Assembly (NCBI GenBank): GCA_902800395.1
Contig: CADCEC010000005.1
Span: 62,001 to 126,000 of the forward strand
Direction of reading: 5' to 3'
Origin: an uncultured Bacteroidota bacterium
Lineage (GTDB): Bacteria; Bacteroidota; Bacteroidia; Bacteroidales; P3
DNA length: 64,000 nt
The notes below the pieces were generated by a model. It did not search any database. It worked only from the letters and a program-made list of their open reading frames with translations, and had not been told where the DNA came from. Positions 1-64,000 of this stretch are shown one piece after another (position 1 is the stretch's first letter; every line of letters begins with the position of its first letter). A program made the translations under genes and the position numbers.

Positions 1-207
1 TCCTGTGGTGGCCACACGATACCATTTGTCGAAGAAGGCTCTCATCGACGGTGAGGCGGTGTCGTAGCGGAGGTTGTTGCCGTCGTAGTTGATGAATGTG
101 TATTCCGGCACGTCGACATGCAGTGGGCCGTAGACCTTGTTGTTCTTCGGCTGGCCGCAGGCACAGCAGGAGATGAGGGTCAGTATGAGGAAGAGTTTGC
201 CTTTCAT
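1..207 (-). CDS. Lipoprotein, N-terminal fragment (probable SGNH/GDSL-family partner)
   Basis: Only the first 69 codons are in the window; the gene runs off the left edge. The start reads [20 protein letters not shown], a short basic and hydrophobic segment ending in a Cys pair, which fits a lipoprotein signal. The mature part begins PKNNKVYGPLHVDVPEYTF. The ATG overlaps the stop of the upstream SGNH-hydrolase gene by four bases (ATGA), so the two are translationally coupled. In Bacteroidota such genes often come as tandem pairs of SGNH-like surface proteins, so a second hydrolase is likely. That is inference, because no catalytic block is visible in this fragment. Confidence 0.6.
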   Translation of the reverse strand, partial: MKGKLFLILTLISCCACGQPKNNKVYGPLHVDVPEYTFINYDGNNLRYDTASPSMRAFFDKWYRVATTG

Positions 208-1607
208 TTCTTGATGGCTTTAAGTCGACGTTTCATAGTGTATAGGCGGTAGCTGTTGTCGAAGGCTGTGGAGAGTCGTTCGCCCATCATGACGGCACCC
301 TTGGGGGTGAAGTGGACATAGTCGCTGCCAGATAGACCTTGCTTCTTCCAGCTTAGCATGGAGTTCCTGCCCCCCATGGCGTGGTAGATGCTCCAGAAGG
401 CTGCTCCGTGACGGTTGGCGGTGACCCGCAGGCTGTCGACAAGAGCAGGGAGCATGGGGTAGGTCTGCAGTTTGCCACGTTCGCTGGTGCTCATGTCGGA
501 GGGCCCGACGAAGAGTATCTTGGCTTGGGGGCAACACTGGTGGAGGTAGTCGATTTGTTTGCCCATGGTGGAGCAATAGGTGGAGATGGCTTTTTTGCTT
601 TTGATGTAGGGTACGGAGTTTCCGCCGAACTGGAGGATGATCATCGCTACGTCGAGTTGGGCATAGGCTTGTTTGAGCAGTTCTTTGTCGACGGAGGTGA
701 ACTGCGAACCGGAGCACCCGCGCATAGGGATGTTGTCGACAGCCACTCCGGGGCCGTTGTCGACAGTGACGCAGTAGAGGTCGGCGTCCCCAGTGGTGTT
801 AATGTTGAAGGAAGCGGTAGCGGAATTGAGGGTCCACAGCATGCTGCCGACACCCTTCTTTTTTGAGGTAAATGATTCTTTGTGTCGCTTTTTCTTCTCC
901 GAGAGTGTGGCCTTGAGGTTGCCGCTGCGGTTGTTGTAGACCAGACGTATGCGGGAGAAGAGCTTCAGGCGGCTGTCGGTCTTGGAGTTAGAGGAGGCTT
1001 TGATGGAGGTGGAGGCGTTGCCTGCCATACGGAAGCATTGCATCATGGGGCCGTAGTTGCCGCGTGAGCGCACCACTGTGCTGTCGCCGAAGGAGGCCAG
1101 GTGTGTAAGGTTGCCGCTGGCACTCTGCGATACCGACGTGGAGGCGATGATGGTGCGGAAGGGAAGCATACCCGGTCCGCCGCCGCCGAAGTGCTGCTGC
1201 ATGTAGGCACGCAGTTGGTAGCTGATGCGGTCCATCTCGATTTGCGAGTCGCCATAGTGCAGGATGCGCACCACGCGGTTGTCAGAGACTGCATTCTCGG
1301 CTGTGGTCCAGAAGTCGTCGAGGTAGCTCTCGTTAGGTAGCCACAACCGGAGGTCGCTTTGGTCGAAAGAGCTCTGCAGGTAGTTGATGGAATCGCTCAG
1401 GGCTGTAATTTCCTTGGGAATCTTGATGTTTTTGGTGTTCCCGATATTTGCGGAACCTGTGGTATTGGCTTCGGTGAGGTCCTGGATGGTGGGCAGGTAA
1501 TAGGTATGGTCGCCGAGGGTGATGCCCTCACTGGGGAATCCCATACTGACGACCGTCAAACAGGCGACGATGCTGGCGAAGACGGTGGTGATTTTCCAAG
1601 CGCTCAT
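204..1607 (-). CDS. Exported SGNH/GDSL-type hydrolase
   Basis: 467 residues. A hydrophobic segment at about residues 5-24 acts as signal peptide or anchor. The SGNH blocks are visible: HYGDSQ at 118-122 with nucleophile candidate Ser121, a glycine run GGGGPGML at 141-148, QFGGN at 326-330 and SDYVHF at 428-433 giving the Asp-x-x-His end block. The family removes or transfers acyl/acetyl groups on surface polysaccharides; the substrate here is unknown. It lies directly after lpxD (ATGA overlap) and before a lipoprotein gene (ATGA overlap), in an envelope operon, so a cell-wall or LPS modification role is plausible. The family call is firm, the substrate is not. Confidence 0.8.
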
Positions 1608-2617
1608 TTCTTCTCCAGATTCTCGATGCGTTGAGCCAGTTTCTCGATATTACGTACTAGCACCTCCACTTTGCGGCGTTTGGAGGATTCCATAGCGGGA
1701 CTGCCGAAGATGGTCTGGTTGCCGGGAACCGAATGGGTCACGCCGCTTTGGGCACCGATGGTCACGTGGTCGCCCACGGTGATGTGTCCGACGAGGCCGG
1801 CCTGACCAGCGATGATGCATTCCTCGCCTACCTTGCAACTGCCGGCGATACCTACCTGTGAAGCCATTGCGGTGTTGCGGCCGATGACGACGTTGTGGGC
1901 TATCTGGCAGAGGTTGTCGACCTTGACTCCCTGATGGAGGATGGTGGACTTCATGGCGGCACGGTCGATGCAAGTGTTGGCGCCCACCTCCACGTCGTCC
2001 TCAAGGATGACGTTGCCAATCTGGTCAATCTTGTTCCAACCGCCATTGTCGTCGGGTGCAAAACCGAAGCCGTCGGAACCGACGACACAGCCGGCATGGA
2101 GGATGCAGCGGCGGCCGATCTCGACACCTTCGTAGATTTTGGCACCGGCGTAGATGATGGTGTCGTCGCCGATGACGACGTTGTTGCCGATGGTGGCGTT
2201 AGGATAGATTTTCACGTTGTTGCCGATACGGCAGTGGCGGCCGACGACGGCGTAGGGACCGAGGTAGCACTCCTTGCCGATTTTCGTACCGCGTCCCACG
2301 CTGCTTCTCCACGAGCGTCCTTTGGGTGGTTTGCTGCGCTTGTTGAAGGCGTGGAGCAGCTTGGCTACCGCCATATAGGGGTTGTCGACGCGGATGAGGG
2401 TGGACCGAATCTCCTGTTCGGGGACAAAGTCACGCCGCACAATGACTATCGAGGCCTGCTTTTCGTAGATATAGTGGGTGTATTTGGGATTGCCCAGAAA
2501 GGTGATGCCGCCCTCTTCGCCCTCTTCGATGATGCAGGGTTTCCACACGCGGGTGTTCTCGTCGCCCTCGACGGTGCCTTTGATGAGGTTGGCTATTTCT
2601 TTGGCTGTGTATTGCAT
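1604..2617 (-). CDS. lpxD: UDP-3-O-acylglucosamine N-acyltransferase LpxD
   Basis: Adds the second 3-hydroxyacyl chain to UDP-3-O-acyl-glucosamine in lipid A synthesis. I start it at the ATG at 2617 ([14 protein letters not shown], the usual LpxD beginning); an upstream TTG at 2632 is also open but gives atypical residues. This leaves 337 residues, normal for the family. An N-terminal uridine-binding domain is followed by a long left-handed beta-helix of hexapeptide repeats (for example [19 protein letters not shown]), with QIAHNVVIG holding the expected catalytic His, and a C-terminal helix. The ATG lies four bases after the lptC stop, and the gene overlaps the SGNH gene by ATGA, so it is co-transcribed with envelope genes. 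Confidence 0.95.
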
Positions 2618-2621
2618 ACTT

Positions 2622-3245
2622 TTATTCTTCAAATTCTATGGTTCCGCGTTGGCGGGTGATACGGAGGTTGGTCATGTTGCCGTCGCTGGTGAAGCCGTCG
2701 CCATAGGTGACGCGGCTGCCGTTGACGGCGCGGACGGGGTTGTGGGAGTAGATGATGTCGTTGTCCGACTCCCACGTGATGTCCTTCAGGTAGACAGTGT
2801 CGTGGGTGCTATAGTCGATGACGACGACGCTGTCGGTGGCAGTGAGGATGTTTTTGTCGTCGTAGGAGGTGGCTTTATTGGCCCGTATCAGCGTCTGCAG
2901 GTGACGGTTCTCGTCGTAGAAACGCAGCTCCACGCCTTTTGGATAGAGGGTGCGTGTGTCGGGCTGGCGGTACTGAACGATGGTGGGGGCGTCGAGTTCG
3001 AGTTGCGGTTTCCCTTCCTCGGTGCGCCAGACGTGGGCGTCTGTGACTTCCTGGTCGGGGGGCTTTTTGCGCTCGAAGCGCTCGATGTCCTTCATGTCGT
3101 AGCCGCAGGAGAACAAAGAGGAAAGAGTAAAGAGTAAAGTGGAAAGAGAGGCTACCGCCTTGGGTAGTCTCTCCACTTTCCACTTTCCACTTTCCACTTT
3201 CACCTTTCTTATCGTGTTCTGACGGTGGTTGTTTCGCCAATCCAT
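2622..3245 (-). CDS. lptC: LPS export periplasmic protein LptC-like lipoprotein
   Basis: 207 residues from the ATG at 3245. LptC bridges the LptBFG pump and LptA in LPS export. The mature part has the beta-jellyroll pattern of Bacteroidota LptC proteins ([20 protein letters not shown], then [11 protein letters not shown]). The N-terminus is odd. Residues 15-46 are encoded by a repeat element ([11 protein letters not shown], then [15 protein letters not shown]), so both the basic and the hydrophobic part of the lipoprotein signal come from repeat DNA; Cys47 is the lipobox Cys. The ATG overlaps the last 12 codons of the upstream TPR gene. A GTG at 3203, just past that gene's stop, is an alternative start. 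The neighbours (barrel, TPR protein, lpxD) match the Bacteroidales envelope cluster. Confidence 0.82.
3114..3204. repeat. GTGGAAA-family repeat, inverted arms, inside lptC
   Basis: The left arm (3114-3150) is made of GAAAGAGTAAAG/GTGGAAAG words. The right arm (3168-3204) is four to five copies of TTTCCAC, the reverse complement. The core between them contains GCTACC and GGTAGT, able to pair. The whole element lies in the signal-peptide part of lptC and is read through without a stop. Confidence 0.85.
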
Positions 3246-4555
3246 CCGGGGACGCGGAAGCTCTTGCCGTTCTCGAGGTTAAGCATGAAGGCCTGAGCGG
3301 TCTTGGGGTAGTGGGAGCTATAGCGTCCGATGAGGGCGTTGCAGGCCTGTACGTTTTCTTCCGAGGGGTCGATGGATTTGGATTTTTGGAGTTTGTCAAC
3401 GGCGGCCCAGTAGGCGCTGCAGCCATTCATGTTGTCTTCAGAGGCGCTGGAGGCGGTGGCGGCATAGAGCTGGGCGATGTAGCGGTAGGGCTCACCCTTG
3501 GTGCGGTCGGCTTCGGCGGCGGAGAGGTAGGCCGAGCGGGCTGCAGAGTAGCTGTTGGTGCTGTTGTAGCAGTGTCCGAGGTAGAGGTAGGCCATGTATT
3601 TATCCTTGCCGGAGAGTTCTTTGGCGGCATCGCGGAGGTAGGAGATGGCGTCGTTGTACTGTTTCTTCGAGAGGCACATCTGGCCCATCAGCATAGCGGT
3701 GGCGGGATTAGGCTCGAGGCGGTAGAGGTTTTCGGTGGCGGAGAAGAAGAGGGGCTGGTCGATGCAGCGTTTCTTTTTCAGGATGCCGGTGATTTTCTTC
3801 AGCAGGTCGATGTTTTCGGGGTCGGCCTCGAACTTTTTGCCGTAGATTTCCACCAGCTGGTCGCAGGTGGCGTAGGGCGAGAAGGCAGCTTCAACGCCGG
3901 CGATGTAGCCACGGATGGTGGCGGCTTTCACGCTGTCGTCGATGTTCTTCTCCAGTTCGGCGTCGAGTTTCTCGCTGGCGATGTCGTAGTTGTCGACCAC
4001 CAATGTGGGTTCGGCTTTACCGGAGCGCACATAGTCGATGGTGGCTTCCATGTATTTCACCAAGTATCCGGCTTCGAGGTCGCCTTCCATCTTGACGGCT
4101 TGGTCATAGAGGGTGTAGTAGCGCTCAAGGCCGTCGTTTTTCAGGATTTCCTGCAGGTCCATAGCCTTTTTGGCGGTCCATTTGGGTCCCTCGCCGTAAG
4201 TGGCAATACGTACGTCGTACATGTGCATGAGTTCATCGACATAAGCGTCGCGCTCGGCCTGGTCTTTTGCTTTGGCAATCATCACGCGCATGATGTTTGC
4301 GCCGTTGTTGTAGAGGTTTTTGCTCTGCTTGGGGCAGTTGGCCACAATTTGTTTCCAGTAGGGGTAGGCTTCTTCCAGCCAGCGGGAGTCTTTGGTGGAT
4401 TTGAATTGTGCGATAGCGTCCTGATAGAGGGACACGGGTTCGAGCATCTGCTGCTGCACCTCTTCGGAGCAGCCCCAGTCGGGGTACTGAGCCATTGCGG
4501 TGGAGCCCATGGCTGCCATGAAGAGTCCAATCGTCAGTGTTTTGATCGTTTTCAT
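3209..4555 (-). CDS. Exported tetratricopeptide-repeat protein
   Basis: 448 residues with a clear signal peptide (MKTIKTLTIGLFMAAMGSTAMAQ). The rest is alpha-helical; TPR-like units are easiest to see between residues 270 and 400 (for example NPATAMLMGQMCLSKKQYND and YLYLGHCYNSTNSYSAARSA). No catalytic motif is seen. The order coaX, outer-membrane barrel, TPR protein, lptC is one I recall from several Bacteroidales genomes, so it is probably a periplasmic scaffold linked to envelope assembly. That role is inference. Its 3' end overlaps the lptC start by 37 bases. Confidence 0.8.
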   Translation of the reverse strand: MKTIKTLTIGLFMAAMGSTAMAQYPDWGCSEEVQQQMLEPVSLYQDAIAQFKSTKDSRWLEEAYPYWKQIVANCPKQSKNLYNNGANIMRVMIAKAKDQAERDAYVDELMHMYDVRIATYGEGPKWTAKKAMDLQEILKNDGLERYYTLYDQAVKMEGDLEAGYLVKYMEATIDYVRSGKAEPTLVVDNYDIASEKLDAELEKNIDDSVKAATIRGYIAGVEAAFSPYATCDQLVEIYGKKFEADPENIDLLKKITGILKKKRCIDQPLFFSATENLYRLEPNPATAMLMGQMCLSKKQYNDAISYLRDAAKELSGKDKYMAYLYLGHCYNSTNSYSAARSAYLSAAEADRTKGEPYRYIAQLYAATASSASEDNMNGCSAYWAAVDKLQKSKSIDPSEENVQACNALIGRYSSHYPKTAQAFMLNLENGKSFRVPGWIGETTTVRTR

Positions 4556-4628
4556 TGTGATTCTATTTTTTATTGTTTTTGTTCTCTGTTTTGCTATTTA
4601 GTATCGTTTAATATTTTTTTCTTGTAAA

Positions 4629-4668
4629 CTACCCTAGGAAAACCTAGGACTTCCCAGGACCACCTAGT
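4629..4668. repeat. CCTAGGA-word repeat between genes
   Basis: Words ACCCTAGGA, ACCTAGGAC, CCCAGGAC and ACCTAG in succession, ending at the stop of the next gene. The same words recur at 28803-28837, upstream of tatD. The rest of the 108-base gap holds an AT-rich stretch. Confidence 0.7.
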
Positions 4669-6010
4669 TATACCTCCTCTTCACAAACCAGCGTTCACAG
4701 GTGCTCACCGAGATGCCGATGGTGAGACTGTTGCGCTGCAGGAGGTCTTTGTTTCCCAGGCTGCGGTAGCCTACGCTGAGGGTCAGTAGCGAGCGTCCCT
4801 TGCGCATGGGCAGCGTGGCCCCGAGACCGAAACCCCAGGCGTCAATCACCTGCTCTTCTCCGCCAATCATCAGACGCATAAGTCCTTGGTCGGTGTTGAA
4901 GCCAACGCTCCAACTGATACGGCCCCAGTAGGTGGAAGCATCCATCACGCCAATCTTTTCGAATCCCAATACGTAGCGGCTGTAGGGTCCGTAGGTTATC
5001 GCGCTCTCTCCCATGATGGGAGGGTTCACACCCTCGGTGTATTTCATACCGGCCCAACCCGTGAAGGTGGCGTCGGCGGACACACGCCAACTGTCGTTGC
5101 GCTCGAAGCTCAGGCCGATGCCGAAGGTGTGGTCTTGCTCAAGGGTGCTTGTGAACTCCGGCGACTCGCCTGAGGCGGGGAATATCGTGTCGGCTATCGA
5201 TTGGTCGCTGGGGTAGAAAGTATAGATGAGGGCAATGTCGGTGACGTTCATCTTGCGATAGGGCTTGTAGACGAGGCCTACGCCGAGGGTGTAGTTTTCG
5301 CCCAGCGGTTCCCAGTACTGGAGGCCGAGGTCGAAGGTCACATTGCCTACCTTGGTCTCCTTGTAGCGTCGTGAGGGCTTGTAGTGTGTCGAGTCGATAC
5401 TTACAAAGGAATAGGTGATAGCGTGCTGTACGCGGCCGGTGTGATAATTGACGTTGAATCCCAGCTGTAGACGACGTTCCTCCTTGTCTTCGCCCAGAAG
5501 GTTGAAGGCACTGCCCACGAAGGCAATATTCACGCCGCCAGTGCCGTCATAGACGGTCTTCACGATGCTGCTGTCCAAGTACATGCCCTGCGATGTCGAA
5601 GCATAATCCACCGAGGTGTAGTTCAGCAGTCCGCCTCCCAGTTTCCACCAGCTGGTGATGGGCAGGCCGAAGGTGATGTGGCTGATGTTGCCGTCGGCAT
5701 CCTTCACGCTCTTGTCGTTGTTTTGCAGACGTGTCATCTGGATGTTGGCACCCATGTCGAACACAAAACTTTCCGTGCCGATGCTCCCGTAGGAAGCGGG
5801 GTTAAAAGGATTGATGAAGTTGTCGCCCGAAAGGGTGTAGACCACGCCGCCCGTACGGCTGGTCATAGGGATGGTATAAGGCAGGTCGCTGATGCCGATG
5901 CCGAATTGCGAATAGGGCATGTTGAAGCCGTTCTGCGCCTGAGCATTACCCAGTAATCCCATAATGCCCATTAAACTCATTAATCCTATCAAAAAACTCT
6001 TATTTCTCAT
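4664..6010 (-). CDS. Outer-membrane beta-barrel protein (FadL/PorV-like)
   Basis: 448 residues. Signal peptide MRNKSFLIGLMSLMGIMGLLGNAQAQ, then an N-terminal segment (NMPYSQFGIGISDLPY) and many alternating, aromatic-rich strands through the C-terminus, as in barrels of the FadL/long-chain fatty acid transporter type. It follows coaX, whose stop it overlaps by 11 bases, and precedes the TPR protein and lptC. Members of this cluster are usually annotated as putative membrane or hemin-receptor proteins; the transported ligand is unknown. No TonB box or plug domain is seen, so it is not a TonB-dependent receptor. Confidence 0.75.
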   Translation of the reverse strand: MRNKSFLIGLMSLMGIMGLLGNAQAQNGFNMPYSQFGIGISDLPYTIPMTSRTGGVVYTLSGDNFINPFNPASYGSIGTESFVFDMGANIQMTRLQNNDKSVKDADGNISHITFGLPITSWWKLGGGLLNYTSVDYASTSQGMYLDSSIVKTVYDGTGGVNIAFVGSAFNLLGEDKEERRLQLGFNVNYHTGRVQHAITYSFVSIDSTHYKPSRRYKETKVGNVTFDLGLQYWEPLGENYTLGVGLVYKPYRKMNVTDIALIYTFYPSDQSIADTIFPASGESPEFTSTLEQDHTFGIGLSFERNDSWRVSADATFTGWAGMKYTEGVNPPIMGESAITYGPYSRYVLGFEKIGVMDASTYWGRISWSVGFNTDQGLMRLMIGGEEQVIDAWGFGLGATLPMRKGRSLLTLSVGYRSLGNKDLLQRNSLTIGISVSTCERWFVKRRYN

Positions 6011-6752
6011 TGTATATCAGTATCTCGTTCAATCCAATCAATGTTAGGTGCGGCATATGCTCCCAGCCGCCAGCACCTGAGGCCATCAGGCGCTCAGCGT
6101 CGCCGCCGGTGAGAATCACCCGCAAATCTGGGGATTTTTCTTTGTAGAGGGTCACAAATCCCGCCAGCGCCAAAAGTGTCGCACCCAGCGTGCCGGCGAG
6201 GATACTTTCCTCTGTCGAACGTCCCAACACGGGAGCTTTTTCTACCCCTTCAAGGTCTATCAACGGCAGCTTGGCCGTGAAAGTATGCAGCGCCTGCAGG
6301 TTCATCTGCAGACCCGGCATGATGGCGCCGCCGTGATACACACCCGCAGCGTCGACGAAGTCCACAGTGATGCAGGTGCCGGCATCGATGACGAGGCAGG
6401 CCTCGCCGGGGTGCAGGCTCACCGCCCCGCAAGCATCGGCGATGCGGTCGGCCCCCAGCGTCTCAGGGGTCTTGTAATCCAACTTTATTGGCAGCGGAGT
6501 GGATGAGGTCAAAGTGGAAAACGGAAAGCGGAAAGTGGAAAGCATAGATACCACCTCCGGATTCTCTCCGCTGGCACACACCATTGCTCTGTCAATATTA
6601 GTGGCCGGTGGCAGGCAGTTAGTGGTCTGCGTGCCACCGATGTTTTCGGTAGCCTCGTTTTCCACTTTCCACTTTCCACTTTCCACTAAGGACCTCCCTT
6701 CGAAGGTGGCCCATTTCACGGCGGTGTTCCCTATGTCCAGCGTCAAATTCAT
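6000..6752 (-). CDS. coaX: Type III pantothenate kinase CoaX
   Basis: Phosphorylates pantothenate, the first step of coenzyme A synthesis. 250 residues with the type III motifs: LDIGNT at 5-10, TLGADR at 98-103, IDAGTC at 122-127 and GGAIMPG at 141-147. Between the first two motifs the protein is atypical: residues 22-33 ([12 protein letters not shown]) and 70-82 (MLSTFRFPFSTLT) are encoded by two GTGGAAA-type repeats in opposite orientation. They replace the variable loop without disturbing the conserved motifs, so the enzyme is probably active. The start overlaps the pth stop (ATGA). Confidence 0.93.
   Translation of the reverse strand: MNLTLDIGNTAVKWATFEGRSLVESGKWKVENEATENIGGTQTTNCLPPATNIDRAMVCASGENPEVVSMLSTFRFPFSTLTSSTPLPIKLDYKTPETLGADRIADACGAVSLHPGEACLVIDAGTCITVDFVDAAGVYHGGAIMPGLQMNLQALHTFTAKLPLIDLEGVEKAPVLGRSTEESILAGTLGATLLALAGFVTLYKEKSPDLRVILTGGDAERLMASGAGGWEHMPHLTLIGLNEILIYNEK
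6510..6543. repeat. GTGGAAA-family repeat arm inside coaX (left)
   Basis: Words GTGGAAAAC, GGAAAGC, GGAAAGT, GGAAAGC in tandem. On the minus strand it is read in frame as STFRFPFSTLT of CoaX. It is the inverted partner of the arm at 6657-6687; 113 bases carrying real CoaX sequence lie between them. Confidence 0.85.
6657..6687. repeat. GTGGAAA-family repeat arm inside coaX (right)
   Basis: Four copies of TTTCCAC after CTCGT. Read on the minus strand as [11 protein letters not shown] of CoaX. The same bases with the same CTCGT/TTCGT edge occur in cysS at 59931-59968, where the peptide is [12 protein letters not shown]. Confidence 0.9.
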
Positions 6753-7441
6753 AAACTCCTTATCTCCTTATCTCCTGTCTCCTTATCTCCCTCTGCATGT
6801 GCGTTGCCCTTCTTGTTATACAGATTCATCGTGCGGTCGATGCCCTGGGTGACGAAACATTTGATGGCGTCGCCGGCTGTCTTTACGGCTTCCTCCATCT
6901 TCGCCAGGTCCTCACCCTCGATGCGCCCCAGCACATAATCCACTTGGTGACCACGGCCGAAGCTGCTTCCCACACCCATGCGCAGGCGGTTGTAGTTCTG
7001 CGTGCCTAGCAGAGCCTCGATGTCCGTGAGGCCGTTGTGGCCGCCGGCACCGCCCTGTTTCTTGATGCGCACAATGCCGGGGTCGAGGGCCAGGTCGTCG
7101 ACGATGACCATGAGGTTCGCAAGTTCTATCTTCTCGGCCTGCAGCCAGTATTTCACGGCTTTGCCGCTGAGGTTCATGTAGGTGGTGGGTTTGATGAGCA
7201 CCAGGATGCGACCCTTGTGGCGTATCTCGGTGCGGTAGGCGTGGCGCTCTAGGCTCCAGCGCGCCTCGGCCTCTTTGGCCAGCGCGTCGACCACCATGAA
7301 GCCCGCATTGTGGCGCGTGCCTTCGTATTCGGCACCCACATTGCCCAGTCCCACTATGAGAAATTTGCTCACAGGCTCTTCTATTGATTCTTTGCAATCT
7401 TCTCTTTTACAATATGATATAATCTTCCCGAGAAGGCTCAT
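6749..7441 (-). CDS. pth: Peptidyl-tRNA hydrolase
   Basis: Releases peptides from peptidyl-tRNA that has dropped off the ribosome. From the ATG at 7441 it has 230 residues. The motifs FLIVGLGNVGAEYEGTRHN, IKPTTYMNLSGKAV and GGAGGHNGL hold the family's active-site Asn, His and Asp positions. A 23-residue extension (MSLLGKIISYCKREDCK...) precedes the usual start; a GTG at 7372 gives the standard N-terminus (VSKFLIVGLGN). A TTG at 7462 is unlikely because it overlaps the promoter -7 element. The C-terminus (EGDKETGDKEIRSL) is encoded by an 8-base repeat (GGAGATAA words), a repeat-derived tail. Confidence 0.92.
   Translation of the reverse strand: MSLLGKIISYCKREDCKESIEEPVSKFLIVGLGNVGAEYEGTRHNAGFMVVDALAKEAEARWSLERHAYRTEIRHKGRILVLIKPTTYMNLSGKAVKYWLQAEKIELANLMVIVDDLALDPGIVRIKKQGGAGGHNGLTDIEALLGTQNYNRLRMGVGSSFGRGHQVDYVLGRIEGEDLAKMEEAVKTAGDAIKCFVTQGIDRTMNLYNKKGNAHAEGDKETGDKEIRSL
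6757..6792. repeat. TTATCTCC-word repeat at the pth 3' end
   Basis: Four successive TTATCTCC/TCCTGTCTCC words with period about 8. They encode the last residues of Pth on the minus strand. A perfect array would hit TAA within 24 bases; a one-word change (GAGACAGG) keeps it open. Confidence 0.75.
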
Positions 7442-7459
7442 CACATTTATTTTAAACTG

Positions 7460-7467
7460 CAAAGATA
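7460..7467 (-). promoter_or_regulatory. Promoter -7 element for pth operon
   Basis: TATCTTTG on the minus strand matches the Bacteroidota TAnnTTTG element. It lies 19 bases upstream of the ATG at 7441 and would drive the pth-coaX-barrel-TPR-lptC-lpxD run. Confidence 0.6.
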
Positions 7468-7569
7468 CAACTTTTTTACAATTAGAGTCCCTAATATTAT
7501 AAAAAAAGTCACTCCTATTCCCGAATAGTTACTGTCTAATTGCTCTATTATCCAATATTTCTACACTAT

Positions 7570-7614
7570 TTGTTCAGTTGTTGTTCAGTGAATCACTGAA
7601 CAACAACTGAACAA
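7570..7614. repeat. Perfect palindrome of GTTCAGTTGTT words
   Basis: Two 22-base arms (7570-7591 and 7593-7614) are exact reverse complements around one central base. The arms are built from GTTCAG and GTTGTT words, and another copy (CAACAACTGGACAACA) continues to the right. It sits in the 250-base gap between pth and the C69 peptidase gene. Confidence 0.85.
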
Positions 7615-7667
7615 CAACTGGACAACAAACGCACAAATGGTAAACCCTGTGCCAATTTGAGCATAAT

Positions 7668-7697
7668 AAAAAAGGCGCAGTTTTCTGCGCCTTTTTT
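7668..7697 (-). terminator. Terminator of the C69 peptidase gene
   Basis: GGCGCAG, loop TTTT, CTGCGCC, flanked by A-run and T-run, 17 bases after the stop codon. The symmetry would let it work in both directions. Confidence 0.85.
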
Positions 7698-7713
7698 GTG
7701 GGGGAGTGGGGGA

Positions 7714-9471
7714 TTATTTCTCGCGGATGACGTCGCCGTGGTCGTTGACAATCATGCGCTGCCATTCGGAGCGGTAGTGGGGCTGCTTGGGGAACACGGC
7801 GTTGCCGGTCTCGGTGCGCTCGAACTTACCGTCTTTCTCTTTCTTGATGTTGCCGTCCATATATTTGACGAGCAGGTATTTGTCGAGTTTGTTCCACTCG
7901 GTCATCATCTTCTCGGCGGCGCGGCCGGAGAAGTCGTTGAGCTGCTTGGTGAGGGCCTCGCCGTCGCTCTGCTTGGCGCGGGCGTCGAACTTCTGCACGT
8001 CGGCGATATAACCTTCCTCAAGGCTGTTCTGCACTTTCTGCAGGTCGACAATCATGTCGCAGTAGCGGCTGTAGACGAAATTGGTGACGCGGTTGAAAAG
8101 CCAGAAGGCTGCGGTCTCGCTGTAGGTCACCATGTCGCCGTTGCCCTGACGGAAACACTCGGGGATATCGGTGATGCCGCAGTACATGGGGCAGTAGACG
8201 GTGCTGTAGGTGTCGTCGACGCCGAACCAGAGGATGCCGCCGACTTTGGCGGGGAGCCAGCTGCGGCACTGGGCCACGAAGCTGAAGCCTGTCTGCTGGG
8301 TGGAGGTGGCGCGTTCGTGGACGTAGTTCCAGCCGTTCATCTCGAAACCCATGGGACGCCAGCGGTAGGGGCATTTGAAGGGGCCGGCGCCGAGGTCGTT
8401 GGTCATGTCCATGGAGGTGCCCTCATAGTGGTCGCGCATGAGGTTCATCACCTCGTGGACGTCGACTTTGTGGTCGGGCTTGATCCAGAGGGGCATGCGC
8501 TCAGCTTTGGCGTCGCCCATGGCGTATTTCTCGTATTTCTCCATGCCGGAGGCCACGCGGTGGAACATGGCGTAGACACGGGCTTCGCAGCCGCGGAGGC
8601 CGCTGAAGGTCAGGGGAGCGTAGGTGTCGCAGAAGGAAAAGTCGGCATCCTTGCCGTCGTACCAGCCGCAGGCGCGGGCGTAGGTGATGACCTCGTCGCA
8701 GTAGACGCACTCCACCTCAGGCTCGTAGAGGTAGTCGAGGTGCTTGCTCGAGATGACCTTATGGAGACCTTTGCCCTTGGCTTTGTCGAACTTGCCTTCC
8801 TGGGGGAAGGTGGTGATGCGGGCCTGGTTGGCGTGGCCGCTGACGTAGCCGTCGGGGATGCGGCGGGCTACCCACACGGCTCCGTCGGTGTAGTTGTATT
8901 TCAGTTTCTTAGCGAGTTCGGGCTTCACGGTGTTGGGACGCTTGCCGATGAGTTCGAGAATCCACACCTCATTGGGGTCGGCAATGGAGAAACTCTCGCC
9001 CTCGCTGTGGTAGGGGTACTGGCTCATGAATCCGGCGAGAACGGCAATAGCCTCACGGGCGTTCTTAGCGCGCTGGAGGGTGAGGTAGATGTAGCTGCCG
9101 TAGTCGATGCCGCCTTCAATCTCGTTGGCTAGTTCCTCGCGGCCGCCGTAGGTGGTCTCGCCGATGGTGAGCTGCCACTCGTTCATGTTGCCCACGACGC
9201 TGTAGGTGTGACGCACCTGGGGAATCATGATGAGTTTCTTGCCGGAATCCCAGTCGACGACTTGCATCATCGCGCCGGCGGGGTAGTCGGCGGCGGGACG
9301 GTAGTAGAGTTCGCCGTAGAGCGTGTGGCTGTCGGCGGCGTAGGTAATCATGGTGCTGCCGTCTTTGGTGGCACCCTTGGTGAAGAGGAAATTGGTGCAA
9401 GCCTCAGAGGTCGAGCCGACAAGCATGGCGGCGCCGAGGAGGATTGCGGAGAAAAGTCTGGTTTTCTTCAT
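7714..9471 (-). CDS. Secreted C69-family dipeptidase
   Basis: 585 residues. Signal peptide MKKTRLFSAILLGAAMLVGS, then Ala-Cys-Thr-Asn with Cys25, the N-terminal nucleophile exposed after processing in peptidase family C69 (PepD-like, Ntn-hydrolase fold). Downstream motifs MITYAADSHTLYGEL and SVVGNMNEWQLTIGETTYGG match the family. It cleaves dipeptides or short peptides, in the periplasm or on the surface. It is monocistronic, with its own promoter (9555-9562) and terminator (7668-7697). Confidence 0.9.
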   Translation of the reverse strand: MKKTRLFSAILLGAAMLVGSTSEACTNFLFTKGATKDGSTMITYAADSHTLYGELYYRPAADYPAGAMMQVVDWDSGKKLIMIPQVRHTYSVVGNMNEWQLTIGETTYGGREELANEIEGGIDYGSYIYLTLQRAKNAREAIAVLAGFMSQYPYHSEGESFSIADPNEVWILELIGKRPNTVKPELAKKLKYNYTDGAVWVARRIPDGYVSGHANQARITTFPQEGKFDKAKGKGLHKVISSKHLDYLYEPEVECVYCDEVITYARACGWYDGKDADFSFCDTYAPLTFSGLRGCEARVYAMFHRVASGMEKYEKYAMGDAKAERMPLWIKPDHKVDVHEVMNLMRDHYEGTSMDMTNDLGAGPFKCPYRWRPMGFEMNGWNYVHERATSTQQTGFSFVAQCRSWLPAKVGGILWFGVDDTYSTVYCPMYCGITDIPECFRQGNGDMVTYSETAAFWLFNRVTNFVYSRYCDMIVDLQKVQNSLEEGYIADVQKFDARAKQSDGEALTKQLNDFSGRAAEKMMTEWNKLDKYLLVKYMDGNIKKEKDGKFERTETGNAVFPKQPHYRSEWQRMIVNDHGDVIREK

Positions 9472-9554
9472 GATGATGTTTATTTTTGTAATTTCTTTAT
9501 ATCGTTATATTGTACGTAGGTACTACACCTGCTGCCCAAGTGTTTTTGAAAGTG

Positions 9555-9562
9555 CAAAAATA
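9555..9562 (-). promoter_or_regulatory. Promoter -7 element for the C69 peptidase gene
   Basis: TATTTTTG on the minus strand, 84 bases upstream of the ATG at 9471, followed by CACTTTC. It matches TAnnTTTG. Confidence 0.6.
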
Positions 9563-9728
9563 CGAAAAAAATTGGAACCGCCAAAAAAGATTTTTCTGCG
9601 AAGGAAAAACAAATGTTAAATTTTCCTTATAGCACAATTTTTTTTCAAGGTAGTAGTTATTATAGGTAAAAAAAGGAACGCCGGCTTTCGGCCGGCAATA
9701 ATGATTGTTCAACTTAATAAAGGCGCGT

Positions 9729-9890
9729 ATGATGCAGGAATACGAATTTACCCAAGCGGACACATTTCCGACTTCTGCAAGCACAACCATACAACCCTCG
9801 GAGCAGACGCTCCAGAACATCATGAGTTTCGCCCGTTGCTGCCAGAATGTGGAGGCAGGAGGGCTGAAGATTCGACTCTTCCTCAACTGA
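9729..9890 (+). CDS. Small conserved-type protein of unknown function
   Basis: 53 residues from the first of two adjacent ATGs, starting MMQEYEFTQADTF. The C-terminal half (PSEQTLQNIMSFARCCQ) is a predicted helix resembling short Bacteroidota proteins with a TLQNIxxFAR-like helix and a final xxLN, a pattern I recall rather than can verify. The stop codon lies in a strong bidirectional terminator. The gene stands alone on the plus strand, convergent with lptB. I do not know its function. A longer frame in another phase over the same bases lacks this pattern. Confidence 0.6.
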   Translation: MMQEYEFTQADTFPTSASTTIQPSEQTLQNIMSFARCCQNVEAGGLKIRLFLN

Positions 9891-9921
9891 AAGAGCGCGC
9901 TCATTGAGCGCGCTCTTTCAG
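9887..9921. terminator. Bidirectional terminator shared by two stop codons
   Basis: Perfect 16-base arms (CTGAAAGAGCGCGCTC and its complement) around ATT. The left arm contains the TGA of the small plus-strand gene, and the arm/loop junction holds the TGA of lptB. Both genes therefore end inside the hairpin. Confidence 0.85.
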
Positions 9922-10668
9922 TACGAAATCACGTCCTAGGTATTTCTCCCTTACGTCGGGGTCGTTGGCGAGGTCCTCAGGGGTTCCTTGCTGGAGGATG
10001 GCGCCCTCGTAGAGGAGGTAGGCGCGGTTGGTGATATGCAGCGTCTCGCGGACGTTGTGGTCGGTGATAAGGATACCTATATTGCGCTTTTTGAGCTCAA
10101 GGACGATGTCCTGGATGTCCTGTACGGCAATGGGGTCGACGCCGGCGAAGGGCTCGTCGAGGAGGAGAAACATGGGGTCGTTGGCCAGCGCACGGGCTAT
10201 CTCGGTACGGCGGCGTTCGCCGCCGGAGAGCTGGATGCCCTTGCTCTTGCGGATATGGCCGAGGTGGAATTCCTCTATCAGGGAGTCGAGTTTTTCTTTG
10301 CGCTGCTCTTTGTTGAGGTCCTTGCGGAACTCGAGTATGGACATTATGTTGTCTTCGACGGTCATATGGCGGAAGACGGAGGCTTCCTGCGCGAGGTAGC
10401 CCACGCCCATCTGCGAGCGTTTGTACATGGGGAACTGGGTGAGTTCGATGGTCTCGCCTGTCTCGCCGCGGTCGGTCTCGGGGGCGAGGTAGACCTTGCC
10501 GGAGAAGGGCTTAATGATGCCCACGACCATGTAGAATGTGGTGGTCTTCCCAGCGCCGTTGGGACCGAGGAGACCTACAATTTCACCTTGGCGGACTTCG
10601 ACGGAGGCACCCTTGACGACGGTGCGTGAGCGGTATTTCTTGACGACGTTGTCGGTGTAGAGACGCAT
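9901..10668 (-). CDS. lptB: LPS export ABC transporter ATPase LptB
   Basis: ATPase that powers LPS extraction from the inner membrane with LptF/LptG. 255 residues: Walker [10 protein letters not shown] near residue 36, Q-loop region, signature [15 protein letters not shown], Walker [14 protein letters not shown] and switch His in [10 protein letters not shown]. LptB and kdsD (Kdo synthesis) are adjacent on the same strand, separated by 65 bases of repeat words, consistent with a shared LPS role. Confidence 0.95.
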
Positions 10669-10731
10669 AACGGTTAAAGGTTAACGGAGAATGGAGTTCT
10701 TAGTTCTTAGCTCTTAGCTCTTAGTTCATAC
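10669..10731. repeat. TTAACGG and TTAGCTC word repeats
   Basis: The gap between lptB and kdsD is almost entirely two repeat families: ACGGTTAAAGGTTAACGG, then TTCTTAGTTCTTAGCTCTTA and a further copy. Both families read stop codons in every frame of the strand shown when perfect. Both recur only between genes elsewhere in the window. Confidence 0.8.
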
Positions 10732-10733
10732 TT

Positions 10734-11702
10734 CTAAATGATTCCTTCGCGGAGAATGTCGTGGATGTGGATGATGCCGAGGTAGCGGTGGTCGGCATCG
10801 GTGACGATGAGCTGAGTGATGGAGTTCTGCCGCATCATCTGCAGGGCGTTGACGGCGTATTCGGTGTCGAGGATGGTGCGGGGGTTGGGGTGCATAATGT
10901 CGGAGGCGCACTTCGGCGTGTGGCTTGTCTGCATCATGCGGCGGAGGTCGCCGTCGGTGATGATGCCGAGGATAGCTTCGTTTTCGGTGACCACGGCGCA
11001 GCCGAGACGTTTGGAGGTCATCTCGATGATGACGTCGGAGATGGGGGTGGAGGGGGTGACCTCGGGACGTTCGTTCTGGATGTAGAGGTCGGCGACGCGG
11101 AGGTAGAGTTGCTTGCCGAGTGCGCCACCAGGGTGGAAGCGGGCGAAGTCGCGGGCAGTGAAGTTGCGGCATTCGATGAGGGCCACCGCGAGGGCGTCGC
11201 CCATCACCAGTTGTGCGGTGGTGCTGGAGGTGGGGGCCAGGTTGTTGGGGCAGGCTTCGTGCTCCACGGTGGTGTCGAGGACGATGTCGGCCTCATGGGC
11301 CAGGAAGGAGTCGGTGTTGCCCACGATGGCGATGAGGGTGTTGCCGAAGTTCTTTATCAGGGGTACCAATACTTTGATTTCTGGTGTGTTGCCCGACTTG
11401 GAGATGCAGATGACGACATCGCCGGGACGCACCATACCGAGGTCGCCGTGAATGGCATCGGCGGCATGGAGGAAAAGCGCTGGTGTGCCTGTAGAATTCA
11501 GTGTAGAGACAATTTTCTGGGCGATGTTAGCACTTTTTCCGATACCTGTGACGACGACGCGACCGGAGGCCGAAAATATGATTTCGACGGCTTTCGAAAA
11601 GCTGTCGCCGATGTGATTTTTGAGATTTTCGACAGCTTTTTTCTCGTCCTCAATTACCTGAATAGCAATATGTTTTATCTCTTCAGAACTCTTCACATTC
11701 AA
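10734..11702 (-). CDS. kdsD: Arabinose-5-phosphate isomerase (KdsD/KpsF family)
   Basis: Makes D-arabinose 5-phosphate from ribulose 5-phosphate for Kdo synthesis. About 322 residues: N-terminal SIS domain (VVVTGIGKSANIAQK, ISKSGNTPEIKVL) and two C-terminal CBS domains (from about residue 200, with LGIITDGDLRRMM). Start choice is open: no in-frame ATG exists at the usual place. A TTG at 11702 (LNVKSSEE) or a GTG at 11696 would serve. It is divergent from recQ across an AT-rich gap. Confidence 0.93.
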   Translation of the reverse strand: MNVKSSEEIKHIAIQVIEDEKKAVENLKNHIGDSFSKAVEIIFSASGRVVVTGIGKSANIAQKIVSTLNSTGTPALFLHAADAIHGDLGMVRPGDVVICISKSGNTPEIKVLVPLIKNFGNTLIAIVGNTDSFLAHEADIVLDTTVEHEACPNNLAPTSSTTAQLVMGDALAVALIECRNFTARDFARFHPGGALGKQLYLRVADLYIQNERPEVTPSTPISDVIIEMTSKRLGCAVVTENEAILGIITDGDLRRMMQTSHTPKCASDIMHPNPRTILDTEYAVNALQMMRQNSITQLIVTDADHRYLGIIHIHDILREGII

Positions 11703-11710
11703 TTTTTTTT

Positions 11711-11739
11711 TTGCAGTTCAATATTTTTTTTTATCTTTG
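11711..11739 (+). promoter_or_regulatory. Promoter upstream of recQ
   Basis: TTG at 11711-11713 and TATCTTTG at 11732-11739 give the spacing expected for a Bacteroidota promoter. The leader to the RecQ ATG is about 150 bases, purine-rich, with no convincing small gene. Confidence 0.6.
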
Positions 11740-11897
11740 TAAACGAGAAAGATTTTTTTTTATTGTGCAGAAGGATATGAAAAGGAGTGAGAGGGAGTGA
11801 AAGTTCTGAAAGTCGAGAGCAGAGTCAAACTTGTTTGGACTTTGCCGAGATGAAGGAGCGTAGACGAAGTCAAAGGACAAATGAAAAAGAGTGTTTT

Positions 11898-14123
11898 ATG
11901 AAAGACTTACATAAATATCTGAAAGAGATTTTCGGTTTTGACCAGTTCAAAGGCGACCAGGAGGCCATCATCCAGAGCCTGTTGGACGGCAACGATACTT
12001 TCGTCATCATGCCCACGGGAGGCGGCAAGAGCCTCTGCTACCAGCTGCCGGCCATCATCAGCAAGGGATTGGCCATTGTGGTATCGCCGCTGATAGCGCT
12101 GATGAAAAACCAGGTGGATGCGGTGCGCTACACCTCCGGTAGCCATTGTGTGGCCCACTTCCTCAATTCGTCGCTGAACCGTGCACAGGTGACGGAGGTG
12201 AAGGAGGATCTGATGAAGGGTGACACGAAGTTGCTCTATGTGGCTCCCGAGACACTTTCGAAAGAGGAAACTATAGAGTTCCTCCGGCAGATGAAGATAT
12301 CCTTCTTCGCCATCGACGAGGCGCATTGTATCTCGGAATGGGGACATGATTTCCGCCCCGAATACCGTCGCCTGCGCGAAGCTATCAAGCAGATTAACAC
12401 CAAGGTGCCCATCCTGACGCTCACGGCAAGCGCCACGCCGAAGGTGCAGCAGGACATCATCAAGAACCTGGGGATGGAAAAGGCGAAGACCTTCATATCG
12501 AGCTTCAACCGTCCGAACCTTTATTACGAGGTGCGACCCAAACCTAGCGACCCCATGCTGCTGCACAAGGAGATTATCCGTTTCATTAAGGACAACCCCG
12601 GGAAGAGCGGTATCATCTACTGCCTCACCCGCAAGCGTGTGGAGGAACTGGCGGAGCTGCTGGTCATCAATGGCATCAAGGCACTCCCTTACCATGCGGG
12701 ATTGGACAACAAGGTGAGGACGGAAAACCAGGACAAGTTCCTGATGGAGGATGTGGACGTCATCGTGGCCACCATTGCTTTCGGCATGGGCATTGACAAA
12801 CCCGACGTGCGTTTCGTCATCCACTATGATATCCCCAAGAGCATTGAAGGCTACTATCAGGAGACGGGACGTGCTGGCCGCGATGGCGGTGAGGGACGTT
12901 GCATTGCCTTCTACAGCGAGCAGGATGTGGAGAAGCTCTACAAGTTCTTCACCGACAAGAATGTGACTGAGCAGGAAATGGCAAAGCAGTTGGTGCAGGA
13001 GATGGTGAGCTATGCCGAGAGTTCGGCCTGCCGGAGACTGAATATCTTGAAATACTTTGGCGAGGACTACAACGAGCCCTACTGCGGCAACTGTGATAAC
13101 TGCACGCACCCCAAGCCGCGTGTGGAGGCCCAGGAGGAGATGGCTTACGCTCTCGAGACCATCCAGGCCATGAAGCAGGCCTTCAAGCCCAAGGACATTG
13201 TGGATGTCATCATGGGCCGTAAGAATACCAACACGAAGACCTACCATCTTGACAAGCTGGAACAGTTCGGCGGTGGAGTCGACGTGAATACCGGCGGCGG
13301 TCCTGCCGACCTCTTCTGGAAGGCGGTCCTCAGGCAGGCGCAGTTCGAGGGACTGCTGCAGAAGGAAATAGAGCAGTATGGTGTGCTGAAGCTCACCCCT
13401 GCGGGGTACAAGTTCATCAAGAAGCCCTACAGCATTTATGTCACCACGGACCACGACTATTCGGGTGAAACGGGCGAGGACGAGGAGGATCTGGTGGCTG
13501 TCAGCGGCGGCGGCGCAAGCGCCGCCGGCGACGAGGCCCTCTATGTGCAGCTGAAGAGCCTGCGCAAGAGCATTGCTTCGCGCGAGAAGCTCCCTGCCTA
13601 TGTCATCTTCGAGGAGTCGTCACTGAAGGATATGACCCTGCAGTATCCCTGCAATGTGGAGGAGTTGAGCCACTGTGTCGGCGTAGGTATCGCCAAAGCG
13701 CAGAAATACGGCCAGCCTTTCATCGACCTCATCAAGCAGTATGTGGAGGACAACGACATCGAGCGTCCGCAGGATATCGTGGTGCGTTCGGCGGCCAACA
13801 AGTCGGCCAACAAGGTCTATATCATCCAAAGCATCGACCGCCGCAAGAGCCTCGAGGATATCGCCGCCGGAAAGGGCCTCTCGATGGATGAACTGATGAC
13901 GGAGATGGAGCATATCATCTCCAGCGGTACTAAATTAAATATAGATTACTATATTAATGAGATGATTGAGCCCGACCATCAGGAGGAGCTGTTGGAATAC
14001 TGGCGTGGTTCGGAGACCGCCTCGCTGGAGGAGGCCTACGAGGAATATCAGGATGATCCCGACTACACCGAGGAGGAAATCCGCCTGATGCGAATCAAAT
14101 TTATGGCGGACTACGGGCACTAA
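11898..14123 (+). CDS. recQ: ATP-dependent DNA helicase RecQ
   Basis: 3'-5' DNA helicase for recombination and replication-fork repair. I start at the ATG at 11898 (MKDLHKYLKEIFGFDQFKGD), giving 741 residues; the frame is open 37 codons further but that part is not RecQ-like. Walker A TGGGKS at 40-45, DEAH at 140-143, arginine-finger motif QETGRAGRDG, a zinc-binding cluster (CRRLNILKYFG then CGNCDNC), RQC winged helix, an HRDC-type domain (about 550-620), and a Bacteroidota-type C-terminal extension rich in Glu and Asp. The length is typical for Bacteroidota RecQ. Confidence 0.95.
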   Translation: MKDLHKYLKEIFGFDQFKGDQEAIIQSLLDGNDTFVIMPTGGGKSLCYQLPAIISKGLAIVVSPLIALMKNQVDAVRYTSGSHCVAHFLNSSLNRAQVTEVKEDLMKGDTKLLYVAPETLSKEETIEFLRQMKISFFAIDEAHCISEWGHDFRPEYRRLREAIKQINTKVPILTLTASATPKVQQDIIKNLGMEKAKTFISSFNRPNLYYEVRPKPSDPMLLHKEIIRFIKDNPGKSGIIYCLTRKRVEELAELLVINGIKALPYHAGLDNKVRTENQDKFLMEDVDVIVATIAFGMGIDKPDVRFVIHYDIPKSIEGYYQETGRAGRDGGEGRCIAFYSEQDVEKLYKFFTDKNVTEQEMAKQLVQEMVSYAESSACRRLNILKYFGEDYNEPYCGNCDNCTHPKPRVEAQEEMAYALETIQAMKQAFKPKDIVDVIMGRKNTNTKTYHLDKLEQFGGGVDVNTGGGPADLFWKAVLRQAQFEGLLQKEIEQYGVLKLTPAGYKFIKKPYSIYVTTDHDYSGETGEDEEDLVAVSGGGASAAGDEALYVQLKSLRKSIASREKLPAYVIFEESSLKDMTLQYPCNVEELSHCVGVGIAKAQKYGQPFIDLIKQYVEDNDIERPQDIVVRSAANKSANKVYIIQSIDRRKSLEDIAAGKGLSMDELMTEMEHIISSGTKLNIDYYINEMIEPDHQEELLEYWRGSETASLEEAYEEYQDDPDYTEEEIRLMRIKFMADYGH

Positions 14124-14149
14124 TAACGGTTAATGGTTAACGGTTAAAG
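14124..14149. repeat. TTAACGG-word repeat
   Basis: AACGGTTAATGGTTAACGG and a trailing TTAAAG directly after the recQ stop. The same family occurs at 10669 and 50191. The in-frame TAA at 14145-14147 rules out an upstream start for the next gene. Confidence 0.8.
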
Positions 14150-14159
14150 AAATGGGGAA

Positions 14160-17138
14160 GTGGGGATACGAGCACATAGACTGCTGGCGCTGTTGCTGCT
14201 GACGGTGGCAATGGGGACAGGATATGTATGTGCACAGGCATTTGAAAACCGCCAATACAACAACGACACCACCTACTATTGTGTAAGCTCGTCGGTGGGG
14301 TACGTCTATCATCAATATGGTGGGGATGAGTCCTTCGACAGTTGGGGCGTGATTACGGGTTTCGATACCTCGATGCAGCTGATGTTGACGTTCATGAACA
14401 GCAGCGGGAGCAGAAGGGTTCCCGTGTGTGGCTATATAGACATCTGGGACGGCGACCCGGGAGACTCGTTGCTGATTCATTTTACCGATTCGTTGGTGAA
14501 TATGCGGGTGTTGTCCTATACGGGCGACCACGTTACTTTCCACCTGCACTACGATGCCTATTCGCTCGACACCATTTTTTTCAATAAACGTCAATTCACA
14601 TTAAGATGGAGTCCAAGTGATCCCTTGACGCCTGTGTCGCCCGGCACCAGTCCTTGTTCCCAGACAATCGGAGGGATTACGTTCGACAGCATCAGTTCCA
14701 CCGGTGCCGTGATGCATTATACGCCTGCCAATCTCACGCTGGTTGTCACTATCGACGGCCGTACCTATGTGGCCCACAACGGGAGGCTCGTTCTTTCGGG
14801 ACTGAATCCGAACACAAACTATCTGGTCACTGCCGTTCCCGTGGGGCAGCAGGAGTCGCCCTGCTGCCGCTCCAAAAAGGCGTTCTATACCGAGCCAGAG
14901 ACACACCACGGGTGCCCCAATGTACTGAACTTGCGTTCCAACTATGTGCGCTGCTTCCACAACGGCAGTATCGGCCTCCGGGACTACGGGCCGGGAAACG
15001 ATTACAGTCAGCACACCGTACATACCAACCCCAACGAGACCGACAGGGCTACCGACAACCAACTGCATACCGTAGGTCCCGGACTTCCGGGGGCTGTCCG
15101 GCTGGGCAACGTGGTACCGGGCAACGTGAGTGAGGCCGGAGGGAGTGAGTCCATCGTCTACTACCTCCATGTCGACACCACCCTCTACTCGATGATAATG
15201 CTCCACTACGCTGTCGTCCTCCAGGATCCGGGTCACAATCCCGCTGCACAGCCTCATTTTACCATGCAGATTCTCGACCAGGAAGACGAGGTTATTGACC
15301 CGGTATGCGGTGCCGCCGACTTTGCGGCCGATTCGACGCTGGGATGGAACAACTACGACGGCACGCTGTGGAAGGACTGGACGACCATAGGCATCAGCCT
15401 GACACCCTATCACGGACAGGATGTGAAGCTAAAGTTCTCTACCCGCGACTGTAGCATGGGAGCCCACTACGGCTATGCCTATTTCTACGCCGAATGCCAG
15501 CAGCCTGCTGTCACTTCGGAGCATTGTGGCACCGTCGACACCAACACCCTTACGGCTCCGGGTGGTTTCACTTACCTCTGGTACTACGACTCCCCCTCCA
15601 ACCCCGTCGCCACCACGCAGAGCTACACCTACTCCTCCGCTGAGGGTACCATCCACTGCCAGCTCTCGTTCATCGAGAATCCCTCCTGCCACCTTACCCT
15701 GAGCACCTACGTCACCAACTTCTGGCCATCGGCTACCATCGACACCTTCTTCACCGTCGACCGTGGTTGCGACGGCTATGAGGTGCATTTCGCCAACCGC
15801 AGCACCATCCTCGGCGACGACAGCATCCCGCTGCCTGGTACTCCGCCCTGCGAGTCGGCCTTGTGGGTCTTTGGCGACGGCTATATCAGCAGCCAGTATG
15901 CCCCCACCCACACCTACCGGCGTCCGGGTCCTTATTCCGTGACCATGATAGCAAAGCTTGCTGGCGGCGAATGTACCGACACCACCCATTTCTTTATCGT
16001 GGCTCCCGACGCATGGGCACCCTCCGACCAACACCTCTTCTGCTGTGACTCCCTCCTCTGGCTCGACAGCCTGTGGTACTCCCGCGATACCGTCGGCCCT
16101 ACCGCCCGTGTGGCCTATCCTGAGAGCTGCGACACCATCTATACTCTCCACCTCGCCACCCTGCCCTCCAGCCACTACACTTTCCCCGACGACACCTTCT
16201 GCTTCAACAGCCGCTACTACTGGCGAGGACAGGTGGTGCCGGTGAGTCCTTCGCCTTTCGACAGCCTCTTCCACCACCTCACCGACACCCTCGTGGCGGC
16301 CAACGGATGCGACTCCGTGCTGCACCTCCACCTGCTCCAGTTCTCTGCCGACCGTCTGGGTATCAAGGTGCAGGCCGACTGTGGATTGGGTCTCTATCGC
16401 CTCACCGCTGATACCGACAAACCTTTCTGGCAATGGGGCTCCACCCCCCACGACCCCGCTCTCGACGGCCACGAGACCGACCGCGAGCTATGGGTGTTCC
16501 CCGACAGTGCCATCACTTACACCCTCACCTCCTATTACGGCGACTCCCTCTTCTGTCCCACCACCACAGCCAGGGAACTTGCGCCCCCGTCCTTTCCGAG
16601 GGCCGAACTTGAGGTGACTCCCGCTGCCCTCACCTACGAGAGGCCCACCCTCTATGCTTTCGACCACAGCAACAAATACAACCGTCGCCAGTGGGCCGTC
16701 GAGCTTCATGGAGCCTCCGACGACAGCATCCCCCTGCCCGACACCCTGCAGCGCATCGCCTATCTTGTCCCCATCAACGACTACGACAGTGCTACCGTCA
16801 TCCTCGTCGTGGGCAACGAGTTTTGTCACGATACCGCCAGTCAAACCCTTCCCATTGTGCGCTACGCCCTCTTCGCCCCTAATGTCTTCACCCCCGATGC
16901 TAGCACCAACAACCGATTCACCGTCGTCTGCAACGGTGCCGTCGAAGCCGAACTCACCCTCTACAACCGTCAGGGGCTCTTCGTCTATTCCACCGCCGAC
17001 CTAGAGCAGGGCTGGGATGGTACCCACAACGGCACTCCCTGCCCGCAGGGCGCCTATGTCTGGCACTTCCGCTATCGTACCGTCGACCGACCCACCGACT
17101 GGAACAAAGCCATCGGCACCGTCACCCTCCTAAGATAA
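14160..17138 (+). CDS. Large secreted protein with PKD-like domain and T9SS type B C-terminal domain
   Basis: 992 residues from a GTG start; no in-frame ATG precedes it because a TAA stands at 14145. Signal peptide (LLALLLLTVAMGTGYVCAQ). The central part holds beta-sandwich regions, including a PKD-like motif (WVFGDGYISSQYAP then HTYRRPGPYSVTM, about 570-600). The C-terminus (VFTPDASTNNRFTV ... LYNRQGLFVYST, WDGTHNGTPCPQGAYVW) is the gliding-motility-associated CHU_C/type B sorting domain, so it is exported by the type IX system and held at the surface. Cargo role unknown; it is likely an adhesin or binding protein. Confidence 0.85.
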   Translation: MGIRAHRLLALLLLTVAMGTGYVCAQAFENRQYNNDTTYYCVSSSVGYVYHQYGGDESFDSWGVITGFDTSMQLMLTFMNSSGSRRVPVCGYIDIWDGDPGDSLLIHFTDSLVNMRVLSYTGDHVTFHLHYDAYSLDTIFFNKRQFTLRWSPSDPLTPVSPGTSPCSQTIGGITFDSISSTGAVMHYTPANLTLVVTIDGRTYVAHNGRLVLSGLNPNTNYLVTAVPVGQQESPCCRSKKAFYTEPETHHGCPNVLNLRSNYVRCFHNGSIGLRDYGPGNDYSQHTVHTNPNETDRATDNQLHTVGPGLPGAVRLGNVVPGNVSEAGGSESIVYYLHVDTTLYSMIMLHYAVVLQDPGHNPAAQPHFTMQILDQEDEVIDPVCGAADFAADSTLGWNNYDGTLWKDWTTIGISLTPYHGQDVKLKFSTRDCSMGAHYGYAYFYAECQQPAVTSEHCGTVDTNTLTAPGGFTYLWYYDSPSNPVATTQSYTYSSAEGTIHCQLSFIENPSCHLTLSTYVTNFWPSATIDTFFTVDRGCDGYEVHFANRSTILGDDSIPLPGTPPCESALWVFGDGYISSQYAPTHTYRRPGPYSVTMIAKLAGGECTDTTHFFIVAPDAWAPSDQHLFCCDSLLWLDSLWYSRDTVGPTARVAYPESCDTIYTLHLATLPSSHYTFPDDTFCFNSRYYWRGQVVPVSPSPFDSLFHHLTDTLVAANGCDSVLHLHLLQFSADRLGIKVQADCGLGLYRLTADTDKPFWQWGSTPHDPALDGHETDRELWVFPDSAITYTLTSYYGDSLFCPTTTARELAPPSFPRAELEVTPAALTYERPTLYAFDHSNKYNRRQWAVELHGASDDSIPLPDTLQRIAYLVPINDYDSATVILVVGNEFCHDTASQTLPIVRYALFAPNVFTPDASTNNRFTVVCNGAVEAELTLYNRQGLFVYSTADLEQGWDGTHNGTPCPQGAYVWHFRYRTVDRPTDWNKAIGTVTLLR

Positions 17139-17172
17139 AAAATTTTCAATTTTAATTCTCAATTTTCAAATT
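17139..17172. repeat. CAATTTTC-word repeat
   Basis: Successive AATTTTCAATTTT, AATTCTC and AATTTTCAAA words ending six bases before the TAnnTTTG box of the thiamine operon. The same words precede the M1-peptidase promoter at 47230-47270. Confidence 0.8.
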
Positions 17173-17177
17173 ATTTG

Positions 17178-17185
17178 TACCTTTG
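17178..17185 (+). promoter_or_regulatory. Promoter -7 element of the thiamine operon
   Basis: TACCTTTG, followed by CACCG. Transcription would begin about seven bases on, just ahead of the riboswitch. Confidence 0.7.
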
Positions 17186-17196
17186 CACCGTCAAAG

Positions 17197-17291
17197 AGAG
17201 CATAGGGGTGCTCTTATGTTGCTCGGAATGAGCACAAAGAAGCTGAGAACATACCCTAAAAACTTGATCCGGATAATGCCGGCGTAAGGAA
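17197..17291 (+). promoter_or_regulatory. TPP riboswitch (THI element)
   Basis: Contains the conserved TPP aptamer pieces in order: GGGGTGC (17205-17211), CTGAGA, ACCC, and CTTGATCCGGATAATGCCGG leading to GTAAGGA. The aptamer ends about eight bases before the ATG of the receptor gene, leaving no room for a separate terminator. Control is therefore probably at translation initiation, or on the coupled downstream genes. It places the three following genes under thiamine pyrophosphate repression. Confidence 0.95.
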
Positions 17292-17298
17292 TTGAATT

Positions 17299-19530
17299 AT
17301 GAAACACAACTTTTATAGCTGTGGCCGCTATCTCCTTTATAAGGCCACCAGGATTAGCCGCAAGCAGATGATAGCCTGCTGCGTTTTTGGTATTTCACTT
17401 TTCACTTTTCACTTTCCACTTTCCGCTCAGGATACCGTCCGCCGTCTCGACGAGGTGATTATCCAGGACGTGCGTGTCAACAACAAGACACCGCTAACTA
17501 CCAGCACCCTCGACCTGAAGGAACTCGACGACGCCCGTGCCAGCATCAGCATGCCCTACATGCTCGAGACGCAGACCTCCGTGGTGGCCAGTGGCGAGAA
17601 CGGCGGCGTGGGTGCCGCCTACATCCGCATCCGCGGTGTCGACGCCTCGCGTATCAATGTTAATATTAACGGCATCACGCTCAACGACCCCGAGAGCCAG
17701 CAGGTCTATTGGTACAACATCCCCAACCTCGGCGGCATGGCCCAGAGCCTGCAGATACAGCGCGGCGTGGGAGCCTCCACAGGCGGCAGCCCCGCCTTCG
17801 GCGCCGCCATCAACCTGCAGACCCTCAACGCCCGCGATCGCGCCTACGGCGAGGCCGACCTCGGCTTCGGCAGCTGGAACACACGCCAGTACAGCGTCAG
17901 CGCCGGTACGGGTATCATGAAGAGCGGACTTTCCTTCGACTTCGCCTACAGCGGCCTCACCTCCGACGGCTATATCCGCAGTTGGGGCACCGACCAGCAG
18001 AGCTTCTTCGGCAGCGCCAGCTGGTACGGCAAGAAGACCTTTATAAAACTCCTCACCATCATCGGCAGCCAGACCACCGGCATCACCTGGGACGGCGCCT
18101 ACGACTACCAGCTCGACGAAGACCCCACCTACAACCCCAGCGGCGAGTACACCATGGACGGAAACACCATGTACTACCCCAACGAGACCGACAATTACTG
18201 GCAGCGCCACTACCAGCTCTATATCTCGCACCTGCTTACCGACCAGTGGAGCATCCACGGCGCCCTCGACTACACCCACGGCGACGGCTACTACGAGCAG
18301 TACAAAGCCAACAAGAAGTTCAGCAAGTATGGCCTCTCCCTCAGCGGCAAGAGCGACTTCATCACCCGCAAGGAGATGGACAACGACGCCCTCACCGGTA
18401 ATCTCGCCTTGCACTATGACGGCGAGAAGCTCTCCTTCTCGCTTGGCGACCACCTGCTCTACTTCGACGGCTACCACTTCGGCAACGTCCTATGGTGCCG
18501 CGACACTGCCGCCCATATCAAAGACTATGAGTGGTACCGCTACAACGGCACCAAGGTCGACAACGCCGTTTACGCCAAAGCCGCCTACGACTTCTCCGAC
18601 GACTTCAACGCTTACGCCGACCTCCAGCTTCGCACGGTGAACTACAAGCTCCGCGGCGACGCCGACGACCTCTTCACCATGGACTTCGACCAGGACTACC
18701 TCTTCTTCAATCCCAAGGCCGGCATCAACTACCGCATCAACGGCAACCAGCGCACCTACTTCGTGGCCGGCATCTCCAACCGCGAGCCTACCAAGAGCGA
18801 CATCAAGGACGCCATCGGCCGCAACGACACCGTGAAGGCCGAGACCATGCTCGACCTCGAGCTGGGCTACCAGCTGGCTTACAACCGCTGGGCCTTCAAC
18901 GTGAACCTCTACGGCATGTTCTACAAAGACCAGCTCACCCCCAGCGGTGACCTCAGCAGCAGCGGCTACGCCCTCATGGAGAATGTCGACAAGAGCTACC
19001 GCATCGGTATCGAACTCGAGGGCGGATACATGTTCACCGACTGGTTCCGCATGGACGCCAACCTCACGCTCAGCCAGAACAAGGTGCTCGACTACACTTT
19101 CGCCGACTTCGCCGACGGCGACGCCGACCCCAACCTCGTCACCCGCACCACCGACCTGGCTCTCTCGCCCAATATCGTGGGCGCCGCCATCGCCACCTTC
19201 GTCCCCATAAAGAACGGAAAACTGCAACTCATCGGGAAATATGTTGGCAAACAATATGCCGACAACACCAGTCGCGAGTGCTACGCCATCGACCCCTACT
19301 TCCTCCTCAACGTCAAAGCTTCCTACACATGGAAACTCAAAGGAACCAACGAAATCGAAGCCCAGCTGCTTGTCAACAACCTCCTCGACCACCACTATCG
19401 CCTCAGTGCATGGGTGGGTGACTGGGTTGATGACTGGAGCGGTCCTGCGGCAGCTTACTACTACCACGACCGTGCTTGGCTCCAGCAGCCCGGCATAAAC
19501 TTCATGGCCAGAGTAATTTATAGATTCTAA
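17299..19530 (+). CDS. TonB-dependent outer-membrane receptor, thiamine uptake
   Basis: 743 residues. A plug domain (ARASISMPYMLETQTSVV, YIRIRGVDASRINVNINGI, NLGGMAQSLQIQRGVGAS) is followed by a 22-strand-type barrel ending in FMARVIYRF. Thiamine specificity is inferred from the TPP riboswitch directly upstream and from pnuT and thiamine pyrophosphokinase downstream, an arrangement known for Bacteroidota. The signal peptide is repeat-encoded: FGISLFTFHFPLSAQ comes from TTTCACTTTTCAC words at 17392-17427. The start may be the ATG at 17299 or the one at codon 24 (MIACCVFG). Its stop overlaps the pnuT ATG (TAATG). Confidence 0.9.
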   Translation: MKHNFYSCGRYLLYKATRISRKQMIACCVFGISLFTFHFPLSAQDTVRRLDEVIIQDVRVNNKTPLTTSTLDLKELDDARASISMPYMLETQTSVVASGENGGVGAAYIRIRGVDASRINVNINGITLNDPESQQVYWYNIPNLGGMAQSLQIQRGVGASTGGSPAFGAAINLQTLNARDRAYGEADLGFGSWNTRQYSVSAGTGIMKSGLSFDFAYSGLTSDGYIRSWGTDQQSFFGSASWYGKKTFIKLLTIIGSQTTGITWDGAYDYQLDEDPTYNPSGEYTMDGNTMYYPNETDNYWQRHYQLYISHLLTDQWSIHGALDYTHGDGYYEQYKANKKFSKYGLSLSGKSDFITRKEMDNDALTGNLALHYDGEKLSFSLGDHLLYFDGYHFGNVLWCRDTAAHIKDYEWYRYNGTKVDNAVYAKAAYDFSDDFNAYADLQLRTVNYKLRGDADDLFTMDFDQDYLFFNPKAGINYRINGNQRTYFVAGISNREPTKSDIKDAIGRNDTVKAETMLDLELGYQLAYNRWAFNVNLYGMFYKDQLTPSGDLSSSGYALMENVDKSYRIGIELEGGYMFTDWFRMDANLTLSQNKVLDYTFADFADGDADPNLVTRTTDLALSPNIVGAAIATFVPIKNGKLQLIGKYVGKQYADNTSRECYAIDPYFLLNVKASYTWKLKGTNEIEAQLLVNNLLDHHYRLSAWVGDWVDDWSGPAAAYYYHDRAWLQQPGINFMARVIYRF
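17392..17427. repeat. TTTCCAC-family repeat in the receptor signal peptide
   Basis: Words TTTCAC, TTTTCAC, TTTTCAC, TTTCCAC and TTTCCGC. They encode the hydrophobic core of the signal peptide (LFTFHFPLS), the opposite-strand reading of the VESGKWK heptapeptide. Confidence 0.8.
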
Positions 19531-20165
19531 TGGAATTTTCAATTTTTGAAATCATCGGCGCAGTCATCGGTCTGTTCTATATTGTCAGCGAATATAGGGC
19601 GGACCGGTGGTTCTGGCCGCTCTCGCTGCTGATGTCGGCCTTTTATGCCGTCATCGACTTCGCCTCAGGCATCTATGCCAATGGCGCCATCTGCGTCTAC
19701 AATTTCGTGATGTCCATCTACGGCATCCTCGTCTGGCGCGGTATCATCCAGAAACGCAAGGAAGACCAGGGCGGCGAGCGTCATATCTCCTCCTGTCCTC
19801 GTGCCTACTGGTGGCAGATCATCACCGTCATCGTGGCGCTCAGCGTGCTGCTCACCTGGCAGCTGGGATTCCTCAATCAGAGCATCTACACGCTGCCTAG
19901 CGGACGCACCATCAACCTCTCGCTCCTCGACGGCATCTCATCGGCACTCACCATCGTCGGCATGCTCATGCTGGCGCACAAATGGTGGCAGCAGTGGTTC
20001 TGCTGGATGATTGTGGAACCCTTGATGATAGTCATCTTCTGGCTCACCGGCAACTACGCCTCCGCAGCTCTCTACGCTGTCTTCGAAGTCTTTTGCATAC
20101 TTGGTGTAATAAAATGGAGGAAAGAAGCCCTCAAGCAATCAGACAATCAAACAATCAAGCAATGA
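19530..20165 (+). CDS. pnuT: Inner-membrane thiamine transporter PnuT (PnuC family)
   Basis: 211 residues, about seven membrane helices, with the PnuC-family motif region (ADRWFWPLSLLMSAFYAVID and KWWQQWFCWMIVEP). PnuC-type carriers work by facilitated diffusion, with trapping by phosphorylation. Here the next gene is the pyrophosphokinase, so the substrate is thiamine rather than nicotinamide riboside. Both ends overlap neighbours (TAATG with the receptor, ATGA with the kinase). The C-terminal tail (KQSDNQTIKQ) is encoded by a CAATCAAA-word repeat. Confidence 0.9.
   Translation: MEFSIFEIIGAVIGLFYIVSEYRADRWFWPLSLLMSAFYAVIDFASGIYANGAICVYNFVMSIYGILVWRGIIQKRKEDQGGERHISSCPRAYWWQIITVIVALSVLLTWQLGFLNQSIYTLPSGRTINLSLLDGISSALTIVGMLMLAHKWWQQWFCWMIVEPLMIVIFWLTGNYASAALYAVFEVFCILGVIKWRKEALKQSDNQTIKQ
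20135..20162. repeat. CAATCAAA-word repeat at the pnuT 3' end
   Basis: CAAGCAATCAGACAATCAAACAATCAAGCAAT-type words, period 8, encoding the last residues of PnuT. The same family occurs at 30206-30255, 35940-35972 and 51841-51872. Confidence 0.8.
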
Positions 20166-20818
20166 ACATTGTCATCCTTGCCGCCGGCGACTTCCCTACG
20201 CACCCCATCCCCCTCAGAGCCTTGCAGGAGGCCGACTTCGTAGTCTGCTGCGACAGTGCCTATGAGGCAATTAGGAATGAGGAATTAGGAATTAGGAATT
20301 ATGTGGTGGTAGGAGATGGGGATTCGTTGTCTGAACAAGACAAAACCGCCCTCGGCGACCGCTGGATTCATGTCGCCGAGCAGGACTACAACGACCTCCA
20401 CAAAGCCATGTGCTGGGCTACCGAAAAATTGTCAATTTTCAATTCTCATTTTTCAATTTTAGGAGCCTCCGGCAAACGCGAGGACCACACCCTCGGCAAC
20501 ATCTCCTATCTGGCCACCTTCTCCGAGGAGTACCCCGGCATCGACCTCGAGATGCTTACCGACTACGGCCGCTTCACCATTCAGAATTCACCATTCAAAA
20601 TTCAAAATTACAAAAGCTTCCCCCGCCAGCAAGTCTCCCTCTTCACCCTCGACCCCCGTACTCGCGTCACCGCCACCGGCCTCCAGTGGCCCCTTAATGA
20701 CGCCACTCTCGCCCCTTGGTGGCAGGGTACGCTCAACTCTGTACTTTCCGACTCCTTCACCCTCTCTTCCGACGGTCCCCTCCTCGTTTTCCAGACCTAC
20801 GACCCAAAGCCTCTGTAA
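20162..20818 (+). CDS. Thiamine pyrophosphokinase
   Basis: Converts imported thiamine to thiamine pyrophosphate, closing the uptake route and feeding the riboswitch. 218 residues with the family motifs: CCDSA at 29-33, GDGDSLSE at 51-58, EQDYNDLHKA at 73-82, GASGKREDHTLGN at 101-113 and RQQVSLF at 155-161. Three stretches between motifs are repeat-encoded: AIRNEELGIRNY (36-47), LSIFNSHFSIL (90-100) and FTIQNSPFKIQNY (138-150). They sit where relatives have variable loops or strands, and every motif is intact, so it should be functional. Confidence 0.92.
   Translation: MNIVILAAGDFPTHPIPLRALQEADFVVCCDSAYEAIRNEELGIRNYVVVGDGDSLSEQDKTALGDRWIHVAEQDYNDLHKAMCWATEKLSIFNSHFSILGASGKREDHTLGNISYLATFSEEYPGIDLEMLTDYGRFTIQNSPFKIQNYKSFPRQQVSLFTLDPRTRVTATGLQWPLNDATLAPWWQGTLNSVLSDSFTLSSDGPLLVFQTYDPKPL
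20267..20301. repeat. AATTAGGA-word repeat in thiamine pyrophosphokinase
   Basis: GCAATTAGGAATGAGGAATT and two more copies, period 8. A perfect array would read TAG; the variant word AATGAGGA keeps the frame open. Confidence 0.85.
20429..20461. repeat. CAATTTTC-word repeat in thiamine pyrophosphokinase
   Basis: TTGTCAATTTTCAATTCTCA then TTTTTCAATTTTA; encodes LSIFNSHFSIL, which leads straight into the conserved GASGKREDH motif. Confidence 0.85.
20575..20611. repeat. ATTCAAAA-word repeat in thiamine pyrophosphokinase
   Basis: CACCATTCAGAATTCACC then ATTCAAAATTCAAAATTAC, period 8 to 9; encodes FTIQNSPFKIQNY between the TDYG and QQVSLF motifs. Confidence 0.85.
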
Positions 20819-20825
20819 AAAATAT

Positions 20826-20856
20826 TTTGTCATGTCGCGATGTTTTTGTATTTTTG
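20826..20856 (+). promoter_or_regulatory. Promoter of purD
   Basis: TTTG at 20826-20829, 19-base spacer, TATTTTTG at 20849-20856: the best match in the window to the Bacteroidota TTTG/TAnnTTTG pair. The purD ATG follows 35 bases on. Confidence 0.8.
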
Positions 20857-20891
20857 CATTTTAATTGTAAAAACAAAAACAACGTAACGAG

Positions 20892-22208
20892 ATGAATATA
20901 TTGCTACTGGGTTCCGGCGGACGCGAGCACGCCATTGCCTATAAGATTTCTCAGAGCGAGCAATGCGGTCAATTCTACATTGCTCCCGGCAATGCCGGCA
21001 CCGCTGCCGTGGGCGAGAATGTCAGTTTGGATATCACCGACTTTGAGGCTGTTGGCCAGTTCGCCGTCAGCCACCGTATCGAGATGCTGGTGGTAGGTCC
21101 CGAGGCTCCGCTGGTAGCCGGTATCGCCGATTACTTCGCCGAGCAACCCTCGCTGAAACATATCCTCGTTATCGGACCCTCCCGACAGGGAGCCATGCTC
21201 GAGGGCAGTAAAGACTACGCGAAAGCTTTCATGCAGCGACACAATATTCCCACGGCCCGCTACCAGACCTTCACCGCCGACACATTGGCCGACGGCGAGC
21301 GTTTCCTTGAAACCCTGCAGCCTCCTTACGTCCTCAAGGCCGATGGCCTGGCGGCCGGCAAGGGCGTTCTCATCGAGCCCGACCTCGCCACCGCAAAGAA
21401 GAATCTGCGAGAGATGCTCTGCGACCATAAGTTCGGCGATGCCTCCGCTAGTGTGGTGATAGAGGAATACCTCTCCGGCATCGAGATGAGCGTCTTCGTG
21501 CTCACCGACGGTACCCACTACCTCATGCTGCCTTCCGCCAAGGACTACAAACGTATCGGCGAGGGCGACACCGGCCTCAACACCGGTGGTATGGGCTCAG
21601 TGAGCCCCGTGCCTTTCGCTGGCAAAGCTTTCATGAAAAAGGTCGAGGACCGCATCGTGAAGCCCACCGTCCGTGGCCTCCGCGACGAGAAGATACCCTA
21701 CTGTGGTTTCATTTTCATCGGACTCATGTGCAGCAATATCAATCCCACCGATCCCACCTCTGGTGATCCCTATGTCATCGAGTACAATGTCCGCATGGGT
21801 GATCCTGAGACCGAGAGTGTCTTCCCCCGCATCAAGAGCGACATCGTGTCCCTCTTCGAAAATGCCGCCCATGGCAATCTCGATGGCTGTACCATCGAGA
21901 TTGACCCACGCACAGCGGCTTGCGTGATGATGGTGGCCGGCGGATACCCCGAGAGCTACAAAAAAGGTGACGTTATCAACCTCGGCGACGACGACGACAC
22001 CCTCATCTTCCACTGCGGCACCAAGCGTGACGGAGAAGGACGCCTGCTCACCAACGGCGGCCGCGTCATCTGCGCCACTTCGCTGGCTCCCAGCCTTCCC
22101 GAGGCGCTGCTCAAGAGTTATAACCGATCCCAAGCCATTGAGTGGAACGGTAAGTACTACCGCCGCGATATTGGACAAGACCTCCTCAAACTGATGCAGG
22201 AATCTTGA
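20892..22208 (+). CDS. purD: Phosphoribosylamine-glycine ligase
   Basis: Second step of purine synthesis: phosphoribosylamine + glycine + ATP to GAR. 438 residues. N-terminal MNILLLGSGGREHAIAYKI, an ATP-grasp core (PYVLKADGLAAGKGVLI, VVIEEYLSG), GLNTGGMGSVSPVP and the metal-binding EYNVRMGDPETE. The length is normal. Its stop overlaps the start of the following transporter gene (TTGA). Confidence 0.96.
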   Translation: MNILLLGSGGREHAIAYKISQSEQCGQFYIAPGNAGTAAVGENVSLDITDFEAVGQFAVSHRIEMLVVGPEAPLVAGIADYFAEQPSLKHILVIGPSRQGAMLEGSKDYAKAFMQRHNIPTARYQTFTADTLADGERFLETLQPPYVLKADGLAAGKGVLIEPDLATAKKNLREMLCDHKFGDASASVVIEEYLSGIEMSVFVLTDGTHYLMLPSAKDYKRIGEGDTGLNTGGMGSVSPVPFAGKAFMKKVEDRIVKPTVRGLRDEKIPYCGFIFIGLMCSNINPTDPTSGDPYVIEYNVRMGDPETESVFPRIKSDIVSLFENAAHGNLDGCTIEIDPRTAACVMMVAGGYPESYKKGDVINLGDDDDTLIFHCGTKRDGEGRLLTNGGRVICATSLAPSLPEALLKSYNRSQAIEWNGKYYRRDIGQDLLKLMQES

Positions 22209-23116
22209 GAGTCAACAGGAACATAGCTATCGGACATTTGGCGGCGGCAGCCGCCTATGTCATCTTCGGCATCAACGTAGTGGTATGCCGCGATATCGCC
22301 ATTGAAGGCCATGTGGAACCCATCGTGCTCTTCTCTATGCGCGCTCTCGTGGCTGGCGCACTCTTCTGGCTCCTCTCTTTCTTCTCCCCCAAAGAGCATG
22401 TGCCGCCCAAAGACCTGCTGAAGCTCTTCGGTGCCGGCATCATCGGACTTTTCCTTCCCCAGCTCACCTTCCTTCACGCCATTGCCCACACTACGCCTGT
22501 CGACCTCTCGGTGATGAGCACTACGACCCCCATCTTCACCATGTTCGTCGCAGCCATCTTCCTCAAAGAGCCCATCACCTGGAAGAAAGCCCTCGGTGTG
22601 GCCCTCAGCTTTGGTGGCATCCTCTGGCTTATCCTGCAGAGCACCTTCGGCGGACACGGTCCTTCCGAAACGGAACCCATCGGCATCATGTTCTGCTTCG
22701 CCAACTATATCGTCTTCGCCCTCTACCTCGGCACCTGCCGCAACCTCATCGCCCGCTATTCCGTCGTCACCTCCATGAAGTGGATGTTCCTCGTCTCCTT
22801 CCTCGTCTCGCTACCCTTCAGTATTCCTAAGCTGCCGGCCACTGAGTTCGCCCTTGTCTCCACCCAGGTGTGGTGGGAGATAGGTTTTATGATTATTTTC
22901 TCCACCTTCATTGCCTACTACCTTATCCCCGCCGCCCAGCAGCGCATACGTCCCACGCTGGTGAGCATGTATGGCTACCTGCAGCCTATCATCGCCATTG
23001 CAGCTGCCATCTGGACTGGTCTCGACCGCATCACCCTCACCAAACTCGTCGCCGCCCTCCTCGTCTTCACTGGCGTCTGGGTCGTCAACCAGAGCCGCGC
23101 AGCGGTACAAAAATAA
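22205..23116 (+). CDS. EamA-family (DMT) inner-membrane transporter
   Basis: 303 residues, ten predicted membrane helices in two EamA repeats (for example HLAAAAAYVIFGINVVVCRD near the start, with a matching second half from about 155). Substrate unknown; the family exports metabolites or drugs. The start must be the TTG at 22205, which overlaps the purD stop (TTGA), since no in-frame ATG exists before the first helix. Coupled translation with purD is likely. Confidence 0.88.
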   Translation: MRVNRNIAIGHLAAAAAYVIFGINVVVCRDIAIEGHVEPIVLFSMRALVAGALFWLLSFFSPKEHVPPKDLLKLFGAGIIGLFLPQLTFLHAIAHTTPVDLSVMSTTTPIFTMFVAAIFLKEPITWKKALGVALSFGGILWLILQSTFGGHGPSETEPIGIMFCFANYIVFALYLGTCRNLIARYSVVTSMKWMFLVSFLVSLPFSIPKLPATEFALVSTQVWWEIGFMIIFSTFIAYYLIPAAQQRIRPTLVSMYGYLQPIIAIAAAIWTGLDRITLTKLVAALLVFTGVWVVNQSRAAVQK

Positions 23117-23120
23117 TTCT

Positions 23121-24707
23121 ATGGAATCCGAGCAGAAAAATACAAATACCGTCAACCGTCTTCTTATCCTCATCGCGATGGTGCTGGGTGGCATCATCGG
23201 TGTGATGTCTGCTTCCCATCTCCAGCCCAAGAAGGAATATGCCAGCCTGAACGAGAAGATGAGCGAGGTGCTCACCCTCGTACAGAATAATTATGTCGAC
23301 ACTATTAATGTCGACTCTGTGGGCGAGCGTATGATTGCAGCTATATTGGGCGAGCTCGATCCCCACAGTGTCTACCTATCCGTCCGTGATGCCGAGCGCA
23401 CTTCCGAACTTATGCGGGGCAATTTCGAGGGTGTAGGGTTGGCGCTGCACCGCGAGGGTGACACCACATTCATTGGACAGGTGTTCGACGACGGTCCCTC
23501 GGCGAATTCGGGGCTGCTGCCTGGCGATATGATTGTATCTGTCGATGGTGTGCAGGTTACTGGCATGCCCGCCGACTCCGTTGTAGCGCGCCTCCGAGGT
23601 CCTAGTCGCACGAAAGTGACCATCGAGGTGAGGCGGCAATCAAGCAATCTCAGCTTCACCGTGCGTCGCGGTCTTGTGCAGCACAAGACAGTTGTCTACA
23701 GCGACATGATTGACCGTACCACAGGTTGTATCGTTCTTGCCTCGTTCTCCACCACCAGCCATGAGGAATTCCACACTGCTCTCAAGGCGTTGCTGAAACG
23801 GGGCATGAAGAGTCTTATCCTCGACTTGCGCGGCAATACTGGCGGCTCACTCGAATCGGCCGTCGGCATCGCAGGTGAGTTCCTCCCCCAAGGCAGCCTT
23901 ATTGTCTACACTCAGGGGGCCCATAAGGAGCGGGAAGATATCGTAGCCCGCCGCGGAGGGCTCTTCACCGAGGGTAAGGTCACGGTGCTTGTCGATGAAA
24001 GCTCCGCATCGGCCAGCGAGGTTGTCAGCGGAGCCCTGCAGGACAACGACCGCGCCACCATTGTGGGGCGGCGCACCTTCGGCAAGGGACTTGTCCAGCG
24101 CGAATTCCAACTGCAGGATGGCTCCTCTATGCTCCTTACCATTGCCCGCTACTATACGCCATCCGGCCGCTCCATCCAGCGCCCCTACGACCAGGGTACG
24201 GACGAATACTATCGCGACTATCTGGAGCAGCTGCTGGAGGAGTCCTATGCTGACAATCCCACGCTGCATGTCACCGACTCCACTCCCTACTACACCACTT
24301 CTGGCCGTATTGTCTACGGCGGAGGAGGCATTTTCCCAGACCACCTCATTCCCTACCGGAAAGATCCTACCTTTGCCTATTATAACAAGCTTTCGTCACG
24401 AGGTCTCCTTATGAAGGTGGCTTTTGCTCAGGTGCGTCGACATGCTGGAGAGTGGCTGAATCGGTACCCGACGCTGGACCTCTTTTGCAGTGGATTCACT
24501 GTGTCCGACGCTCTCATCCAGCAAGTTGTCGCCCTCGGCGAGGAGTTCGGCATCCCTGTCGACAGAGCAAGCCTCGCGGCCCAGCGGCATCTTATGTGTA
24601 CCCTCATCAAAGCCTATATCGGCGAAGCCCTCTTCGGACAGCAGGCCTTCTACCGCATCTATCTTCCCGAAGACGAAGACCTCAAGCATGTAAGAAAAAT
24701 GCAATAA
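23121..24707 (+). CDS. C-terminal processing protease (S41 family)
   Basis: 528 residues from the ATG at 23121. One N-terminal membrane helix (LLILIAMVLGGIIGVMSAS), a PDZ domain (FEGVGLALHREGD ... LLPGDMIVSVDGV) and the S41 catalytic domain with SSASASE at 294-300 and the lysine of RRTFGKG about 25 residues on (Ser-Lys dyad). It cleaves C-terminal tails of periplasmic proteins. The gene is four bases after the transporter stop. The C-terminal region after the protease domain holds a helical part with unknown role, as in other Bacteroidota members. Confidence 0.93.
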   Translation: MESEQKNTNTVNRLLILIAMVLGGIIGVMSASHLQPKKEYASLNEKMSEVLTLVQNNYVDTINVDSVGERMIAAILGELDPHSVYLSVRDAERTSELMRGNFEGVGLALHREGDTTFIGQVFDDGPSANSGLLPGDMIVSVDGVQVTGMPADSVVARLRGPSRTKVTIEVRRQSSNLSFTVRRGLVQHKTVVYSDMIDRTTGCIVLASFSTTSHEEFHTALKALLKRGMKSLILDLRGNTGGSLESAVGIAGEFLPQGSLIVYTQGAHKEREDIVARRGGLFTEGKVTVLVDESSASASEVVSGALQDNDRATIVGRRTFGKGLVQREFQLQDGSSMLLTIARYYTPSGRSIQRPYDQGTDEYYRDYLEQLLEESYADNPTLHVTDSTPYYTTSGRIVYGGGGIFPDHLIPYRKDPTFAYYNKLSSRGLLMKVAFAQVRRHAGEWLNRYPTLDLFCSGFTVSDALIQQVVALGEEFGIPVDRASLAAQRHLMCTLIKAYIGEALFGQQAFYRIYLPEDEDLKHVRKMQ

Positions 24708-24745
24708 AAAAGAACCTAAGAGTACAAAAAGATAACAATAACACC

Positions 24746-25783
24746 ATGAAACGACTCTTTATTATCATAACAGTTCTTGCGGCATCTATTGCTGCTTCTG
24801 CACAGAAAAGCGACCTCTCCTGCACCTTTAGTGGTTTGGAGAAAAGCGCACGTATTGTAGTCAGCGAACCCCATGGCGGACGCCTTATTCCCGTCGATAC
24901 TCTGACTCCCGACAAGAAGGGACGTATCTCCCTTTCGCGTTACGCCTACACCCCCCAGTTCCTCGGGCTCTCGCTGCTGCCGTCCACCAATGGTCCTGTT
25001 CTCCATGTCATCCTGCTGCCCAAGGAGACTGTTACCCTCGAGGTGGATTTTATGCCGAGCATCAACCATTTCAACATCACCTCGGTGAAGGGCTCGGACA
25101 ACATGACGCTCTACAAGGGATACACGAACCTGCTTACCGAGTTGGTGCAGAACCAGCAGACCAACCTCATCGACAGCCGCATTGAGGATCTCCTTGATGC
25201 CAACCCCGGGGTGCTGATGAGTGCTTTCCTTGTCACCTATTTCGAGCAGTCGTTCGAGCAGCATGTGGGGCTGTACAAGAAAATCCGCGACGCCCTCATT
25301 GGGCAGTATCCCAACGAAGACTTCGTGAAGCACCTCGACAGCCGCCTGAAGTCGGTCATCCTGCCCGGCACGGAGGCTCCCGACATCGAGCTTCCCGACC
25401 CCGAAGGGAAGCTGCGCAAGCTCAGCGACCTTCGCGGCAAGGTGGTCCTCATCGACTTCTGGGCTTCATGGTGCCGTCCCTGCCGCGCGGAGAACCCTAA
25501 TGTCGTCCGTATCTACAATATGTATCACGAACGCGGCTTCGAGGTCTTCAGTGTCTCGCTCGACAAGGATCGCAGTGCCTGGCTGAAAGCCATTGCCGAC
25601 GACCATCTGACATGGCCCAACCATGTCAGCGACTTGCGTGGGTGGTCCTCCGCAGGAGGTAAGCTTTACGGCATCTCCTCCATCCCCTCCACAGTGCTTG
25701 TTGGACCCGACGGCAAGATTTTGGCACGGAATTTGCGGGGACAACAATTGGAACAGAAACTGAAAGAAATATTCAATAAATGA
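24746..25783 (+). CDS. TlpA-like thiol-disulfide oxidoreductase with N-terminal DUF4369-like domain
   Basis: 345 residues from the ATG at 24746 with signal peptide (MKRLFIIITVLAASIAASAQ). The N-terminal half resembles the DUF4369 domain common in Bacteroidota TlpA proteins. The C-terminal thioredoxin fold has FWASWCRPCRAENP, with the CxxC pair, and the cis-Pro region ISSIPSTVLVG. It probably keeps periplasmic thiols reduced. The stop overlaps the apbC start by ATGA. Confidence 0.9.
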   Translation: MKRLFIIITVLAASIAASAQKSDLSCTFSGLEKSARIVVSEPHGGRLIPVDTLTPDKKGRISLSRYAYTPQFLGLSLLPSTNGPVLHVILLPKETVTLEVDFMPSINHFNITSVKGSDNMTLYKGYTNLLTELVQNQQTNLIDSRIEDLLDANPGVLMSAFLVTYFEQSFEQHVGLYKKIRDALIGQYPNEDFVKHLDSRLKSVILPGTEAPDIELPDPEGKLRKLSDLRGKVVLIDFWASWCRPCRAENPNVVRIYNMYHERGFEVFSVSLDKDRSAWLKAIADDHLTWPNHVSDLRGWSSAGGKLYGISSIPSTVLVGPDGKILARNLRGQQLEQKLKEIFNK

Positions 25784-26862
25784 TTACTACCACCCAGATA
25801 GAAATGGCCCTGGGCCACGTCAACGACCCCGACCTCGGGCAGAGTCTCACCTCCCTCGGCATGATTGAGAATATCAAGGTCGACGGGATGAAGGTCTCCT
25901 TCGACCTCGTCCTCACCACCCCGGCTTGCCCCATGAAGAAAAAGATGAGCGACGACTGCATCAACGCCATCCACGAGCTGGTGGACCGCAATGCCGAAGT
26001 GGAGATAAATCTTACTTCGCGTCCGCAGCCTGACCCCAAGGAGGAGTTCAAGGAGGTCTTCAAGAACATCCACCATATCATCGCCGTAGCCTCCGGCAAG
26101 GGCGGAGTAGGTAAGAGCACGGTGGCTGCCAATTTGGCAGTCTCCCTTGCCAAAACGGGTGCCAAAGTGGCACTCGTCGACGCCGACATCTATGGACCCT
26201 CCATCCCGATAATGTTCGGCATCACCGAAGAGGAGGTCTATGGGCACAAGGTGGGGGAGAAGACCTATATGCTACCCATCGAGCGTTACGGTATTAAGCT
26301 GATGAGTGTCGGCTTCTTTGTCGATGCCACCAAGGCCCTTGCCTGGCGCGGACCTATGGCCAGCGGCGCCCTCAAGCAGATACTCACCGAGACCTGGTGG
26401 GATGAGATTGACTATATGGTCGTCGACATGCCCCCGGGAACCGGCGACATCCAGCTCACCCTCGCACAGACCATCCCCGTCACGGGAGCTATCATCGTCA
26501 GCACCCCGCAGCAGGTAGCTCTAGCCGACGTCGTCCGCGGTGTCGAGCTCTTCCGCAATGAATCCGTCAACATCCCTGTCCTCGGATTCGTCGAGAATAT
26601 GGCCTGGTTCACTCCTGCCGAGTTGCCAAACAACAAATACTTTATCTTCGGCAACGGCGGCTGCCGCAAACTGGCCGATGAGATGAACATCCCGCTGCTG
26701 GGCGAGATACCTCTGGTGCAGAGCATTGCCGAGAGTGGCGACAGCGGAAAGCCCGCGGCACTCTTCGACCCCGCCAATACCAAAGACCCTGTCCGCGAGG
26801 CCTTTGACGCCCTCGCACAGAACACCATCCGTGAAATCTGCAAGCTCCACGTCACCAAATAA
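25780..26862 (+). CDS. apbC: Mrp/ApbC-type iron-sulfur cluster carrier
   Basis: 360 residues. N-terminal MIP18 (DUF59) domain (about 1-85), then a deviant-Walker P-loop ATPase (VASGKGGVGKSTVAANLA, 105-122), DADIYGPS and the VVDMPPGTGD Walker B. It transfers Fe-S clusters to apoproteins. The expected CxxC pair near the C-terminus is not obvious in this sequence. The next gene is a NifU-type scaffold protein, so this is an Fe-S assembly pair, here joined to the thioredoxin-like gene upstream. Confidence 0.93.
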   Translation: MITTTQIEMALGHVNDPDLGQSLTSLGMIENIKVDGMKVSFDLVLTTPACPMKKKMSDDCINAIHELVDRNAEVEINLTSRPQPDPKEEFKEVFKNIHHIIAVASGKGGVGKSTVAANLAVSLAKTGAKVALVDADIYGPSIPIMFGITEEEVYGHKVGEKTYMLPIERYGIKLMSVGFFVDATKALAWRGPMASGALKQILTETWWDEIDYMVVDMPPGTGDIQLTLAQTIPVTGAIIVSTPQQVALADVVRGVELFRNESVNIPVLGFVENMAWFTPAELPNNKYFIFGNGGCRKLADEMNIPLLGEIPLVQSIAESGDSGKPAALFDPANTKDPVREAFDALAQNTIREICKLHVTK

Positions 26863-26885
26863 ACTTTAAACGTTAAACTTTATTC
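26863..26885. repeat. TTTAAACG-word repeat
   Basis: ACTTTAAACGTTAAACTTTA fills the 31-base gap between apbC and the NifU-like gene. It is related to the TTTAAAG family at 36817 and 61779. Confidence 0.65.
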
Positions 26886-26893
26886 AATTCAAA

Positions 26894-27139
26894 ATGACCG
26901 ACCAAGAGAAACCCGCCATCGAGCAAAAAGTAAAGAACGCCCTTGCCCAGATACGTCCCTACCTCCAGCAGGACGGTGGCGATGTGGAATATGTCGACAT
27001 GACCGCCGAAGGCGTTGTCATTGTGCGCCTCAAGGGGCATTGCGGATCCTGTCCTCACGCCATGCAGACCCTGAAGCAGGGTATCGAGCAGGCCCTGAAA
27101 CGTGTTATTCCCGAAGTAAAATCGGTGGAGAAGATTTAA
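26894..27139 (+). CDS. NifU-like Fe-S scaffold domain protein
   Basis: 81 residues, the stand-alone C-terminal NifU domain. Motifs IRPYLQQDGGDVEYVDM and LKGHCGSCPHAMQTLK carry the cluster-binding CxxC. It assembles or delivers Fe-S clusters and lies right after the ApbC-type carrier gene. Confidence 0.93.
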   Translation: MTDQEKPAIEQKVKNALAQIRPYLQQDGGDVEYVDMTAEGVVIVRLKGHCGSCPHAMQTLKQGIEQALKRVIPEVKSVEKI

Positions 27140-27206
27140 ACCTTCTGCCTGCTCTGCAGGCCTTGAGCACCTTGAAAGTTAATTAAATATAGCGAAAAAC
27201 CGTTAC

Positions 27207-27749
27207 ATGATCTACACTAAGACTGGTGACCGCGGAACCACCTCCCTTGTGGGTGGTAGCCGTGTGAACAAAGACGACCACCGTGTTGAAGCCTACGGCA
27301 CTGTCGACGAGCTCAATTCGCATATCGGGCTTCTTGCCGAGATGATGCGTCCCCTTGGGGGAGGCTACTACGACGAGCTGAAGGCCGTACAGCACAACCT
27401 CTTCACGTTGCAGACCCTTTTGGCCACCGAGGACGAGACCATCTATGCCCGTCTGCCGCAGTTGGCGGAGGAGGAAGTCGATATGCTGGAGCGGCAGATA
27501 GACCTCATCACGGACCGTCTGCCCAAGTTGCAGAACTTCGTCATTGCGGGAGGCAACCTTGCCGGTGCCCAGAGTCATGTGGCCCGCACCGTTTGTCGCC
27601 GAGCCGAGCGGCGAGTTGTCACCCTTGCCCGCGAAACAAAGGTTGATGATGTCATCTTACGCTACCTTAACCGTCTGTCGGACTACCTCTTTGTCCTAGC
27701 ACGCCTAGCTGTCGTGATGGATGGCAAGGAGGAGAATTTGTATGTTTGA
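27207..27749 (+). CDS. ATP:cob(I)alamin adenosyltransferase (PduO type)
   Basis: Makes adenosylcobalamin. 180 residues: N-terminal YTKTGDRGTTSLVGGSRVNKD (ATP-binding), VEAYGTVDELNSHIG, and the C-terminal RTVCRRAERRVVTLAR helix. The length is normal. In Bacteroidota the cofactor serves methylmalonyl-CoA mutase. No cobalamin genes are next to it. Confidence 0.95.
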   Translation: MIYTKTGDRGTTSLVGGSRVNKDDHRVEAYGTVDELNSHIGLLAEMMRPLGGGYYDELKAVQHNLFTLQTLLATEDETIYARLPQLAEEEVDMLERQIDLITDRLPKLQNFVIAGGNLAGAQSHVARTVCRRAERRVVTLARETKVDDVILRYLNRLSDYLFVLARLAVVMDGKEENLYV

Positions 27750-27823
27750 AAAAATTTTTCAGGGTAAATACTAAAACATTTTTTATTGCGTTTTGCAGAA
27801 AAATTTGAAGGAAAGAATATAGT

Positions 27824-28045
27824 ATGTATTGGACTCTAGAATTAGCATCGAAACTGGAAGACGCCCCCTGGCCCGCCACCAAGGAGGAACTCATTGACTA
27901 TGCCCAGCGCACCGGCGCCCCTATGGAAGTTGTCGAAAACCTTCAGGAAATAGAAGATGAAGGCGATCAATATGAAAGCATCGAAGATATCTGGCCCGAC
28001 TACCCCACCAAGGAAGACTTTTTCTTTGAAGAAGACGAATATTAA
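27824..28045 (+). CDS. DUF2795-type small protein
   Basis: 73 residues. The first half (MYWTLELASKLEDAPWPATK, then ELIDYAQRTGAPMEVVENL) matches the short DUF2795 domain, and the tail is strongly acidic (EDFFFEEDEY). The 3' end overlaps the next gene. Function unknown; a nucleic-acid-linked role has been suggested for relatives, but nothing here shows it. Confidence 0.8.
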   Translation: MYWTLELASKLEDAPWPATKEELIDYAQRTGAPMEVVENLQEIEDEGDQYESIEDIWPDYPTKEDFFFEEDEY

Positions 28046-28805
28046 TAGCATCTCTATCATCGGCGCCGGCAACGTGGCCACCCACCTCGCCCTCGCCCTC
28101 CACAACACTGGCCACACCCTCCGGCAGGTCCTCGCACGCGAGTTCGACCACGCCGATTTATTGGCTTCCCGCGTAGGAGCCCAACCTATCAATAAAAGCT
28201 CACTGCTCGACGACAAGTCGGATGTCTACCTGCTGGCCGTCAACGACGACGCCCTCTATGACTTGGCTCTTGACCTGCGGCTCCCTAACGCCTTGGTGCT
28301 CCACACCTCCGGCAGCACCCCCGCCACCGTCCTCAAACCTATCTCACGCCGCTACGGTGTCGTCTGGTCGCCCCAGACCTTCGTGCGCGACATCGCGATG
28401 GACTACTCCCGCCTGCCCCTCTGCATCGAAGGCTCCACGCCCCAAGTGCTGCAAGAGATAGAAGACCTCTTCGCTCCCGTGACGGCCCATATCCACCACC
28501 TCGACTTCGAGCAGCGCCGCTGGGCACACCTCGCCGCCGTGATGGTGAGCAACTTTGGCAACGCCATCAACGCCCTTGCACAAGAGGCCCTCGAACAGCA
28601 CGGCATCGATTTCTCCATCCTGCGGCCGCTGGCCGAAGGCACCGTGCGCAAGATGGACTATGGCCCCCTCTGGCCGCAGCAGACAGGCCCCGCCCGTCGC
28701 CACGACCAGAAGACCCTCGACACTCAGCGACGCCTCCTCGCCGACAACCCCCAGCTCCTCCAACTCTACGACCTTCTCACGGAAATAATTCAAGAAAAAG
28801 CCTAG
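28026..28805 (+). CDS. Rossmann-fold/DUF2520-domain oxidoreductase-like protein
   Basis: About 259 residues from a TTG at 28026. N-terminal NAD(P)-binding motif SIIGAGNVATHLALAL, then a DUF2520 C-terminal helical domain (from about 150, WAHLAAVMVSNFGNAIN). Relatives begin a few residues before the Rossmann strand, so the TTG with a 20-base overlap of the DUF2795 gene is the best start. ATGs at 27957 and 27972 would add about 20 residues inside the neighbour. The reaction is unknown; the fold resembles ketopantoate- and pyrroline-reductase-type enzymes. Confidence 0.85.
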   Translation: MKKTNINSISIIGAGNVATHLALALHNTGHTLRQVLAREFDHADLLASRVGAQPINKSSLLDDKSDVYLLAVNDDALYDLALDLRLPNALVLHTSGSTPATVLKPISRRYGVVWSPQTFVRDIAMDYSRLPLCIEGSTPQVLQEIEDLFAPVTAHIHHLDFEQRRWAHLAAVMVSNFGNAINALAQEALEQHGIDFSILRPLAEGTVRKMDYGPLWPQQTGPARRHDQKTLDTQRRLLADNPQLLQLYDLLTEIIQEKA

Positions 28806-28837
28806 GTCTTCCTAGGACATCCTAGAAAACCCTAAAT
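28803..28837. repeat. CCTAGGA-word repeat
   Basis: TAGGTCTTCCTAGGACATCC, then TAGAAAACCC, in the gap before tatD. Same family as 4629-4668. Confidence 0.7.
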
Positions 28838-28840
28838 ATC

Positions 28841-29623
28841 ATGCAGTTTGTCGATACTCACTGCCACCTCTATGACGAAGCTTTCGACGGCGACCGCGAC
28901 GAAGTCTTGCAGCGCGCCCTCGATGCAGGTGTCACCACCCTGCTGCTTCCCGCTATCGACAGCCAAAGTCATGAACGGCAGGAACTTCTGGCAGCGCAGC
29001 ATCCCGAATGCTTCCGGCAGATGATGGGACTCCATCCTACGTCGGTGAAAGAAGACTTCGAGCAGGAACTCGATATCATTCACGATAAACTCTTCCATTC
29101 GCATAATTCGCCCACAGAATACGTCGCCGTAGGTGAAATAGGCCTCGATTTCTACTGGGACACCACCTACCTCGAGCAGCAGCGGGAGGTCCTCTTGCAC
29201 CAGATGCAGTGGGCCGAAGAACTGCAGCTGCCCGTCTGTCTTCATGTGCGCAAAGCCTACAACGAACTTTTTGGTCTCCTCAAACGGCTCAACCGTCCCC
29301 GCTACCAAGGGGTCATGCATTGTTTCGGCGGCAGCCTGCAGGAGGCCTACAAAGCCATCGAAATGGGTTTCCATCTGGGTGTGGGAGGTGTGGCCACCTT
29401 CAAAAATGCTGTTCTCGGCACCATTGCTGCCACCGTTCCCCTCGAGAGTTTGGTGCTCGAGACCGACGCCCCTTATCTCTCACCCGTCCCGCACCGCGGA
29501 CAACGCAACGAACCCGCCTATATTCCCCTCATAGCGCAAAAAATTGCCGACCTCCGCAGTATCACCCTCGGCGAGGTGGCTGACATCACCACTGCCAGCG
29601 CCAAATCTCTTTTCAACCTATAA
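28841..29623 (+). CDS. tatD: TatD-family metal-dependent DNase
   Basis: 260 residues. Metal-binding FVDTHCHLYDEAF at the start, GEIGLDFYWD, the histidine of PVCLHVRKA, HCFGG and the final ETDAPYLSPVPHRGQRNEP. TatD enzymes trim DNA in repair. It ends three bases before a convergent gene. Confidence 0.95.
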   Translation: MQFVDTHCHLYDEAFDGDRDEVLQRALDAGVTTLLLPAIDSQSHERQELLAAQHPECFRQMMGLHPTSVKEDFEQELDIIHDKLFHSHNSPTEYVAVGEIGLDFYWDTTYLEQQREVLLHQMQWAEELQLPVCLHVRKAYNELFGLLKRLNRPRYQGVMHCFGGSLQEAYKAIEMGFHLGVGGVATFKNAVLGTIAATVPLESLVLETDAPYLSPVPHRGQRNEPAYIPLIAQKIADLRSITLGEVADITTASAKSLFNL

Positions 29624-29626
29624 AAA

Positions 29627-30736
29627 TCAGAAGCCTATCTCAATACCTATCTCATGTATGGGATACGAGATGTAAAGCGGCAGCAGATTAGCGACAAGGC
29701 TAACCCGATGGAGGTATTTCTTTGGGAATAGTATACCTACACCCAAGGTCAGTCGCCAGGGGTTGAGTTCAATGCCTCCCAACATATGTGACAGCGCTAT
29801 ACTGCGTGCAGGGGTGACGCTTAAGCTCCACCCCACACTTTTGCTGTCCCGAGGGGCAATGCTATAAGTGAGCGGCAGGCTCGCATAAAGGCTAAAGGTG
29901 CTATAGGTGCCTTCTGTCTGGGTGATGATGACATCAGATAGGGATCCATCAACTCCCATCATCTGGTTATGGACTACATTCAATAACTCTCCCTGCTGGT
30001 AGTGGCCACCGAGGGAGAGGCCTATGTCGAAATGCCGCCGTTCGTTGCCCGCAATGGTGAAAGCCGCACCCACATCGGCCGTGAAGGTGCAGCGGGGTGT
30101 GAGGGCAAGGGAGGTCGTACTTTCGGTATTGGCTGAGGCATCACCAGCGTATCCAGTGCCGTAAGACGGGGTGGCCGAAGCCGTGACGGAGGAGATGAAG
30201 TGGAGATTGTTTGAGTGCTTTATTGCTTGATTGGATGGTTGGATGATTGGTTTGGAGGGCATACCTATCTCAGGGTAAAAAACGTCCACAAGGGTTGTCT
30301 CCGGAATGGGTTCAGAAAGAACATCGGGGGCGTGTACAGCGGTGTCTTCCTGCGGTAATTTCGCTACCAATGGTGACTCTTCGACGGTTGATGGCAGGGG
30401 CGAATCGGGAATCTCTATCATAGCGGTTTGATTGTCATAATGCCTCGTCGTGGCAGTCATCAATCGGGGTTCGACATTTACGGTGGCCACATCAACAGCT
30501 GGAACTGTATTGCCGGCAGTGGGCCGCACCTGTTGGGCGACAAGGGTTTGCTCTGAAGTTTGCGATGTCGAAAGCATCCGGACAATCCCCACCGACCCCA
30601 GAAGCACCAACAGCGTACACGCCACCCATGTGCGCCGCCGTGCCTGCACGTGTGCCAGATGCCGCACATGCGAAGCAATCTGCTTCTGCCGGCCATATTG
30701 CTGCAAAAGTTTTTCTATGTCGTCATTGTATTCCAT
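29627..30736 (-). CDS. Membrane protein with anti-sigma-like N-terminus and beta-rich C-terminus
   Basis: 369 residues from the ATG at 30736, which overlaps the sigma-factor gene by 14 bases. Residues 1-40 are soluble and basic (EYNDDIEKLLQQYG). One membrane helix follows (TWVACTLLVLLGSVGIVRML, about 37-56), then a low-complexity linker and a C-terminal region of alternating strands (TADVGAAFTIAG, HFDIGLSLGGHY, EIGIEIGF) that looks barrel-like. Part of the linker (IIQPSNQAIKHSNN) is encoded by a CAATCAAA repeat. Position after an ECF sigma gene suggests an anti-sigma or signalling partner; no named domain is recognised. Confidence 0.65.
   Translation of the reverse strand: MEYNDDIEKLLQQYGRQKQIASHVRHLAHVQARRRTWVACTLLVLLGSVGIVRMLSTSQTSEQTLVAQQVRPTAGNTVPAVDVATVNVEPRLMTATTRHYDNQTAMIEIPDSPLPSTVEESPLVAKLPQEDTAVHAPDVLSEPIPETTLVDVFYPEIGMPSKPIIQPSNQAIKHSNNLHFISSVTASATPSYGTGYAGDASANTESTTSLALTPRCTFTADVGAAFTIAGNERRHFDIGLSLGGHYQQGELLNVVHNQMMGVDGSLSDVIITQTEGTYSTFSLYASLPLTYSIAPRDSKSVGWSLSVTPARSIALSHMLGGIELNPWRLTLGVGILFPKKYLHRVSLVANLLPLYISYPIHEIGIEIGF
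30206..30255. repeat. CAATCAAA-word repeat inside the membrane-protein gene
   Basis: TTTGAGTGCTTTATTGCTTG, then ATTGGATGGTTGGATGATTGG, period about 8. Read on the minus strand as IIQPSNQAIKHSNN in the linker of the protein. Confidence 0.8.
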
Positions 30737-31214
30737 TTTCCATTTTTTTCCGGAGTGTGAGGTAGGCACGGCTCATCAGCGTGGTCACATTGGTCTCGCT
30801 GAGACCTGTTATTTCCGCCATCTCGTGGATGCTATGTCCTTTCACATATTTCAGTTCTATCAGTTGCTGCTGCTGAGGGGGCAAGGTGGCAATGGCCTCC
30901 TCTAACAGTTGGTAACGTTCCTCGGTAGCCTCTGCGTCGTCATCTTGCAGTGGGAAGCGGTCGGCCTCCTCCAAGGGGATGCTGTCGTGGCTATGTTGCC
31001 TCAGGATGTCGATGCATCGGTTGCGGAGCGTCCGCATACAGTAGCTGCGACAATCTTTCATCATGCCTAAGCGCCACCTCTTATGCCAAAGCTGGATAAG
31101 CGCTTCCTGCACGGCGTCGGCAGCCAGGTCGTCGTCATGCAGGAATCTCACCGCCACACGTTGCATCATGGGCTGTAGCGAGACAACGTCGCTTATAAAC
31201 CGTTCTGTATCCAT
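30723..31214 (-). CDS. ECF-type RNA polymerase sigma factor
   Basis: 163 residues. Region 2 (FLHDDDLAADAVQEALIQLW ... CRSYCMRTLRNRCID) and region 4 helix-turn-helix (QLIELKYVKGHSIHEMAEIT, then GLSETNVTTLMSRAYLTLRK). It redirects RNA polymerase to a target set, probably including its own operon. It is followed by a membrane protein that may be its regulator. The signal sensed is unknown. Confidence 0.93.
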   Translation of the reverse strand: MDTERFISDVVSLQPMMQRVAVRFLHDDDLAADAVQEALIQLWHKRWRLGMMKDCRSYCMRTLRNRCIDILRQHSHDSIPLEEADRFPLQDDDAEATEERYQLLEEAIATLPPQQQQLIELKYVKGHSIHEMAEITGLSETNVTTLMSRAYLTLRKKMENGIQ

Positions 31215-31220
31215 TATTAA

Positions 31221-31314
31221 GGTTAGAGATTATGGGTTATGGTTTAGAGACGGCTTCCGAACTTCATTGTTACGCAATTGTCTATAACCCATAACCTATA
31301 ACCCATAACCCATT
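31221..31314. repeat. ATAACCC repeat with inverted arms
   Basis: The left arm (31221-31250) carries GGTTAGAGATTATGGGTTAT and one more unit. The right arm (31281-31314) carries about four ATAACCC/ATAACCT units, the complement. A 30-base core lies between. The element fills the gap upstream of the sigma gene and touches the stop of the next gene. Confidence 0.85.
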
Positions 31315-32206
31315 AAAAAACTCCGTAGGTGATATGGTTTGTGACGTAGATGGTGGTCCAATACATGGTACTGTAGGAGTAGCTGACACTAGTGGGGTAA
31401 CCATCGGGGCCATAGGTGTACTTCCAGAGGCTCTCAATGCTGCTAATCTCGTCGTGGTTGGTGCAGTGTATCACACGACGCACCAGATTATTGCGGCACA
31501 GGCTGGTGGGCTCGTCCACGAAACTGCCATCAAAGATTTGTGAGGCGAAAAACAGACCCTGAAGACTGTTGGGGTGATTGTCGTAGTAGTAGTCTATCCA
31601 CGAAATACCGGTACAGTACCATGCCATCGAGTCCGCCGTGGCCCGCACCAGATTGCCACCGCTCCATTCCAGCGTCCACGTTTGCACCAAGGTATCGCCA
31701 AGGCGATCTACCATGAAACTTTCCTGCGGATGGATGAAAATCACAGCGTAGGGATAATGGCTTCCAGAGTGATAACAGAACTCGGTCTGGTACTGGTAGC
31801 CGCTGTCCCCGAAGGGATAGGTGATTTGGCTCAGCAGTCCATTGTTGTAGTTGAAACGGCAGGTGCGATTAGTGTAGCCATAATAGTCGATGGATTCCAG
31901 ACGGCCTTGACCATCATAATGGTAGGTATCGCGGAATGGGGTATAGAGGGCATGTTGAATCCCAGCCGTATCGTAGTCCACGGAGGCCAACTGCCCTTGG
32001 CTATTCCAGTGCCAGACATCGAAGTAGGTCAGGGAGTCGATGGAGGCCTCCACGCCCTCTTCATGAAGGTCGTACTGTATCTGGACGATGGGGCGTCCCG
32101 TCAGGCTTTTGCCGTTGAAGGGACTCCCGCTAGCGGAGAAGTCTTCAGAGCGCTCACACGCAACCATGGTCAGCACTAGCACGATAGAGAAAAGAATTCG
32201 TTTCAT
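31313..32206 (-). CDS. Lipoprotein with YD/RHS-like repeats
   Basis: 297 residues from the ATG at 32206 (MKRILFSIVLVLTMVACERS), lipobox ending at Cys17. The body has several short beta units of the form YDGQGRLESIDYYGYTNR and WNSQGQLASVDYDTAGI, as in Bacteroidota YD-repeat lipoproteins. Function unknown. It lies after another lipoprotein gene, one base apart, and before the sigma factor. Confidence 0.75.
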   Translation of the reverse strand: MKRILFSIVLVLTMVACERSEDFSASGSPFNGKSLTGRPIVQIQYDLHEEGVEASIDSLTYFDVWHWNSQGQLASVDYDTAGIQHALYTPFRDTYHYDGQGRLESIDYYGYTNRTCRFNYNNGLLSQITYPFGDSGYQYQTEFCYHSGSHYPYAVIFIHPQESFMVDRLGDTLVQTWTLEWSGGNLVRATADSMAWYCTGISWIDYYYDNHPNSLQGLFFASQIFDGSFVDEPTSLCRNNLVRRVIHCTNHDEISSIESLWKYTYGPDGYPTSVSYSYSTMYWTTIYVTNHITYGVF

Positions 32207-32207
32207 G

Positions 32208-32672
32208 TTAGAATTGTTGTTGATACACAATTGCTGTTTCAGGGAGATTATCCATAAAGACGCTTTCTACCTGGACAACCAGCGTGAAGGGCGTCCGAGG
32301 CAAGTTGTCAATCTGGAACGTGTTGTCGTAGAAACAAAAGCAGTCGGTCATTCCTTGTTCTCCCACATGTTCAGTGACGGTGACGACATCGCCCGCCATT
32401 TCCACCGTGGTCACGATACGATTGTCCGATCCGCAGTCCAAATCCATATTGTAATGAGTGATTATCATCGAGTTCGGAATGCCTATAACCCACGAGACCG
32501 CAATGGAATCTTCGTCGCTGCTTTTGGAAAGCCCGTCTGGGTCGGGAAAATGACAGTCGGAGACACTGACATTGCTGATTCCAGGGATAGCGACATTCTG
32601 CTTATCGCATCCCCAAAAAGCCGCGGCAACGACTCCCACCGCAACAGCTAAGGTAAAAAATGTTTTCTTCAT
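32208..32672 (-). CDS. Small lipoprotein, function unknown
   Basis: 154 residues from the ATG at 32672 (MKKTFFTLAVAVGVVAAAFWGCDKQ); the Cys follows a Trp-Gly, a usable lipobox. The mature part is beta-rich with an Ig-like look. No motif is recognised. It begins an operon with the YD-repeat lipoprotein, divergent from the lipoprotein gene at 32808. Confidence 0.7.
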   Translation of the reverse strand: MKKTFFTLAVAVGVVAAAFWGCDKQNVAIPGISNVSVSDCHFPDPDGLSKSSDEDSIAVSWVIGIPNSMIITHYNMDLDCGSDNRIVTTVEMAGDVVTVTEHVGEQGMTDCFCFYDNTFQIDNLPRTPFTLVVQVESVFMDNLPETAIVYQQQF

Positions 32673-32807
32673 CTTTTTAAACTTTAATCTACCTTTATAA
32701 CGTACAAAATGGCAAAATATCACATCTGTTCTGAAAAAAAGTTGCCTTTAGGGTGTGATTTTTTTCATTATTTTCCGTTATATAGGTGAATCAAAATACA
32801 TATTATC

Positions 32808-33566
32808 ATGAAAAAACATCTTGTCTTTTTGCTGTTCGCGGTGCTGGCTGCCGCAACATTGGCCTCCTGCACAAAGAATGCGGACAGCACCCATTTCCCC
32901 TACAACGGTCCTTGTCATTGCGGTGTTGACAATCCGCTCGACGATCTGGAATGGCTCCATCAGAATGTGCTCCTGTTTGAGTCATGGCGCGGAAAACAAG
33001 ATGCGTCAATAGCCGTGTGTACCTTCGACTCCGTCAAGCAGGGTTTCATCATCAACCCCTGTGTGCACTGCGACGACGGGATGTCCACGCTAGTGGACTG
33101 CGAGGGCCACGAGATAAGCATGCTGGGTGGCATCGCAGGCATCACCTACAACATCGACCCCTCCAGTGTGCGCATCATCTACTGCAACTATCCCGACACC
33201 GTCCCCACCCTTACCAACAAAAAATGGCACCTAAAGTATTTCGTCGACCGCACGACTAGCCCCTGGACGAAAGAGAGCCCCGAGAATAGTAACGGGTCCA
33301 TCCCCTTTTGGCTCCAGTTCTACGAGAACGGCGTAGTTCAAGGCGGCGGCATCAACCATCTATGGGGCAACTATTCTGTCCTCAACGACCACATCAATAT
33401 CCTTATCGGAAACACAACCGAGATCTACGACCCATCGGGCTGGGAGGAGAGCCTCCTTGCCGCCCTTAACGGCGCCACCATCTGCAACTTCTTCGACTAT
33501 GGCGGCCGCATGAGAATCTACTACGACCAGAACCGGAAATTCCTTGAATTTACGCTGGAGGAATAA
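32808..33566 (+). CDS. Lipoprotein with META-like C-terminal domain
   Basis: 252 residues. Lipobox LASC at 19-22. The N-terminal half is Cys-rich (GPCHCG, INPCVHCDDG, VDCEGH). The C-terminal half (KKWHLKYFVD, FWLQFYENGVVQGGGINHLWGNY) resembles META/HslJ domains. Function unknown; probably surface or periplasmic. It starts the accessory stretch on the plus strand. Confidence 0.65.
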   Translation: MKKHLVFLLFAVLAAATLASCTKNADSTHFPYNGPCHCGVDNPLDDLEWLHQNVLLFESWRGKQDASIAVCTFDSVKQGFIINPCVHCDDGMSTLVDCEGHEISMLGGIAGITYNIDPSSVRIIYCNYPDTVPTLTNKKWHLKYFVDRTTSPWTKESPENSNGSIPFWLQFYENGVVQGGGINHLWGNYSVLNDHINILIGNTTEIYDPSGWEESLLAALNGATICNFFDYGGRMRIYYDQNRKFLEFTLEE

Positions 33567-33603
33567 AAAGAAGTCAATTGTCAAAGAGGCCGTCTTTTTC
33601 ATA

Positions 33604-33651
33604 CAATAATTACTGATAATTCACGTTCAATAATTACTGATAATTCACGTT
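33604..33651. repeat. 24-base tandem duplication
   Basis: CAATAATTACTGATAATTCA plus CGTT occurs twice, exactly, back to back. The second copy runs to just before the next gene's ATG. Confidence 0.95.
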
Positions 33652-33667
33652 GAAAAAAACGAGCCCC

Positions 33668-34117
33668 ATGAAAATCAAATATCTGAAACTGAAAAACTGG
33701 CTGCTCGTCTCGCTGGCAGGATTGCTAGGCCTGCAACTGGGGTGTGGCAAGGAACCCAAGGACATGTACGGATGCCCTTGTATTGGCTACAATGTGAAAG
33801 GTTCTGTAGTGAATGAGGAGAGACAACCCATTCCCGGTATCGGTGTGGGTAGTCGGGATATGAGCACCTCTGAAAACAGAGTGGTAATGCCTGGCATTGA
33901 ATACCATGACACCACTGATGCAGAGGGCCGCTTCGACGTGACTTTCTTCGATTTCCCCGATGTATCTTCCGTCAAGGTTGATTTCTGGGACATAGATGGC
34001 GAACTGAATGGCAGTTATGAGCACCAAGATGTCAATGTATCGTTCCAAGACGTTGAATTCTACAACCAGACAGGGATAAGAGAAATTCAAGTCACCCTAC
34101 AGCGTGCCAACGAGTAA
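33668..34117 (+). CDS. Putative lipoprotein, radical-SAM-associated type
   Basis: 149 residues from the ATG at 33668 (a TTG at 33650 is also open). Lipobox-like LGLQLGCG, then MYGCPCIGYNVKGSVVNEER and PIPGIGVGSRD, a carboxypeptidase-regulatory-like beta domain. This layout resembles a Bacteroidales lipoprotein family annotated as radical SAM-associated, although no radical SAM gene is in the window. Function unknown. Confidence 0.65.
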   Translation: MKIKYLKLKNWLLVSLAGLLGLQLGCGKEPKDMYGCPCIGYNVKGSVVNEERQPIPGIGVGSRDMSTSENRVVMPGIEYHDTTDAEGRFDVTFFDFPDVSSVKVDFWDIDGELNGSYEHQDVNVSFQDVEFYNQTGIREIQVTLQRANE

Positions 34118-34202
34118 AAGTTTTCTTTTAATCTCCACACAATAAATCTTTTTTTCTCACGTTGTTTTATTATTTGAAATAAATAATAAAGACATCTATA
34201 CA

Positions 34203-35240
34203 ATGGAAAAGAAAGACCTCCTGAAAGAAACCGTCAAGCACATTGACATCAAGAAGTACGACAGCACCGAGCTTATCGACGCCATGCGTCACATGAGTTT
34301 CACCAGCCGCGACACCGCCCGCGCCGCCGACATCCTCTGCCAAATGATCGCCGAGAAGGACTGCACCAACATCCTCACCATCGCCGGCTCCACCTCCGCC
34401 GCCGGCTGCATGCAGGTGTACGTCGACATGGTGCGCAACAAGATGGTCGACGCCGTCGTCAGCACTGGTGCCAGCATCATCGACATGGACCTCTTCGAGG
34501 CCCTGGGTTACAAACACTACATCGGCACCAAGGAGAATGTCATCCCCGACACCCAGCTCCGCGAGCTCTACATCGACCGCATCTACGACACCTTCATCGA
34601 CGAAGAGGAGTTGCAGGCCTGCGACCAGGCCACCTGCGACGTCGCCGACCTCCTCGAGCCGCGTCCCTACAGCAGCCGCGAGTTCCTCTATGAGGTGGGC
34701 AAATGGCTTGCCAACGGTCACGGTGTGAAGAAGGACAGCCTCATCCAGACCTGCTACGAGTGCGGCGTGCCCATCTTCTGCCCCGCCTTCAGCGACAGCA
34801 GCGCCGGCTTCGGCATCGGCAAGCACCAGTGGATCCGCCGTCACGAGGGCAAGCCCTATGTCAGCATCGACAGCGTGGCCGACTTCCTTGAGCTCACCGA
34901 GATCAAGATGGCCTGCCCCGAGAGCGGCCTCTTCATGGTCGGCGGCGGCACCCCCAAGAACTTCGCCCAGGACACCGTCGTCTGCGCCGAAATCCTTGGC
35001 AAGGAGGTTCCCATGCACAAATATGCCATCCAGATCACCGTGGCCGACGTCCGCGACGGCGCCTGCTCCTCGAGCACCCTGCTTGAGGCCGGAAGCTGGG
35101 GCAAGGTGAGCGAGGAACTGCAACAGATGGTCTATGCCGAAGGCACCACCGTCATCCCCGCCATCGTCAGCTACGCCTACCACAACGGCGCCTGGAAAGA
35201 CCGTGAGTACAAAAACTGGCAGAAACTGTTCCAGAAGTAA
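34203..35240 (+). CDS. Deoxyhypusine-synthase-family protein
   Basis: 345 residues. It matches the deoxyhypusine synthase fold: NAD-site segments TIAGSTSAAGCMQVYVDMV and VVSTGASIIDMDLFEALG, VPIFCPAFSDSSAGFG, and GSWGKVSEE with Lys301, the position of the catalytic lysine in the eukaryotic enzymes. Bacterial members are often annotated as homospermidine-synthase-like or putative deoxyhypusine synthases; bacteria have no eIF5A, so the substrate is uncertain (probably spermidine-related). The last 20 codons and stop are repeated at 40855-40917. Confidence 0.88.
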   Translation: MEKKDLLKETVKHIDIKKYDSTELIDAMRHMSFTSRDTARAADILCQMIAEKDCTNILTIAGSTSAAGCMQVYVDMVRNKMVDAVVSTGASIIDMDLFEALGYKHYIGTKENVIPDTQLRELYIDRIYDTFIDEEELQACDQATCDVADLLEPRPYSSREFLYEVGKWLANGHGVKKDSLIQTCYECGVPIFCPAFSDSSAGFGIGKHQWIRRHEGKPYVSIDSVADFLELTEIKMACPESGLFMVGGGTPKNFAQDTVVCAEILGKEVPMHKYAIQITVADVRDGACSSSTLLEAGSWGKVSEELQQMVYAEGTTVIPAIVSYAYHNGAWKDREYKNWQKLFQK

Positions 35241-35278
35241 GGTTTACAGTTTTCGGTAGAATTAAACATAAAACATGG

Positions 35279-35325
35279 CCCCGCAGGGACGGCACTGTAG
35301 CCCCAAACCCTGCGGGGTTTCCTTT
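35279..35325 (+). terminator. Terminator after the deoxyhypusine-synthase-like gene
   Basis: CCCCGCAGGG at 35279-35288 pairs with CCCTGCGGGG at 35308-35317, followed by TTTCCTTTT. The loop is 19 bases. Confidence 0.75.
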
Positions 35326-35438
35326 TATAATAAAACATCCCCAGTACCACCCTCTTTTGTTAAAAAAACATAAATTCGCATATCTCAACTACCCTATTCC
35401 AAAAATTGTGGTTATTATGTGGGCAAAAAGCATCTTGC

Positions 35439-35975
35439 ATGGCAGATGACAGGACGACATACAACAACTTCGAGCTGCTGGTTGGGCGGCACCGCGGGCT
35501 GATACGCAGGCTCTGCTGGTGGCGTTCGTCAGGGGACGAGAGTTTGTGCGACGACCTCGTGCAGGAGTGTTATCTTGCCATGTGGGAACATTACGGCACA
35601 TTGCGTCCAGATGTGGCGAAACTGCAGGAAGTCGCATGGGTCGTCTGGCAGTGCCGCAGCGTCTTCTCTCACCGCGACAGAGAACCTGGGAATGCGGGCA
35701 CACATATCCGTATAGACCGCATGATGTTTAATATTGCAGATGATGATGTCCGCGCTCCCAGGGATGTCGCCGAGACCCTCGATGAGTTAGCCACCCTCCT
35801 TACGCCCGACGAGCAACGCCTCTTCGCCCTTATGCGGCAAGACCTCACCGACCTTGAGATAGCCGAGCGGCTTGGCCTCAAAACTCGCACCGTCCGCGAA
35901 AAGCAGCGTGCAATAATAGAAAAATTACGCCAGCACACATACAATCAAACATTCAAGCATTCAAACAATCAATAA
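35439..35975 (+). CDS. Sigma-70-family/ECF-like sigma factor
   Basis: 178 residues from the ATG at 35439. Region 2-like part (DDLVQECYLAMWEHYGTLRP) and a region 4 helix-turn-helix (LTDLEIAERLGLKTRTVREK). It is less canonical than the factor at 30723. The last residues (YNQTFKHSNNQ) are encoded by a CAATCAAA repeat. It heads an operon with two membrane-anchored proteins. Confidence 0.8.
   Translation: MADDRTTYNNFELLVGRHRGLIRRLCWWRSSGDESLCDDLVQECYLAMWEHYGTLRPDVAKLQEVAWVVWQCRSVFSHRDREPGNAGTHIRIDRMMFNIADDDVRAPRDVAETLDELATLLTPDEQRLFALMRQDLTDLEIAERLGLKTRTVREKQRAIIEKLRQHTYNQTFKHSNNQ
35940..35972. repeat. CAATCAAA-word repeat at the sigma-gene 3' end
   Basis: ACAATCAAACATTCAAGC, then ATTCAAACAATC, period 8; encodes the C-terminal tail and ends at the TAA. 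Confidence 0.8.
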
Positions 35976-35978
35976 ACT

Positions 35979-36257
35979 ATGACCGAGAAAGAAATACTCC
36001 AACTGATAACTCGCCCGGAGACCGACAGCGACCGAGTCCTACGTCTCGCCGCCGAGCACAACACCGACCTACCAGACTGGTGTGCCTATCGTCGTCGCCG
36101 CCACCGCCTCGTGACCGATGCCGTCATAGCCGCATCTGTGATAGCCTTCGTAGTCATTACCACCCTGCCCGATGCAGACGGCCATTACATCAGCGACGCC
36201 CAAGCCCGCACAGAAACCCTTAACAATATCGACCAAACCCTCTTTGCCAGTCTATGA
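35979..36257 (+). CDS. Small single-helix membrane protein
   Basis: 92 residues, three bases after the sigma gene. A cytoplasmic basic part (DWCAYRRRRHRLVTD) is followed by one membrane helix (AVIAASVIAFVVITTLP, about 50-66). The position and topology fit an anti-sigma-like partner, but no zinc or other known anti-sigma motif is seen. The stop overlaps the next ATG (ATGA). Confidence 0.65.
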   Translation: MTEKEILQLITRPETDSDRVLRLAAEHNTDLPDWCAYRRRRHRLVTDAVIAASVIAFVVITTLPDADGHYISDAQARTETLNNIDQTLFASL

Positions 36258-36820
36258 AAACCCGTACGATAATAGCACTCTTGGCCCTGCTTCTTGTGGG
36301 CGGCGCGGCGGCGTGGAAGTTCATTCCGCACACGCTGAGCCACGACGAGTGCAGCGACGTCTACCGCCACTTTGCCGACATGCGGCTGGAGGGGGTGCGC
36401 GTCACATACGTACAGGACAAGGTAATCAACGACACTCTGCGACTCCCGGTCACCGAGCTCGAAGCCGAGACGGATCGCGGCTGGCAGCAGATTGACAGCC
36501 TATATGGAATATCGAGGAATTTGGATGCACTGCTTAACAATCCCGACATACCCGACGATGTGAAAGAAACATTCAGAGACAAAGAGGCCGCAGGGGTGAG
36601 TGTCAGGACTGCCCACCGCGAGACGCCGGAGAAGTCAATTGGGTTCGATGACCCACGTCCCGACGATGTCCAGGTATATATCTATCCACTGCTCCGCGTC
36701 GTCTGCATATTCGAGACCGGTAACGTGAAGAGCAATCGCGATGCCCTGATGGATGTCGCTTGGGACAAGGTGGATTCTATCGACGCAGCAATGAAAACGA
36801 AAACGATAACCAAACGTTAA
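36254..36820 (+). CDS. Membrane-anchored protein, function unknown
   Basis: 188 residues with an N-terminal signal anchor (IIALLALLLVGGAAAWKF) and a periplasmic helical domain. No motif is recognised. It is coupled to the preceding gene by ATGA and belongs to the sigma-factor operon. Confidence 0.6.
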   Translation: MKTRTIIALLALLLVGGAAAWKFIPHTLSHDECSDVYRHFADMRLEGVRVTYVQDKVINDTLRLPVTELEAETDRGWQQIDSLYGISRNLDALLNNPDIPDDVKETFRDKEAAGVSVRTAHRETPEKSIGFDDPRPDDVQVYIYPLLRVVCIFETGNVKSNRDALMDVAWDKVDSIDAAMKTKTITKR

Positions 36821-36848
36821 ACCTTAAACGTTAAACCTTAAACACATC
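36817..36848. repeat. TTAAACG/TTTAAAG-word repeat
   Basis: CGTTAAACCTTAAACGTTAA then ACCTTAAAC between the sigma-operon end and the next gene; the array begins with the stop codon (TAA) of the preceding gene. Confidence 0.75.
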
Positions 36849-36855
36849 ACATATC

Positions 36856-38835
36856 ATGAAGAAAGGCACATTGATTCTATCGCTCCTGGCGCTGACCGCA
36901 TTCACCGTCCGCGCACAGCATTTTGACTGGGCCAAAGGCTATTCCTCGACCGGAGAGAATGGCTACATCAAAGGCACAGTAACCGATAGCGTGGGCAACC
37001 TCTACATCCTCGGCGCCTTCTCGGGCTTTCCGTCATGGGGCGACACGACCCTGATGCCGATTAGCCATGACCTCATGCCTATTGGCACCGTGATTGCCAA
37101 AATCTCTCCCGACGGCGAGATGCTATGGAGAAAGGCGTTTCACACGGGCAACTATGCAAATAATATCCCCTACGACATCAAGCCGCTGGGCGACACGGCC
37201 TTTGCCTGCCTAGTGAATGTAGAGCTGTCGACACCATACAACAACTACTGTTACTATCTCGATACCATGCTCCACGGCTGGAGCGACTACCCCATACCCA
37301 TCGAAACATCATCCTTTATTTTAGCACACTTCACCGCTTACCAAGTGTTCGACTTCTCGGGCAACCTGCTGGAGCAGCATTTTCTCCAGGTGTCGTATAT
37401 CGACAGCACCGGCAGCGATTTTTTCAAAGACAATCTGATTAATCCCTCGTTCGACCTTGATGCGGAAGGCAATATCTACCTCTCGCGGCAGGCTGAAGAC
37501 TATTTTGACGATGAGACCTCGGTGGAGGCCGGCACACTTATGGGTGTGCGGCTCTGGGTTGATCACCGATGTGTAGGCACAGTGTATGAGAACACGGGTT
37601 ACCATCCACGCTGGTCGCCACAGCTGCTCAAGTTCGCGCCCCACTTCGACACCCTCCTCGCCGCCCGTTACCTCTTCGACCGCAACGACAACTACGCATG
37701 CGAAATCAACTCCACCTATACCAAGGTAGACCGGGACTCGAAGGTATACTGCCTCAGTACGATATATATCAGTGGACTTGGCCGCGACTCCATCGAGACA
37801 ATCGTTGTCGACTCCATACAGAGACTTGAGTTCTCATTTCCGTCCGCCGTATCGGAAAAAGGCGTGATGGTGCGTTTCGACTCCGACCTTACCCCCGATT
37901 GGCTGGTCACGTTGGACGACAGCATCATCAACCCTAACTTGAATGCTCCTTCGCTCTCTTTCTTCCACGACGTAGCCTTTGACTACGACAGCAACCTGAT
38001 ATTCCTGAGCCTGACCAGCATTCGTGGCTTTTTTTGCGACACGCTGAACTTCTACTCCATCCCGATGGTCGACGGCACACCCATCCATATGCGCAACAGC
38101 AGTGTCGTCCTTATCTTCGAGCAGACAGGCTCCAGGCCCGTGCTCCGCTCCTACGGCATCGTCCCTGCTGCCTCCCAATCCGATATTAGTGGATACTCCA
38201 TCGGCAATCTCGTCTGTCAGGGCAACCGGATTTTCCTCCAAAGCCGCTACTATGGCGACCTTCGCATCCCTGGCAACGAGTTTCTTGGCAACAGCATTTA
38301 TCAAGTTGGCCACGGTTTGACGGTCTTCGACTACGCAGGCCATGTGGTTGGCGGCATGCCTTATCGGACCATCTCGCCAAATAGCAAACCGGGGCCCATC
38401 GCCCTGCGCGACAGCATCCTATACCTCGGCATGCTGTTATACGACGACGATGCCACCTTCGGCGACATCACCCTCCACGGCGACGCCAACTTCTCCGCCA
38501 TCGCCCGATACGTCGATACCGCTTTTATGACCACCTACGTCTATGTTGAGCCTCCCATCGACACCAGTAATGTGAGCATACTTGTACCCGAAGAAGGCAA
38601 CGCCATCGTGGCCTATCCCAATCCTTTCCATCAAAGGGTGACCATTCAATGCAATGAGACCATCACCGCCGCCTACATTACCGACCTCATGGGTCGCCGC
38701 GAGCAGGTACGCCTCACAGCAGAGGGAACAGGCCGCTACACTCTCGACCTTAACGTCCACCCGCAAGCCACTTATCTCCTCACCGTCATCACCGCCGACG
38801 GGAAACTGCATACCGTCCGTTTACTTAACGAATAA
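36856..38835 (+). CDS. Secreted protein with T9SS type A C-terminal sorting domain
   Basis: 659 residues. Signal peptide (MKKGTLILSLLALTAFTVRAQ). The body has propeller-like units (TDSVGNLYILGAFSG, FDLDAEGNIYLSRQAEDYF). The C-terminus (IVAYPNPFHQRVTIQC, ITDLMGRREQ, GRYTLDL) is a type A sorting domain, so it is exported by the type IX system. Cargo role unknown. It lies five bases before a TlpA-like gene. Confidence 0.82.
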   Translation: MKKGTLILSLLALTAFTVRAQHFDWAKGYSSTGENGYIKGTVTDSVGNLYILGAFSGFPSWGDTTLMPISHDLMPIGTVIAKISPDGEMLWRKAFHTGNYANNIPYDIKPLGDTAFACLVNVELSTPYNNYCYYLDTMLHGWSDYPIPIETSSFILAHFTAYQVFDFSGNLLEQHFLQVSYIDSTGSDFFKDNLINPSFDLDAEGNIYLSRQAEDYFDDETSVEAGTLMGVRLWVDHRCVGTVYENTGYHPRWSPQLLKFAPHFDTLLAARYLFDRNDNYACEINSTYTKVDRDSKVYCLSTIYISGLGRDSIETIVVDSIQRLEFSFPSAVSEKGVMVRFDSDLTPDWLVTLDDSIINPNLNAPSLSFFHDVAFDYDSNLIFLSLTSIRGFFCDTLNFYSIPMVDGTPIHMRNSSVVLIFEQTGSRPVLRSYGIVPAASQSDISGYSIGNLVCQGNRIFLQSRYYGDLRIPGNEFLGNSIYQVGHGLTVFDYAGHVVGGMPYRTISPNSKPGPIALRDSILYLGMLLYDDDATFGDITLHGDANFSAIARYVDTAFMTTYVYVEPPIDTSNVSILVPEEGNAIVAYPNPFHQRVTIQCNETITAAYITDLMGRREQVRLTAEGTGRYTLDLNVHPQATYLLTVITADGKLHTVRLLNE

Positions 38836-38839
38836 CAAA

Positions 38840-40063
38840 ATGAAGAAGCCAATCATGTTACTGGCCTGTGTGCTGGCTATAGGAAGCACAATGGCGCAAA
38901 ACAACAATTCGGACGAGGCGAAGAGCGTCCTCCGTCTCTCGCGTGAGAAATGCCAATCCATCCAGCAGGGGCATTACGTGATGGTGCGCAAGATGAAGTT
39001 TATGTCCGACAAGGACACGACCGCCGAGCGCCACACCTGCGACTTCCGCAAGCTGCCCGACGACACCATCTATGGGAAAGCTTTCAACATGCTCTTCGAG
39101 CCGTTGGACGAGAAGGCGAACTGGAAAGGTCACATACTCTATACAGGGCACGAGAAAGTCTGGATTTCCGACACCGCGGCGGTTATCCAGTCGTGCGACC
39201 AATGGGCAGACAAGATTATCGCCGGACGGCACAACCAAAAGTTCTACACTGCCTTGACCAACAAGAGCTGCTACCCGATTCCCGACGAGGAGCATCTGGC
39301 CGACAGCAGCTACAGCTACTCGCTTTGGGATGCGGAGCTGGACGGACGACCCTGCCATCTGGCACGCTACCGCAAGACGGACTATGAGCCTGATACCGTC
39401 TACGGCATCAATACCCTGCTCTACGAGGTATGCATCTGGATTGACAAGCGGGACTACTTTCCGATACAGTATAACGTGTTTTTCCTCAACGAGGAGAATA
39501 GCGACACCATGACGCAGTTCGAGGTGTGCCGACTGTTGGAGTTCTCACCTAAAGTCGACAAGCTCAAACTGACCATGAAGTCCATCCCAGCCAATCTTCC
39601 AAGGAGAGACTATGTCCCCTATACGCCGCCCGAACCCCTCGCCGAGGGTACTCCGGCACCCGACTGGGCGCTGCCCACGCTCGCCGGCGACACCGTCCGC
39701 CTCGCCGACCTGCGGGGCAAGGTGGTCCTCCTCGATTTCTTCTACAAGCATTGCGCCCCCTGTTGTGCCGCGTTGCCGTTCCTGCAAAATCTCCACAAGA
39801 AATACAAAGACCAAGGCGTTGTGCTCCTCGGCGTCGACCCCATCGACGACCCGGCGAAAGACGAGATGACCGACTTCCTTGCCAAGCGCGGCATCACCTA
39901 CACCGTCCTCTTCTCCGAACGCCAACTCTCCCAGACCTACCGCATCGTCGCCTACCCAACCCTCTTCTTCATCGACCGCGACGGCAAGATTGCCAAGGTG
40001 CAGAGAGGCTACCACCCATCGCTGGAAGAGTCCATTGAGGAGCAACTGCAAAAAATGCTATAA
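38840..40063 (+). CDS. TlpA/peroxiredoxin-like exported oxidoreductase
   Basis: 407 residues from the ATG at 38840 with signal peptide (KKPIMLLACVLAIGSTMAQ). A long N-terminal domain of unknown type (about 20-300) precedes a thioredoxin fold: GKVVLLDFFYKHCAPCCAAL with the CxxC pair, then YRIVAYPTLFFIDRDG. It is probably periplasmic, acting on disulfides or on its own N-terminal domain's partner. Its start lies five bases after the T9SS gene. Confidence 0.85.
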   Translation: MKKPIMLLACVLAIGSTMAQNNNSDEAKSVLRLSREKCQSIQQGHYVMVRKMKFMSDKDTTAERHTCDFRKLPDDTIYGKAFNMLFEPLDEKANWKGHILYTGHEKVWISDTAAVIQSCDQWADKIIAGRHNQKFYTALTNKSCYPIPDEEHLADSSYSYSLWDAELDGRPCHLARYRKTDYEPDTVYGINTLLYEVCIWIDKRDYFPIQYNVFFLNEENSDTMTQFEVCRLLEFSPKVDKLKLTMKSIPANLPRRDYVPYTPPEPLAEGTPAPDWALPTLAGDTVRLADLRGKVVLLDFFYKHCAPCCAALPFLQNLHKKYKDQGVVLLGVDPIDDPAKDEMTDFLAKRGITYTVLFSERQLSQTYRIVAYPTLFFIDRDGKIAKVQRGYHPSLEESIEEQLQKML

Positions 40064-40115
40064 CCACTGCTTTTAGCATTTAGCTGTTTAGATGATGAAA
40101 TAAATATGTTAAAAA

Positions 40116-40149
40116 AACAATATGTTCACTTTTTTGTGAATATATTGTT
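40116..40149 (+). promoter_or_regulatory. Putative operator of higBA
   Basis: AACAATATGTTCAC and its near-complement GTGAATATATTGTT (one mismatch) flank six T. It overlaps the -33 region of the higBA promoter, as expected for autorepression by HigA. Confidence 0.6.
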
Positions 40150-40158
40150 TTTTGTTTG

Positions 40159-40166
40159 TATATTTG
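40159..40166 (+). promoter_or_regulatory. Promoter -7 element of higBA
   Basis: TATATTTG, 23 bases upstream of the higB ATG and followed by CA, a match to TAnnTTTG. Confidence 0.7.
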
Positions 40167-40189
40167 CAATGGTAATAATTTGTTGAGAG

Positions 40190-40507
40190 ATGGAAGTTCT
40201 CTTTGATAAAGAATATCTTAGACAATTATATGAGCGCGGGAAATGCAATGATAAAAAGCATCGTTACCAGCCACAAGTGGTTAAAAAGTATGTGAAAGTT
40301 GTTGATTTGATGTTTTGCTCACCGAATACTCTGTCGCTTGCAAAGTATAATTCACTTCATTATGAGAGACTGATAGGGGATAAGGCGGGATTATCGTCTT
40401 TGCGAGTGAATGACCAATATAGAATAGAGTTTGAAGAGCATGTTAAAGAGGGGGAAACTGTTGCAACGATATGCAATATAACTGAATTGAGTAACCATTA
40501 TCAATAA
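40190..40507 (+). CDS. higB: HigB/RelE-type toxin
   Basis: 105 residues with the RelE/HigB pattern: SLAKYNSLHYERLIGDKAGL and SLRVNDQYRIEFE near residue 70-85. RelE-like toxins cleave mRNA on the ribosome. The toxin comes first and the antitoxin follows four bases later, the HigBA order. AT-rich and codon-poor compared with neighbours, consistent with transfer. Confidence 0.85.
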   Translation: MEVLFDKEYLRQLYERGKCNDKKHRYQPQVVKKYVKVVDLMFCSPNTLSLAKYNSLHYERLIGDKAGLSSLRVNDQYRIEFEEHVKEGETVATICNITELSNHYQ

Positions 40508-40511
40508 TAAG

Positions 40512-40820
40512 ATGAATAAGATAGAACCGTTCACTCCCACACATCCTGGGGAGGTCGTTAAAGATGAGATTGAGTATCGTGGAATGTCGCAGCGTTCGTT
40601 GGCTATGCAACTTGGTGTGTCGTATAGTCAACTTAATGAGGTGCTCAACGGTAAGCGTAGCCTTAATACAGAGATGGCCATGCTTATTGCTGCCGCACTT
40701 GATATTGACCCAGAGCCTTTGTTGGCTATGCAGATCCGCTACGACCTCATCAATGCACGTAGGAATAATGCCTTTGCTTGTCGGTTGGCTTCAATACGAC
40801 GTGTGGCAGCTGTGCTTTGA
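40512..40820 (+). CDS. higA: HigA-type antitoxin (XRE helix-turn-helix)
   Basis: 102 residues. HPGEVVKDEIEYRGMSQRSL, then AMQLGVSYSQLNEVLNGKRS is the HigA helix-turn-helix. It binds HigB and represses the operon; the inverted repeat at 40116-40149 is the likely site. Confidence 0.9.
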   Translation: MNKIEPFTPTHPGEVVKDEIEYRGMSQRSLAMQLGVSYSQLNEVLNGKRSLNTEMAMLIAAALDIDPEPLLAMQIRYDLINARRNNAFACRLASIRRVAAVL

Positions 40821-40854
40821 TAAATAAAGATACCAACAGAAATTAAGTTCTGAT

Positions 40855-40917
40855 TTCCACAACGGCGCCTGGAAAGACCGTAAGTACAAGAACTGGCAGA
40901 AACTTTGGCAGAAATAA
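40855..40917 (+). pseudogene. Displaced 3' end of a deoxyhypusine-synthase-like gene
   Basis: Twenty codons plus stop (FHNGAWKDRKYKNWQKLWQK) closely match the end of the gene at 34203-35240 (YHNGAWKDREYKNWQKLFQK); the shared DNA includes 25 identical bases. Nothing upstream in this frame matches the rest of the gene. A hairpin (TATAGAGG/CCTCTATA, 40928-40956) follows. Confidence 0.85.
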
Positions 40918-41016
40918 TAGAACCTATTATAGAGGCAATTATACATGCCCTCTATAGTAATAAAACAGTAAAATAGGCAGACAATGGATATCAGGGAGAA
41001 CGCCGTCAAGGTGTAC

Positions 41017-41032
41017 AGAAACAATCGGACAT
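41017..41032 (+). repeat. 16-base direct repeat, left copy
   Basis: AGAAACAATCGGACAT, identical to 41519-41534. The two copies flank the lipoprotein gene at 41058. Confidence 0.85.
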
Positions 41033-41057
41033 TTTCGGACATTAATATCATTAATAT

Positions 41058-41519
41058 ATGAAGAAAGCAATGTTGACACTCGCCGTGATGTGCGGCATCG
41101 AGCTGATGCCCGGATGCGAAAAGATTCACACGGATGAGCTAACTATCAACAACCAAAGTGGGCATAATGTTGTGATAGAATATGCAACAGTTATGCGCCC
41201 ACATTCCATTGGGGGTTTTGAATTAGGTTGGACTGATATTATCCCTACAGATTCTTCAGTTGTCGTATTTTCAGCAGAAGATAATGGTTATACAGGGAAA
41301 GAGGATTCTGAAAAGGAAATAGTCAAGTGGTTTTTTGGGGATAGTCTTACATTCATTGTCGATGGGACTTATCGCTACACATATCATTCATCGGACACGC
41401 TGACTAACAACAGCCCATATAATTTCAATTCGCCGTTTTATTTGTACACAGAGAGCGGGCAGACTTATACCAACCACACATTTACTATCACGGCAGAACA
41501 ATTCTCACCTCTTCCGTAA
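41058..41519 (+). CDS. Lipoprotein, function unknown
   Basis: 153 residues. N-terminus MKKAMLTLAVMCGIELMPGCEK; the Cys follows Pro-Gly, an unusual lipobox. The mature part is beta-rich with many Ser/Thr/Asn. AT-rich, unlike the surrounding genes. Flanked by the 16-base direct repeat. No family recognised. Confidence 0.6.
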   Translation: MKKAMLTLAVMCGIELMPGCEKIHTDELTINNQSGHNVVIEYATVMRPHSIGGFELGWTDIIPTDSSVVVFSAEDNGYTGKEDSEKEIVKWFFGDSLTFIVDGTYRYTYHSSDTLTNNSPYNFNSPFYLYTESGQTYTNHTFTITAEQFSPLP

Positions 41520-41534
41520 GAAACAATCGGACAT
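41519..41534 (+). repeat. 16-base direct repeat, right copy
   Basis: Second copy of AGAAACAATCGGACAT, starting at the last base of the lipoprotein stop codon. Confidence 0.85.
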
Positions 41535-41644
41535 CTTTTCACGGTAATTTTCAATCATCAAAAACACCTCCAAAATGACACACCACATCATCAAATCCCT
41601 CGCCGCAATGTTATAAATTTCAGTAAATAATCTGGCTCATTCCT

Positions 41645-41680
41645 GCGACAGGCGCACCCGCGCCTGTCGCGGCCTTTTTC
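41645..41680 (+). terminator. Rho-independent terminator
   Basis: GCGACAGGCGC (41645-41655), loop ACCC, GCGCCTGTCGC (41660-41670), then GGCCTTTTTC. It follows the lipoprotein gene by about 125 bases; a 12-codon frame at 41575 (MTHHIIKSLAAML) between them looks like a truncated signal peptide. Confidence 0.8.
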
Positions 41681-41767
41681 TCTTTTTCTTTCCTCACTGC
41701 ATAGTTTGAAATTTCCAAACAAACAACGGCCTTACAGCCAAAATGTTTAACAAAAAATTTCAAATCT

Positions 41768-42021
41768 ATGCATTACCAATTCAAGCAAGACCTTGCCATG
41801 GCCTATTTCGACGGCTGTAGCAAGAAGACCGCGAGTCGCCTCCTCGCCCGCGAAATCAACCTCACCCCCGGCCTCCTCGACGCCCTCCGCCCCACCGGCA
41901 ACCCTGAAGGGGAGCTGAGCACCGCTGAAAAAAATCAATTGAAGCGAAGAACCGCCCCGCCCAAAAACGCCTCTCCCCCCGCCAACTCCAAATCCTCTTC
42001 TCCTTCCTCGGCGAACCCTGA
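41768..42021 (+). pseudogene. DUF4248-type gene broken by a repeat insertion
   Basis: The first 44 codons read MHYQFKQDLAMAYFDGCSKK ... LLDALRPTG, the start of a DUF4248 protein. The expected end (RPAQKRLSPRQLQILFSFLG, then EP and stop at 42019-42021) is present but in another frame. Between them, 41900-41952 (53 bases) is foreign and carries a repeat unit also found at 42022 and in the NUDIX gene. Removing it restores one frame. Reading through instead gives a Pro/Ser-rich junk tail to 42073. Confidence 0.75.
41900..41952 (+). repeat. CCCTGAAGGGG-type repeat inserted in the DUF4248 gene
   Basis: CCTGAAGGGGAGCTGAGCAC, then CGCTGAAAAAAATC. Compare 42022-42052 and 56560-56590. 53 bases is not a multiple of three, which explains the frameshift. 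Confidence 0.7.
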
Positions 42022-42052
42022 CCCTCGAAGAGGTGATGAACACCTTGAAAAA
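42022..42052 (+). repeat. CCCTGAAGGGG-type repeat, second copy
   Basis: CCCTCGAAGAGGTGATGAAC, then ACCTTGAAAAA, directly after the DUF4248 stop; closest to the NUDIX copy in the GAACACCTT part. Confidence 0.65.
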
Positions 42053-42321
42053 TACAGACATTATGGTGAATAAAGGGAACCGAACCGCAGGTCGCGAGCA
42101 CCTATGAGATTATTAAATTCTGCGAGTCAGCACCGCTGAATCAAATAAACGTCAGCGAGGAACCCTGACCCAACCGCACCCCCAAACCATTAAAAATCCG
42201 AGGGCGAGACCTCCCGGCATCGCCGCAAACCCCTGCGGGGCTTCTTCTTTATCACTTCTATGCTCCATCGGCGATCCTTCTGCAATTCTTCTAGGTGTTT
42301 CCCATTCAAAAAATGTACTTT

Positions 42322-42361
42322 CATCGTCCCATCACCGACTATGGTCGGTGATGGGACGATG
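42322..42361. repeat. Perfect 18-base palindrome
   Basis: CATCGTCCCATCACCGAC, loop TATG, exact complement. There is no T-run on either side, so it is not a standard terminator. Confidence 0.9.
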
Positions 42362-42461
42362 TTGATACGGACTTGGTACGGTGTTGATACGGTGATGATA
42401 CCTAGAGGTTGCTGATTATTAGTGCTTTACATACATTAAAACACCATCTACGTCCAAAAAA

Positions 42462-42488
42462 CCATCTATCTGGTAATCAGATAGATGG
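42462..42488. repeat. Palindrome with 11-base arms
   Basis: CCATCTATCTG, loop GTAAT, CAGATAGATGG. Outer bases AACACC and GGTGTT can extend the pairing. It lies 60 bases after the stop of the OmpA-family gene (minus strand). Confidence 0.8.
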
Positions 42489-42547
42489 GGTGTTAACAAA
42501 TGTTAAATTTTTTTCCGAAAAACACTACACGGCAACCGGGGATTACA

Positions 42548-44119
42548 TCACCTCAACGGGGTGAGGGTGGTGCGGCGGTTCTTGGCGCGGCCCTCGGGGG
42601 TGTCGTTGGTGGCGATGGGGCGTGTCTCGCCGTAGCCCTTGTATGTCAGGCGGTCGGCAGGGACGCCGCGTTCGACAAGGTAGTCGTAGACGGCTTTCGC
42701 GCGGCGCTCGGAGAGCGCCATGTTGTCCTCGTCCTTACCCACGTTGTCGGTATGTCCACCCACCTCGAGGCGCAGGCGCGGATGGCGCAGCAGCGCTTCC
42801 GCCAGTCGGTCGAGGCCCGCTTTCGAGGCTTCGTAGAGTTCGGCGCTGGCGGTATGGAAGTGGATATTCTTGAGCGTCACGGTGTCGCCTAGCGTCAGCA
42901 GGTTTTCTGCCTGCAGCATGGGGTCGATGAAGGTGATGCGCTCGGGACGTGCCGGTGCCGGCATCACGAAGGAGTAGAGGTCCTGCTGGCCGTAGCCGTC
43001 GGGACGGTCGGAGGAGAAGAGGGCCGTGCGGCCATCGGGGGCCACGATAAGGTTGTTCTCGTCGCCGGGGGTATTGATGGGGTAGCCGAGGTTTTTCGCC
43101 TCGCCCCAGGTGCTGTCGCTGGTGCGCTTCACCATATATAGGTCGATGCCGCCCATGCCGAGGTGGCCGTCGGAGGCGAAATAAAGTGTCTTGTCGTCGA
43201 AATGGATGTAGGGTGCCGTCTCATTACCTTTGGTGTTCACCGTGGGTCCCATGTTTTTCGGCTTGCTCCAGCGACCCTCCTCGAGGGTGCAGTACCAGAT
43301 GTCGGTACCCCCGTAGCCGCCCGGGCGGTTAGAGGCGAAGTATAGCGTATAGCCGTCGATGGAGAGCGAGGGGAACGACTCCCAGTAGGGCGAGTTGACA
43401 GGTTCTCCGAGGTTGTGGGGCTTGCTCCAGCGGTCGCCGTGGCGAACACTCATATAGAGGTCGCAGCCGAAGCGCGCAAGGCGGCCGCAGGCGGTGAAGA
43501 TGACGATGCGGCCGTCGTGCGAGATGGTCTGAGCCCCCTCGTTGCCGTGACTGTTGAGGGGTTCGGGCATGCGCTCGGCGGGGCCGAAAATGAGTTCCAT
43601 GGTGTCGTAGAGCGAGATATAGAAGTCTTCTTCTTGCGGCAGGCCGCGCTCGGTGAGGGCGTTGCGAGGACTGCGGCGGGTGAAGACGAGGGTGCGGTAG
43701 TCGGCCGTAAGGGCCGGCAGGTACTCGTCGGCCGAGGTGTTGACGTTGGGACCCAGGTTGATGGGGCGGAACGGCACAGGGTGCTCGATGGCATGCTGAC
43801 GCCATTCGGCGGTGCGGATGCCGTCGCGGGCCTCCTGCTGCCAGCGGGTGCTCTTGGGATTGAGGTTGAGGCAGCGCTGATAGCTGTCGCGGGCAGTCTT
43901 GTAATCCAGCAGGGCCATGTGCTGGTTGCCCAGCAGCAGCCACGCTTCAGCGTAGCCGGGGTCGATATCGAGGGCCTTGTGGAGCAGCTTGATGGCCTCC
44001 TCATACTGTCCCACGACGCTCTTCTCCACCGCCTGGTTGAAGAGCGGCTCGCTCTTGGCGTTCTGCCCCACCGCCGCCAGCGGCAGCAGGAAAAGGGTGA
44101 CGATGACTATTTTTCTCAT
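42548..44119 (-). CDS. OmpA-family protein with TPR and beta-propeller repeats
   Basis: 523 residues. Signal peptide (MRKIVIVTLFLLPLAAVGQ), TPR units (about 25-95), PD40-type propeller blades (for example FPSLSIDGYTLYFASNRPGG and TLYFASDGHLGMGGIDLYMV), and a C-terminal OmpA domain binding peptidoglycan (LEVGGHTDNVGKDEDNMALS, then RRAKAVYDYLVERGV). This layout is common in Bacteroidota outer-membrane proteins, including T9SS-linked ones. Its ligand is unknown. Confidence 0.9.
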   Translation of the reverse strand: MRKIVIVTLFLLPLAAVGQNAKSEPLFNQAVEKSVVGQYEEAIKLLHKALDIDPGYAEAWLLLGNQHMALLDYKTARDSYQRCLNLNPKSTRWQQEARDGIRTAEWRQHAIEHPVPFRPINLGPNVNTSADEYLPALTADYRTLVFTRRSPRNALTERGLPQEEDFYISLYDTMELIFGPAERMPEPLNSHGNEGAQTISHDGRIVIFTACGRLARFGCDLYMSVRHGDRWSKPHNLGEPVNSPYWESFPSLSIDGYTLYFASNRPGGYGGTDIWYCTLEEGRWSKPKNMGPTVNTKGNETAPYIHFDDKTLYFASDGHLGMGGIDLYMVKRTSDSTWGEAKNLGYPINTPGDENNLIVAPDGRTALFSSDRPDGYGQQDLYSFVMPAPARPERITFIDPMLQAENLLTLGDTVTLKNIHFHTASAELYEASKAGLDRLAEALLRHPRLRLEVGGHTDNVGKDEDNMALSERRAKAVYDYLVERGVPADRLTYKGYGETRPIATNDTPEGRAKNRRTTLTPLR

Positions 44120-44168
44120 ACCATTTTAGTATCCGTTTCGGCTGCAAAATTGCAGAAGTGGGGAATGG

Positions 44169-44984
44169 TTACACTCGATGATTCTTTATCCAGGTCGGGA
44201 AGTCGGGAAGGCTGTCGGCCTTGAGGTCGGGAGCGATATAGTCTTGCTGCACGGGAAGAGGACGGTTTATCTTCACCTCCTCGTCGTGCTCGCTGACAAA
44301 CTTCCGGACCTCTTCCTCGGAGACATCCATCAGCTGCATATTGATGGCATTGTAGTAACGTATCACTTCGGCCATGTACAGGCAATAGGTGGTGCGCTTG
44401 TGGAGTTCTTCCATCTTATCGCGAAATTCTTTACTTCTCAGCACCTTGGAATAGATGGTCCCGCCCGGGTATGCGTCGGGGTTTTCTTGAATCATGTCGA
44501 TAATCCCCGCCCCGCCTTTGATGAAATCCATATACTCGTCGGTGACGAATTTCATCGTGGAGAAGCATTGACCGGCAATATTGATGAACTGGAAATTACC
44601 CATGTTTTTCCACGTCTCGATGGAGTTGGAGAAGATCTGCTCCACCGTCTGGTCATAGGAAATCACAGGGCAAGCCAGCACATTGGGGAGGGCCTGAACC
44701 ATGTCGGCGTATTCCGGGGCATCGATAGAATCCACCGGGATTTGGAGGAGCATGGTGGCCAGCGTGTCGCGCCATGTGAGTTCATCGGATATTAGCTCAA
44801 GAGTGGAGGCAAATTTCTCCACGTTGCCCATCACCATCAGGGCGGTGAGCTGACGTTCCTCCTTTTGCTTTTTCAGTGCCAACCACTGGCTGGTGCCGAA
44901 GGTGAGGACGATGGAGAGCGTAGTGCCAAGGAAGGTGTAGAGGAGGTTCTTCCAGAGTTGGCTCTTCTTTTCGCGGTCTTCCAT
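44169..44984 (-). CDS. Membrane-anchored protein, function unknown
   Basis: 271 residues. One N-terminal membrane helix (WKNLLYTFLGTTLSIVLTFG, about 11-30), then a long helical domain with no recognisable motif. It lies between ackA and the OmpA-family gene on the same strand, separated from ackA by a hairpin. Confidence 0.65.
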   Translation of the reverse strand: MEDREKKSQLWKNLLYTFLGTTLSIVLTFGTSQWLALKKQKEERQLTALMVMGNVEKFASTLELISDELTWRDTLATMLLQIPVDSIDAPEYADMVQALPNVLACPVISYDQTVEQIFSNSIETWKNMGNFQFINIAGQCFSTMKFVTDEYMDFIKGGAGIIDMIQENPDAYPGGTIYSKVLRSKEFRDKMEELHKRTTYCLYMAEVIRYYNAINMQLMDVSEEEVRKFVSEHDEEVKINRPLPVQQDYIAPDLKADSLPDFPTWIKNHRV

Positions 44985-45004
44985 ATGTTTATTTTTTTGT
45001 GAAA

Positions 45005-45037
45005 AGTGGGTAGCATTTGTTCCGAATGCTACCCACT
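45005..45037. terminator. Hairpin after ackA
   Basis: AGTGGGTAGCATT (45005-45017), loop TGTTCCG, exact complement (45025-45037), 24 bases after the ackA stop. The T-run on the minus strand is short (TTTCACAAAA), so termination is likely but not certain. Confidence 0.6.
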
Positions 45038-45060
45038 ATTAATCACCCACAAATTGCGAG

Positions 45061-46257
45061 TTACTTGGTAACGAGCTTATAAGTGTCGCTGGCGATGACG
45101 TATTCCTCGTCGGTGGTGACGACGACGGTGGCGACTTTCGAGTCGGGGGTCGAGAGGATGACATCCTCGCCCATCACGTTGTCGTTCTTCGAGAAGTCAA
45201 TCTTGATGCCGAGGCACTCGAGACCCTCGAGGATAGGACGACGCATGAACCAGGCGTTCTCGCCGATGCCGCCGGTGAACAGCAGCAGGTCGCAGCCGCC
45301 CATCTCGGCCATATAGCCACCGATGTAGCGCTTCACGCGGAGGGCGAACATGTCGAAGGCGTAGGTGGCACGCTCGTCTCCGGCATCGCGGCCAGCGCGG
45401 ATGTCGCGCATATCCTGCTTGTCGCCGCTGATGCCGATGAGACCGCTCTGCTTGTAGAGCAGTTTGGTCAAGGCCTTGCTGTCGTAGCCCTGATCCATGA
45501 GATAGAGCAGCACACCGGGGTCGACATCGCCGCAACGCGAGCCCATGATGAGGCCCTCGAGGGCGGTCATACCCATGGTGGTGTCGAAACTCTTGCCGTG
45601 GTCGATGGCGGCGATGGAGGCGCCGCTGCCAAGGTGGCAGGAAATAATCTTCAGGTCGTTCCAGTCCTTGCCGATCATCTTGGCGGCCTTCTCGGCAACG
45701 AACTTGTGGCTGGTGCCGTGGAAGCCGTAGCGGCGGATACCATATTTCTCGTACATCTCATAGGGCAGACCATAGAGGAAGGTCTTGGGCGGCAGGGTGC
45801 TGTGGAAAGCGGTGTCGAAGACGACGGCCTGCGGCACGCCGGGCAGCACTTCGCGCATGGCGTAGATACCGGCGAGGTTGCCGGGGGTGTGCAGCGGAGC
45901 GAGGTGCTCGAGGCTCTTAATCTGCTCGATGACCTTGTCGGTCACCAGGGCGCTCTCCTTGAAGATTTCGCCGCCGTGGGCCACGCGGTTGCCGACAGCG
46001 CCAATCTCTTTCAGGTCTTTGATGACGCCGATCTTGTCGTCGGTGAGGGCCTTGAGGACAATCTTGATACCCTCGGTATGGTTGGGGATAGGCAGCTGCT
46101 CGTAGTGCTTCTGACCGTTCCACTTGTGGGTGAACTCACCCATTTCCAGACCGATACGCTCCAGCAGACCCTTGGCCATCACCTGAGCATTGTTTGCCAT
46201 GTCGACCAGCTGATACTTGATCGATGAACTTCCGCAGTTTAAAACTAAGATCTTCAT
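45061..46257 (-). CDS. ackA: Acetate kinase
   Basis: 398 residues. Begins MKILVLNCGSSSIKYQLVDM; motifs VVFDTAFHSTLPPKTFLYGL, RRYGFHGTSHKFV, HLGSGASIAAIDHGKSFDTT and FTGGIGEN mark the acetokinase fold. It interconverts acetate + ATP and acetyl phosphate for ATP yield in fermentation. No pta neighbour is present here. Confidence 0.97.
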   Translation of the reverse strand: MKILVLNCGSSSIKYQLVDMANNAQVMAKGLLERIGLEMGEFTHKWNGQKHYEQLPIPNHTEGIKIVLKALTDDKIGVIKDLKEIGAVGNRVAHGGEIFKESALVTDKVIEQIKSLEHLAPLHTPGNLAGIYAMREVLPGVPQAVVFDTAFHSTLPPKTFLYGLPYEMYEKYGIRRYGFHGTSHKFVAEKAAKMIGKDWNDLKIISCHLGSGASIAAIDHGKSFDTTMGMTALEGLIMGSRCGDVDPGVLLYLMDQGYDSKALTKLLYKQSGLIGISGDKQDMRDIRAGRDAGDERATYAFDMFALRVKRYIGGYMAEMGGCDLLLFTGGIGENAWFMRRPILEGLECLGIKIDFSKNDNVMGEDVILSTPDSKVATVVVTTDEEYVIASDTYKLVTK

Positions 46258-46318
46258 TTTATTGTAACTATTTGATTTGTATTTATATTAATGCTTTATC
46301 CGCACTTATTTGAAGTGT

Positions 46319-46326
46319 CAAAGATA
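46319..46326 (-). promoter_or_regulatory. Promoter -7 element of ackA
   Basis: TATCTTTG on the minus strand, 61 bases upstream of the ackA ATG. Confidence 0.65.
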
Positions 46327-46369
46327 CAAAATAAAAACGGAACTGCCAAATTTTTTTATTATTTTTTAT

Positions 46370-46996
46370 TCAGTTTTTAATTATTTGGGCAGCACCGTTG
46401 ACGAGGTACTGACGGTGGGTTCTCAGTTCGCGGCAGAGCCAGCGGGTGCGGCGGCGTTCGAGGGCTTCGAATTGCTGCTGAGGCCGATTCTTCAAGGAGA
46501 ATCGGTCGCCAGGATGTAGGTCGTCGAGGGTGAGAGGGCGGTCGTCGGGGTTGTAGTCGGCATCGTAGTGATGCAGCAAATTTTCAATCTGCTTGGCGAC
46601 AGGGTGGGAGAGGGGGATGCGGCGTGTGTATTTCTTCAGCAGGGGCTGGAGTTCGTAGGGGAAGAGGTCGGCATTGAGGATAAGCAGCTGACGGTACTCC
46701 TCTTGCCACTCGTGGCCGTGGGGCTGTGCTGTGCGGTATTTGAGGTGGGTTTCGAGATGGGCGGCTTCGTGGAGGAAGACCCAGAGGAAGAAGTAGGGAT
46801 TGAGGTCGCCGTTGACGGAAATCTCATGGAAGTTGTGGTCGGGTGTGGGGCGTCGATAATCGCCGAGTTTAGTACGGCGCTCGAGGGTGATGTGGAAGTG
46901 AACCTTGTGGCGGAAGAGGTAGTCGTAGACTCTGTCTACTGCCACAGCAGGCAGATGATTCCCTAGGATAGTCCTATACTTTTCCTCCGCTGTCAT
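46370..46996 (-). CDS. SprT-like zinc metalloprotease
   Basis: 208 residues. HEAAH in WVFLHEAAHLETHLKY gives the zinc-binding HExxH, and the following HGHEWQEEYRQL adds the third ligand His. SprT-like domains are linked to cleavage of DNA-protein crosslinks. The C-terminal part lacks the zinc-ribbon cysteines of some relatives. Confidence 0.85.
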   Translation of the reverse strand: MTAEEKYRTILGNHLPAVAVDRVYDYLFRHKVHFHITLERRTKLGDYRRPTPDHNFHEISVNGDLNPYFFLWVFLHEAAHLETHLKYRTAQPHGHEWQEEYRQLLILNADLFPYELQPLLKKYTRRIPLSHPVAKQIENLLHHYDADYNPDDRPLTLDDLHPGDRFSLKNRPQQQFEALERRRTRWLCRELRTHRQYLVNGAAQIIKN

Positions 46997-47045
46997 TCAG
47001 CATTAATTTGCATAAATTCGTACAATTCGCCGACGAGAAAAGCCG

Positions 47046-47174
47046 TCAGAAGGTGGGACAGTTGCAGTCGCTGCGGTTGTGTTTGTGCATATTGACACCG
47101 CTGCTGCAGGCCGAGCAGGCCACGCCGGCGAGGAACAGGAGGATGATGAGTCGGAGTAAAACTTTTTTCTTCAT
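47046..47174 (-). CDS. Small lipoprotein (42 residues)
   Basis: MKKKVLLRLIILLFLAGVAC, then SACSSGVNMHKHNRSDCNCP and TF. A basic start, hydrophobic core and Cys20/Cys23 lipobox candidates mark a lipoprotein. The end CNCPTF is of a type seen in tiny Bacteroidota lipoproteins. It lies 49 bases upstream of the SprT-like gene on the same strand and is divergent from the M1 peptidase gene. Confidence 0.7.
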   Translation of the reverse strand: MKKKVLLRLIILLFLAGVACSACSSGVNMHKHNRSDCNCPTF

Positions 47175-47229
47175 ATCTGAATGAAACGGCGAAAACGTGT
47201 TTTTATTGTTGGTGAATTATTCGAATTAA

Positions 47230-47270
47230 GCGAAATTTTCGATTTTCGATTTTCATTTTTCAATTTTATT
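47230..47270. repeat. CGATTTTC/CAATTTT-word repeat
   Basis: CGAAATTTTCGATTTTCG, ATTTTCATTTTTCAATTTTA leading to TTCGTATATTTG. It occupies the place of the upstream promoter region, like 17139-17172. Confidence 0.8.
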
Positions 47271-47272
47271 CG

Positions 47273-47280
47273 TATATTTG
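47273..47280 (+). promoter_or_regulatory. Promoter -7 element of the M1-peptidase gene
   Basis: TATATTTG followed by CATTTT, 20 bases upstream of the ATG at 47301. Confidence 0.7.
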
Positions 47281-47300
47281 CATTTTATTTTGGATTCAAT

Positions 47301-49577
47301 ATGAAGGGTGTGAAGATACTTTGCGTGGTGATACTCTTGGTGTTGTGTGGCTACAGCGCACAAGGCCAGGTGGCGGATTCTGTCGATGTGCTCGACTACG
47401 ACATCTTTGTCGACCTGAGTGCCGGCAAGCCGTTCGTGGGCGAAGCCGTGGTGACAATGAATTTGATGCGTCCTTGCGCGAATATCAGCCTCCAGTTGGC
47501 GGGTACCGCTGATTCTGTGGAGGTCAATGGCACCCGTCTTGCTTCTCCCACCCTCAGCGCGCTGCCAACTTCCGGCATCGCCGTCGGACAGTCGTTCGAC
47601 GTCCATGTATGGTACCATTGCAACGGTTATGTGGAGAGTGGTGGCTGGGGCGGCATGCATTTCGACAGCGACATGAGCTACAACCTCGGTGTGGGATTTG
47701 ACGCCGACCCTCACGTCATGGGGCGCGCCTTCTTCCCTTGCCGCGACAATTTCACCGACAAAGCTACCTACACCCTCCGGGTGAAAGCCAAAACGGGCTG
47801 GACGGCGGAATGTGGCGGCATGCTGCAGAGCCGCATCCTCAATGCCGACAGCACCGAGAGTTCCGTCTGGCGCATTGCACAGCAGACACCCACTTACCTG
47901 GTCTCTGTGAGCCAGGCAGCATGGAAACGCATCTACGACAGCATTCCCTCGCTTTACGATACCTATCCCGCCACCTACGGATACCTCCATTACAATAGCA
48001 CACGTGTGCGGCAGGCCTTTGCCGAATTGGACTCTGTGGTACCTATGTTCGAGCGCTGCTTCGGTCCCTACCGCTGGGGCCGCATAGGCTATATCGCCAC
48101 CAACAAAGGCTCCATGGAGCATGTGAACAACATAGGCCTGGCCAAGCAGGCCATCAGTTTGGCAGAAGCGGGCCAGAGCACCATAGCCCACGAGCTGGGG
48201 CATGCGTGGTTTGGAAACCTGGTGACCTGTGAGACGGAGGAGGACATGTGGATTAACGAGGGCGGCGCCTCCTTTACCAGCGAGGTGGCTATGGAGGCTG
48301 TCAAGGGCCGTGAGGCTTCCGACGACTACTACCAGCGCACCCTCGAAGAGGTGCTGCGCACCACGCATGTCACCGATGCCGGCTACCGTCCACTCTCGCC
48401 GATGCCACACGACTATACCTACGGTTCCACCGTCTATAAGAAAGGCTGGATGGTGTGGCATTCGCTGCGCGGATACCTCGGCGAGGAGGTTTTCTACTCC
48501 GCCCTCCAGCGCTTAATGAATTCCTGCGCCTTTGGAAACATCGACTCCTACCGTCTGCGTGACTCGTTGAGCCTCTACACCGGCGTAGACCTTACCGACT
48601 TCTTCGACTTCCATGTCTTCAGCCCGGGATTTGTCGACTACCATGTGGACCTCATTCCTGGCGACCACCCTGCTGTCAACATCCGCCAACAAACGGTAGG
48701 CACCACGGCCACACCTCGCGGAAGCATGGTGCCCGTCACCATCTTCGGCACCGATGGCACCACGATGAAGGGATACTTTCAGGAAGGAACAAGCACACTC
48801 GACGTGCAGTACGATGTGGCCTTCTGCGTGCTCGACTACAATTGCGAGTTCTCCGATGCCGCTACCCTCGGCATCCTCGATCTCACCGACTATGCCGGTC
48901 TCCAGACGCTGCCGACAGAGCACATGAAGGTGAGGATGGACCATAACATCAGGTCCCAGAAGTTCTATGCAGAGCACCACATGGCCCCTGCTATGGGTGA
49001 GATGCCCGAGGGTGTTGTGCGCCGCGCTAACCGCTACTGGATGCTGCGGGGCACTTGGACCGAGAACGACAGCCTGAAAGGCTATTTCCGCTTCGTGCGA
49101 GGAGCCGCCTCTAGCAGTTCCTATCCGAATCTCGACCGCGGATTCTACACCAAGGCTGCCACTGCCGACTCGCTAGGACTCTTCTACCGTGCGAACGGTA
49201 GCGACTCCTGGCACCTCGTTTCGCGCACACGCGAAGGCGACGCCAACGAAGGATGGATGGTGGCACAGAACATTCTGCCCGGCGAATATACGCTGGCGGT
49301 GGTAGACTTCGAAAACCTCTCTATCGACACTCCTCACCCCTCGTTTAACACCACCCTCTTCCCCAATCCGCTGAGTAAAGGCCAACCCTTAACCATAGAG
49401 GTCGGCACCGAGATGCCCTTCACCGTCACCATCGTCGACACCGACGGCCGTACCGTCTGGCACCGCGACGGCTGCCACAACGGACAGAAACTCGACTTGC
49501 AACTCCCCAAGGGCACTTATATTGTGACAATCGAAAACAAACAAATATCCATCCAATCGAAATTGATACAGTTATGA
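47301..49577 (+). CDS. Secreted M1-family metallopeptidase with T9SS C-terminal domain
   Basis: 758 residues from the ATG at 47301. Signal peptide (GVKILCVVILLVLCGYSAQGQ). The catalytic domain has HELGHAWFGN (about 307), the downstream Glu in MWINEGGASF, and the substrate loop GSMEH in place of the usual GAMEN. The C-terminal segment (LFPNPLSKGQPLTIEV, VTIVDTDGRTVW, LPKGTYIVTIENK) is a type A sorting domain. It is likely an aminopeptidase-like enzyme at the surface, although the altered GSMEH loop may change specificity. Stop overlaps the next gene (ATGA). Confidence 0.88.
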   Translation: MKGVKILCVVILLVLCGYSAQGQVADSVDVLDYDIFVDLSAGKPFVGEAVVTMNLMRPCANISLQLAGTADSVEVNGTRLASPTLSALPTSGIAVGQSFDVHVWYHCNGYVESGGWGGMHFDSDMSYNLGVGFDADPHVMGRAFFPCRDNFTDKATYTLRVKAKTGWTAECGGMLQSRILNADSTESSVWRIAQQTPTYLVSVSQAAWKRIYDSIPSLYDTYPATYGYLHYNSTRVRQAFAELDSVVPMFERCFGPYRWGRIGYIATNKGSMEHVNNIGLAKQAISLAEAGQSTIAHELGHAWFGNLVTCETEEDMWINEGGASFTSEVAMEAVKGREASDDYYQRTLEEVLRTTHVTDAGYRPLSPMPHDYTYGSTVYKKGWMVWHSLRGYLGEEVFYSALQRLMNSCAFGNIDSYRLRDSLSLYTGVDLTDFFDFHVFSPGFVDYHVDLIPGDHPAVNIRQQTVGTTATPRGSMVPVTIFGTDGTTMKGYFQEGTSTLDVQYDVAFCVLDYNCEFSDAATLGILDLTDYAGLQTLPTEHMKVRMDHNIRSQKFYAEHHMAPAMGEMPEGVVRRANRYWMLRGTWTENDSLKGYFRFVRGAASSSSYPNLDRGFYTKAATADSLGLFYRANGSDSWHLVSRTREGDANEGWMVAQNILPGEYTLAVVDFENLSIDTPHPSFNTTLFPNPLSKGQPLTIEVGTEMPFTVTIVDTDGRTVWHRDGCHNGQKLDLQLPKGTYIVTIENKQISIQSKLIQL

Positions 49578-50191
49578 TGAAGATAAGAACCCTCTTTTTT
49601 GCCGTGCTGGCGGGTCTCTCGCTCACCGCTACGGCGCAGTACACCCAACAGTTGGGTAGCAATAATGAGTTTATGCTCAAAGTGGAAGCCGGCTATGGCT
49701 TCTTCATGGGCAATGTAGGCGAAGCCGGGGAGAACGGCTACAACCTCAACAAGTTCCATAGTATGGCCAATGCCAACGTGATGGCCGGCGTGAACATCAG
49801 TCAGGACTGGTTCCTCGGTGGCGGTGCAGGTTTCAACTATTTCCTCAGCCCCGAACAGCAGACCGCCGAATCCTATATGGGTGCCAATGTCTTCGTCGAC
49901 ATGGACTTCCGTCCCATCTGGAAAGCCCTCATGGGAGTTGATTACCAGCCTACCTCCATCAAGTTTGCCCCCCTGCTTGGTGTCCGTGCGGGTGGTAGCA
50001 TGCTCTTTGCCGATGAGACGCTCATCTCGCCGCTGGCAGAAGTCTATGCCGGATTGAACTGGTACTATTGGTACCACTTCCACGGTATGCGTAACATGGC
50101 CCGCAACTGGCACAGTTTCTACATCACCCTGGGTGTGGCCTACATGCAGCAGACGGTCTTTTTGCCCATTCGTATCGGCTGGCGCTGGTAA
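49574..50191 (+). CDS. Outer-membrane beta-barrel protein
   Basis: 205 residues. Signal peptide (MKIRTLFFAVLAGLSLTATAQ), then alternating strands ending LPIRIGWRW, a typical barrel C-terminus. The barrel is small (about eight strands). Function unknown. Coupled to the peptidase by ATGA, so it may work with it. Confidence 0.75.
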   Translation: MMKIRTLFFAVLAGLSLTATAQYTQQLGSNNEFMLKVEAGYGFFMGNVGEAGENGYNLNKFHSMANANVMAGVNISQDWFLGGGAGFNYFLSPEQQTAESYMGANVFVDMDFRPIWKALMGVDYQPTSIKFAPLLGVRAGGSMLFADETLISPLAEVYAGLNWYYWYHFHGMRNMARNWHSFYITLGVAYMQQTVFLPIRIGWRW

Positions 50192-50216
50192 AAAACGGTT
50201 AATGGTTAACGGTTAA
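50191..50216. repeat. TTAACGG-word repeat
   Basis: AAACGGTTAATGGTTAACGG and another unit between the barrel gene and rbfA. Same family as 10669 and 14124. Confidence 0.8.
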
Positions 50217-50258
50217 CGGTTTGCTCCACTTCGGTCGGTTAACAACTAATTGAAGATT

Positions 50259-50603
50259 ATGCAATCAACTAGACAGAATAAGATTTGCCGGCTGATACAG
50301 CAGGACATGGGCGACATCTTCCTTCGCGAGATGAAGTCTGTCTTCGGTCCTTCGCTCATCACCGTTACCGGCGTGCGCATCACCCCCGACCTCTCCATTG
50401 CCCGTATCCATGTCTCCATCATGGTCATCGGCGAAGGAACGCCGGAGGGCATCCTGGCGCTAATCCGCGAGAATACCCCCGATCTGCGTCGCCGACTCGG
50501 CTTGCGGGAAGGCAAGCAATTGCGCATCATCCCACACCTGGAATTCTACCTCGATGACTCGCTCGACTATATTGAGAACATCGAACGGCTACTCAAACAA
50601 TAA
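50259..50603 (+). CDS. rbfA: Ribosome-binding factor A
   Basis: Assists 30S maturation by binding 16S rRNA. 114 residues from the ATG at 50259 (a TTG lies nine bases upstream). Motifs NKICRLIQQDMGDIFL and VTGVRITPDLSIARIHVSIM match the KH-like fold, and RIIPHLEFYLDDSLDY is the C-terminal signature. Confidence 0.93.
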   Translation: MQSTRQNKICRLIQQDMGDIFLREMKSVFGPSLITVTGVRITPDLSIARIHVSIMVIGEGTPEGILALIRENTPDLRRRLGLREGKQLRIIPHLEFYLDDSLDYIENIERLLKQ

Positions 50604-50615
50604 CACATTGACGCA

Positions 50616-51836
50616 TTGAGAATCGAAGGGCTCATCGCTGTACGTTATCTTTTCTCCCGCAAGCAGCGGTCGGTGGTCAATGTCATCTCGTGGATATCGC
50701 TTGTGGGACTGATGGTGAGTACTACGGCTCTCATTGTCGTTCTCTCCGTCTACAACGGTATTGGCGACATTACCAAGAACCTCTTCGGCACTTTCGACCC
50801 CGAGCTCTCCATTGAGCCCTCCCAAGGTAAGACTTTCCATACCTCAGCCCTCGACCTTCAGGAGTTCAGCACCATCGAGGGTATCGATAAGATTTCCTGC
50901 CTCACGGAGGAGATTGCTTGGATTACCCATGGGCAGAACCAGGCCATCATCAAGCTCCGTGGAGTCGACGAGCAGTATGCAGCCGTTACAGGCATAGACA
51001 CACTTGTCCTCCGTGGAAACTACACATTGGGCGATTCACAAACCCAAACCCTCATTGTCGGTGGACAAATCTTCCATGACCTTGCAATGACGATTCCTGC
51101 CACCATGCCGGCAGCAATACATATTCCCAAGCGAGGCACCACTGCTATCGGGCACACCACTGACGAAGCTTTCAATATCGGTTATGCCTATCCTGTGGCC
51201 AACTTCTTCATCCAGCAGGACATCGACCGGCAGTATGTCATCACCGACATCGACTTTGTTCGTCAGCTGATGCGCTATGATTCCGACGAGGTGACCTCTT
51301 TGGCACTCAAACTTAAACCCGATGCGGACCTCGACGAGGTGAAGCAAGCCGTTGGCGATTACCTTTCTGGCATACACGGGGGAACACCTCTAGTAGTCAA
51401 GGACCGTTATGACCAGCAACCCCTCTACTTCAAAATTTACCGTACAGAGCGTCTCGGTATCTATCTCATCCTATCCCTCATTATCCTCATCTCCACCCTT
51501 AGTCTCGTGGCCTCGCTCTCGCTGCTCATCCTCAACAAAAATGATGACATTTTCATGCTTCGCAGCATGGGGATGGAACGGCGCAACATACGTCGAGCCT
51601 TCCTTCTTGAGGGTCTCCTCATCTGTGCCATTGCCGTTGTCGCAGGATTGGTATTAGGATTCATCATCTGCTTCCTCCAGCAGCAGTTCGGCATCATCGG
51701 CATGGGTGATGGCAACTTCGTCGTCAGCGCTTTCCCCGTAGCCATGCGGGCAGTAGATTTCCTCACCACCTTCCTCCTCGTGATGGCCATTAGCGCCCTG
51801 TCGGTATCACTTACCATCAGGCGTGCCCGTATATAA
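50616..51836 (+). CDS. LolE/FtsX-type ABC transporter permease
   Basis: 406 residues. N-terminal cytoplasmic basic segment and first membrane helix (SWISLVGLMVSTTALIVVLS), a large periplasmic MacB-like domain (about 60-280), and three C-terminal helices with the FtsX consensus (MLRSMGMERRNIRRAFLLEG). Likely lipoprotein-sorting (LolCDE-like). The start is the TTG at 50616, 12 bases after rbfA. No ATPase gene is adjacent. Confidence 0.85.
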   Translation: MRIEGLIAVRYLFSRKQRSVVNVISWISLVGLMVSTTALIVVLSVYNGIGDITKNLFGTFDPELSIEPSQGKTFHTSALDLQEFSTIEGIDKISCLTEEIAWITHGQNQAIIKLRGVDEQYAAVTGIDTLVLRGNYTLGDSQTQTLIVGGQIFHDLAMTIPATMPAAIHIPKRGTTAIGHTTDEAFNIGYAYPVANFFIQQDIDRQYVITDIDFVRQLMRYDSDEVTSLALKLKPDADLDEVKQAVGDYLSGIHGGTPLVVKDRYDQQPLYFKIYRTERLGIYLILSLIILISTLSLVASLSLLILNKNDDIFMLRSMGMERRNIRRAFLLEGLLICAIAVVAGLVLGFIICFLQQQFGIIGMGDGNFVVSAFPVAMRAVDFLTTFLLVMAISALSVSLTIRRARI

Positions 51837-51840
51837 ATAA

Positions 51841-51872
51841 CCCAAACAAACAAGCAATCAAACAATCAAGCA
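51841..51872. repeat. CAATCAAA-word repeat
   Basis: AACAAACAAGCAATCAAACA, then ATCAAGCAAT, ending directly before the trpS ATG. It would form the leader and possibly the ribosome-entry region. Confidence 0.8.
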
Positions 51873-51874
51873 AT

Positions 51875-52873
51875 ATGAGCAAAGACATCGTTTGCAGCGG
51901 CATTCGCCCCACTGGCAACCTCCATCTGGGCAACTATTTCGGAGCCCTCCGCAACTTCGTGAAGATGCAGGATGAATACGACTGCTATTTCTTCATTGCC
52001 GACTATCATTCGCTGACCACGCATCCCACTCCTGGCAGCATCTATGGCGACGCCAGCAAGATTATGGCCGCTTACCTTGCCGCGGGACTTGACCCCGAGA
52101 AGGCCACCATCTACCTCCAGAGCGACCTTCCCGAGACCATCGAGCTATATCTCTTCTTCAACATGAACGCCTACCTCGGTGAACTGGAGCGCGTCACCTC
52201 CTTCAAGGACAAGGTACGCCAGAATCCCAACAACGTCAATGCCGGACTCCTCACCTATCCCACGCTGATGGCCGCCGACATCCTCATCCATAAGGCTACC
52301 AAGGTGCCCGTGGGCAAAGATCAGGAGCAGCACCTCGAGATGACCCGCACCTTTGCACAGCGCTTCAACAACATGTACGGCAGCGAAGTCTTTCCCCTGC
52401 CGCAGGCCATTGGTTCCGCCACAGGACTTGTGAAGATTCCCGCCCTCAATGGTGCTGGCAAGATGGGCAAGAGTGAGGGCGAAGCCTCTACCATCTTTCT
52501 CACCGACGAGCCCGCGGTCATCCGCAAGAAGATTATGAAAGCTAAGAGCGACAGCGGCCCCACGGAGATGAACCAGAAGAAGCCCGAAGAGATAGAAAAC
52601 CTTTTCTCGCTGTTGAAAGCCGTCTCCACGCCTGATACGGTGGAGTATTTCGACGACCTCTACAATCGCTGCCAGATACGCTACGGCGACCTGAAAAAAC
52701 AACTCGCCGAGGATATGGTGAACTTCGTCGAGCCCATGCGTCAGCGCATCCTCGAAATAGGTGCCGACCAAGAGTCTTTGCAGCGCATCTTCGACCGCGG
52801 GCGCGACAAAGCCCGCGAGAGTGCGCAGAAAACCCTTGCCGAAGTGCGGAGAGTGATTGGTTACAGAAACTAG
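51875..52873 (+). CDS. trpS: Tryptophanyl-tRNA synthetase
   Basis: 332 residues. Class I motifs: TGNLHLGNY in GIRPTGNLHLGNYFGALRNF (HIGH-like) and GKMGKSEGE (KMSKS-like). ADYHSLTTHP and the C-terminal anticodon-binding helices are normal. Ends in a terminator shared with the convergent gene. Confidence 0.97.
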   Translation: MSKDIVCSGIRPTGNLHLGNYFGALRNFVKMQDEYDCYFFIADYHSLTTHPTPGSIYGDASKIMAAYLAAGLDPEKATIYLQSDLPETIELYLFFNMNAYLGELERVTSFKDKVRQNPNNVNAGLLTYPTLMAADILIHKATKVPVGKDQEQHLEMTRTFAQRFNNMYGSEVFPLPQAIGSATGLVKIPALNGAGKMGKSEGEASTIFLTDEPAVIRKKIMKAKSDSGPTEMNQKKPEEIENLFSLLKAVSTPDTVEYFDDLYNRCQIRYGDLKKQLAEDMVNFVEPMRQRILEIGADQESLQRIFDRGRDKARESAQKTLAEVRRVIGYRN

Positions 52874-52875
52874 AT

Positions 52876-52914
52876 AAACGAAAAAAACCGCTCAATGAGC
52901 GGTTTTTTTCGTTT
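52876..52914. terminator. Bidirectional terminator
   Basis: AAACGAAAAAAACCGCTC, loop AAT, exact complement. It serves trpS (plus) and the lipoprotein at 52933 (minus). Confidence 0.9.
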
Positions 52915-52932
52915 AGGATTTTGCTTTCGCTA

Positions 52933-53151
52933 TTATTCAGCAACGGTAGCAGTCTCCTCAGCAGCAGCCTCGACAGCGGTGGTGTCGGCAGCAGCAGCGG
53001 CCTCGGCCTCAGCCTGAGCGGCGGCCTCGACAGCAGCGATGGAGTCGGCCTTAGCGGCGGAGTCGATGGAATCCTGGTTGGTGGTGTTGGTGCTGCAAGC
53101 GGCAAAACCAAACATGCTAGCGATAGCGAGAGTAAAGATAACTTTCTTCAT
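52933..53151 (-). CDS. Small Ala/Glu-rich lipoprotein
   Basis: 72 residues from the ATG at 53151 (MKKVIFTLAIASMFGFAACS), lipobox Cys19. The mature part is almost only Ala, Glu, Asp, Ser and Thr (for example AAVEAAAQAEAEAAAAADTT), probably an extended or helical spacer on the membrane. No family recognised. Confidence 0.75.
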   Translation of the reverse strand: MKKVIFTLAIASMFGFAACSTNTTNQDSIDSAAKADSIAAVEAAAQAEAEAAAAADTTAVEAAAEETATVAE

Positions 53152-53238
53152 TTTTGATTTAATTTTTAATTGTTTATAATTTTTTAATTGTTTTCTTTTT
53201 CGCGTTTTCAGGAACTGTTTTTTCCTCGAAAACGGGTG

Positions 53239-53246
53239 CAAAAGTA
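53239..53246 (-). promoter_or_regulatory. Promoter -7 element of the small lipoprotein gene
   Basis: TACTTTTG on the minus strand, 88 bases upstream of the ATG. Confidence 0.6.
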
Positions 53247-53259
53247 CAACTAATTCCAA

Positions 53260-53525
53260 AAGTGTTAAAAAATAAAGTTCAAATAAATGTTAAAATTTAT
53301 ACAATTAACTAATAATCAATGTTATAAATTTTCATTTTCAGGCAAATTTTTTCTATTTAGAGTGCGTTTTTCTGTTTTTTGGGGTGCTAAAACGGGTAAA
53401 ATCGGACCTCTTTTTTACTTCTTTTCAACCTACACATCCTTAGTCATTTCGACCTCTGTTCTACCATTGTTCTACCATTTTTATGGTAAAACAATGAAAG
53501 AACATTGTGAAAACAGAATAATAAA
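53260..53525. other. AT-rich gap without a supported gene
   Basis: A plus-strand open frame (53287-53562) has no recognisable pattern and overlaps the rnfA terminator. The stretch contains an inverted repeat (53465-53496) and a second GGACCTCTTTTTT run near 53403. Confidence 0.6.
53465..53496. repeat. Inverted repeat of GTTCTACCAT words
   Basis: CATTGTTCTACCAT and ATGGTAAAACAATG (one mismatch) around TTTT. A further GTTCTACCAT word lies just left. Confidence 0.75.
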
Positions 53526-53547
53526 AGAGGTCCCTGGGGAGACCTCT
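53526..53547 (-). terminator. Terminator of rnfA
   Basis: AGAGGTC and GACCTCT around an 8-base loop. On the minus strand it is followed by TTTATTATTC, 33 bases after the rnfA stop. Confidence 0.75.
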
Positions 53548-53579
53548 ATACTTATTTATTAATAATGTATTCACTTCGC

Positions 53580-54167
53580 TTACGGCAGGGGTACCAGATT
53601 GCTGAAGCCCATGAAGGCCATTGCCAGGATGCCGGCGGTGACGAGGGCGATGGGCACACCTTTCATTCCCTTGGGGGTGCCAGTGAGCTCCAGCTGTTCA
53701 CGGATGCCGGCGAAGATGACCAATGCCAGGGTGAAACCCACGGCGATGCTGGCGGCATAGATGATGCTCTGGATGAGACTCATGTCTTTCTGGATGACCA
53801 GAATGGCCACACCGAGGACAGCGCAGTTGGTGGTAATCAGGGGCAGAAAGACGCCCAGCGCCTGATAGAGTGCCGGAGCGATTTTCTTGAGCACAATCTC
53901 CACCATCTGCACCAGGGCGGCAATGACGAGGATGTAGGCAATGGTCTGCATGTACTGCAGATTGAGGGGCACCAGCACATACTGCATGATGAGGTAGGTC
54001 ACCAAGGTGGCCAGCAGCATCACGAAGAGTACGGCACCACCCATGCCGACAGAACTTTTCACATCTTTCGACACACCCAGGAAGGGGCAGATGCCGAGGA
54101 ACTGGGCCAGCACTACGTTGTTCACGAAGATGGCTCCGATGATAAGGGCGAATATCGAGATACTCAT
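53580..54167 (-). CDS. rnfA: Ion-translocating oxidoreductase subunit RnfA/RsxA
   Basis: 195 residues, six membrane helices. Begins with AIFVNNVVLAQFLGICPFLG and carries TNCAVLGVAI, both diagnostic of RnfA/RsxA. The subunit carries electrons and moves ions in the Rnf complex. It stands alone with its own promoter (54216-54223) and terminator; the other rnf genes are not adjacent. Confidence 0.93.
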   Translation of the reverse strand: MSISIFALIIGAIFVNNVVLAQFLGICPFLGVSKDVKSSVGMGGAVLFVMLLATLVTYLIMQYVLVPLNLQYMQTIAYILVIAALVQMVEIVLKKIAPALYQALGVFLPLITTNCAVLGVAILVIQKDMSLIQSIIYAASIAVGFTLALVIFAGIREQLELTGTPKGMKGVPIALVTAGILAMAFMGFSNLVPLP

Positions 54168-54215
54168 TTTTTAATTCGTTATTTCGTTATTATGTAGTTG
54201 CTCTATTTCGAACTG

Positions 54216-54223
54216 CAAAAGTA
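54216..54223 (-). promoter_or_regulatory. Promoter -7 element of rnfA
   Basis: TACTTTTG on the minus strand, 49 bases upstream of the rnfA ATG. Confidence 0.65.
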
Positions 54224-54333
54224 CGAACTTTTTCTGAACTGACCAAAATTTTTTTCTTTAAGCGTTAAACGTTCTGCCTAGATCCATAGGAAACACGGCC
54301 TGCGACCAACGTTGAGCAAACCAGTAAACGTTA

Positions 54334-56103
54334 CTATTCCACCCATCCCAGGACATCGCCTTTCTTCACCATCTGGCCTTGTTTGGCGCAGGTGTCGATA
54401 ATCTTTCCGCCCTTGAGTGCCACGAGGGGCATCAGGGCGTAGGAAGCCTCGATATGGGCGATGGTGTCGCCTTCTTTCACCGTGGTGCCGGGAGCGGGAG
54501 CGGTGCTCTGGTCGTCGAAGTTCACCTCCCACAGCAGGCGGCCCGTAGCGTCAGCCACGATGGGAGTGGCGTTGGGATGTTTGGGAGTGATGTAGTTAAG
54601 GGCGATACTCTCGGCGGTAGCAGGAGCCTTGGGAGCGTCTTTCTCGGCGCGCAGTTGTGCCACCTCCTTGTTGAAGCGCTCTTTGGCAAGGCCCGACTTG
54701 TAGTCGCGGTACTGACGGTCGTGCATAGCCAGCTCGAAGAGTTCTTCGTCGTCCTCACCGCGGTCCCAGCCGTTCTCCTCCATCTCCTTGATGTATTCGG
54801 GCAGTGCATCGGGGTAGGCATCCTGCGGGTTGCCGTCATAGAACTCCATGTTGTTCTGCTTGGCGAGCTCGATGATTTCGGGAGCCAAGGGGCCAGGCAG
54901 CTTGCCGGCACGACCGAGAATCATGCTCCAGCTGTCCTTGTCTATCTGACTGAAACGAGGTTTCCCCTGAGCCATAGAGAGAAGGTTCATCACGGCGATA
55001 TTCTTGGTGTATTGGCTGAAGGGAGTTACCAAGGGAGGATAACCCAGCATAGGCCAGATGTGCTCCACTTCCTGGAACAGCTGCACCGTCAACTCCTCGA
55101 AACTCACTTCGGGCTTACCGCTCTTCTTGAGGGCCATGTTGATGGCACCGTGAACACCACGGAGGTCGCTCATCATAGAGCCCATCATGCCACCAGGCAG
55201 GCCGCATCCCACCAACAGTGAGGTGCTCACGCGGTTGCCAGGATTGATGTAGAGACCCAGGAAGTCGTCGATGAATTCCTGCGTCAGCTTGCGGGCCTCC
55301 ATATAGGCGTCCATGTTGATATCCTTCACCAGGAATCCTGCATCCTTGAGCATGGCCTGCACGCTGATGACGTCGGGATGCACCATGCCCCACGAAAGGG
55401 GTTCCATGGCGCAGTCGATGACGTCGGCACCGGCCTGAGCCACCATGAGGGTGCTGGCCATCGAGAGGCCGGGACCCGTATGGCCGTGGTACTGCACCTT
55501 GATGTGGGGGTACTTGGTCTTGATTTCGTGTACCAGACGGCCGAGGGTGGCTGGACGGCCCACACCGGCCATGTCTTTCAGGCAAATCTCGTCGGCACCG
55601 AACTCGACGAGATTGTCGACGATACCCATGTAGTACTCCACGGTGTGGACGGGTGAGTGGGTAATGGAGAGGGCGGCCTGCGAAATCATGCCGGCCTCCT
55701 TGGCGTACTTCACGCTGAGCTCCAAGTTGCGGGGGTCGTTCAATCCGCAGAATGAACGCATGATGTCGACACCCTGGGCTTTCTTCACCTTAGCCATCAG
55801 TTGGCGCACATCCTTGGGCACGCCGTACATGCGGAGGCCGTTCAAAGCACGCTCCAGCATATGGGTCTGGATGCCGGCCTTGTTGAAAGCTTTCGTCCAG
55901 GCACGGACAGACTTGTTGGGGTTCTCGCCGTACATCAGGTTTACCTGCTCGAAGGCACCGCCATTGGTCTCGATGCGGTCGAAACAACCCATGTCGACAA
56001 TCACGGGAGCGATGCGCTCCAGTTGGTCCACACGGGGCTGGTATTTTCCGCTCGACTGCCACATGTCGCGGTACACCAGACTGAATTTTATCTCTTTGTT
56101 CAT
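54334..56103 (-). CDS. Oxaloacetate decarboxylase/pyruvate carboxylase-type alpha subunit
   Basis: 589 residues from the ATG at 56103. Carboxyltransferase domain: FSLVYRDMWQSSGKYQPR, MRSFCGLNDPRN, DEICLKDMAG and VQYHGHTGPGLSMASTLMVA. A conserved second carboxylase domain follows, then a C-terminal biotinyl-type fold (about 525-589). The biotin-lysine motif AMKM is not seen; the place reads IEASYALMP, so this domain probably carries no biotin, or a different protein does. The partner beta/gamma subunits are not adjacent. A leader hairpin (CCCCATT/AATGGGG) precedes the gene. Confidence 0.88.
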   Translation of the reverse strand: MNKEIKFSLVYRDMWQSSGKYQPRVDQLERIAPVIVDMGCFDRIETNGGAFEQVNLMYGENPNKSVRAWTKAFNKAGIQTHMLERALNGLRMYGVPKDVRQLMAKVKKAQGVDIMRSFCGLNDPRNLELSVKYAKEAGMISQAALSITHSPVHTVEYYMGIVDNLVEFGADEICLKDMAGVGRPATLGRLVHEIKTKYPHIKVQYHGHTGPGLSMASTLMVAQAGADVIDCAMEPLSWGMVHPDVISVQAMLKDAGFLVKDINMDAYMEARKLTQEFIDDFLGLYINPGNRVSTSLLVGCGLPGGMMGSMMSDLRGVHGAINMALKKSGKPEVSFEELTVQLFQEVEHIWPMLGYPPLVTPFSQYTKNIAVMNLLSMAQGKPRFSQIDKDSWSMILGRAGKLPGPLAPEIIELAKQNNMEFYDGNPQDAYPDALPEYIKEMEENGWDRGEDDEELFELAMHDRQYRDYKSGLAKERFNKEVAQLRAEKDAPKAPATAESIALNYITPKHPNATPIVADATGRLLWEVNFDDQSTAPAPGTTVKEGDTIAHIEASYALMPLVALKGGKIIDTCAKQGQMVKKGDVLGWVE

Positions 56104-56160
56104 ATTGTAACCTATTGAATCAAAAAACAATACCCCATTCTATCATAAAATGGGGAAGTG

Positions 56161-56168
56161 CAAATATA
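56161..56168 (-). promoter_or_regulatory. Promoter -7 element of the decarboxylase gene
   Basis: TATATTTG on the minus strand, 58 bases upstream of the ATG at 56103. It is divergent from the NUDIX promoter at 56210. Confidence 0.65.
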
Positions 56169-56209
56169 CAAACTTTTTTATAAATACATTGTTCCTTGAA
56201 AAAAAATCG

Positions 56210-56217
56210 TATTTTTG
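56210..56217 (+). promoter_or_regulatory. Promoter -7 element of the NUDIX gene
   Basis: TATTTTTG followed by CATTTC, 20 bases upstream of the ATG at 56238. Confidence 0.65.
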
Positions 56218-56237
56218 CATTTCAAAACCGGAGACAG

Positions 56238-56729
56238 ATGGCAACAGAAGGGAAATACATTTATGATTATCCGCGGCCGATGCTGACGGCCGACTGCATG
56301 GTGGTAAACGACCGCAACGAGGTGCTACTGGTGCGGCGAGGCAACGACCCCTATAAAGGGTGTTGGGCACTTCCGGGCGGTTTTATGGAGATGGACGAGA
56401 CCCTCGAGCATTGCGCTGTCCGTGAACTCGAGGAAGAGACGGGTCTGAAGGTCGACGAGCAGGATATCCGCCTGATAGGTGTCTACAGTGCCCCCGACCG
56501 CGACCCGCGAGGCCGAACGGTGACAGCGGCGTATGCTGTAAGTAGAAAGTGGGAATCAGCACCCCGAAGGGGAACTGAACACCTTGGAAAAGAAAAAAAA
56601 TGTAGTGAAGAAATCGGAAAACCCGTGGCTGGCGATGATGCTGCCGAAGTTCGTTGGTGGCCTCTTAACGCGCTTCCTAAACTGGCTTTCGACCACGCTC
56701 AGATTGTGTCAGACGGACAGCGATTGTAA
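56238..56729 (+). CDS. NUDIX hydrolase with an in-frame repeat insertion
   Basis: 163 residues from the ATG at 56238. The NUDIX box is GGFMEMDETLEHCAVRELEE, then ETGL (about 51-74). It hydrolyses a nucleoside diphosphate derivative. After TVTAAYAV the sequence leaves the family: RKWESAPRRGTEHLGKEKK and CSEEIG (about 102-126) come from an inserted repeat (56539-56610), then family sequence resumes at KPVAGDDAAEVRWWPL. Conserved parts are intact, so activity is likely. The 3' end overlaps the convergent PHP gene by 21 bases. Confidence 0.85.
   Translation: MATEGKYIYDYPRPMLTADCMVVNDRNEVLLVRRGNDPYKGCWALPGGFMEMDETLEHCAVRELEEETGLKVDEQDIRLIGVYSAPDRDPRGRTVTAAYAVSRKWESAPRRGTEHLGKEKKCSEEIGKPVAGDDAAEVRWWPLNALPKLAFDHAQIVSDGQRL
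56539..56610 (+). repeat. CCCCGAAGGGG-type repeat in the NUDIX gene
   Basis: GTAAGTAGAAAGTGGGAATC, then AGCACCCCGAAGGGGAACTG and AACACCTTGGAAAAG. It shares the CGAAGGGGAACTGAACACCT core with 41900 and 42022. Here the inserted length keeps the reading frame open. Confidence 0.75.
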
Positions 56730-57527
56730 CACATCGCGATAATTAATCTCTTTTAGGTATTCATAGGCGCCTTCGGTGCGCAGCAGGTCTTCGGGAGCGT
56801 GGGCGTCGGTGCTGACGATGACGGGGATGCGGAGGGATTTCATCTCTTGGATGAGCCACTTGCCAGGGTAATAGTCGGCATGACGGCCTTTGTAAATACC
56901 ACGAGTGTTAATCTCGCAGATGAGGTCTAAATCTTTGATGAGGTGGATGGTCTCGAGGGCGAGGTCGCGGTACCATTTTTCGTCCTCAGTAAAATAGCGG
57001 TCGCGGTTGTGCATCACAATCTTGTCGGGATGACCGACGATGGTGGGGTGGTTCTTCTCCAGCATGGCGTTTTGTTGGTGGAAATAGGCACGGACAGCGC
57101 GGCGGATGTCGCCGTTGAAGAGTCGGAAGAGGCCGTCGTCGTAGCGTTCCCAGCGAGGCCCGTCGATGAACCACAAATTCTCGTCCCCCTGCGGCGTATT
57201 GCTGGCGGGGATGAGATGGACGCTGCCAATGGTGTACTCGAGTTGGCCTTGTTCTATCAGTGAGGAAAAATCCTCGAGCATACCGGGAACATAGTCCATT
57301 TCAAGGCCTAGATAGATTTTGATGCGGTCGGCATATTCCGTCTTGAGGGCACGGATTTCGTTGCAGTAACCTTCGTAGTCGGTGATAGAGAAAGTGTTCT
57401 CGAAGGGCAGCGGACAGTGACCAGTGAATCCCAAGGCAGTGAACCCATGGGCGATGGCGAATTCCACCATCTCGCGCGGCGTGGCCTTGCCATCGCAGTA
57501 ACAGGAGTGTGTATGATAGTTGGTCAT
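56709..57527 (-). CDS. PHP-family histidinol-phosphatase
   Basis: 272 residues. Metal-binding NYHTHSCYCDG at the start, GFTGHCPLPF, LGLEMDYVPG, TIGSVHLI, IVGHPDKI, CEINTRGI and the final VSTDAHAPEDL. This is the HisK/HisJ type that removes phosphate from histidinol phosphate, or a related PHP phosphoesterase. No other histidine gene is near. Confidence 0.9.
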   Translation of the reverse strand: MTNYHTHSCYCDGKATPREMVEFAIAHGFTALGFTGHCPLPFENTFSITDYEGYCNEIRALKTEYADRIKIYLGLEMDYVPGMLEDFSSLIEQGQLEYTIGSVHLIPASNTPQGDENLWFIDGPRWERYDDGLFRLFNGDIRRAVRAYFHQQNAMLEKNHPTIVGHPDKIVMHNRDRYFTEDEKWYRDLALETIHLIKDLDLICEINTRGIYKGRHADYYPGKWLIQEMKSLRIPVIVSTDAHAPEDLLRTEGAYEYLKEINYRDVLQSLSV

Positions 57528-57549
57528 CTTAGTTCTTAGCTCTTACTTC
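57528..57549. repeat. TTAGCTC-word repeat
   Basis: CTTAGTTCTTAGCTCTTAC in the gap between the PHP gene and the barrel gene. Same family as 10697 and 59491. Confidence 0.7.
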
Positions 57550-58792
57550 AAAAGGCATACGTCATGCTGAGTGAGAGGCGCAGGTTCCCGACAGGTTCGT
57601 CATATCCGGCGCGGGTATATTCTGCCTCGCCGGTGAAGGAGAGACCGTTACCGGTCAGATAGGTCAGTCGCGGCTGGATGCGCCAGAGGTACTCTATGTC
57701 GTGACCGCGGCCGAAGCAGTGGACGAAGTTGGCGTTGCCATAGTCGAGGTTTTTGGCAAAGCCAAGGAAGATTCCTGGTCGCCAATGTCCGTTGTTACGC
57801 TCGATATCGAGCCAGACGGTGTTGAAATGCCAGTCCTTGAAGGTGCTGTCGGCCAGCATCAAGTAGCCGCCAAGGGAGCAGCCTTCGTAGAGGCTGTTGT
57901 TGAGAAGGGTCTGGGCTTTGAAGGTAACGGGACCAATGTTGGCTTTGCCGAAGAGAGACCAAGAGAAGGAGGAGTAGAGGTCGGTGGAGGGTTGCTCGGT
58001 GGTGTAAACCGTCTGTACTTGAGGCTGGATGGTCTTGAGGTTGACGGCAGCACCGAAGAAGATATCTTCTCCACGGAAACGCAGCTGGGCGTTCAACTCT
58101 GGTACAAGACTGTGGCGGGTGAAGAGGGTGCTGGAGGCGGGAGCGCCATTGAGGAGTCCCTGGCTCATATTGTCGAGCTGCCAGGAGGCAGCAGCCACGA
58201 ACTCGATGCCGAGAAAGTAATACTCATAGCGCACTTGCGGCTGACGGGCATAGCAGTGGAAGGGAGCACCCATGTTCAGCGGGTTGGTCATCGGCATAAT
58301 CTCATGGATGACCATGGGGTACCAGTATTGGCCAGCCAGCAGTCGGTGGCTAGAGATGAGGACATCATATTCGCGGGAGCCTTTTGAGATTTTGCGACGG
58401 TTTTCCCATAGCATGTCAATGTAAGCATGCCTCAACCGCAGGTCGTTGATGGTGGCGTTGGTCGAGCCGGTGAAGTCGCCCTCGATATAGGCGGAGGTTT
58501 TAGCCCCCAGCATCTCGGGCCCCGTGATGCGGAGTCCCAGGCGGGCGGTGATGGCCAACATATCGGCCTGCCAGCCGTCGTTGATGTCGTTGCCGAGACT
58601 GTCGCGCAGGATGGGCTTGGGGTAGAAGAGCATCATGTCCTCGCGTCCACCTACCACCGAGCGGCTGTCAGCGTAATAGTGGGGATTGACGAAACCGTGC
58701 CAATCCAAGCTGAAGCCCTGAGCACGTATAGTTCCTATGGTACCTATAGTGACTATAGCTACTATAGCCACCATCTTCCCTATCTTTTTCAT
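57548..58792 (-). CDS. Outer-membrane beta-barrel protein
   Basis: 414 residues from the ATG at 58792. Strands alternate through to NLRLSLSMTYAF, and the part after the signal (FSLDWHGFVNPHYYADSRSV) is barrel-like. The signal peptide (MVAIVAIVTIGTIGTIRAQG) is encoded by a 9-base repeat of CTATAGTN words (58727-58772), period nine, so it keeps its frame. Coupled to the preceding membrane-protein gene by ATGA. The transported substrate is unknown. Confidence 0.78.
   Translation of the reverse strand: MKKIGKMVAIVAIVTIGTIGTIRAQGFSLDWHGFVNPHYYADSRSVVGGREDMMLFYPKPILRDSLGNDINDGWQADMLAITARLGLRITGPEMLGAKTSAYIEGDFTGSTNATINDLRLRHAYIDMLWENRRKISKGSREYDVLISSHRLLAGQYWYPMVIHEIMPMTNPLNMGAPFHCYARQPQVRYEYYFLGIEFVAAASWQLDNMSQGLLNGAPASSTLFTRHSLVPELNAQLRFRGEDIFFGAAVNLKTIQPQVQTVYTTEQPSTDLYSSFSWSLFGKANIGPVTFKAQTLLNNSLYEGCSLGGYLMLADSTFKDWHFNTVWLDIERNNGHWRPGIFLGFAKNLDYGNANFVHCFGRGHDIEYLWRIQPRLTYLTGNGLSFTGEAEYTRAGYDEPVGNLRLSLSMTYAF
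58727..58772. repeat. 9-base CTATAG repeat in a signal peptide
   Basis: TATAGTTCCTATGGTACC, then TATAGTGACTATAGCTAC and TATAGCCACC. Period nine, so it is frame-preserving, unlike the 7- and 8-base families. It encodes the hydrophobic signal core AIVAIVTIGTIGTI. Confidence 0.8.
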
Positions 58793-59490
58793 TTCTTGCT
58801 TCCTCCGGCCAGTGCGAGAATGAGTCCCAGGGCCACGCCCAACAACGCGGCAAAGAGCACCTGGAAGGTGGCGGGCAGAATGAAGGTGATGGTGTGCATC
58901 GGGAACCAGAAGAGCGGGATGGTCTTCTTGATGACGAGGTTCCACTGCACATCCCAGTTGACCTTCTTGCTGATAATCTCACGCATCTTCATCGGACGCA
59001 GCAGTCCACGCACAGTGCCGCCGTTGTCGGTGATATGGATGTCGGTGCACTTGTGGAAGGTCATCATCACTGGGGCGAAAATGCTGTTCATCAGCACACT
59101 GACAGCGAAGGCTACACCGAGTTTCGTCAACGTGAAGTCTCCTTTGAGCACACCAGAAAGGTCACAATCAAAAACACCTCCAAGGAAGGCGGGGACGCCG
59201 ACCTTAAAGATAGTCATGGACATGGCGATGCACATGCCGAGGAATCCCCACACCATCATGCGAGGCAGCACGCCGAAGCCCTTCTCGTTATAGACACCCT
59301 TGCGGATGCGCAGGGCGAGGCATTCGCCGAGAGTGGCAAGAATGGCGAACTTAAAAAAGGCCATGATGTAGGGATGTCCGGTAGGACCTGACATCTTCTC
59401 AAACCACTCAAAGAAGCCCGTAGCGGGAATAAAGAACGGCGTCAACACAACGATGACGCAAAGAATAAGTATCCAGTCTCCTTTTTTCAT
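58789..59490 (-). CDS. Multi-helix inner-membrane protein
   Basis: 233 residues, about five membrane helices (for example WILILCVIVVLTPFFIP and FQVLFAALLGVALGLILALA). Motifs AFFKFAILATLGECLA and MNSIFAPVMMTFHK recall small membrane proteins of the Mpv17/PMP22 type, but I am not sure. Function unknown. ATGA overlap with the downstream barrel gene suggests joint use. Confidence 0.65.
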   Translation of the reverse strand: MKKGDWILILCVIVVLTPFFIPATGFFEWFEKMSGPTGHPYIMAFFKFAILATLGECLALRIRKGVYNEKGFGVLPRMMVWGFLGMCIAMSMTIFKVGVPAFLGGVFDCDLSGVLKGDFTLTKLGVAFAVSVLMNSIFAPVMMTFHKCTDIHITDNGGTVRGLLRPMKMREIISKKVNWDVQWNLVIKKTIPLFWFPMHTITFILPATFQVLFAALLGVALGLILALAGGSKK

Positions 59491-59521
59491 ATAACTCTTA
59501 ACTTTTAACTCTTAACTTATA
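59491..59521. repeat. TTAACTC-word repeat
   Basis: ATAACTCTTAACTTTTAACT, then CTTAACTTATAA across the gap between cysS and the membrane-protein gene, reaching into the cysS stop. Confidence 0.75.
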
Positions 59522-61034
59522 ACTGCCACGTCGCGCCGTCTTTGCCGTCCTTGACGGTGACGCCGGCCTCCTTGAGAGCATCGCGAATCTTGTCGCTGGT
59601 GGCCCAGTCCTTGTTGGCTTTGGCGGTGGCGCGGATATCGAGAATGATATGCATCAGGCCGTCGATGAGGGCGGTGTTGTCGCTTGCAGCTTCGTCTTTC
59701 ATACCCATGATATCGAAGAGGAAGGTATCGAAGATGCCCTTCAGTTCGTCGATGTCGGCCTGCGTGAGTTTTATCTTGCCGTCGTTGGCCTGGTTGATGA
59801 TGCGGGCGGCGTCGAAGAGGTGGCTGATAACGATAGGCGTGTTGAAGTCGTCGTTCATAGCCTCGTAGCAATTGCTTCGCAAAGTGGAAAGTTGAGAGTG
59901 TAAAGTGGAAAGTTCTCCGCTTGCGGCAGCTTCGTTTTCCACTTTCAGTTTTCCACTTTCCACTTTCTTGTAGGCTTCCATCAGTTTAGCGAAACCTTTC
60001 TCGGAGGCCTGCAGGGCCTCGTTGCTGAAGTCGACAGTGCTGCGGTAGTGGGCCTGGAGGATGAAGAAGCGGATGGTCATAGGCGAGTAGGGCTGCTCGA
60101 GCATCTCCTTGCCGTCCTTGTCCTTATGGCTGCCGGTGAAGAACTCGTCGAGGGTGATGAAGTTGCCCAGCGACTTGCCCATCTTCTGGCCATTGATGGT
60201 AATCATGTTGTTGTGCATCCAGTAGCGGCAGGGAGCGTGACCTGTGGAGGCTACGCACTGCGCTATCTCGCTCTCATGGTGCGGGAAGACGAGGTCCATG
60301 CCGCCACCGTGGATGTCGAAGGGCGAACCCAGGTATTTGGCGCCCATCGCCGTGCATTCGGCATGCCAGCCGGGGAATCCGTCGCTCCAGGGCGAAGGCC
60401 ATCGCATGATATGTTCGGGGGCGGCCTTCTTCCACAAGGCGAAGTCGCCACTGAAGCGCTTCTCGTCCTGTCCGTCGAGCTCGCGCGTGGTGGCCAGCAT
60501 CTCTTCGATGACGCGGCCGCTAAGCTGGCCATATTTATGGGTGTCCTCCTGGTATTTGCGCACATCGAAGTAGACGCTGCCATTCGAGACATATGCGTAT
60601 CCAGCATCGAGAATCTGCTGCACGAGGGCTATCTGCTCCATGATGTGGCCGCTGGCGTGAGGCTCAATGCTGGGGGGCAGCACGTTGAGGCGCTCCATGG
60701 CGGCATGGTAGCGGTTGGTGTAGTACTGTGCCACCTCCATGGGTTCCAACTGCTCGAGGCGGGCCTTCTTGGCAATCTTGTCCTCACCCTCGTCGGCGTC
60801 ATGCTCGAGGTGTCCCACGTCGGTGATGTTGCGCACATAACGCACCTTGTAGCCGAGGTGGCGCAGGTAGCGGAAGACCACGTCGAAGGTGATGGCGGGA
60901 CGGGCGTGACCCAGATGGCCGTCACCATAGACGGTGGGTCCGCAGACATACATGCCCACATGGCCCTCATTAATCGGTCGGAAGAGTTCCTTCTGCCGAC
61001 TTAAAGTATTGTATATTAATAACTGCTGTTCCAT
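59517..61034 (-). CDS. cysS: Cysteinyl-tRNA synthetase with a repeat-encoded segment
   Basis: 505 residues. Class I motifs GHLGHARP (HIGH-like, 39-46) and KMGKS at 284-288. Zinc site from MYVCGPTVY (Cys31), WHAECTAMG (Cys227) and PHHESE (His252, Glu256). Residues 356-388 ([32 protein letters not shown]) are encoded by an inverted GTGGAAA element at 59880-59968, and normal sequence resumes at CYEAMNDDF. The insertion lies in a segment that varies in length between species, so function is expected. Confidence 0.95.
59880..59968. repeat. GTGGAAA-family repeat with inverted arms, inside cysS
   Basis: The left arm (59880-59912) has AAAGTGGAAAGTTGAGAG and a further copy. The right arm (59931-59968) has GTTTTCCACTTTCAG and three TTTCCAC. 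The core contains CCGC-TT-GCGG, a self-pairing stem, so the whole looks like an arm-hairpin-arm element. Confidence 0.9.
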
Positions 61035-61054
61035 AATTCTATTATTGAAAAATG

Positions 61055-61062
61055 CAAAAATA
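61055..61062 (-). promoter_or_regulatory. Promoter -7 element of cysS
   Basis: TATTTTTG on the minus strand, 21 bases upstream of the cysS start. Confidence 0.7.
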
Positions 61063-61310
61063 CAAAAAAAATATCATTTGCTGTATTCATGAAAAAAAAT
61101 GTATGTGAAGCGGATGGATGAAATTGTGAAAAACGTGTTGAAAACGGTCTGTTTTGCAGCGCGGTTTTTGTTGATAAATTGCATTCACATGCAAATTTTT
61201 TGTGTTAAAATAATTTTGTAATATACAGTATATCAGCATCTACAAAATATTTTAAGATTATTTAACGGAAAGTAGAATGTGAGAAGCTTGGTGGGGTGAA
61301 AAAAAAGTAG

Positions 61311-61318
61311 TACTTTTG
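61311..61318 (+). promoter_or_regulatory. Promoter -7 element of the rpsL operon
   Basis: TACTTTTG followed by CAATTCC, with a leader of about 70 bases to rpsL. Confidence 0.75.
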
Positions 61319-61394
61319 CAATTCCTTTTTGGGCGAGTTATGCCCGTAAATGACTAGAAAACAATAATAATAAATAAAAAACAAGTAAAAGAAA

Positions 61395-61778
61395 ATGCCA
61401 ACAATTCAGCAATTAGTTCGCAAAGGACGTCAGCAGATGGAGTACAAATCCAAGTCTCCCGCTCTCGACAGCTGCCCGCAGCGTCGTGGTGTCTGCACCC
61501 GCGTGTACACCACCACCCCTAAGAAACCTAACTCGGCCATGCGTAAAGTGGCTCGTGTCCGCTTGACCAATGGTAAGGAAGTCAACGCTTACATCCCGGG
61601 TGAGGGTCACAACCTGCAGGAGCACTCCATCGTGATGATCCGTGGCGGTCGTGTGAAAGACCTTCCCGGTGTGCGTTATCATATCATCCGCGGTGCTCTC
61701 GATACCAGCGGAGTGGACGGTCGTCGCCAGCGTCGTTCGAAATACGGTGCCAAGCGTCCGAAACAGGCCGGTAAATAA
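61395..61778 (+). CDS. rpsL: 30S ribosomal protein S12
   Basis: 127 residues. Contains [20 protein letters not shown] and the basic C-terminus of S12. It is the head of the str operon (rpsL, rpsG, fusA). Confidence 0.98.
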
Positions 61779-61812
61779 AGTTTAAAGTTTAGAGTTTAAA
61801 GTTTAAAGTTAG
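61779..61812. repeat. TTTAAAG-word repeat
   Basis: AGTTTAAAGTTTAGAGTT, then TAAAGTTTAAAGTTAG between rpsL and rpsG. Period seven. The family encodes stops in every forward frame. Confidence 0.85.
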
Positions 61813-61820
61813 AACTAGCA

Positions 61821-62288
61821 ATGAGAAAAGCTAAGCCCAAGAAAAGAATCATCCTCCCGGATCCCAAATACAATGACATCCTGGTCACCAAGTTCGTCAA
61901 CAACCTGATGATGGGTGGTAAGAAGACCATCGCCTACAAGATCTTCTACGAGGCTATCGACGTCGTCGCTGACCGTACCAAAGAGGACGGCCTTGAGGTG
62001 TGGAAGAAAGCCCTGGCCAACGTGACCCCGAGCGTCGAGGTGCGCAGCCGCCGTATCGGTGGTGCTACCTTCCAGATTCCTACCGAGATCCGTGCCGAGC
62101 GTAAGCAGAGCATCGGCATGAAGAACCTCATCGGCTTCTCCCGCAAGCGCAGCGAGAAGACCATGGCCCTGAAGTTGGCCGCCGAAATCCAGGCCGCTTA
62201 CAAGGAAGAGGGTGCCGCCTTCAAGCGCAAGGAGGATATCCACCGCATGGCCGACGCCAACAAGGCCTTCTCTCACTTCAGAGTGTGA
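61821..62288 (+). CDS. rpsG: 30S ribosomal protein S7
   Basis: 155 residues. Starts [23 protein letters not shown]-type [20 protein letters not shown] and the C-terminal [15 protein letters not shown] are normal for S7. The rRNA-binding protein initiates 30S head assembly. Confidence 0.98.
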
Positions 62289-62345
62289 TTATATTAATAT
62301 AGGATATACATTAATATAATATAACAAACAGCAACAAGCAACAAT

Positions 62346-64000
62346 ATGTCCGATCTCAGATACACACGCAACATCGGTATTATGGCCCACATCGACGCCG
62401 GCAAGACGACGACGACGGAGCGTATCCTCTTCTACACCGGCAAGAACTACAAGCTCGGTGAGACGCACGAGGGTAGCGCCACCATGGACTGGATGGTGCA
62501 GGAACAGGAACGCGGCATCACCATTACCTCAGCCGCCACCACCGTGTACTGGGAATGGCATAACAACCGCTACAAGTACAATATCATCGACACTCCGGGT
62601 CACGTGGACTTCACCGTGGAGGTGGAACGTTCGCTGCGTGTGCTCGACGGTGCCATCGCTATCTTCTGCGCCGTGGGCGGCGTGGAGCCCCAGTCGGAGA
62701 CTGTGTGGCGCCAGGCCGACAAATACGAGGTGCCCCGCATCGCTTTCATCAACAAGATGGACCGCGCGGGTGCTGACTTCTTCTCAGTGGTGAACCAAAT
62801 CAAGGAGCGCCTGGGTGCCAATCCCATCCCCCTGGAAATTCCCATCGGACAGGAAGACCTCTTCAAAGGCGTGGTGAACCTCATCACCGGCAAGGCCCTC
62901 ATCTGGGACGAAGATTCGAATGGCACCAAGTTCTTCGAGGTGGAGATGCCCGAAGACCTCAAGGATACGGTGGCTGAATACCGCCAGAAACTGGTCGAGG
63001 GTGTCGCCGAGGAGAACGAGGAACTGATGATGAAGTTCTTTGATGACCCCAACTCGATTACCGAGGAGGAGATGATTGCCGAGATTCGCAAGGCTACCTT
63101 GGCTCGCAAGATCGTCCCAGTGATGTGCGGTTCTGCCTTCAAGAATAAGGGCATCCAGTCGTTGCTTGACGCTGTTGCAGCATTCCTGCCCAGCCCGATG
63201 GACATGCCGGAGATTGACGGCATCAACCCCAAGACCGAGAAGGAAGAGAGCCGTCAGGTGGACGTCAAAGCCCCCTTCAGCGCTCTCGCCTTCAAGATTG
63301 CCACCGATCCCTATGTGGGACGTCTGTGCTTCTTCCGCGTCTACAGCGGCTCGCTGGAGAGCGGCTCGTATGTCTACAACGCCAACACCGGTAAGAAAGA
63401 GCGCATCTCGCGCATTATGCAGATGCACTCCAACAAGCAGAACCCCCTCGACCGCATCGAGGCCGGCGATATCGGAGCCGCTGTCGGATTCAAGGAGATT
63501 AAGACGGGACACACGCTCTGCGACGAGCACCATCCCATCATCCTCGAGTCGATGAAATTCCCCGAGCCCGTCATCAGCATCGCCGTGGAGCCCCACACGC
63601 AGGCCGACATGGACAAGATGACCAACGCTTTGATGAAGCTGGTGGAGGAAGACCCCACCTTCCGCGTGAAGACCGACGAGGTGAGCGGACAGACCGTCAT
63701 CAGCGGTATGGGCGAGCTCCATCTGGACATCATCATGGACCGTCTGCGTCGCGAGTTCGGCGTCGACGTGAACCAGGGTCGTCCTGAGGTGGCCTACAAG
63801 GAGGCTATCACCACCACCGTGCAGCACCACGAGATTTACAAGAAGCAGACCGGTGGTAAGGGTAAGTTCGCCGATGTGCTCTTCGAGATCGGCCCCGCCG
63901 ACGAAGGCTTCGTGGGTCTGCAGTTCATCAACGAGGTCAAGGGCGGCAACATCCCCAAGGAGTTCATGCCTGCCCTCGAGAAAGGCTTCAGGGAGGCCAT
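62346..64000 (+). CDS. fusA: Elongation factor G, 5' part
   Basis: About 551 codons; the gene runs off the right edge. GTPase motifs [35 protein letters not shown] and INKMDRAG, then domains II-IV ([20 protein letters not shown]). It moves tRNAs during translocation. Third gene of the str operon, 57 bases after rpsG. Confidence 0.97.

What the first reader, a model, noticed from the sequence alone, without database searches (positions are those of the whole stretch)
3114..59968. A 7-base repeat with no stop codon in any frame sits inside unrelated essential genes
Perfect GTGGAAA arrays read VESGKWK in every frame of one strand and TFHFPLS in every frame of the other, because 7 is not a multiple of 3 and the array cycles through the phases. 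No frame has a stop. In this window the element lies in lptC (3114-3204), coaX (6510-6543 and 6657-6687), the thiamine receptor (17392-17427) and cysS (59880-59968), and the same peptide recurs: VESGKWKVE in Lpt[12 protein letters not shown] in Coa[13 protein letters not shown] in CysS. This gives a simple reason why a spreading repeat could be tolerated in coding DNA. Which process spreads it is unknown; no transposase is near.
Basis: partly seen in the sequence, partly recalled or inferred. Interest (0 to 1): 0.82.

Follow-up and report, generated by a model that had tools for sequence, protein, structure and literature searches.

The report
Seven-base repeats overwriting protein genes
A Bacteroidales bacterium carries short runs of a seven-letter DNA repeat inside many of its protein genes; its relatives carry different repeats, or none, at the same spots, which suggests an ongoing copying process that rewrites parts of proteins.

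Summary
The genome holds 179 (overlapping) exact matches to (GTGGAAA)2 against 9 for the reversed control. In a 459-kb sample, 48 of 59 GTGGAAA arrays lie inside called genes.

They belong to a genus-wide population of short arrays with period 7; species favour different units. At 15 orthologous sites, relatives have no array (80 of 129 states), a GTGGAAA-like array (19) or a different repeat (30). So the peptides are neither ancient conserved sequence nor an assembly error.

Spread acts on DNA: a 54-bp segment with a covarying stem, embedded in the arrays, recurs in unrelated genes in two reading frames, eight copies at 94-100% identity.

Close inverted pairs put the G-rich arm first, 19 of 19. 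Most units contain G or C but not both.

Best reading: ectopic copying of small dispersed repeats into tolerant segments, akin to Rickettsia RPEs and to Nostoc SDRs with heptamers. Freedom from stops permits coding copies, but half of all heptamer classes have it.

What generates period 7 is unknown. Telomerase-like repeat addition at DNA breaks is not excluded, but no fitting reverse transcriptase was found.

The parts
2622..3245 (-). lptC, carrying the inverted-pair element near its N-terminus
   Evidence: Pfam PF06835; alignment with 9 relatives
3115..3146 (+). G-rich arm (GTGGAAA/GAGTAAA units) of the lptC inverted pair
3147..3168 (.). 22-bp core of the lptC pair (agaggctaccgccttgggtagt), alignable with cores of other copies in this genome and five relatives
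3169..3208 (-). C-rich arm (TTTCCAC units) of the lptC inverted pair
6000..6752 (-). coaX (type III pantothenate kinase) with two separate arrays
   Evidence: Pfam PF03309; segment 1 without array in 5 of 5 relatives matched, segment 2 in 7 of 8
6511..6542 (+). GTGGAAA array in coaX, read as LSTFRFPFSTL
6659..6687 (-). GTGGAAA array in coaX, read as [11 protein letters not shown]
17194..17307 (+). TPP riboswitch upstream of the TonB receptor
   Evidence: Rfam RF00059, 61.9 bits
17393..17427 (-). period-7 array (TTTCACT/TTTCCAC) in the N-terminal, signal-peptide-like stretch of the TonB receptor 17299-19530; three of three relatives have a period-7 array of another unit here
56559..56614 (+). 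dispersed 54-bp element ('core B'), with a degenerate GTGGAAA unit upstream (56542-56555), inside a NUDIX gene (56196-56729)
59517..61034 (-). cysS, carrying an inverted-pair element
   Evidence: Pfam PF01406/PF09190; the G002 ortholog has a 9-bp repeat at this site
59881..59913 (+). G-rich arm of the cysS pair
59914..59935 (.). 22-bp core of the cysS pair; reverse strand acgaagctgccgcaagcggaga
59936..59967 (-). C-rich arm of the cysS pair
20262..20301 (.). period-7 array with another unit (AATTAGG)
36812..36843 (.). period-7/14 array with another unit (AAACGTT/AAACCTT)
59490..59524 (.). period-7/14 array (TATAACTCTTAACT) spanning the end of cysS and the start of the next minus-strand ORF (58789-59490)
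61776..61810 (.). period-7 array (TAAAGTT)

Best explanation
The GTGGAAA arrays are this species' version of a population of small dispersed repeats found across its genus. Each is about 32 bp of period-7 DNA, alone, as a G-rich-first inverted pair around a short core, or wrapped around a 54-bp element with conserved pairing. Shown: they sit in segments of unrelated proteins that vary in length and sequence between species; species differ in the dominant unit; the same site holds different repeats, or none, in relatives; a 54-bp unit has been copied between unrelated genes at DNA level and is read in two frames. Inferred: the segments are tolerant loops, and new arrays arise by ectopic copying, when a nascent or broken strand pairs briefly with an array elsewhere, copies about 30 bp (sometimes with the embedded element) and returns. 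This overwrites or lengthens the segment, and selection keeps the products that are in frame, stop-free and harmless. A unit open on both strands in every frame, such as GTGGAAA, therefore accumulates in genes, while stop-bearing units stay between genes. The process that first makes 7-base, strand-asymmetric units is not identified.
For: 179 versus 9 reversed control in the own genome. Among perfect tandem repeats in the 459-kb sample, periods 2 to 6 total 1 and period 7 totals 49. 48 of 59 GTGGAAA arrays are inside called genes, which make up 83% of the sample. Species differ in dominant unit: G000 179 GTGGAAA, G036 113 GGTGAAA, G007 70 GTGGAGA, G061 152 AAAATTG. At 15 sites in relatives: 80 states empty, 19 GTGGAAA-like, 30 other repeats. 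UbiE site 2 has 15 residues in G000 and in the 4 array-free relatives matched, so the array took the place of native sequence. UbiE site 1: 8 of 10 relatives lack an array, G022 has GTGGAGA, G012 has the reverse orientation. Core B: 10 places in G000, eight at 94-100% identity to the query copy (itself included), nine in ORFs of 181-709 aa, 6 in one frame and 3 in another, none in the frame with stops. Its flanking heptamers are GTGGAAA in G000, AAAATTG or AAAGGTG in G002, AAAATTG in G015. Covariation in core B: 10 double-change cells against 1.6 in shuffles.
Against: No junction was caught in the act, and no donor-recipient pair of a plain array was identified. Ectopic copying does not by itself explain why the period is 7, why units carry G without C, or why close inverted pairs are G-rich first. 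Some arrays start where native codons already resemble the unit (UbiE site 2), so local expansion may contribute. The core of the inverted pairs was defined on copies found by BLAST, an ascertainment bias. A core word is enriched near arrays in G000 (TGACGCA 10 against 1.18) but not clearly in relatives (2 against 0.5, p 0.09), and the GCTGCCGCACCCGGA form is not above shuffled words in the G000 sample. Many single arrays carry no core. Gene context was examined in samples, not in whole genomes.
Confidence: 0.48

Rival explanations
1. Telomere-like repeat addition. A reverse transcriptase with a 7-nt template (telomerase or DRT10 manner) adds G-rich heptamers to 3' ends at DNA breaks. Two extended ends joined give a G-rich-first inverted pair; one extended end gives a single array. 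The unit changes when the template changes.
For: Inverted period-7 pairs (gap up to 70 bp, units within 1 mismatch): G-rich arm first 12 of 12 in G000 and 7 of 7 in relatives. Opposite-strand matches of one heptamer within 200 bp in the printed, truncated listings: 24 of 24 in relatives and 4 of 4 in G000, counted by eye. Units contain G or C but not both in 114 of 134 arrays and 32 of 43 distinct units, unlike periods 9 and 11. Array length is 28-36 bp in 43 of 59. DRT10 makes tandem-repeat DNA from variable ncRNA templates (PMC12632851, abstract and passages). Vertebrate interstitial telomeric repeats are held to be inserted at breaks, with telomerase-RNA pieces and sometimes head-to-head (PMC8537989, outline and section 3.2).
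Against: RVT_1 was found in 16 of 41 genus genomes and not in array-rich G007 and G025, both incomplete drafts. The one G000 RT matches best the PADLOC models RT-Protease_XI and RT-TIR_XII (retron types, recalled); whether that library holds a DRT10 model was not checked. No ncRNA template was found or systematically sought. Replacement without change of length, and period-9 families in the same segments, do not follow. Shared cores need extra steps. One looser pair in the window (20427-20609, gap 112, 2 mismatches) is C-rich first.
Confidence: 0.12
2. Small palindromic transposons (MITE/REPIN-like) with heptamer arms, moved in trans by a Y1 or other transposase; single arrays are halves or remnants.
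For: 19 paired copies from six genomes align over arms and core; whole pairs match between genomes at 72-86%. All 6 genomes with at least 20 GTGGAAA 14-mer matches carry Y1_Tnp.
Against: 22 of the other 31 genus genomes also carry Y1_Tnp, so the link is weak. Cores vary in G000 and many single arrays have none. Replacement without added length is not transposition. No target-site duplication was identified.
Confidence: 0.16
3. Local slippage: each array grew in place from a chance seed, in segments that tolerate change; resemblance between sites reflects bias towards stop-free, strand-asymmetric heptamers.
For: Heptanucleotides are reported as the commonest long simple repeats in most genomes surveyed and tied to the polymerase footprint (Mrazek 2007 as described in PMC4679880, passages). 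A seed resembles the unit at UbiE site 2. Period 7 is the commonest period in the relatives sampled.
Against: One unit dominates unrelated loci within a genome while relatives favour others. Core B, which is not a tandem repeat, moves with the arrays. Both orientations occur at one site.
Confidence: 0.16
4. The arrays are kept for a function, such as protein contacts through VESGKWK segments, or control of translation.
For: The TonB receptor N-terminus holds a period-7 array in 4 of 4 species.
Against: Peptide, orientation and presence change between species at one site; both strands are used (34 of 53 genic or edge arrays in gene sense, counted).
Confidence: 0.05
5. Assembly error.
For: The genome is a 21-contig draft.
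Against: Arrays are about 32 bp, so one read can span them (inference); the same segments carry repeats in many separately assembled genomes.
Confidence: 0.01

Closest known systems
Rickettsia palindromic elements (RPE)
   Same: Short palindromic DNA inserted in frame into many unrelated genes and read through (as told in PMC10969869, passages)
   Different: RPEs are given there as about 150 bp, each with a conserved peptide; here arms are period-7 arrays, the core is short and variable, and the unit changes between species
Nostoc small dispersed repeats (SDR) in tandem heptamers (Elhai et al. 2008, recalled; not listed)
   Same: Small structured elements embedded in tandem heptamers; core B behaves like this
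   Different: Core B is about 54 bp against 21-27 nt (recalled); most copies here are in coding DNA
TAACTGA heptamer repeats of Beggiatoaceae, Cyanobacteria and Bacteroidetes (PMC4679880, abstract and passages)
   Same: Genome-wide 7-bp direct repeats, patchy distribution, mechanism unknown; the author noted that stops limit coding copies
   Different: Mostly upstream of start codons, one unit; here mostly genic, many units, inverted pairs
GGGAATC heptamers of Xanthomonas and Nostoc (PMC4692102, passages)
   Same: Dispersed heptamers, commonly four units long
BrickBuilt MITE of Porphyromonas gingivalis (PMC4596501, abstract and outline)
   Same: Bacteroidales element combining tandem repeats and inverted ends
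   Different: 23-nt unit and always intergenic
REPIN/RAYT (PMC3116915, passages)
   Same: Paired inverted repeats forming hairpins
   Different: REPs are extragenic and tied to a RAYT gene; here copies are genic and the transposase link is weak
DRT10 and telomerase; vertebrate TERC-ITS loci (PMC12632851 abstract and passages; PMC8537989 outline and section 3.2)
   Same: Tandem repeats; head-to-head polarity at joined breaks in some TERC-ITS loci
   Different: No matching RT or template RNA found here

Membership tests
RPE | In-frame copies inside unrelated ORFs | tested here: met
   48 of 59 arrays in called genes; core B read in two frames
RPE | Palindromic unit of about 150 bp with a family-conserved peptide | tested here: not met
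   Short-core pairs span about 60-100 bp and many arrays are single
SDR embedded in heptamers | Small element with structure supported by compensatory change | tested here: met
   Core B: 98.4% of cells paired, 10 double-change cells against 1.6 shuffled, none of 500 shuffles as high; cells count sequences, not events; 24 of 31 located copies used; RNAalifold alone predicts only the first hairpin
SDR embedded in heptamers | Found within tandem heptamers | tested here: met
   Heptamer units flank core B in G000, G002 and G015; many copies in other species lack them
REPIN/RAYT | Cognate Y1 transposase in genomes with the element | tested here: inconclusive
   29 of 41 genomes have Y1_Tnp; G009 (7 GTGGAAA matches) and G008 (3) have none
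REPIN/RAYT | Extragenic location | tested here: not met
MITE | Terminal inverted repeats and target-site duplication | tested here: inconclusive
   Inverted arms present in part; no duplication identified in the orthologous sites read
Slippage-born simple repeats | Unit derives from the local sequence of each site | tested here: not met
   One unit dominates unrelated loci of a species; a local seed is possible at UbiE site 2
DRT10/telomerase product | A DRT10-type RT with an ncRNA template encoding the unit | tested here: inconclusive
   G000 RT matches best RT-Protease_XI and RT-TIR_XII models; RVT_1 not found in array-rich G007 and G025; drafts are incomplete and no template search was made on whole genomes
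Known structured RNA | Rfam match for core B | tested here: not met
   No match at the element in six loci, E up to 5

The most novel reading that the evidence does not exclude
These arrays are bacterial interstitial telomere-like repeats: footprints of a repeat-adding enzyme with a 7-nucleotide template that heals DNA breaks and whose template differs between species. Fixed period, G-without-C units, uniform length, head-to-head polarity at close pairs, and short template-flank-like cores would all follow.
Probability: 0.1. Interest if true: 0.95.

Novelty: new variant of a known kind. Interest (0 to 1): 0.72.

Why it matters
It shows segments of core metabolic, cell-wall and translation proteins being rewritten by short repeats, at DNA level and species by species, with empty sites for comparison. 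It gives a natural experiment on how coding sequence tolerates repeat invasion, and a testable lead (period 7, strand asymmetry, fixed polarity) to the unexplained abundance of heptamer repeats in bacteria.

Tried and rejected
Conserved 15-bp core word (GCTGCCGCACCCGGA): not above shuffled words in the G000 sample. Replication of the TGACGCA core word in relatives: weak. Reverse transcriptase and Y1 transposase presence: no clean link to array load. Phage or plasmid origin of core B: no exact 22-mer in viral contigs, no plasmid match. Known RNA: none. The GTGGAAA 21-mer gave 15 stretches in viral contigs, not followed. CoaX structure prediction: mean pLDDT 51.9 with 9 sequences, not used, so 'loop' is inference. 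The regular expression for PurL site 722 failed; that site was read by eye and is not in the counts. In one search, 31 copies of core B were located; 24 went into the alignment, leaving out L311, L286, L302, L293, L307, L298 and L291 (near-duplicates or misfits), which favours the structure test. Sites could be matched only in relatives whose loci were held, so denominators differ by site. The GTGGAAA-like label allows one mismatch.
Full report
Check. The window's arrays are real and far above chance. VESGKWK and STFHFPL, cyclically, are the only peptides a perfect array can give. The host gene names hold (Pfam; TPP riboswitch). The window lies at contig C5:62001-126000 of a 2.41-Mb draft in 21 contigs. 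Six of 20 named genomes tried have 82-87% PurL identity; all are Bacteroidales or Bacteroidetes records, among them RUG12171, RGIG4882 (roe deer rumen), RUG134 and RUG12038. G000 is this genome; other G numbers are unnamed relatives. UbiE, GlnRS and ispE are names by recall.

Scale. (GTGGAAA)2 matches 179 times in this genome (overlaps counted) against 9 for the reversed word. In one search, 18 of 37 genomes of the genus (own included) and 1 of 24 from other families have a match. Counts are uneven: 179, 44, 44, 38, 28, 21, then 9 or fewer. In a 459-kb sample of this genome (20 stretches plus the window), perfect tandem repeats of period 2-6 total 1, period 7 totals 49 and period 14 totals 38. 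Approximate period-7 arrays number 134: 65 genic and 69 intergenic. GTGGAAA-like units are 44 genic and 7 intergenic; all other units 21 and 62. Genes were called by a simple script and cover 83% of the sample. At least one array scored intergenic (C1:77148) lies in a response regulator that Pfam recognises.

Stop codons. Units stop-free on both strands: 43 genic, 8 intergenic; others 22 and 61. This is partly circular because gene calls need open frames. Of 1170 heptamer classes 590 are stop-free on both strands, but of 294 with G or C only, 82.

Species dictionaries. Exact double-heptamer counts on both strands: this genome GTGGAAA 179, GGTGAAA 9, AAAATTG 17, GTGGAGA 3; G036 38, 113, 19, 1; G002 2, 39, 99, 34; G007 28, 0, 47, 70; G012 44, 2, 34, 19; G061 AAAATTG 152 (GGTGAAA from the reversed-control columns). 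Species overlap in units; none is exclusive.

Orthologous sites. PurL segments hold GTGGAAA in some species and, at the same place, 9-bp repeats read as PIKPI or KDLKD, CTAG-rich repeats, or nothing in others. MurD (Mur ligase domains) has five sites; at the fifth, G000 has CTTTCCA, G002 CACTCAT, G007 AATTTTC, G009 TTTCAGT and G025 an 8-bp unit. CysS has the inverted pair in G000 and a 9-bp repeat in G002, the one relative matched. CoaX segment 1 has 40 residues in G000 and 23-36 in the 5 relatives matched, none with an array. Over 15 sites and 129 relative states, 80 are empty, 19 GTGGAAA-like and 30 another repeat. The background in relatives is 54 period-7 arrays in 400 kb, so sharing of sites is far above chance; tolerant segments, common descent or attraction between arrays could each cause it. 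At UbiE site 2 the array took the place of native residues without changing length (15 residues in G000 and in 4 of 4 array-free relatives); at UbiE site 1 two orientations occur and 8 of 10 relatives have none.

Mobile core. A 54-bp segment, CACCCCGAAGGGGAACTGAACACC...AGTGAAGAA, occurs at 10 places in this genome: in ubiE, in a GHMP kinase gene (Pfam), in the window's NUDIX gene and in six other ORFs of 181 aa or more, plus one copy without a long ORF. Eight are 94-100% identical to the query copy, itself included. Six of nine genic copies are read in one frame, three in another, none in the third, which has stops. Flanking heptamers are GTGGAAA here, AAAATTG or AAAGGTG in G002, AAAATTG in G015. 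It matches 15 of 41 genus genomes, and many copies elsewhere lack heptamers. A CCCC/GGGG hairpin and a second short stem are supported by compensatory changes; RNAalifold alone predicts only the hairpin.

Inverted pairs. In the G000 sample neighbouring GTGGAAA arrays within 250 bp are +- 11, -+ 0, -- 3, ++ 2. For any unit, inverted pairs with a gap of at most 70 bp and at most one unit mismatch are G-rich first 12 of 12 in G000 and 7 of 7 in relatives (the G000 pairs overlap those). Printed listings give 24 of 24 more pairs within 200 bp in relatives (by eye; listings are truncated). One looser pair in the window, at 20427-20609, runs the other way. Nineteen copies, four from this genome and fifteen from five relatives, align with a core consensus CGATGCTGCCGCA, but those from relatives were chosen by BLAST. 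In CoaX, and probably MurD, close pairs are separate arrays with native sequence between, not one unit.

Unit character. Period-7 units have G or C but not both in 114 of 134 arrays; among 43 distinct units 10 have both, 17 expected, 15 of 2000 simulations as low; periods 9 and 11 do not show this. Within GTGGAAA arrays, 142 of 239 units are perfect, and changes fall mostly in GTGG, rarely in AAA. Lengths are 28-36 bp in 43 of 59.

Interpretation. DNA-level copying between loci is shown by core B and supported by the dictionaries. Ectopic copying with selection for open, harmless results fits replacement without length change, both orientations, hitchhiking of core B and the weak transposase link. 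It leaves period, asymmetry and polarity open. Those three are what telomere-like addition would predict, as in vertebrate TERC-ITS loci (PMC8537989, outline and section 3.2) and DRT10 (PMC12632851, abstract and passages), but the enzyme and template were not found.

Literature. A search of the held library for the peptides and array sequences found no paper. Searches for heptamer, tandem or palindromic repeats in Bacteroidales or Bacteroidetes gave MacGregor 2015 and Klein 2015 as the nearest (listings). Elhai et al. 2008 on Nostoc SDRs was not listed and is recalled; one RPE paper (PMC186582) was not held, so RPE features come from the review PMC10969869 (passages).

Noticed in passing
window 6756-6790: Array CTCCTTAT just upstream of the coaX start codon; on the coding strand it reads GGAGATAAGGAG, several Shine-Dalgarno-like motifs in tandem, in a phylum said to use few (recalled).
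   Followed up: no
window 33604-33651: Perfect 24-bp tandem duplication between two plus-strand ORFs.
   Followed up: no
L052-L080 (PurL of relatives): Two 9-bp families (CCCATTAAA read PIKPI; GGACCTTAA read KDLKD) and a CTAG-rich family occupy the same segments in other species, so invasion is not limited to period 7.
   Followed up: partly
L106, L157, L160 (Candidatus Peregrinibacteria, JACPMB01): Three contigs of one genome carry the GTGGAAA 21-mer, one with nine units in a row; a possible second lineage rich in this unit.
   Followed up: no
G000 contig C1:142710-143267 (L226): Reverse transcriptase in an ORF of over 830 aa, best PADLOC hits RT-Protease_XI and RT-TIR_XII, beside a 252-aa ORF.
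   Followed up: partly
G000 contig C1:18608-35995: A single called ORF of about 17 kb with similar words recurring inside it.
   Followed up: no
L189 (IMGVR_UViG_3300028549_004239): A 14.8-kb contig filed as viral holds four GTGGAAA 21-mers including a G-rich-first inverted pair; possibly bacterial DNA.
   Followed up: no
L316:1442-1497 (G000 C5:42245): Copy of core B without heptamers or a long ORF, followed by a T run; could be a free-standing RNA gene and a source copy.
   Followed up: partly
relatives sample (L203-L222) and G000 sample: Periods 11 and 22 are the next commonest perfect tandem repeats after 7 and 14 in the relatives sampled; in G000 all 23 approximate period-11 arrays are intergenic.
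   Followed up: no
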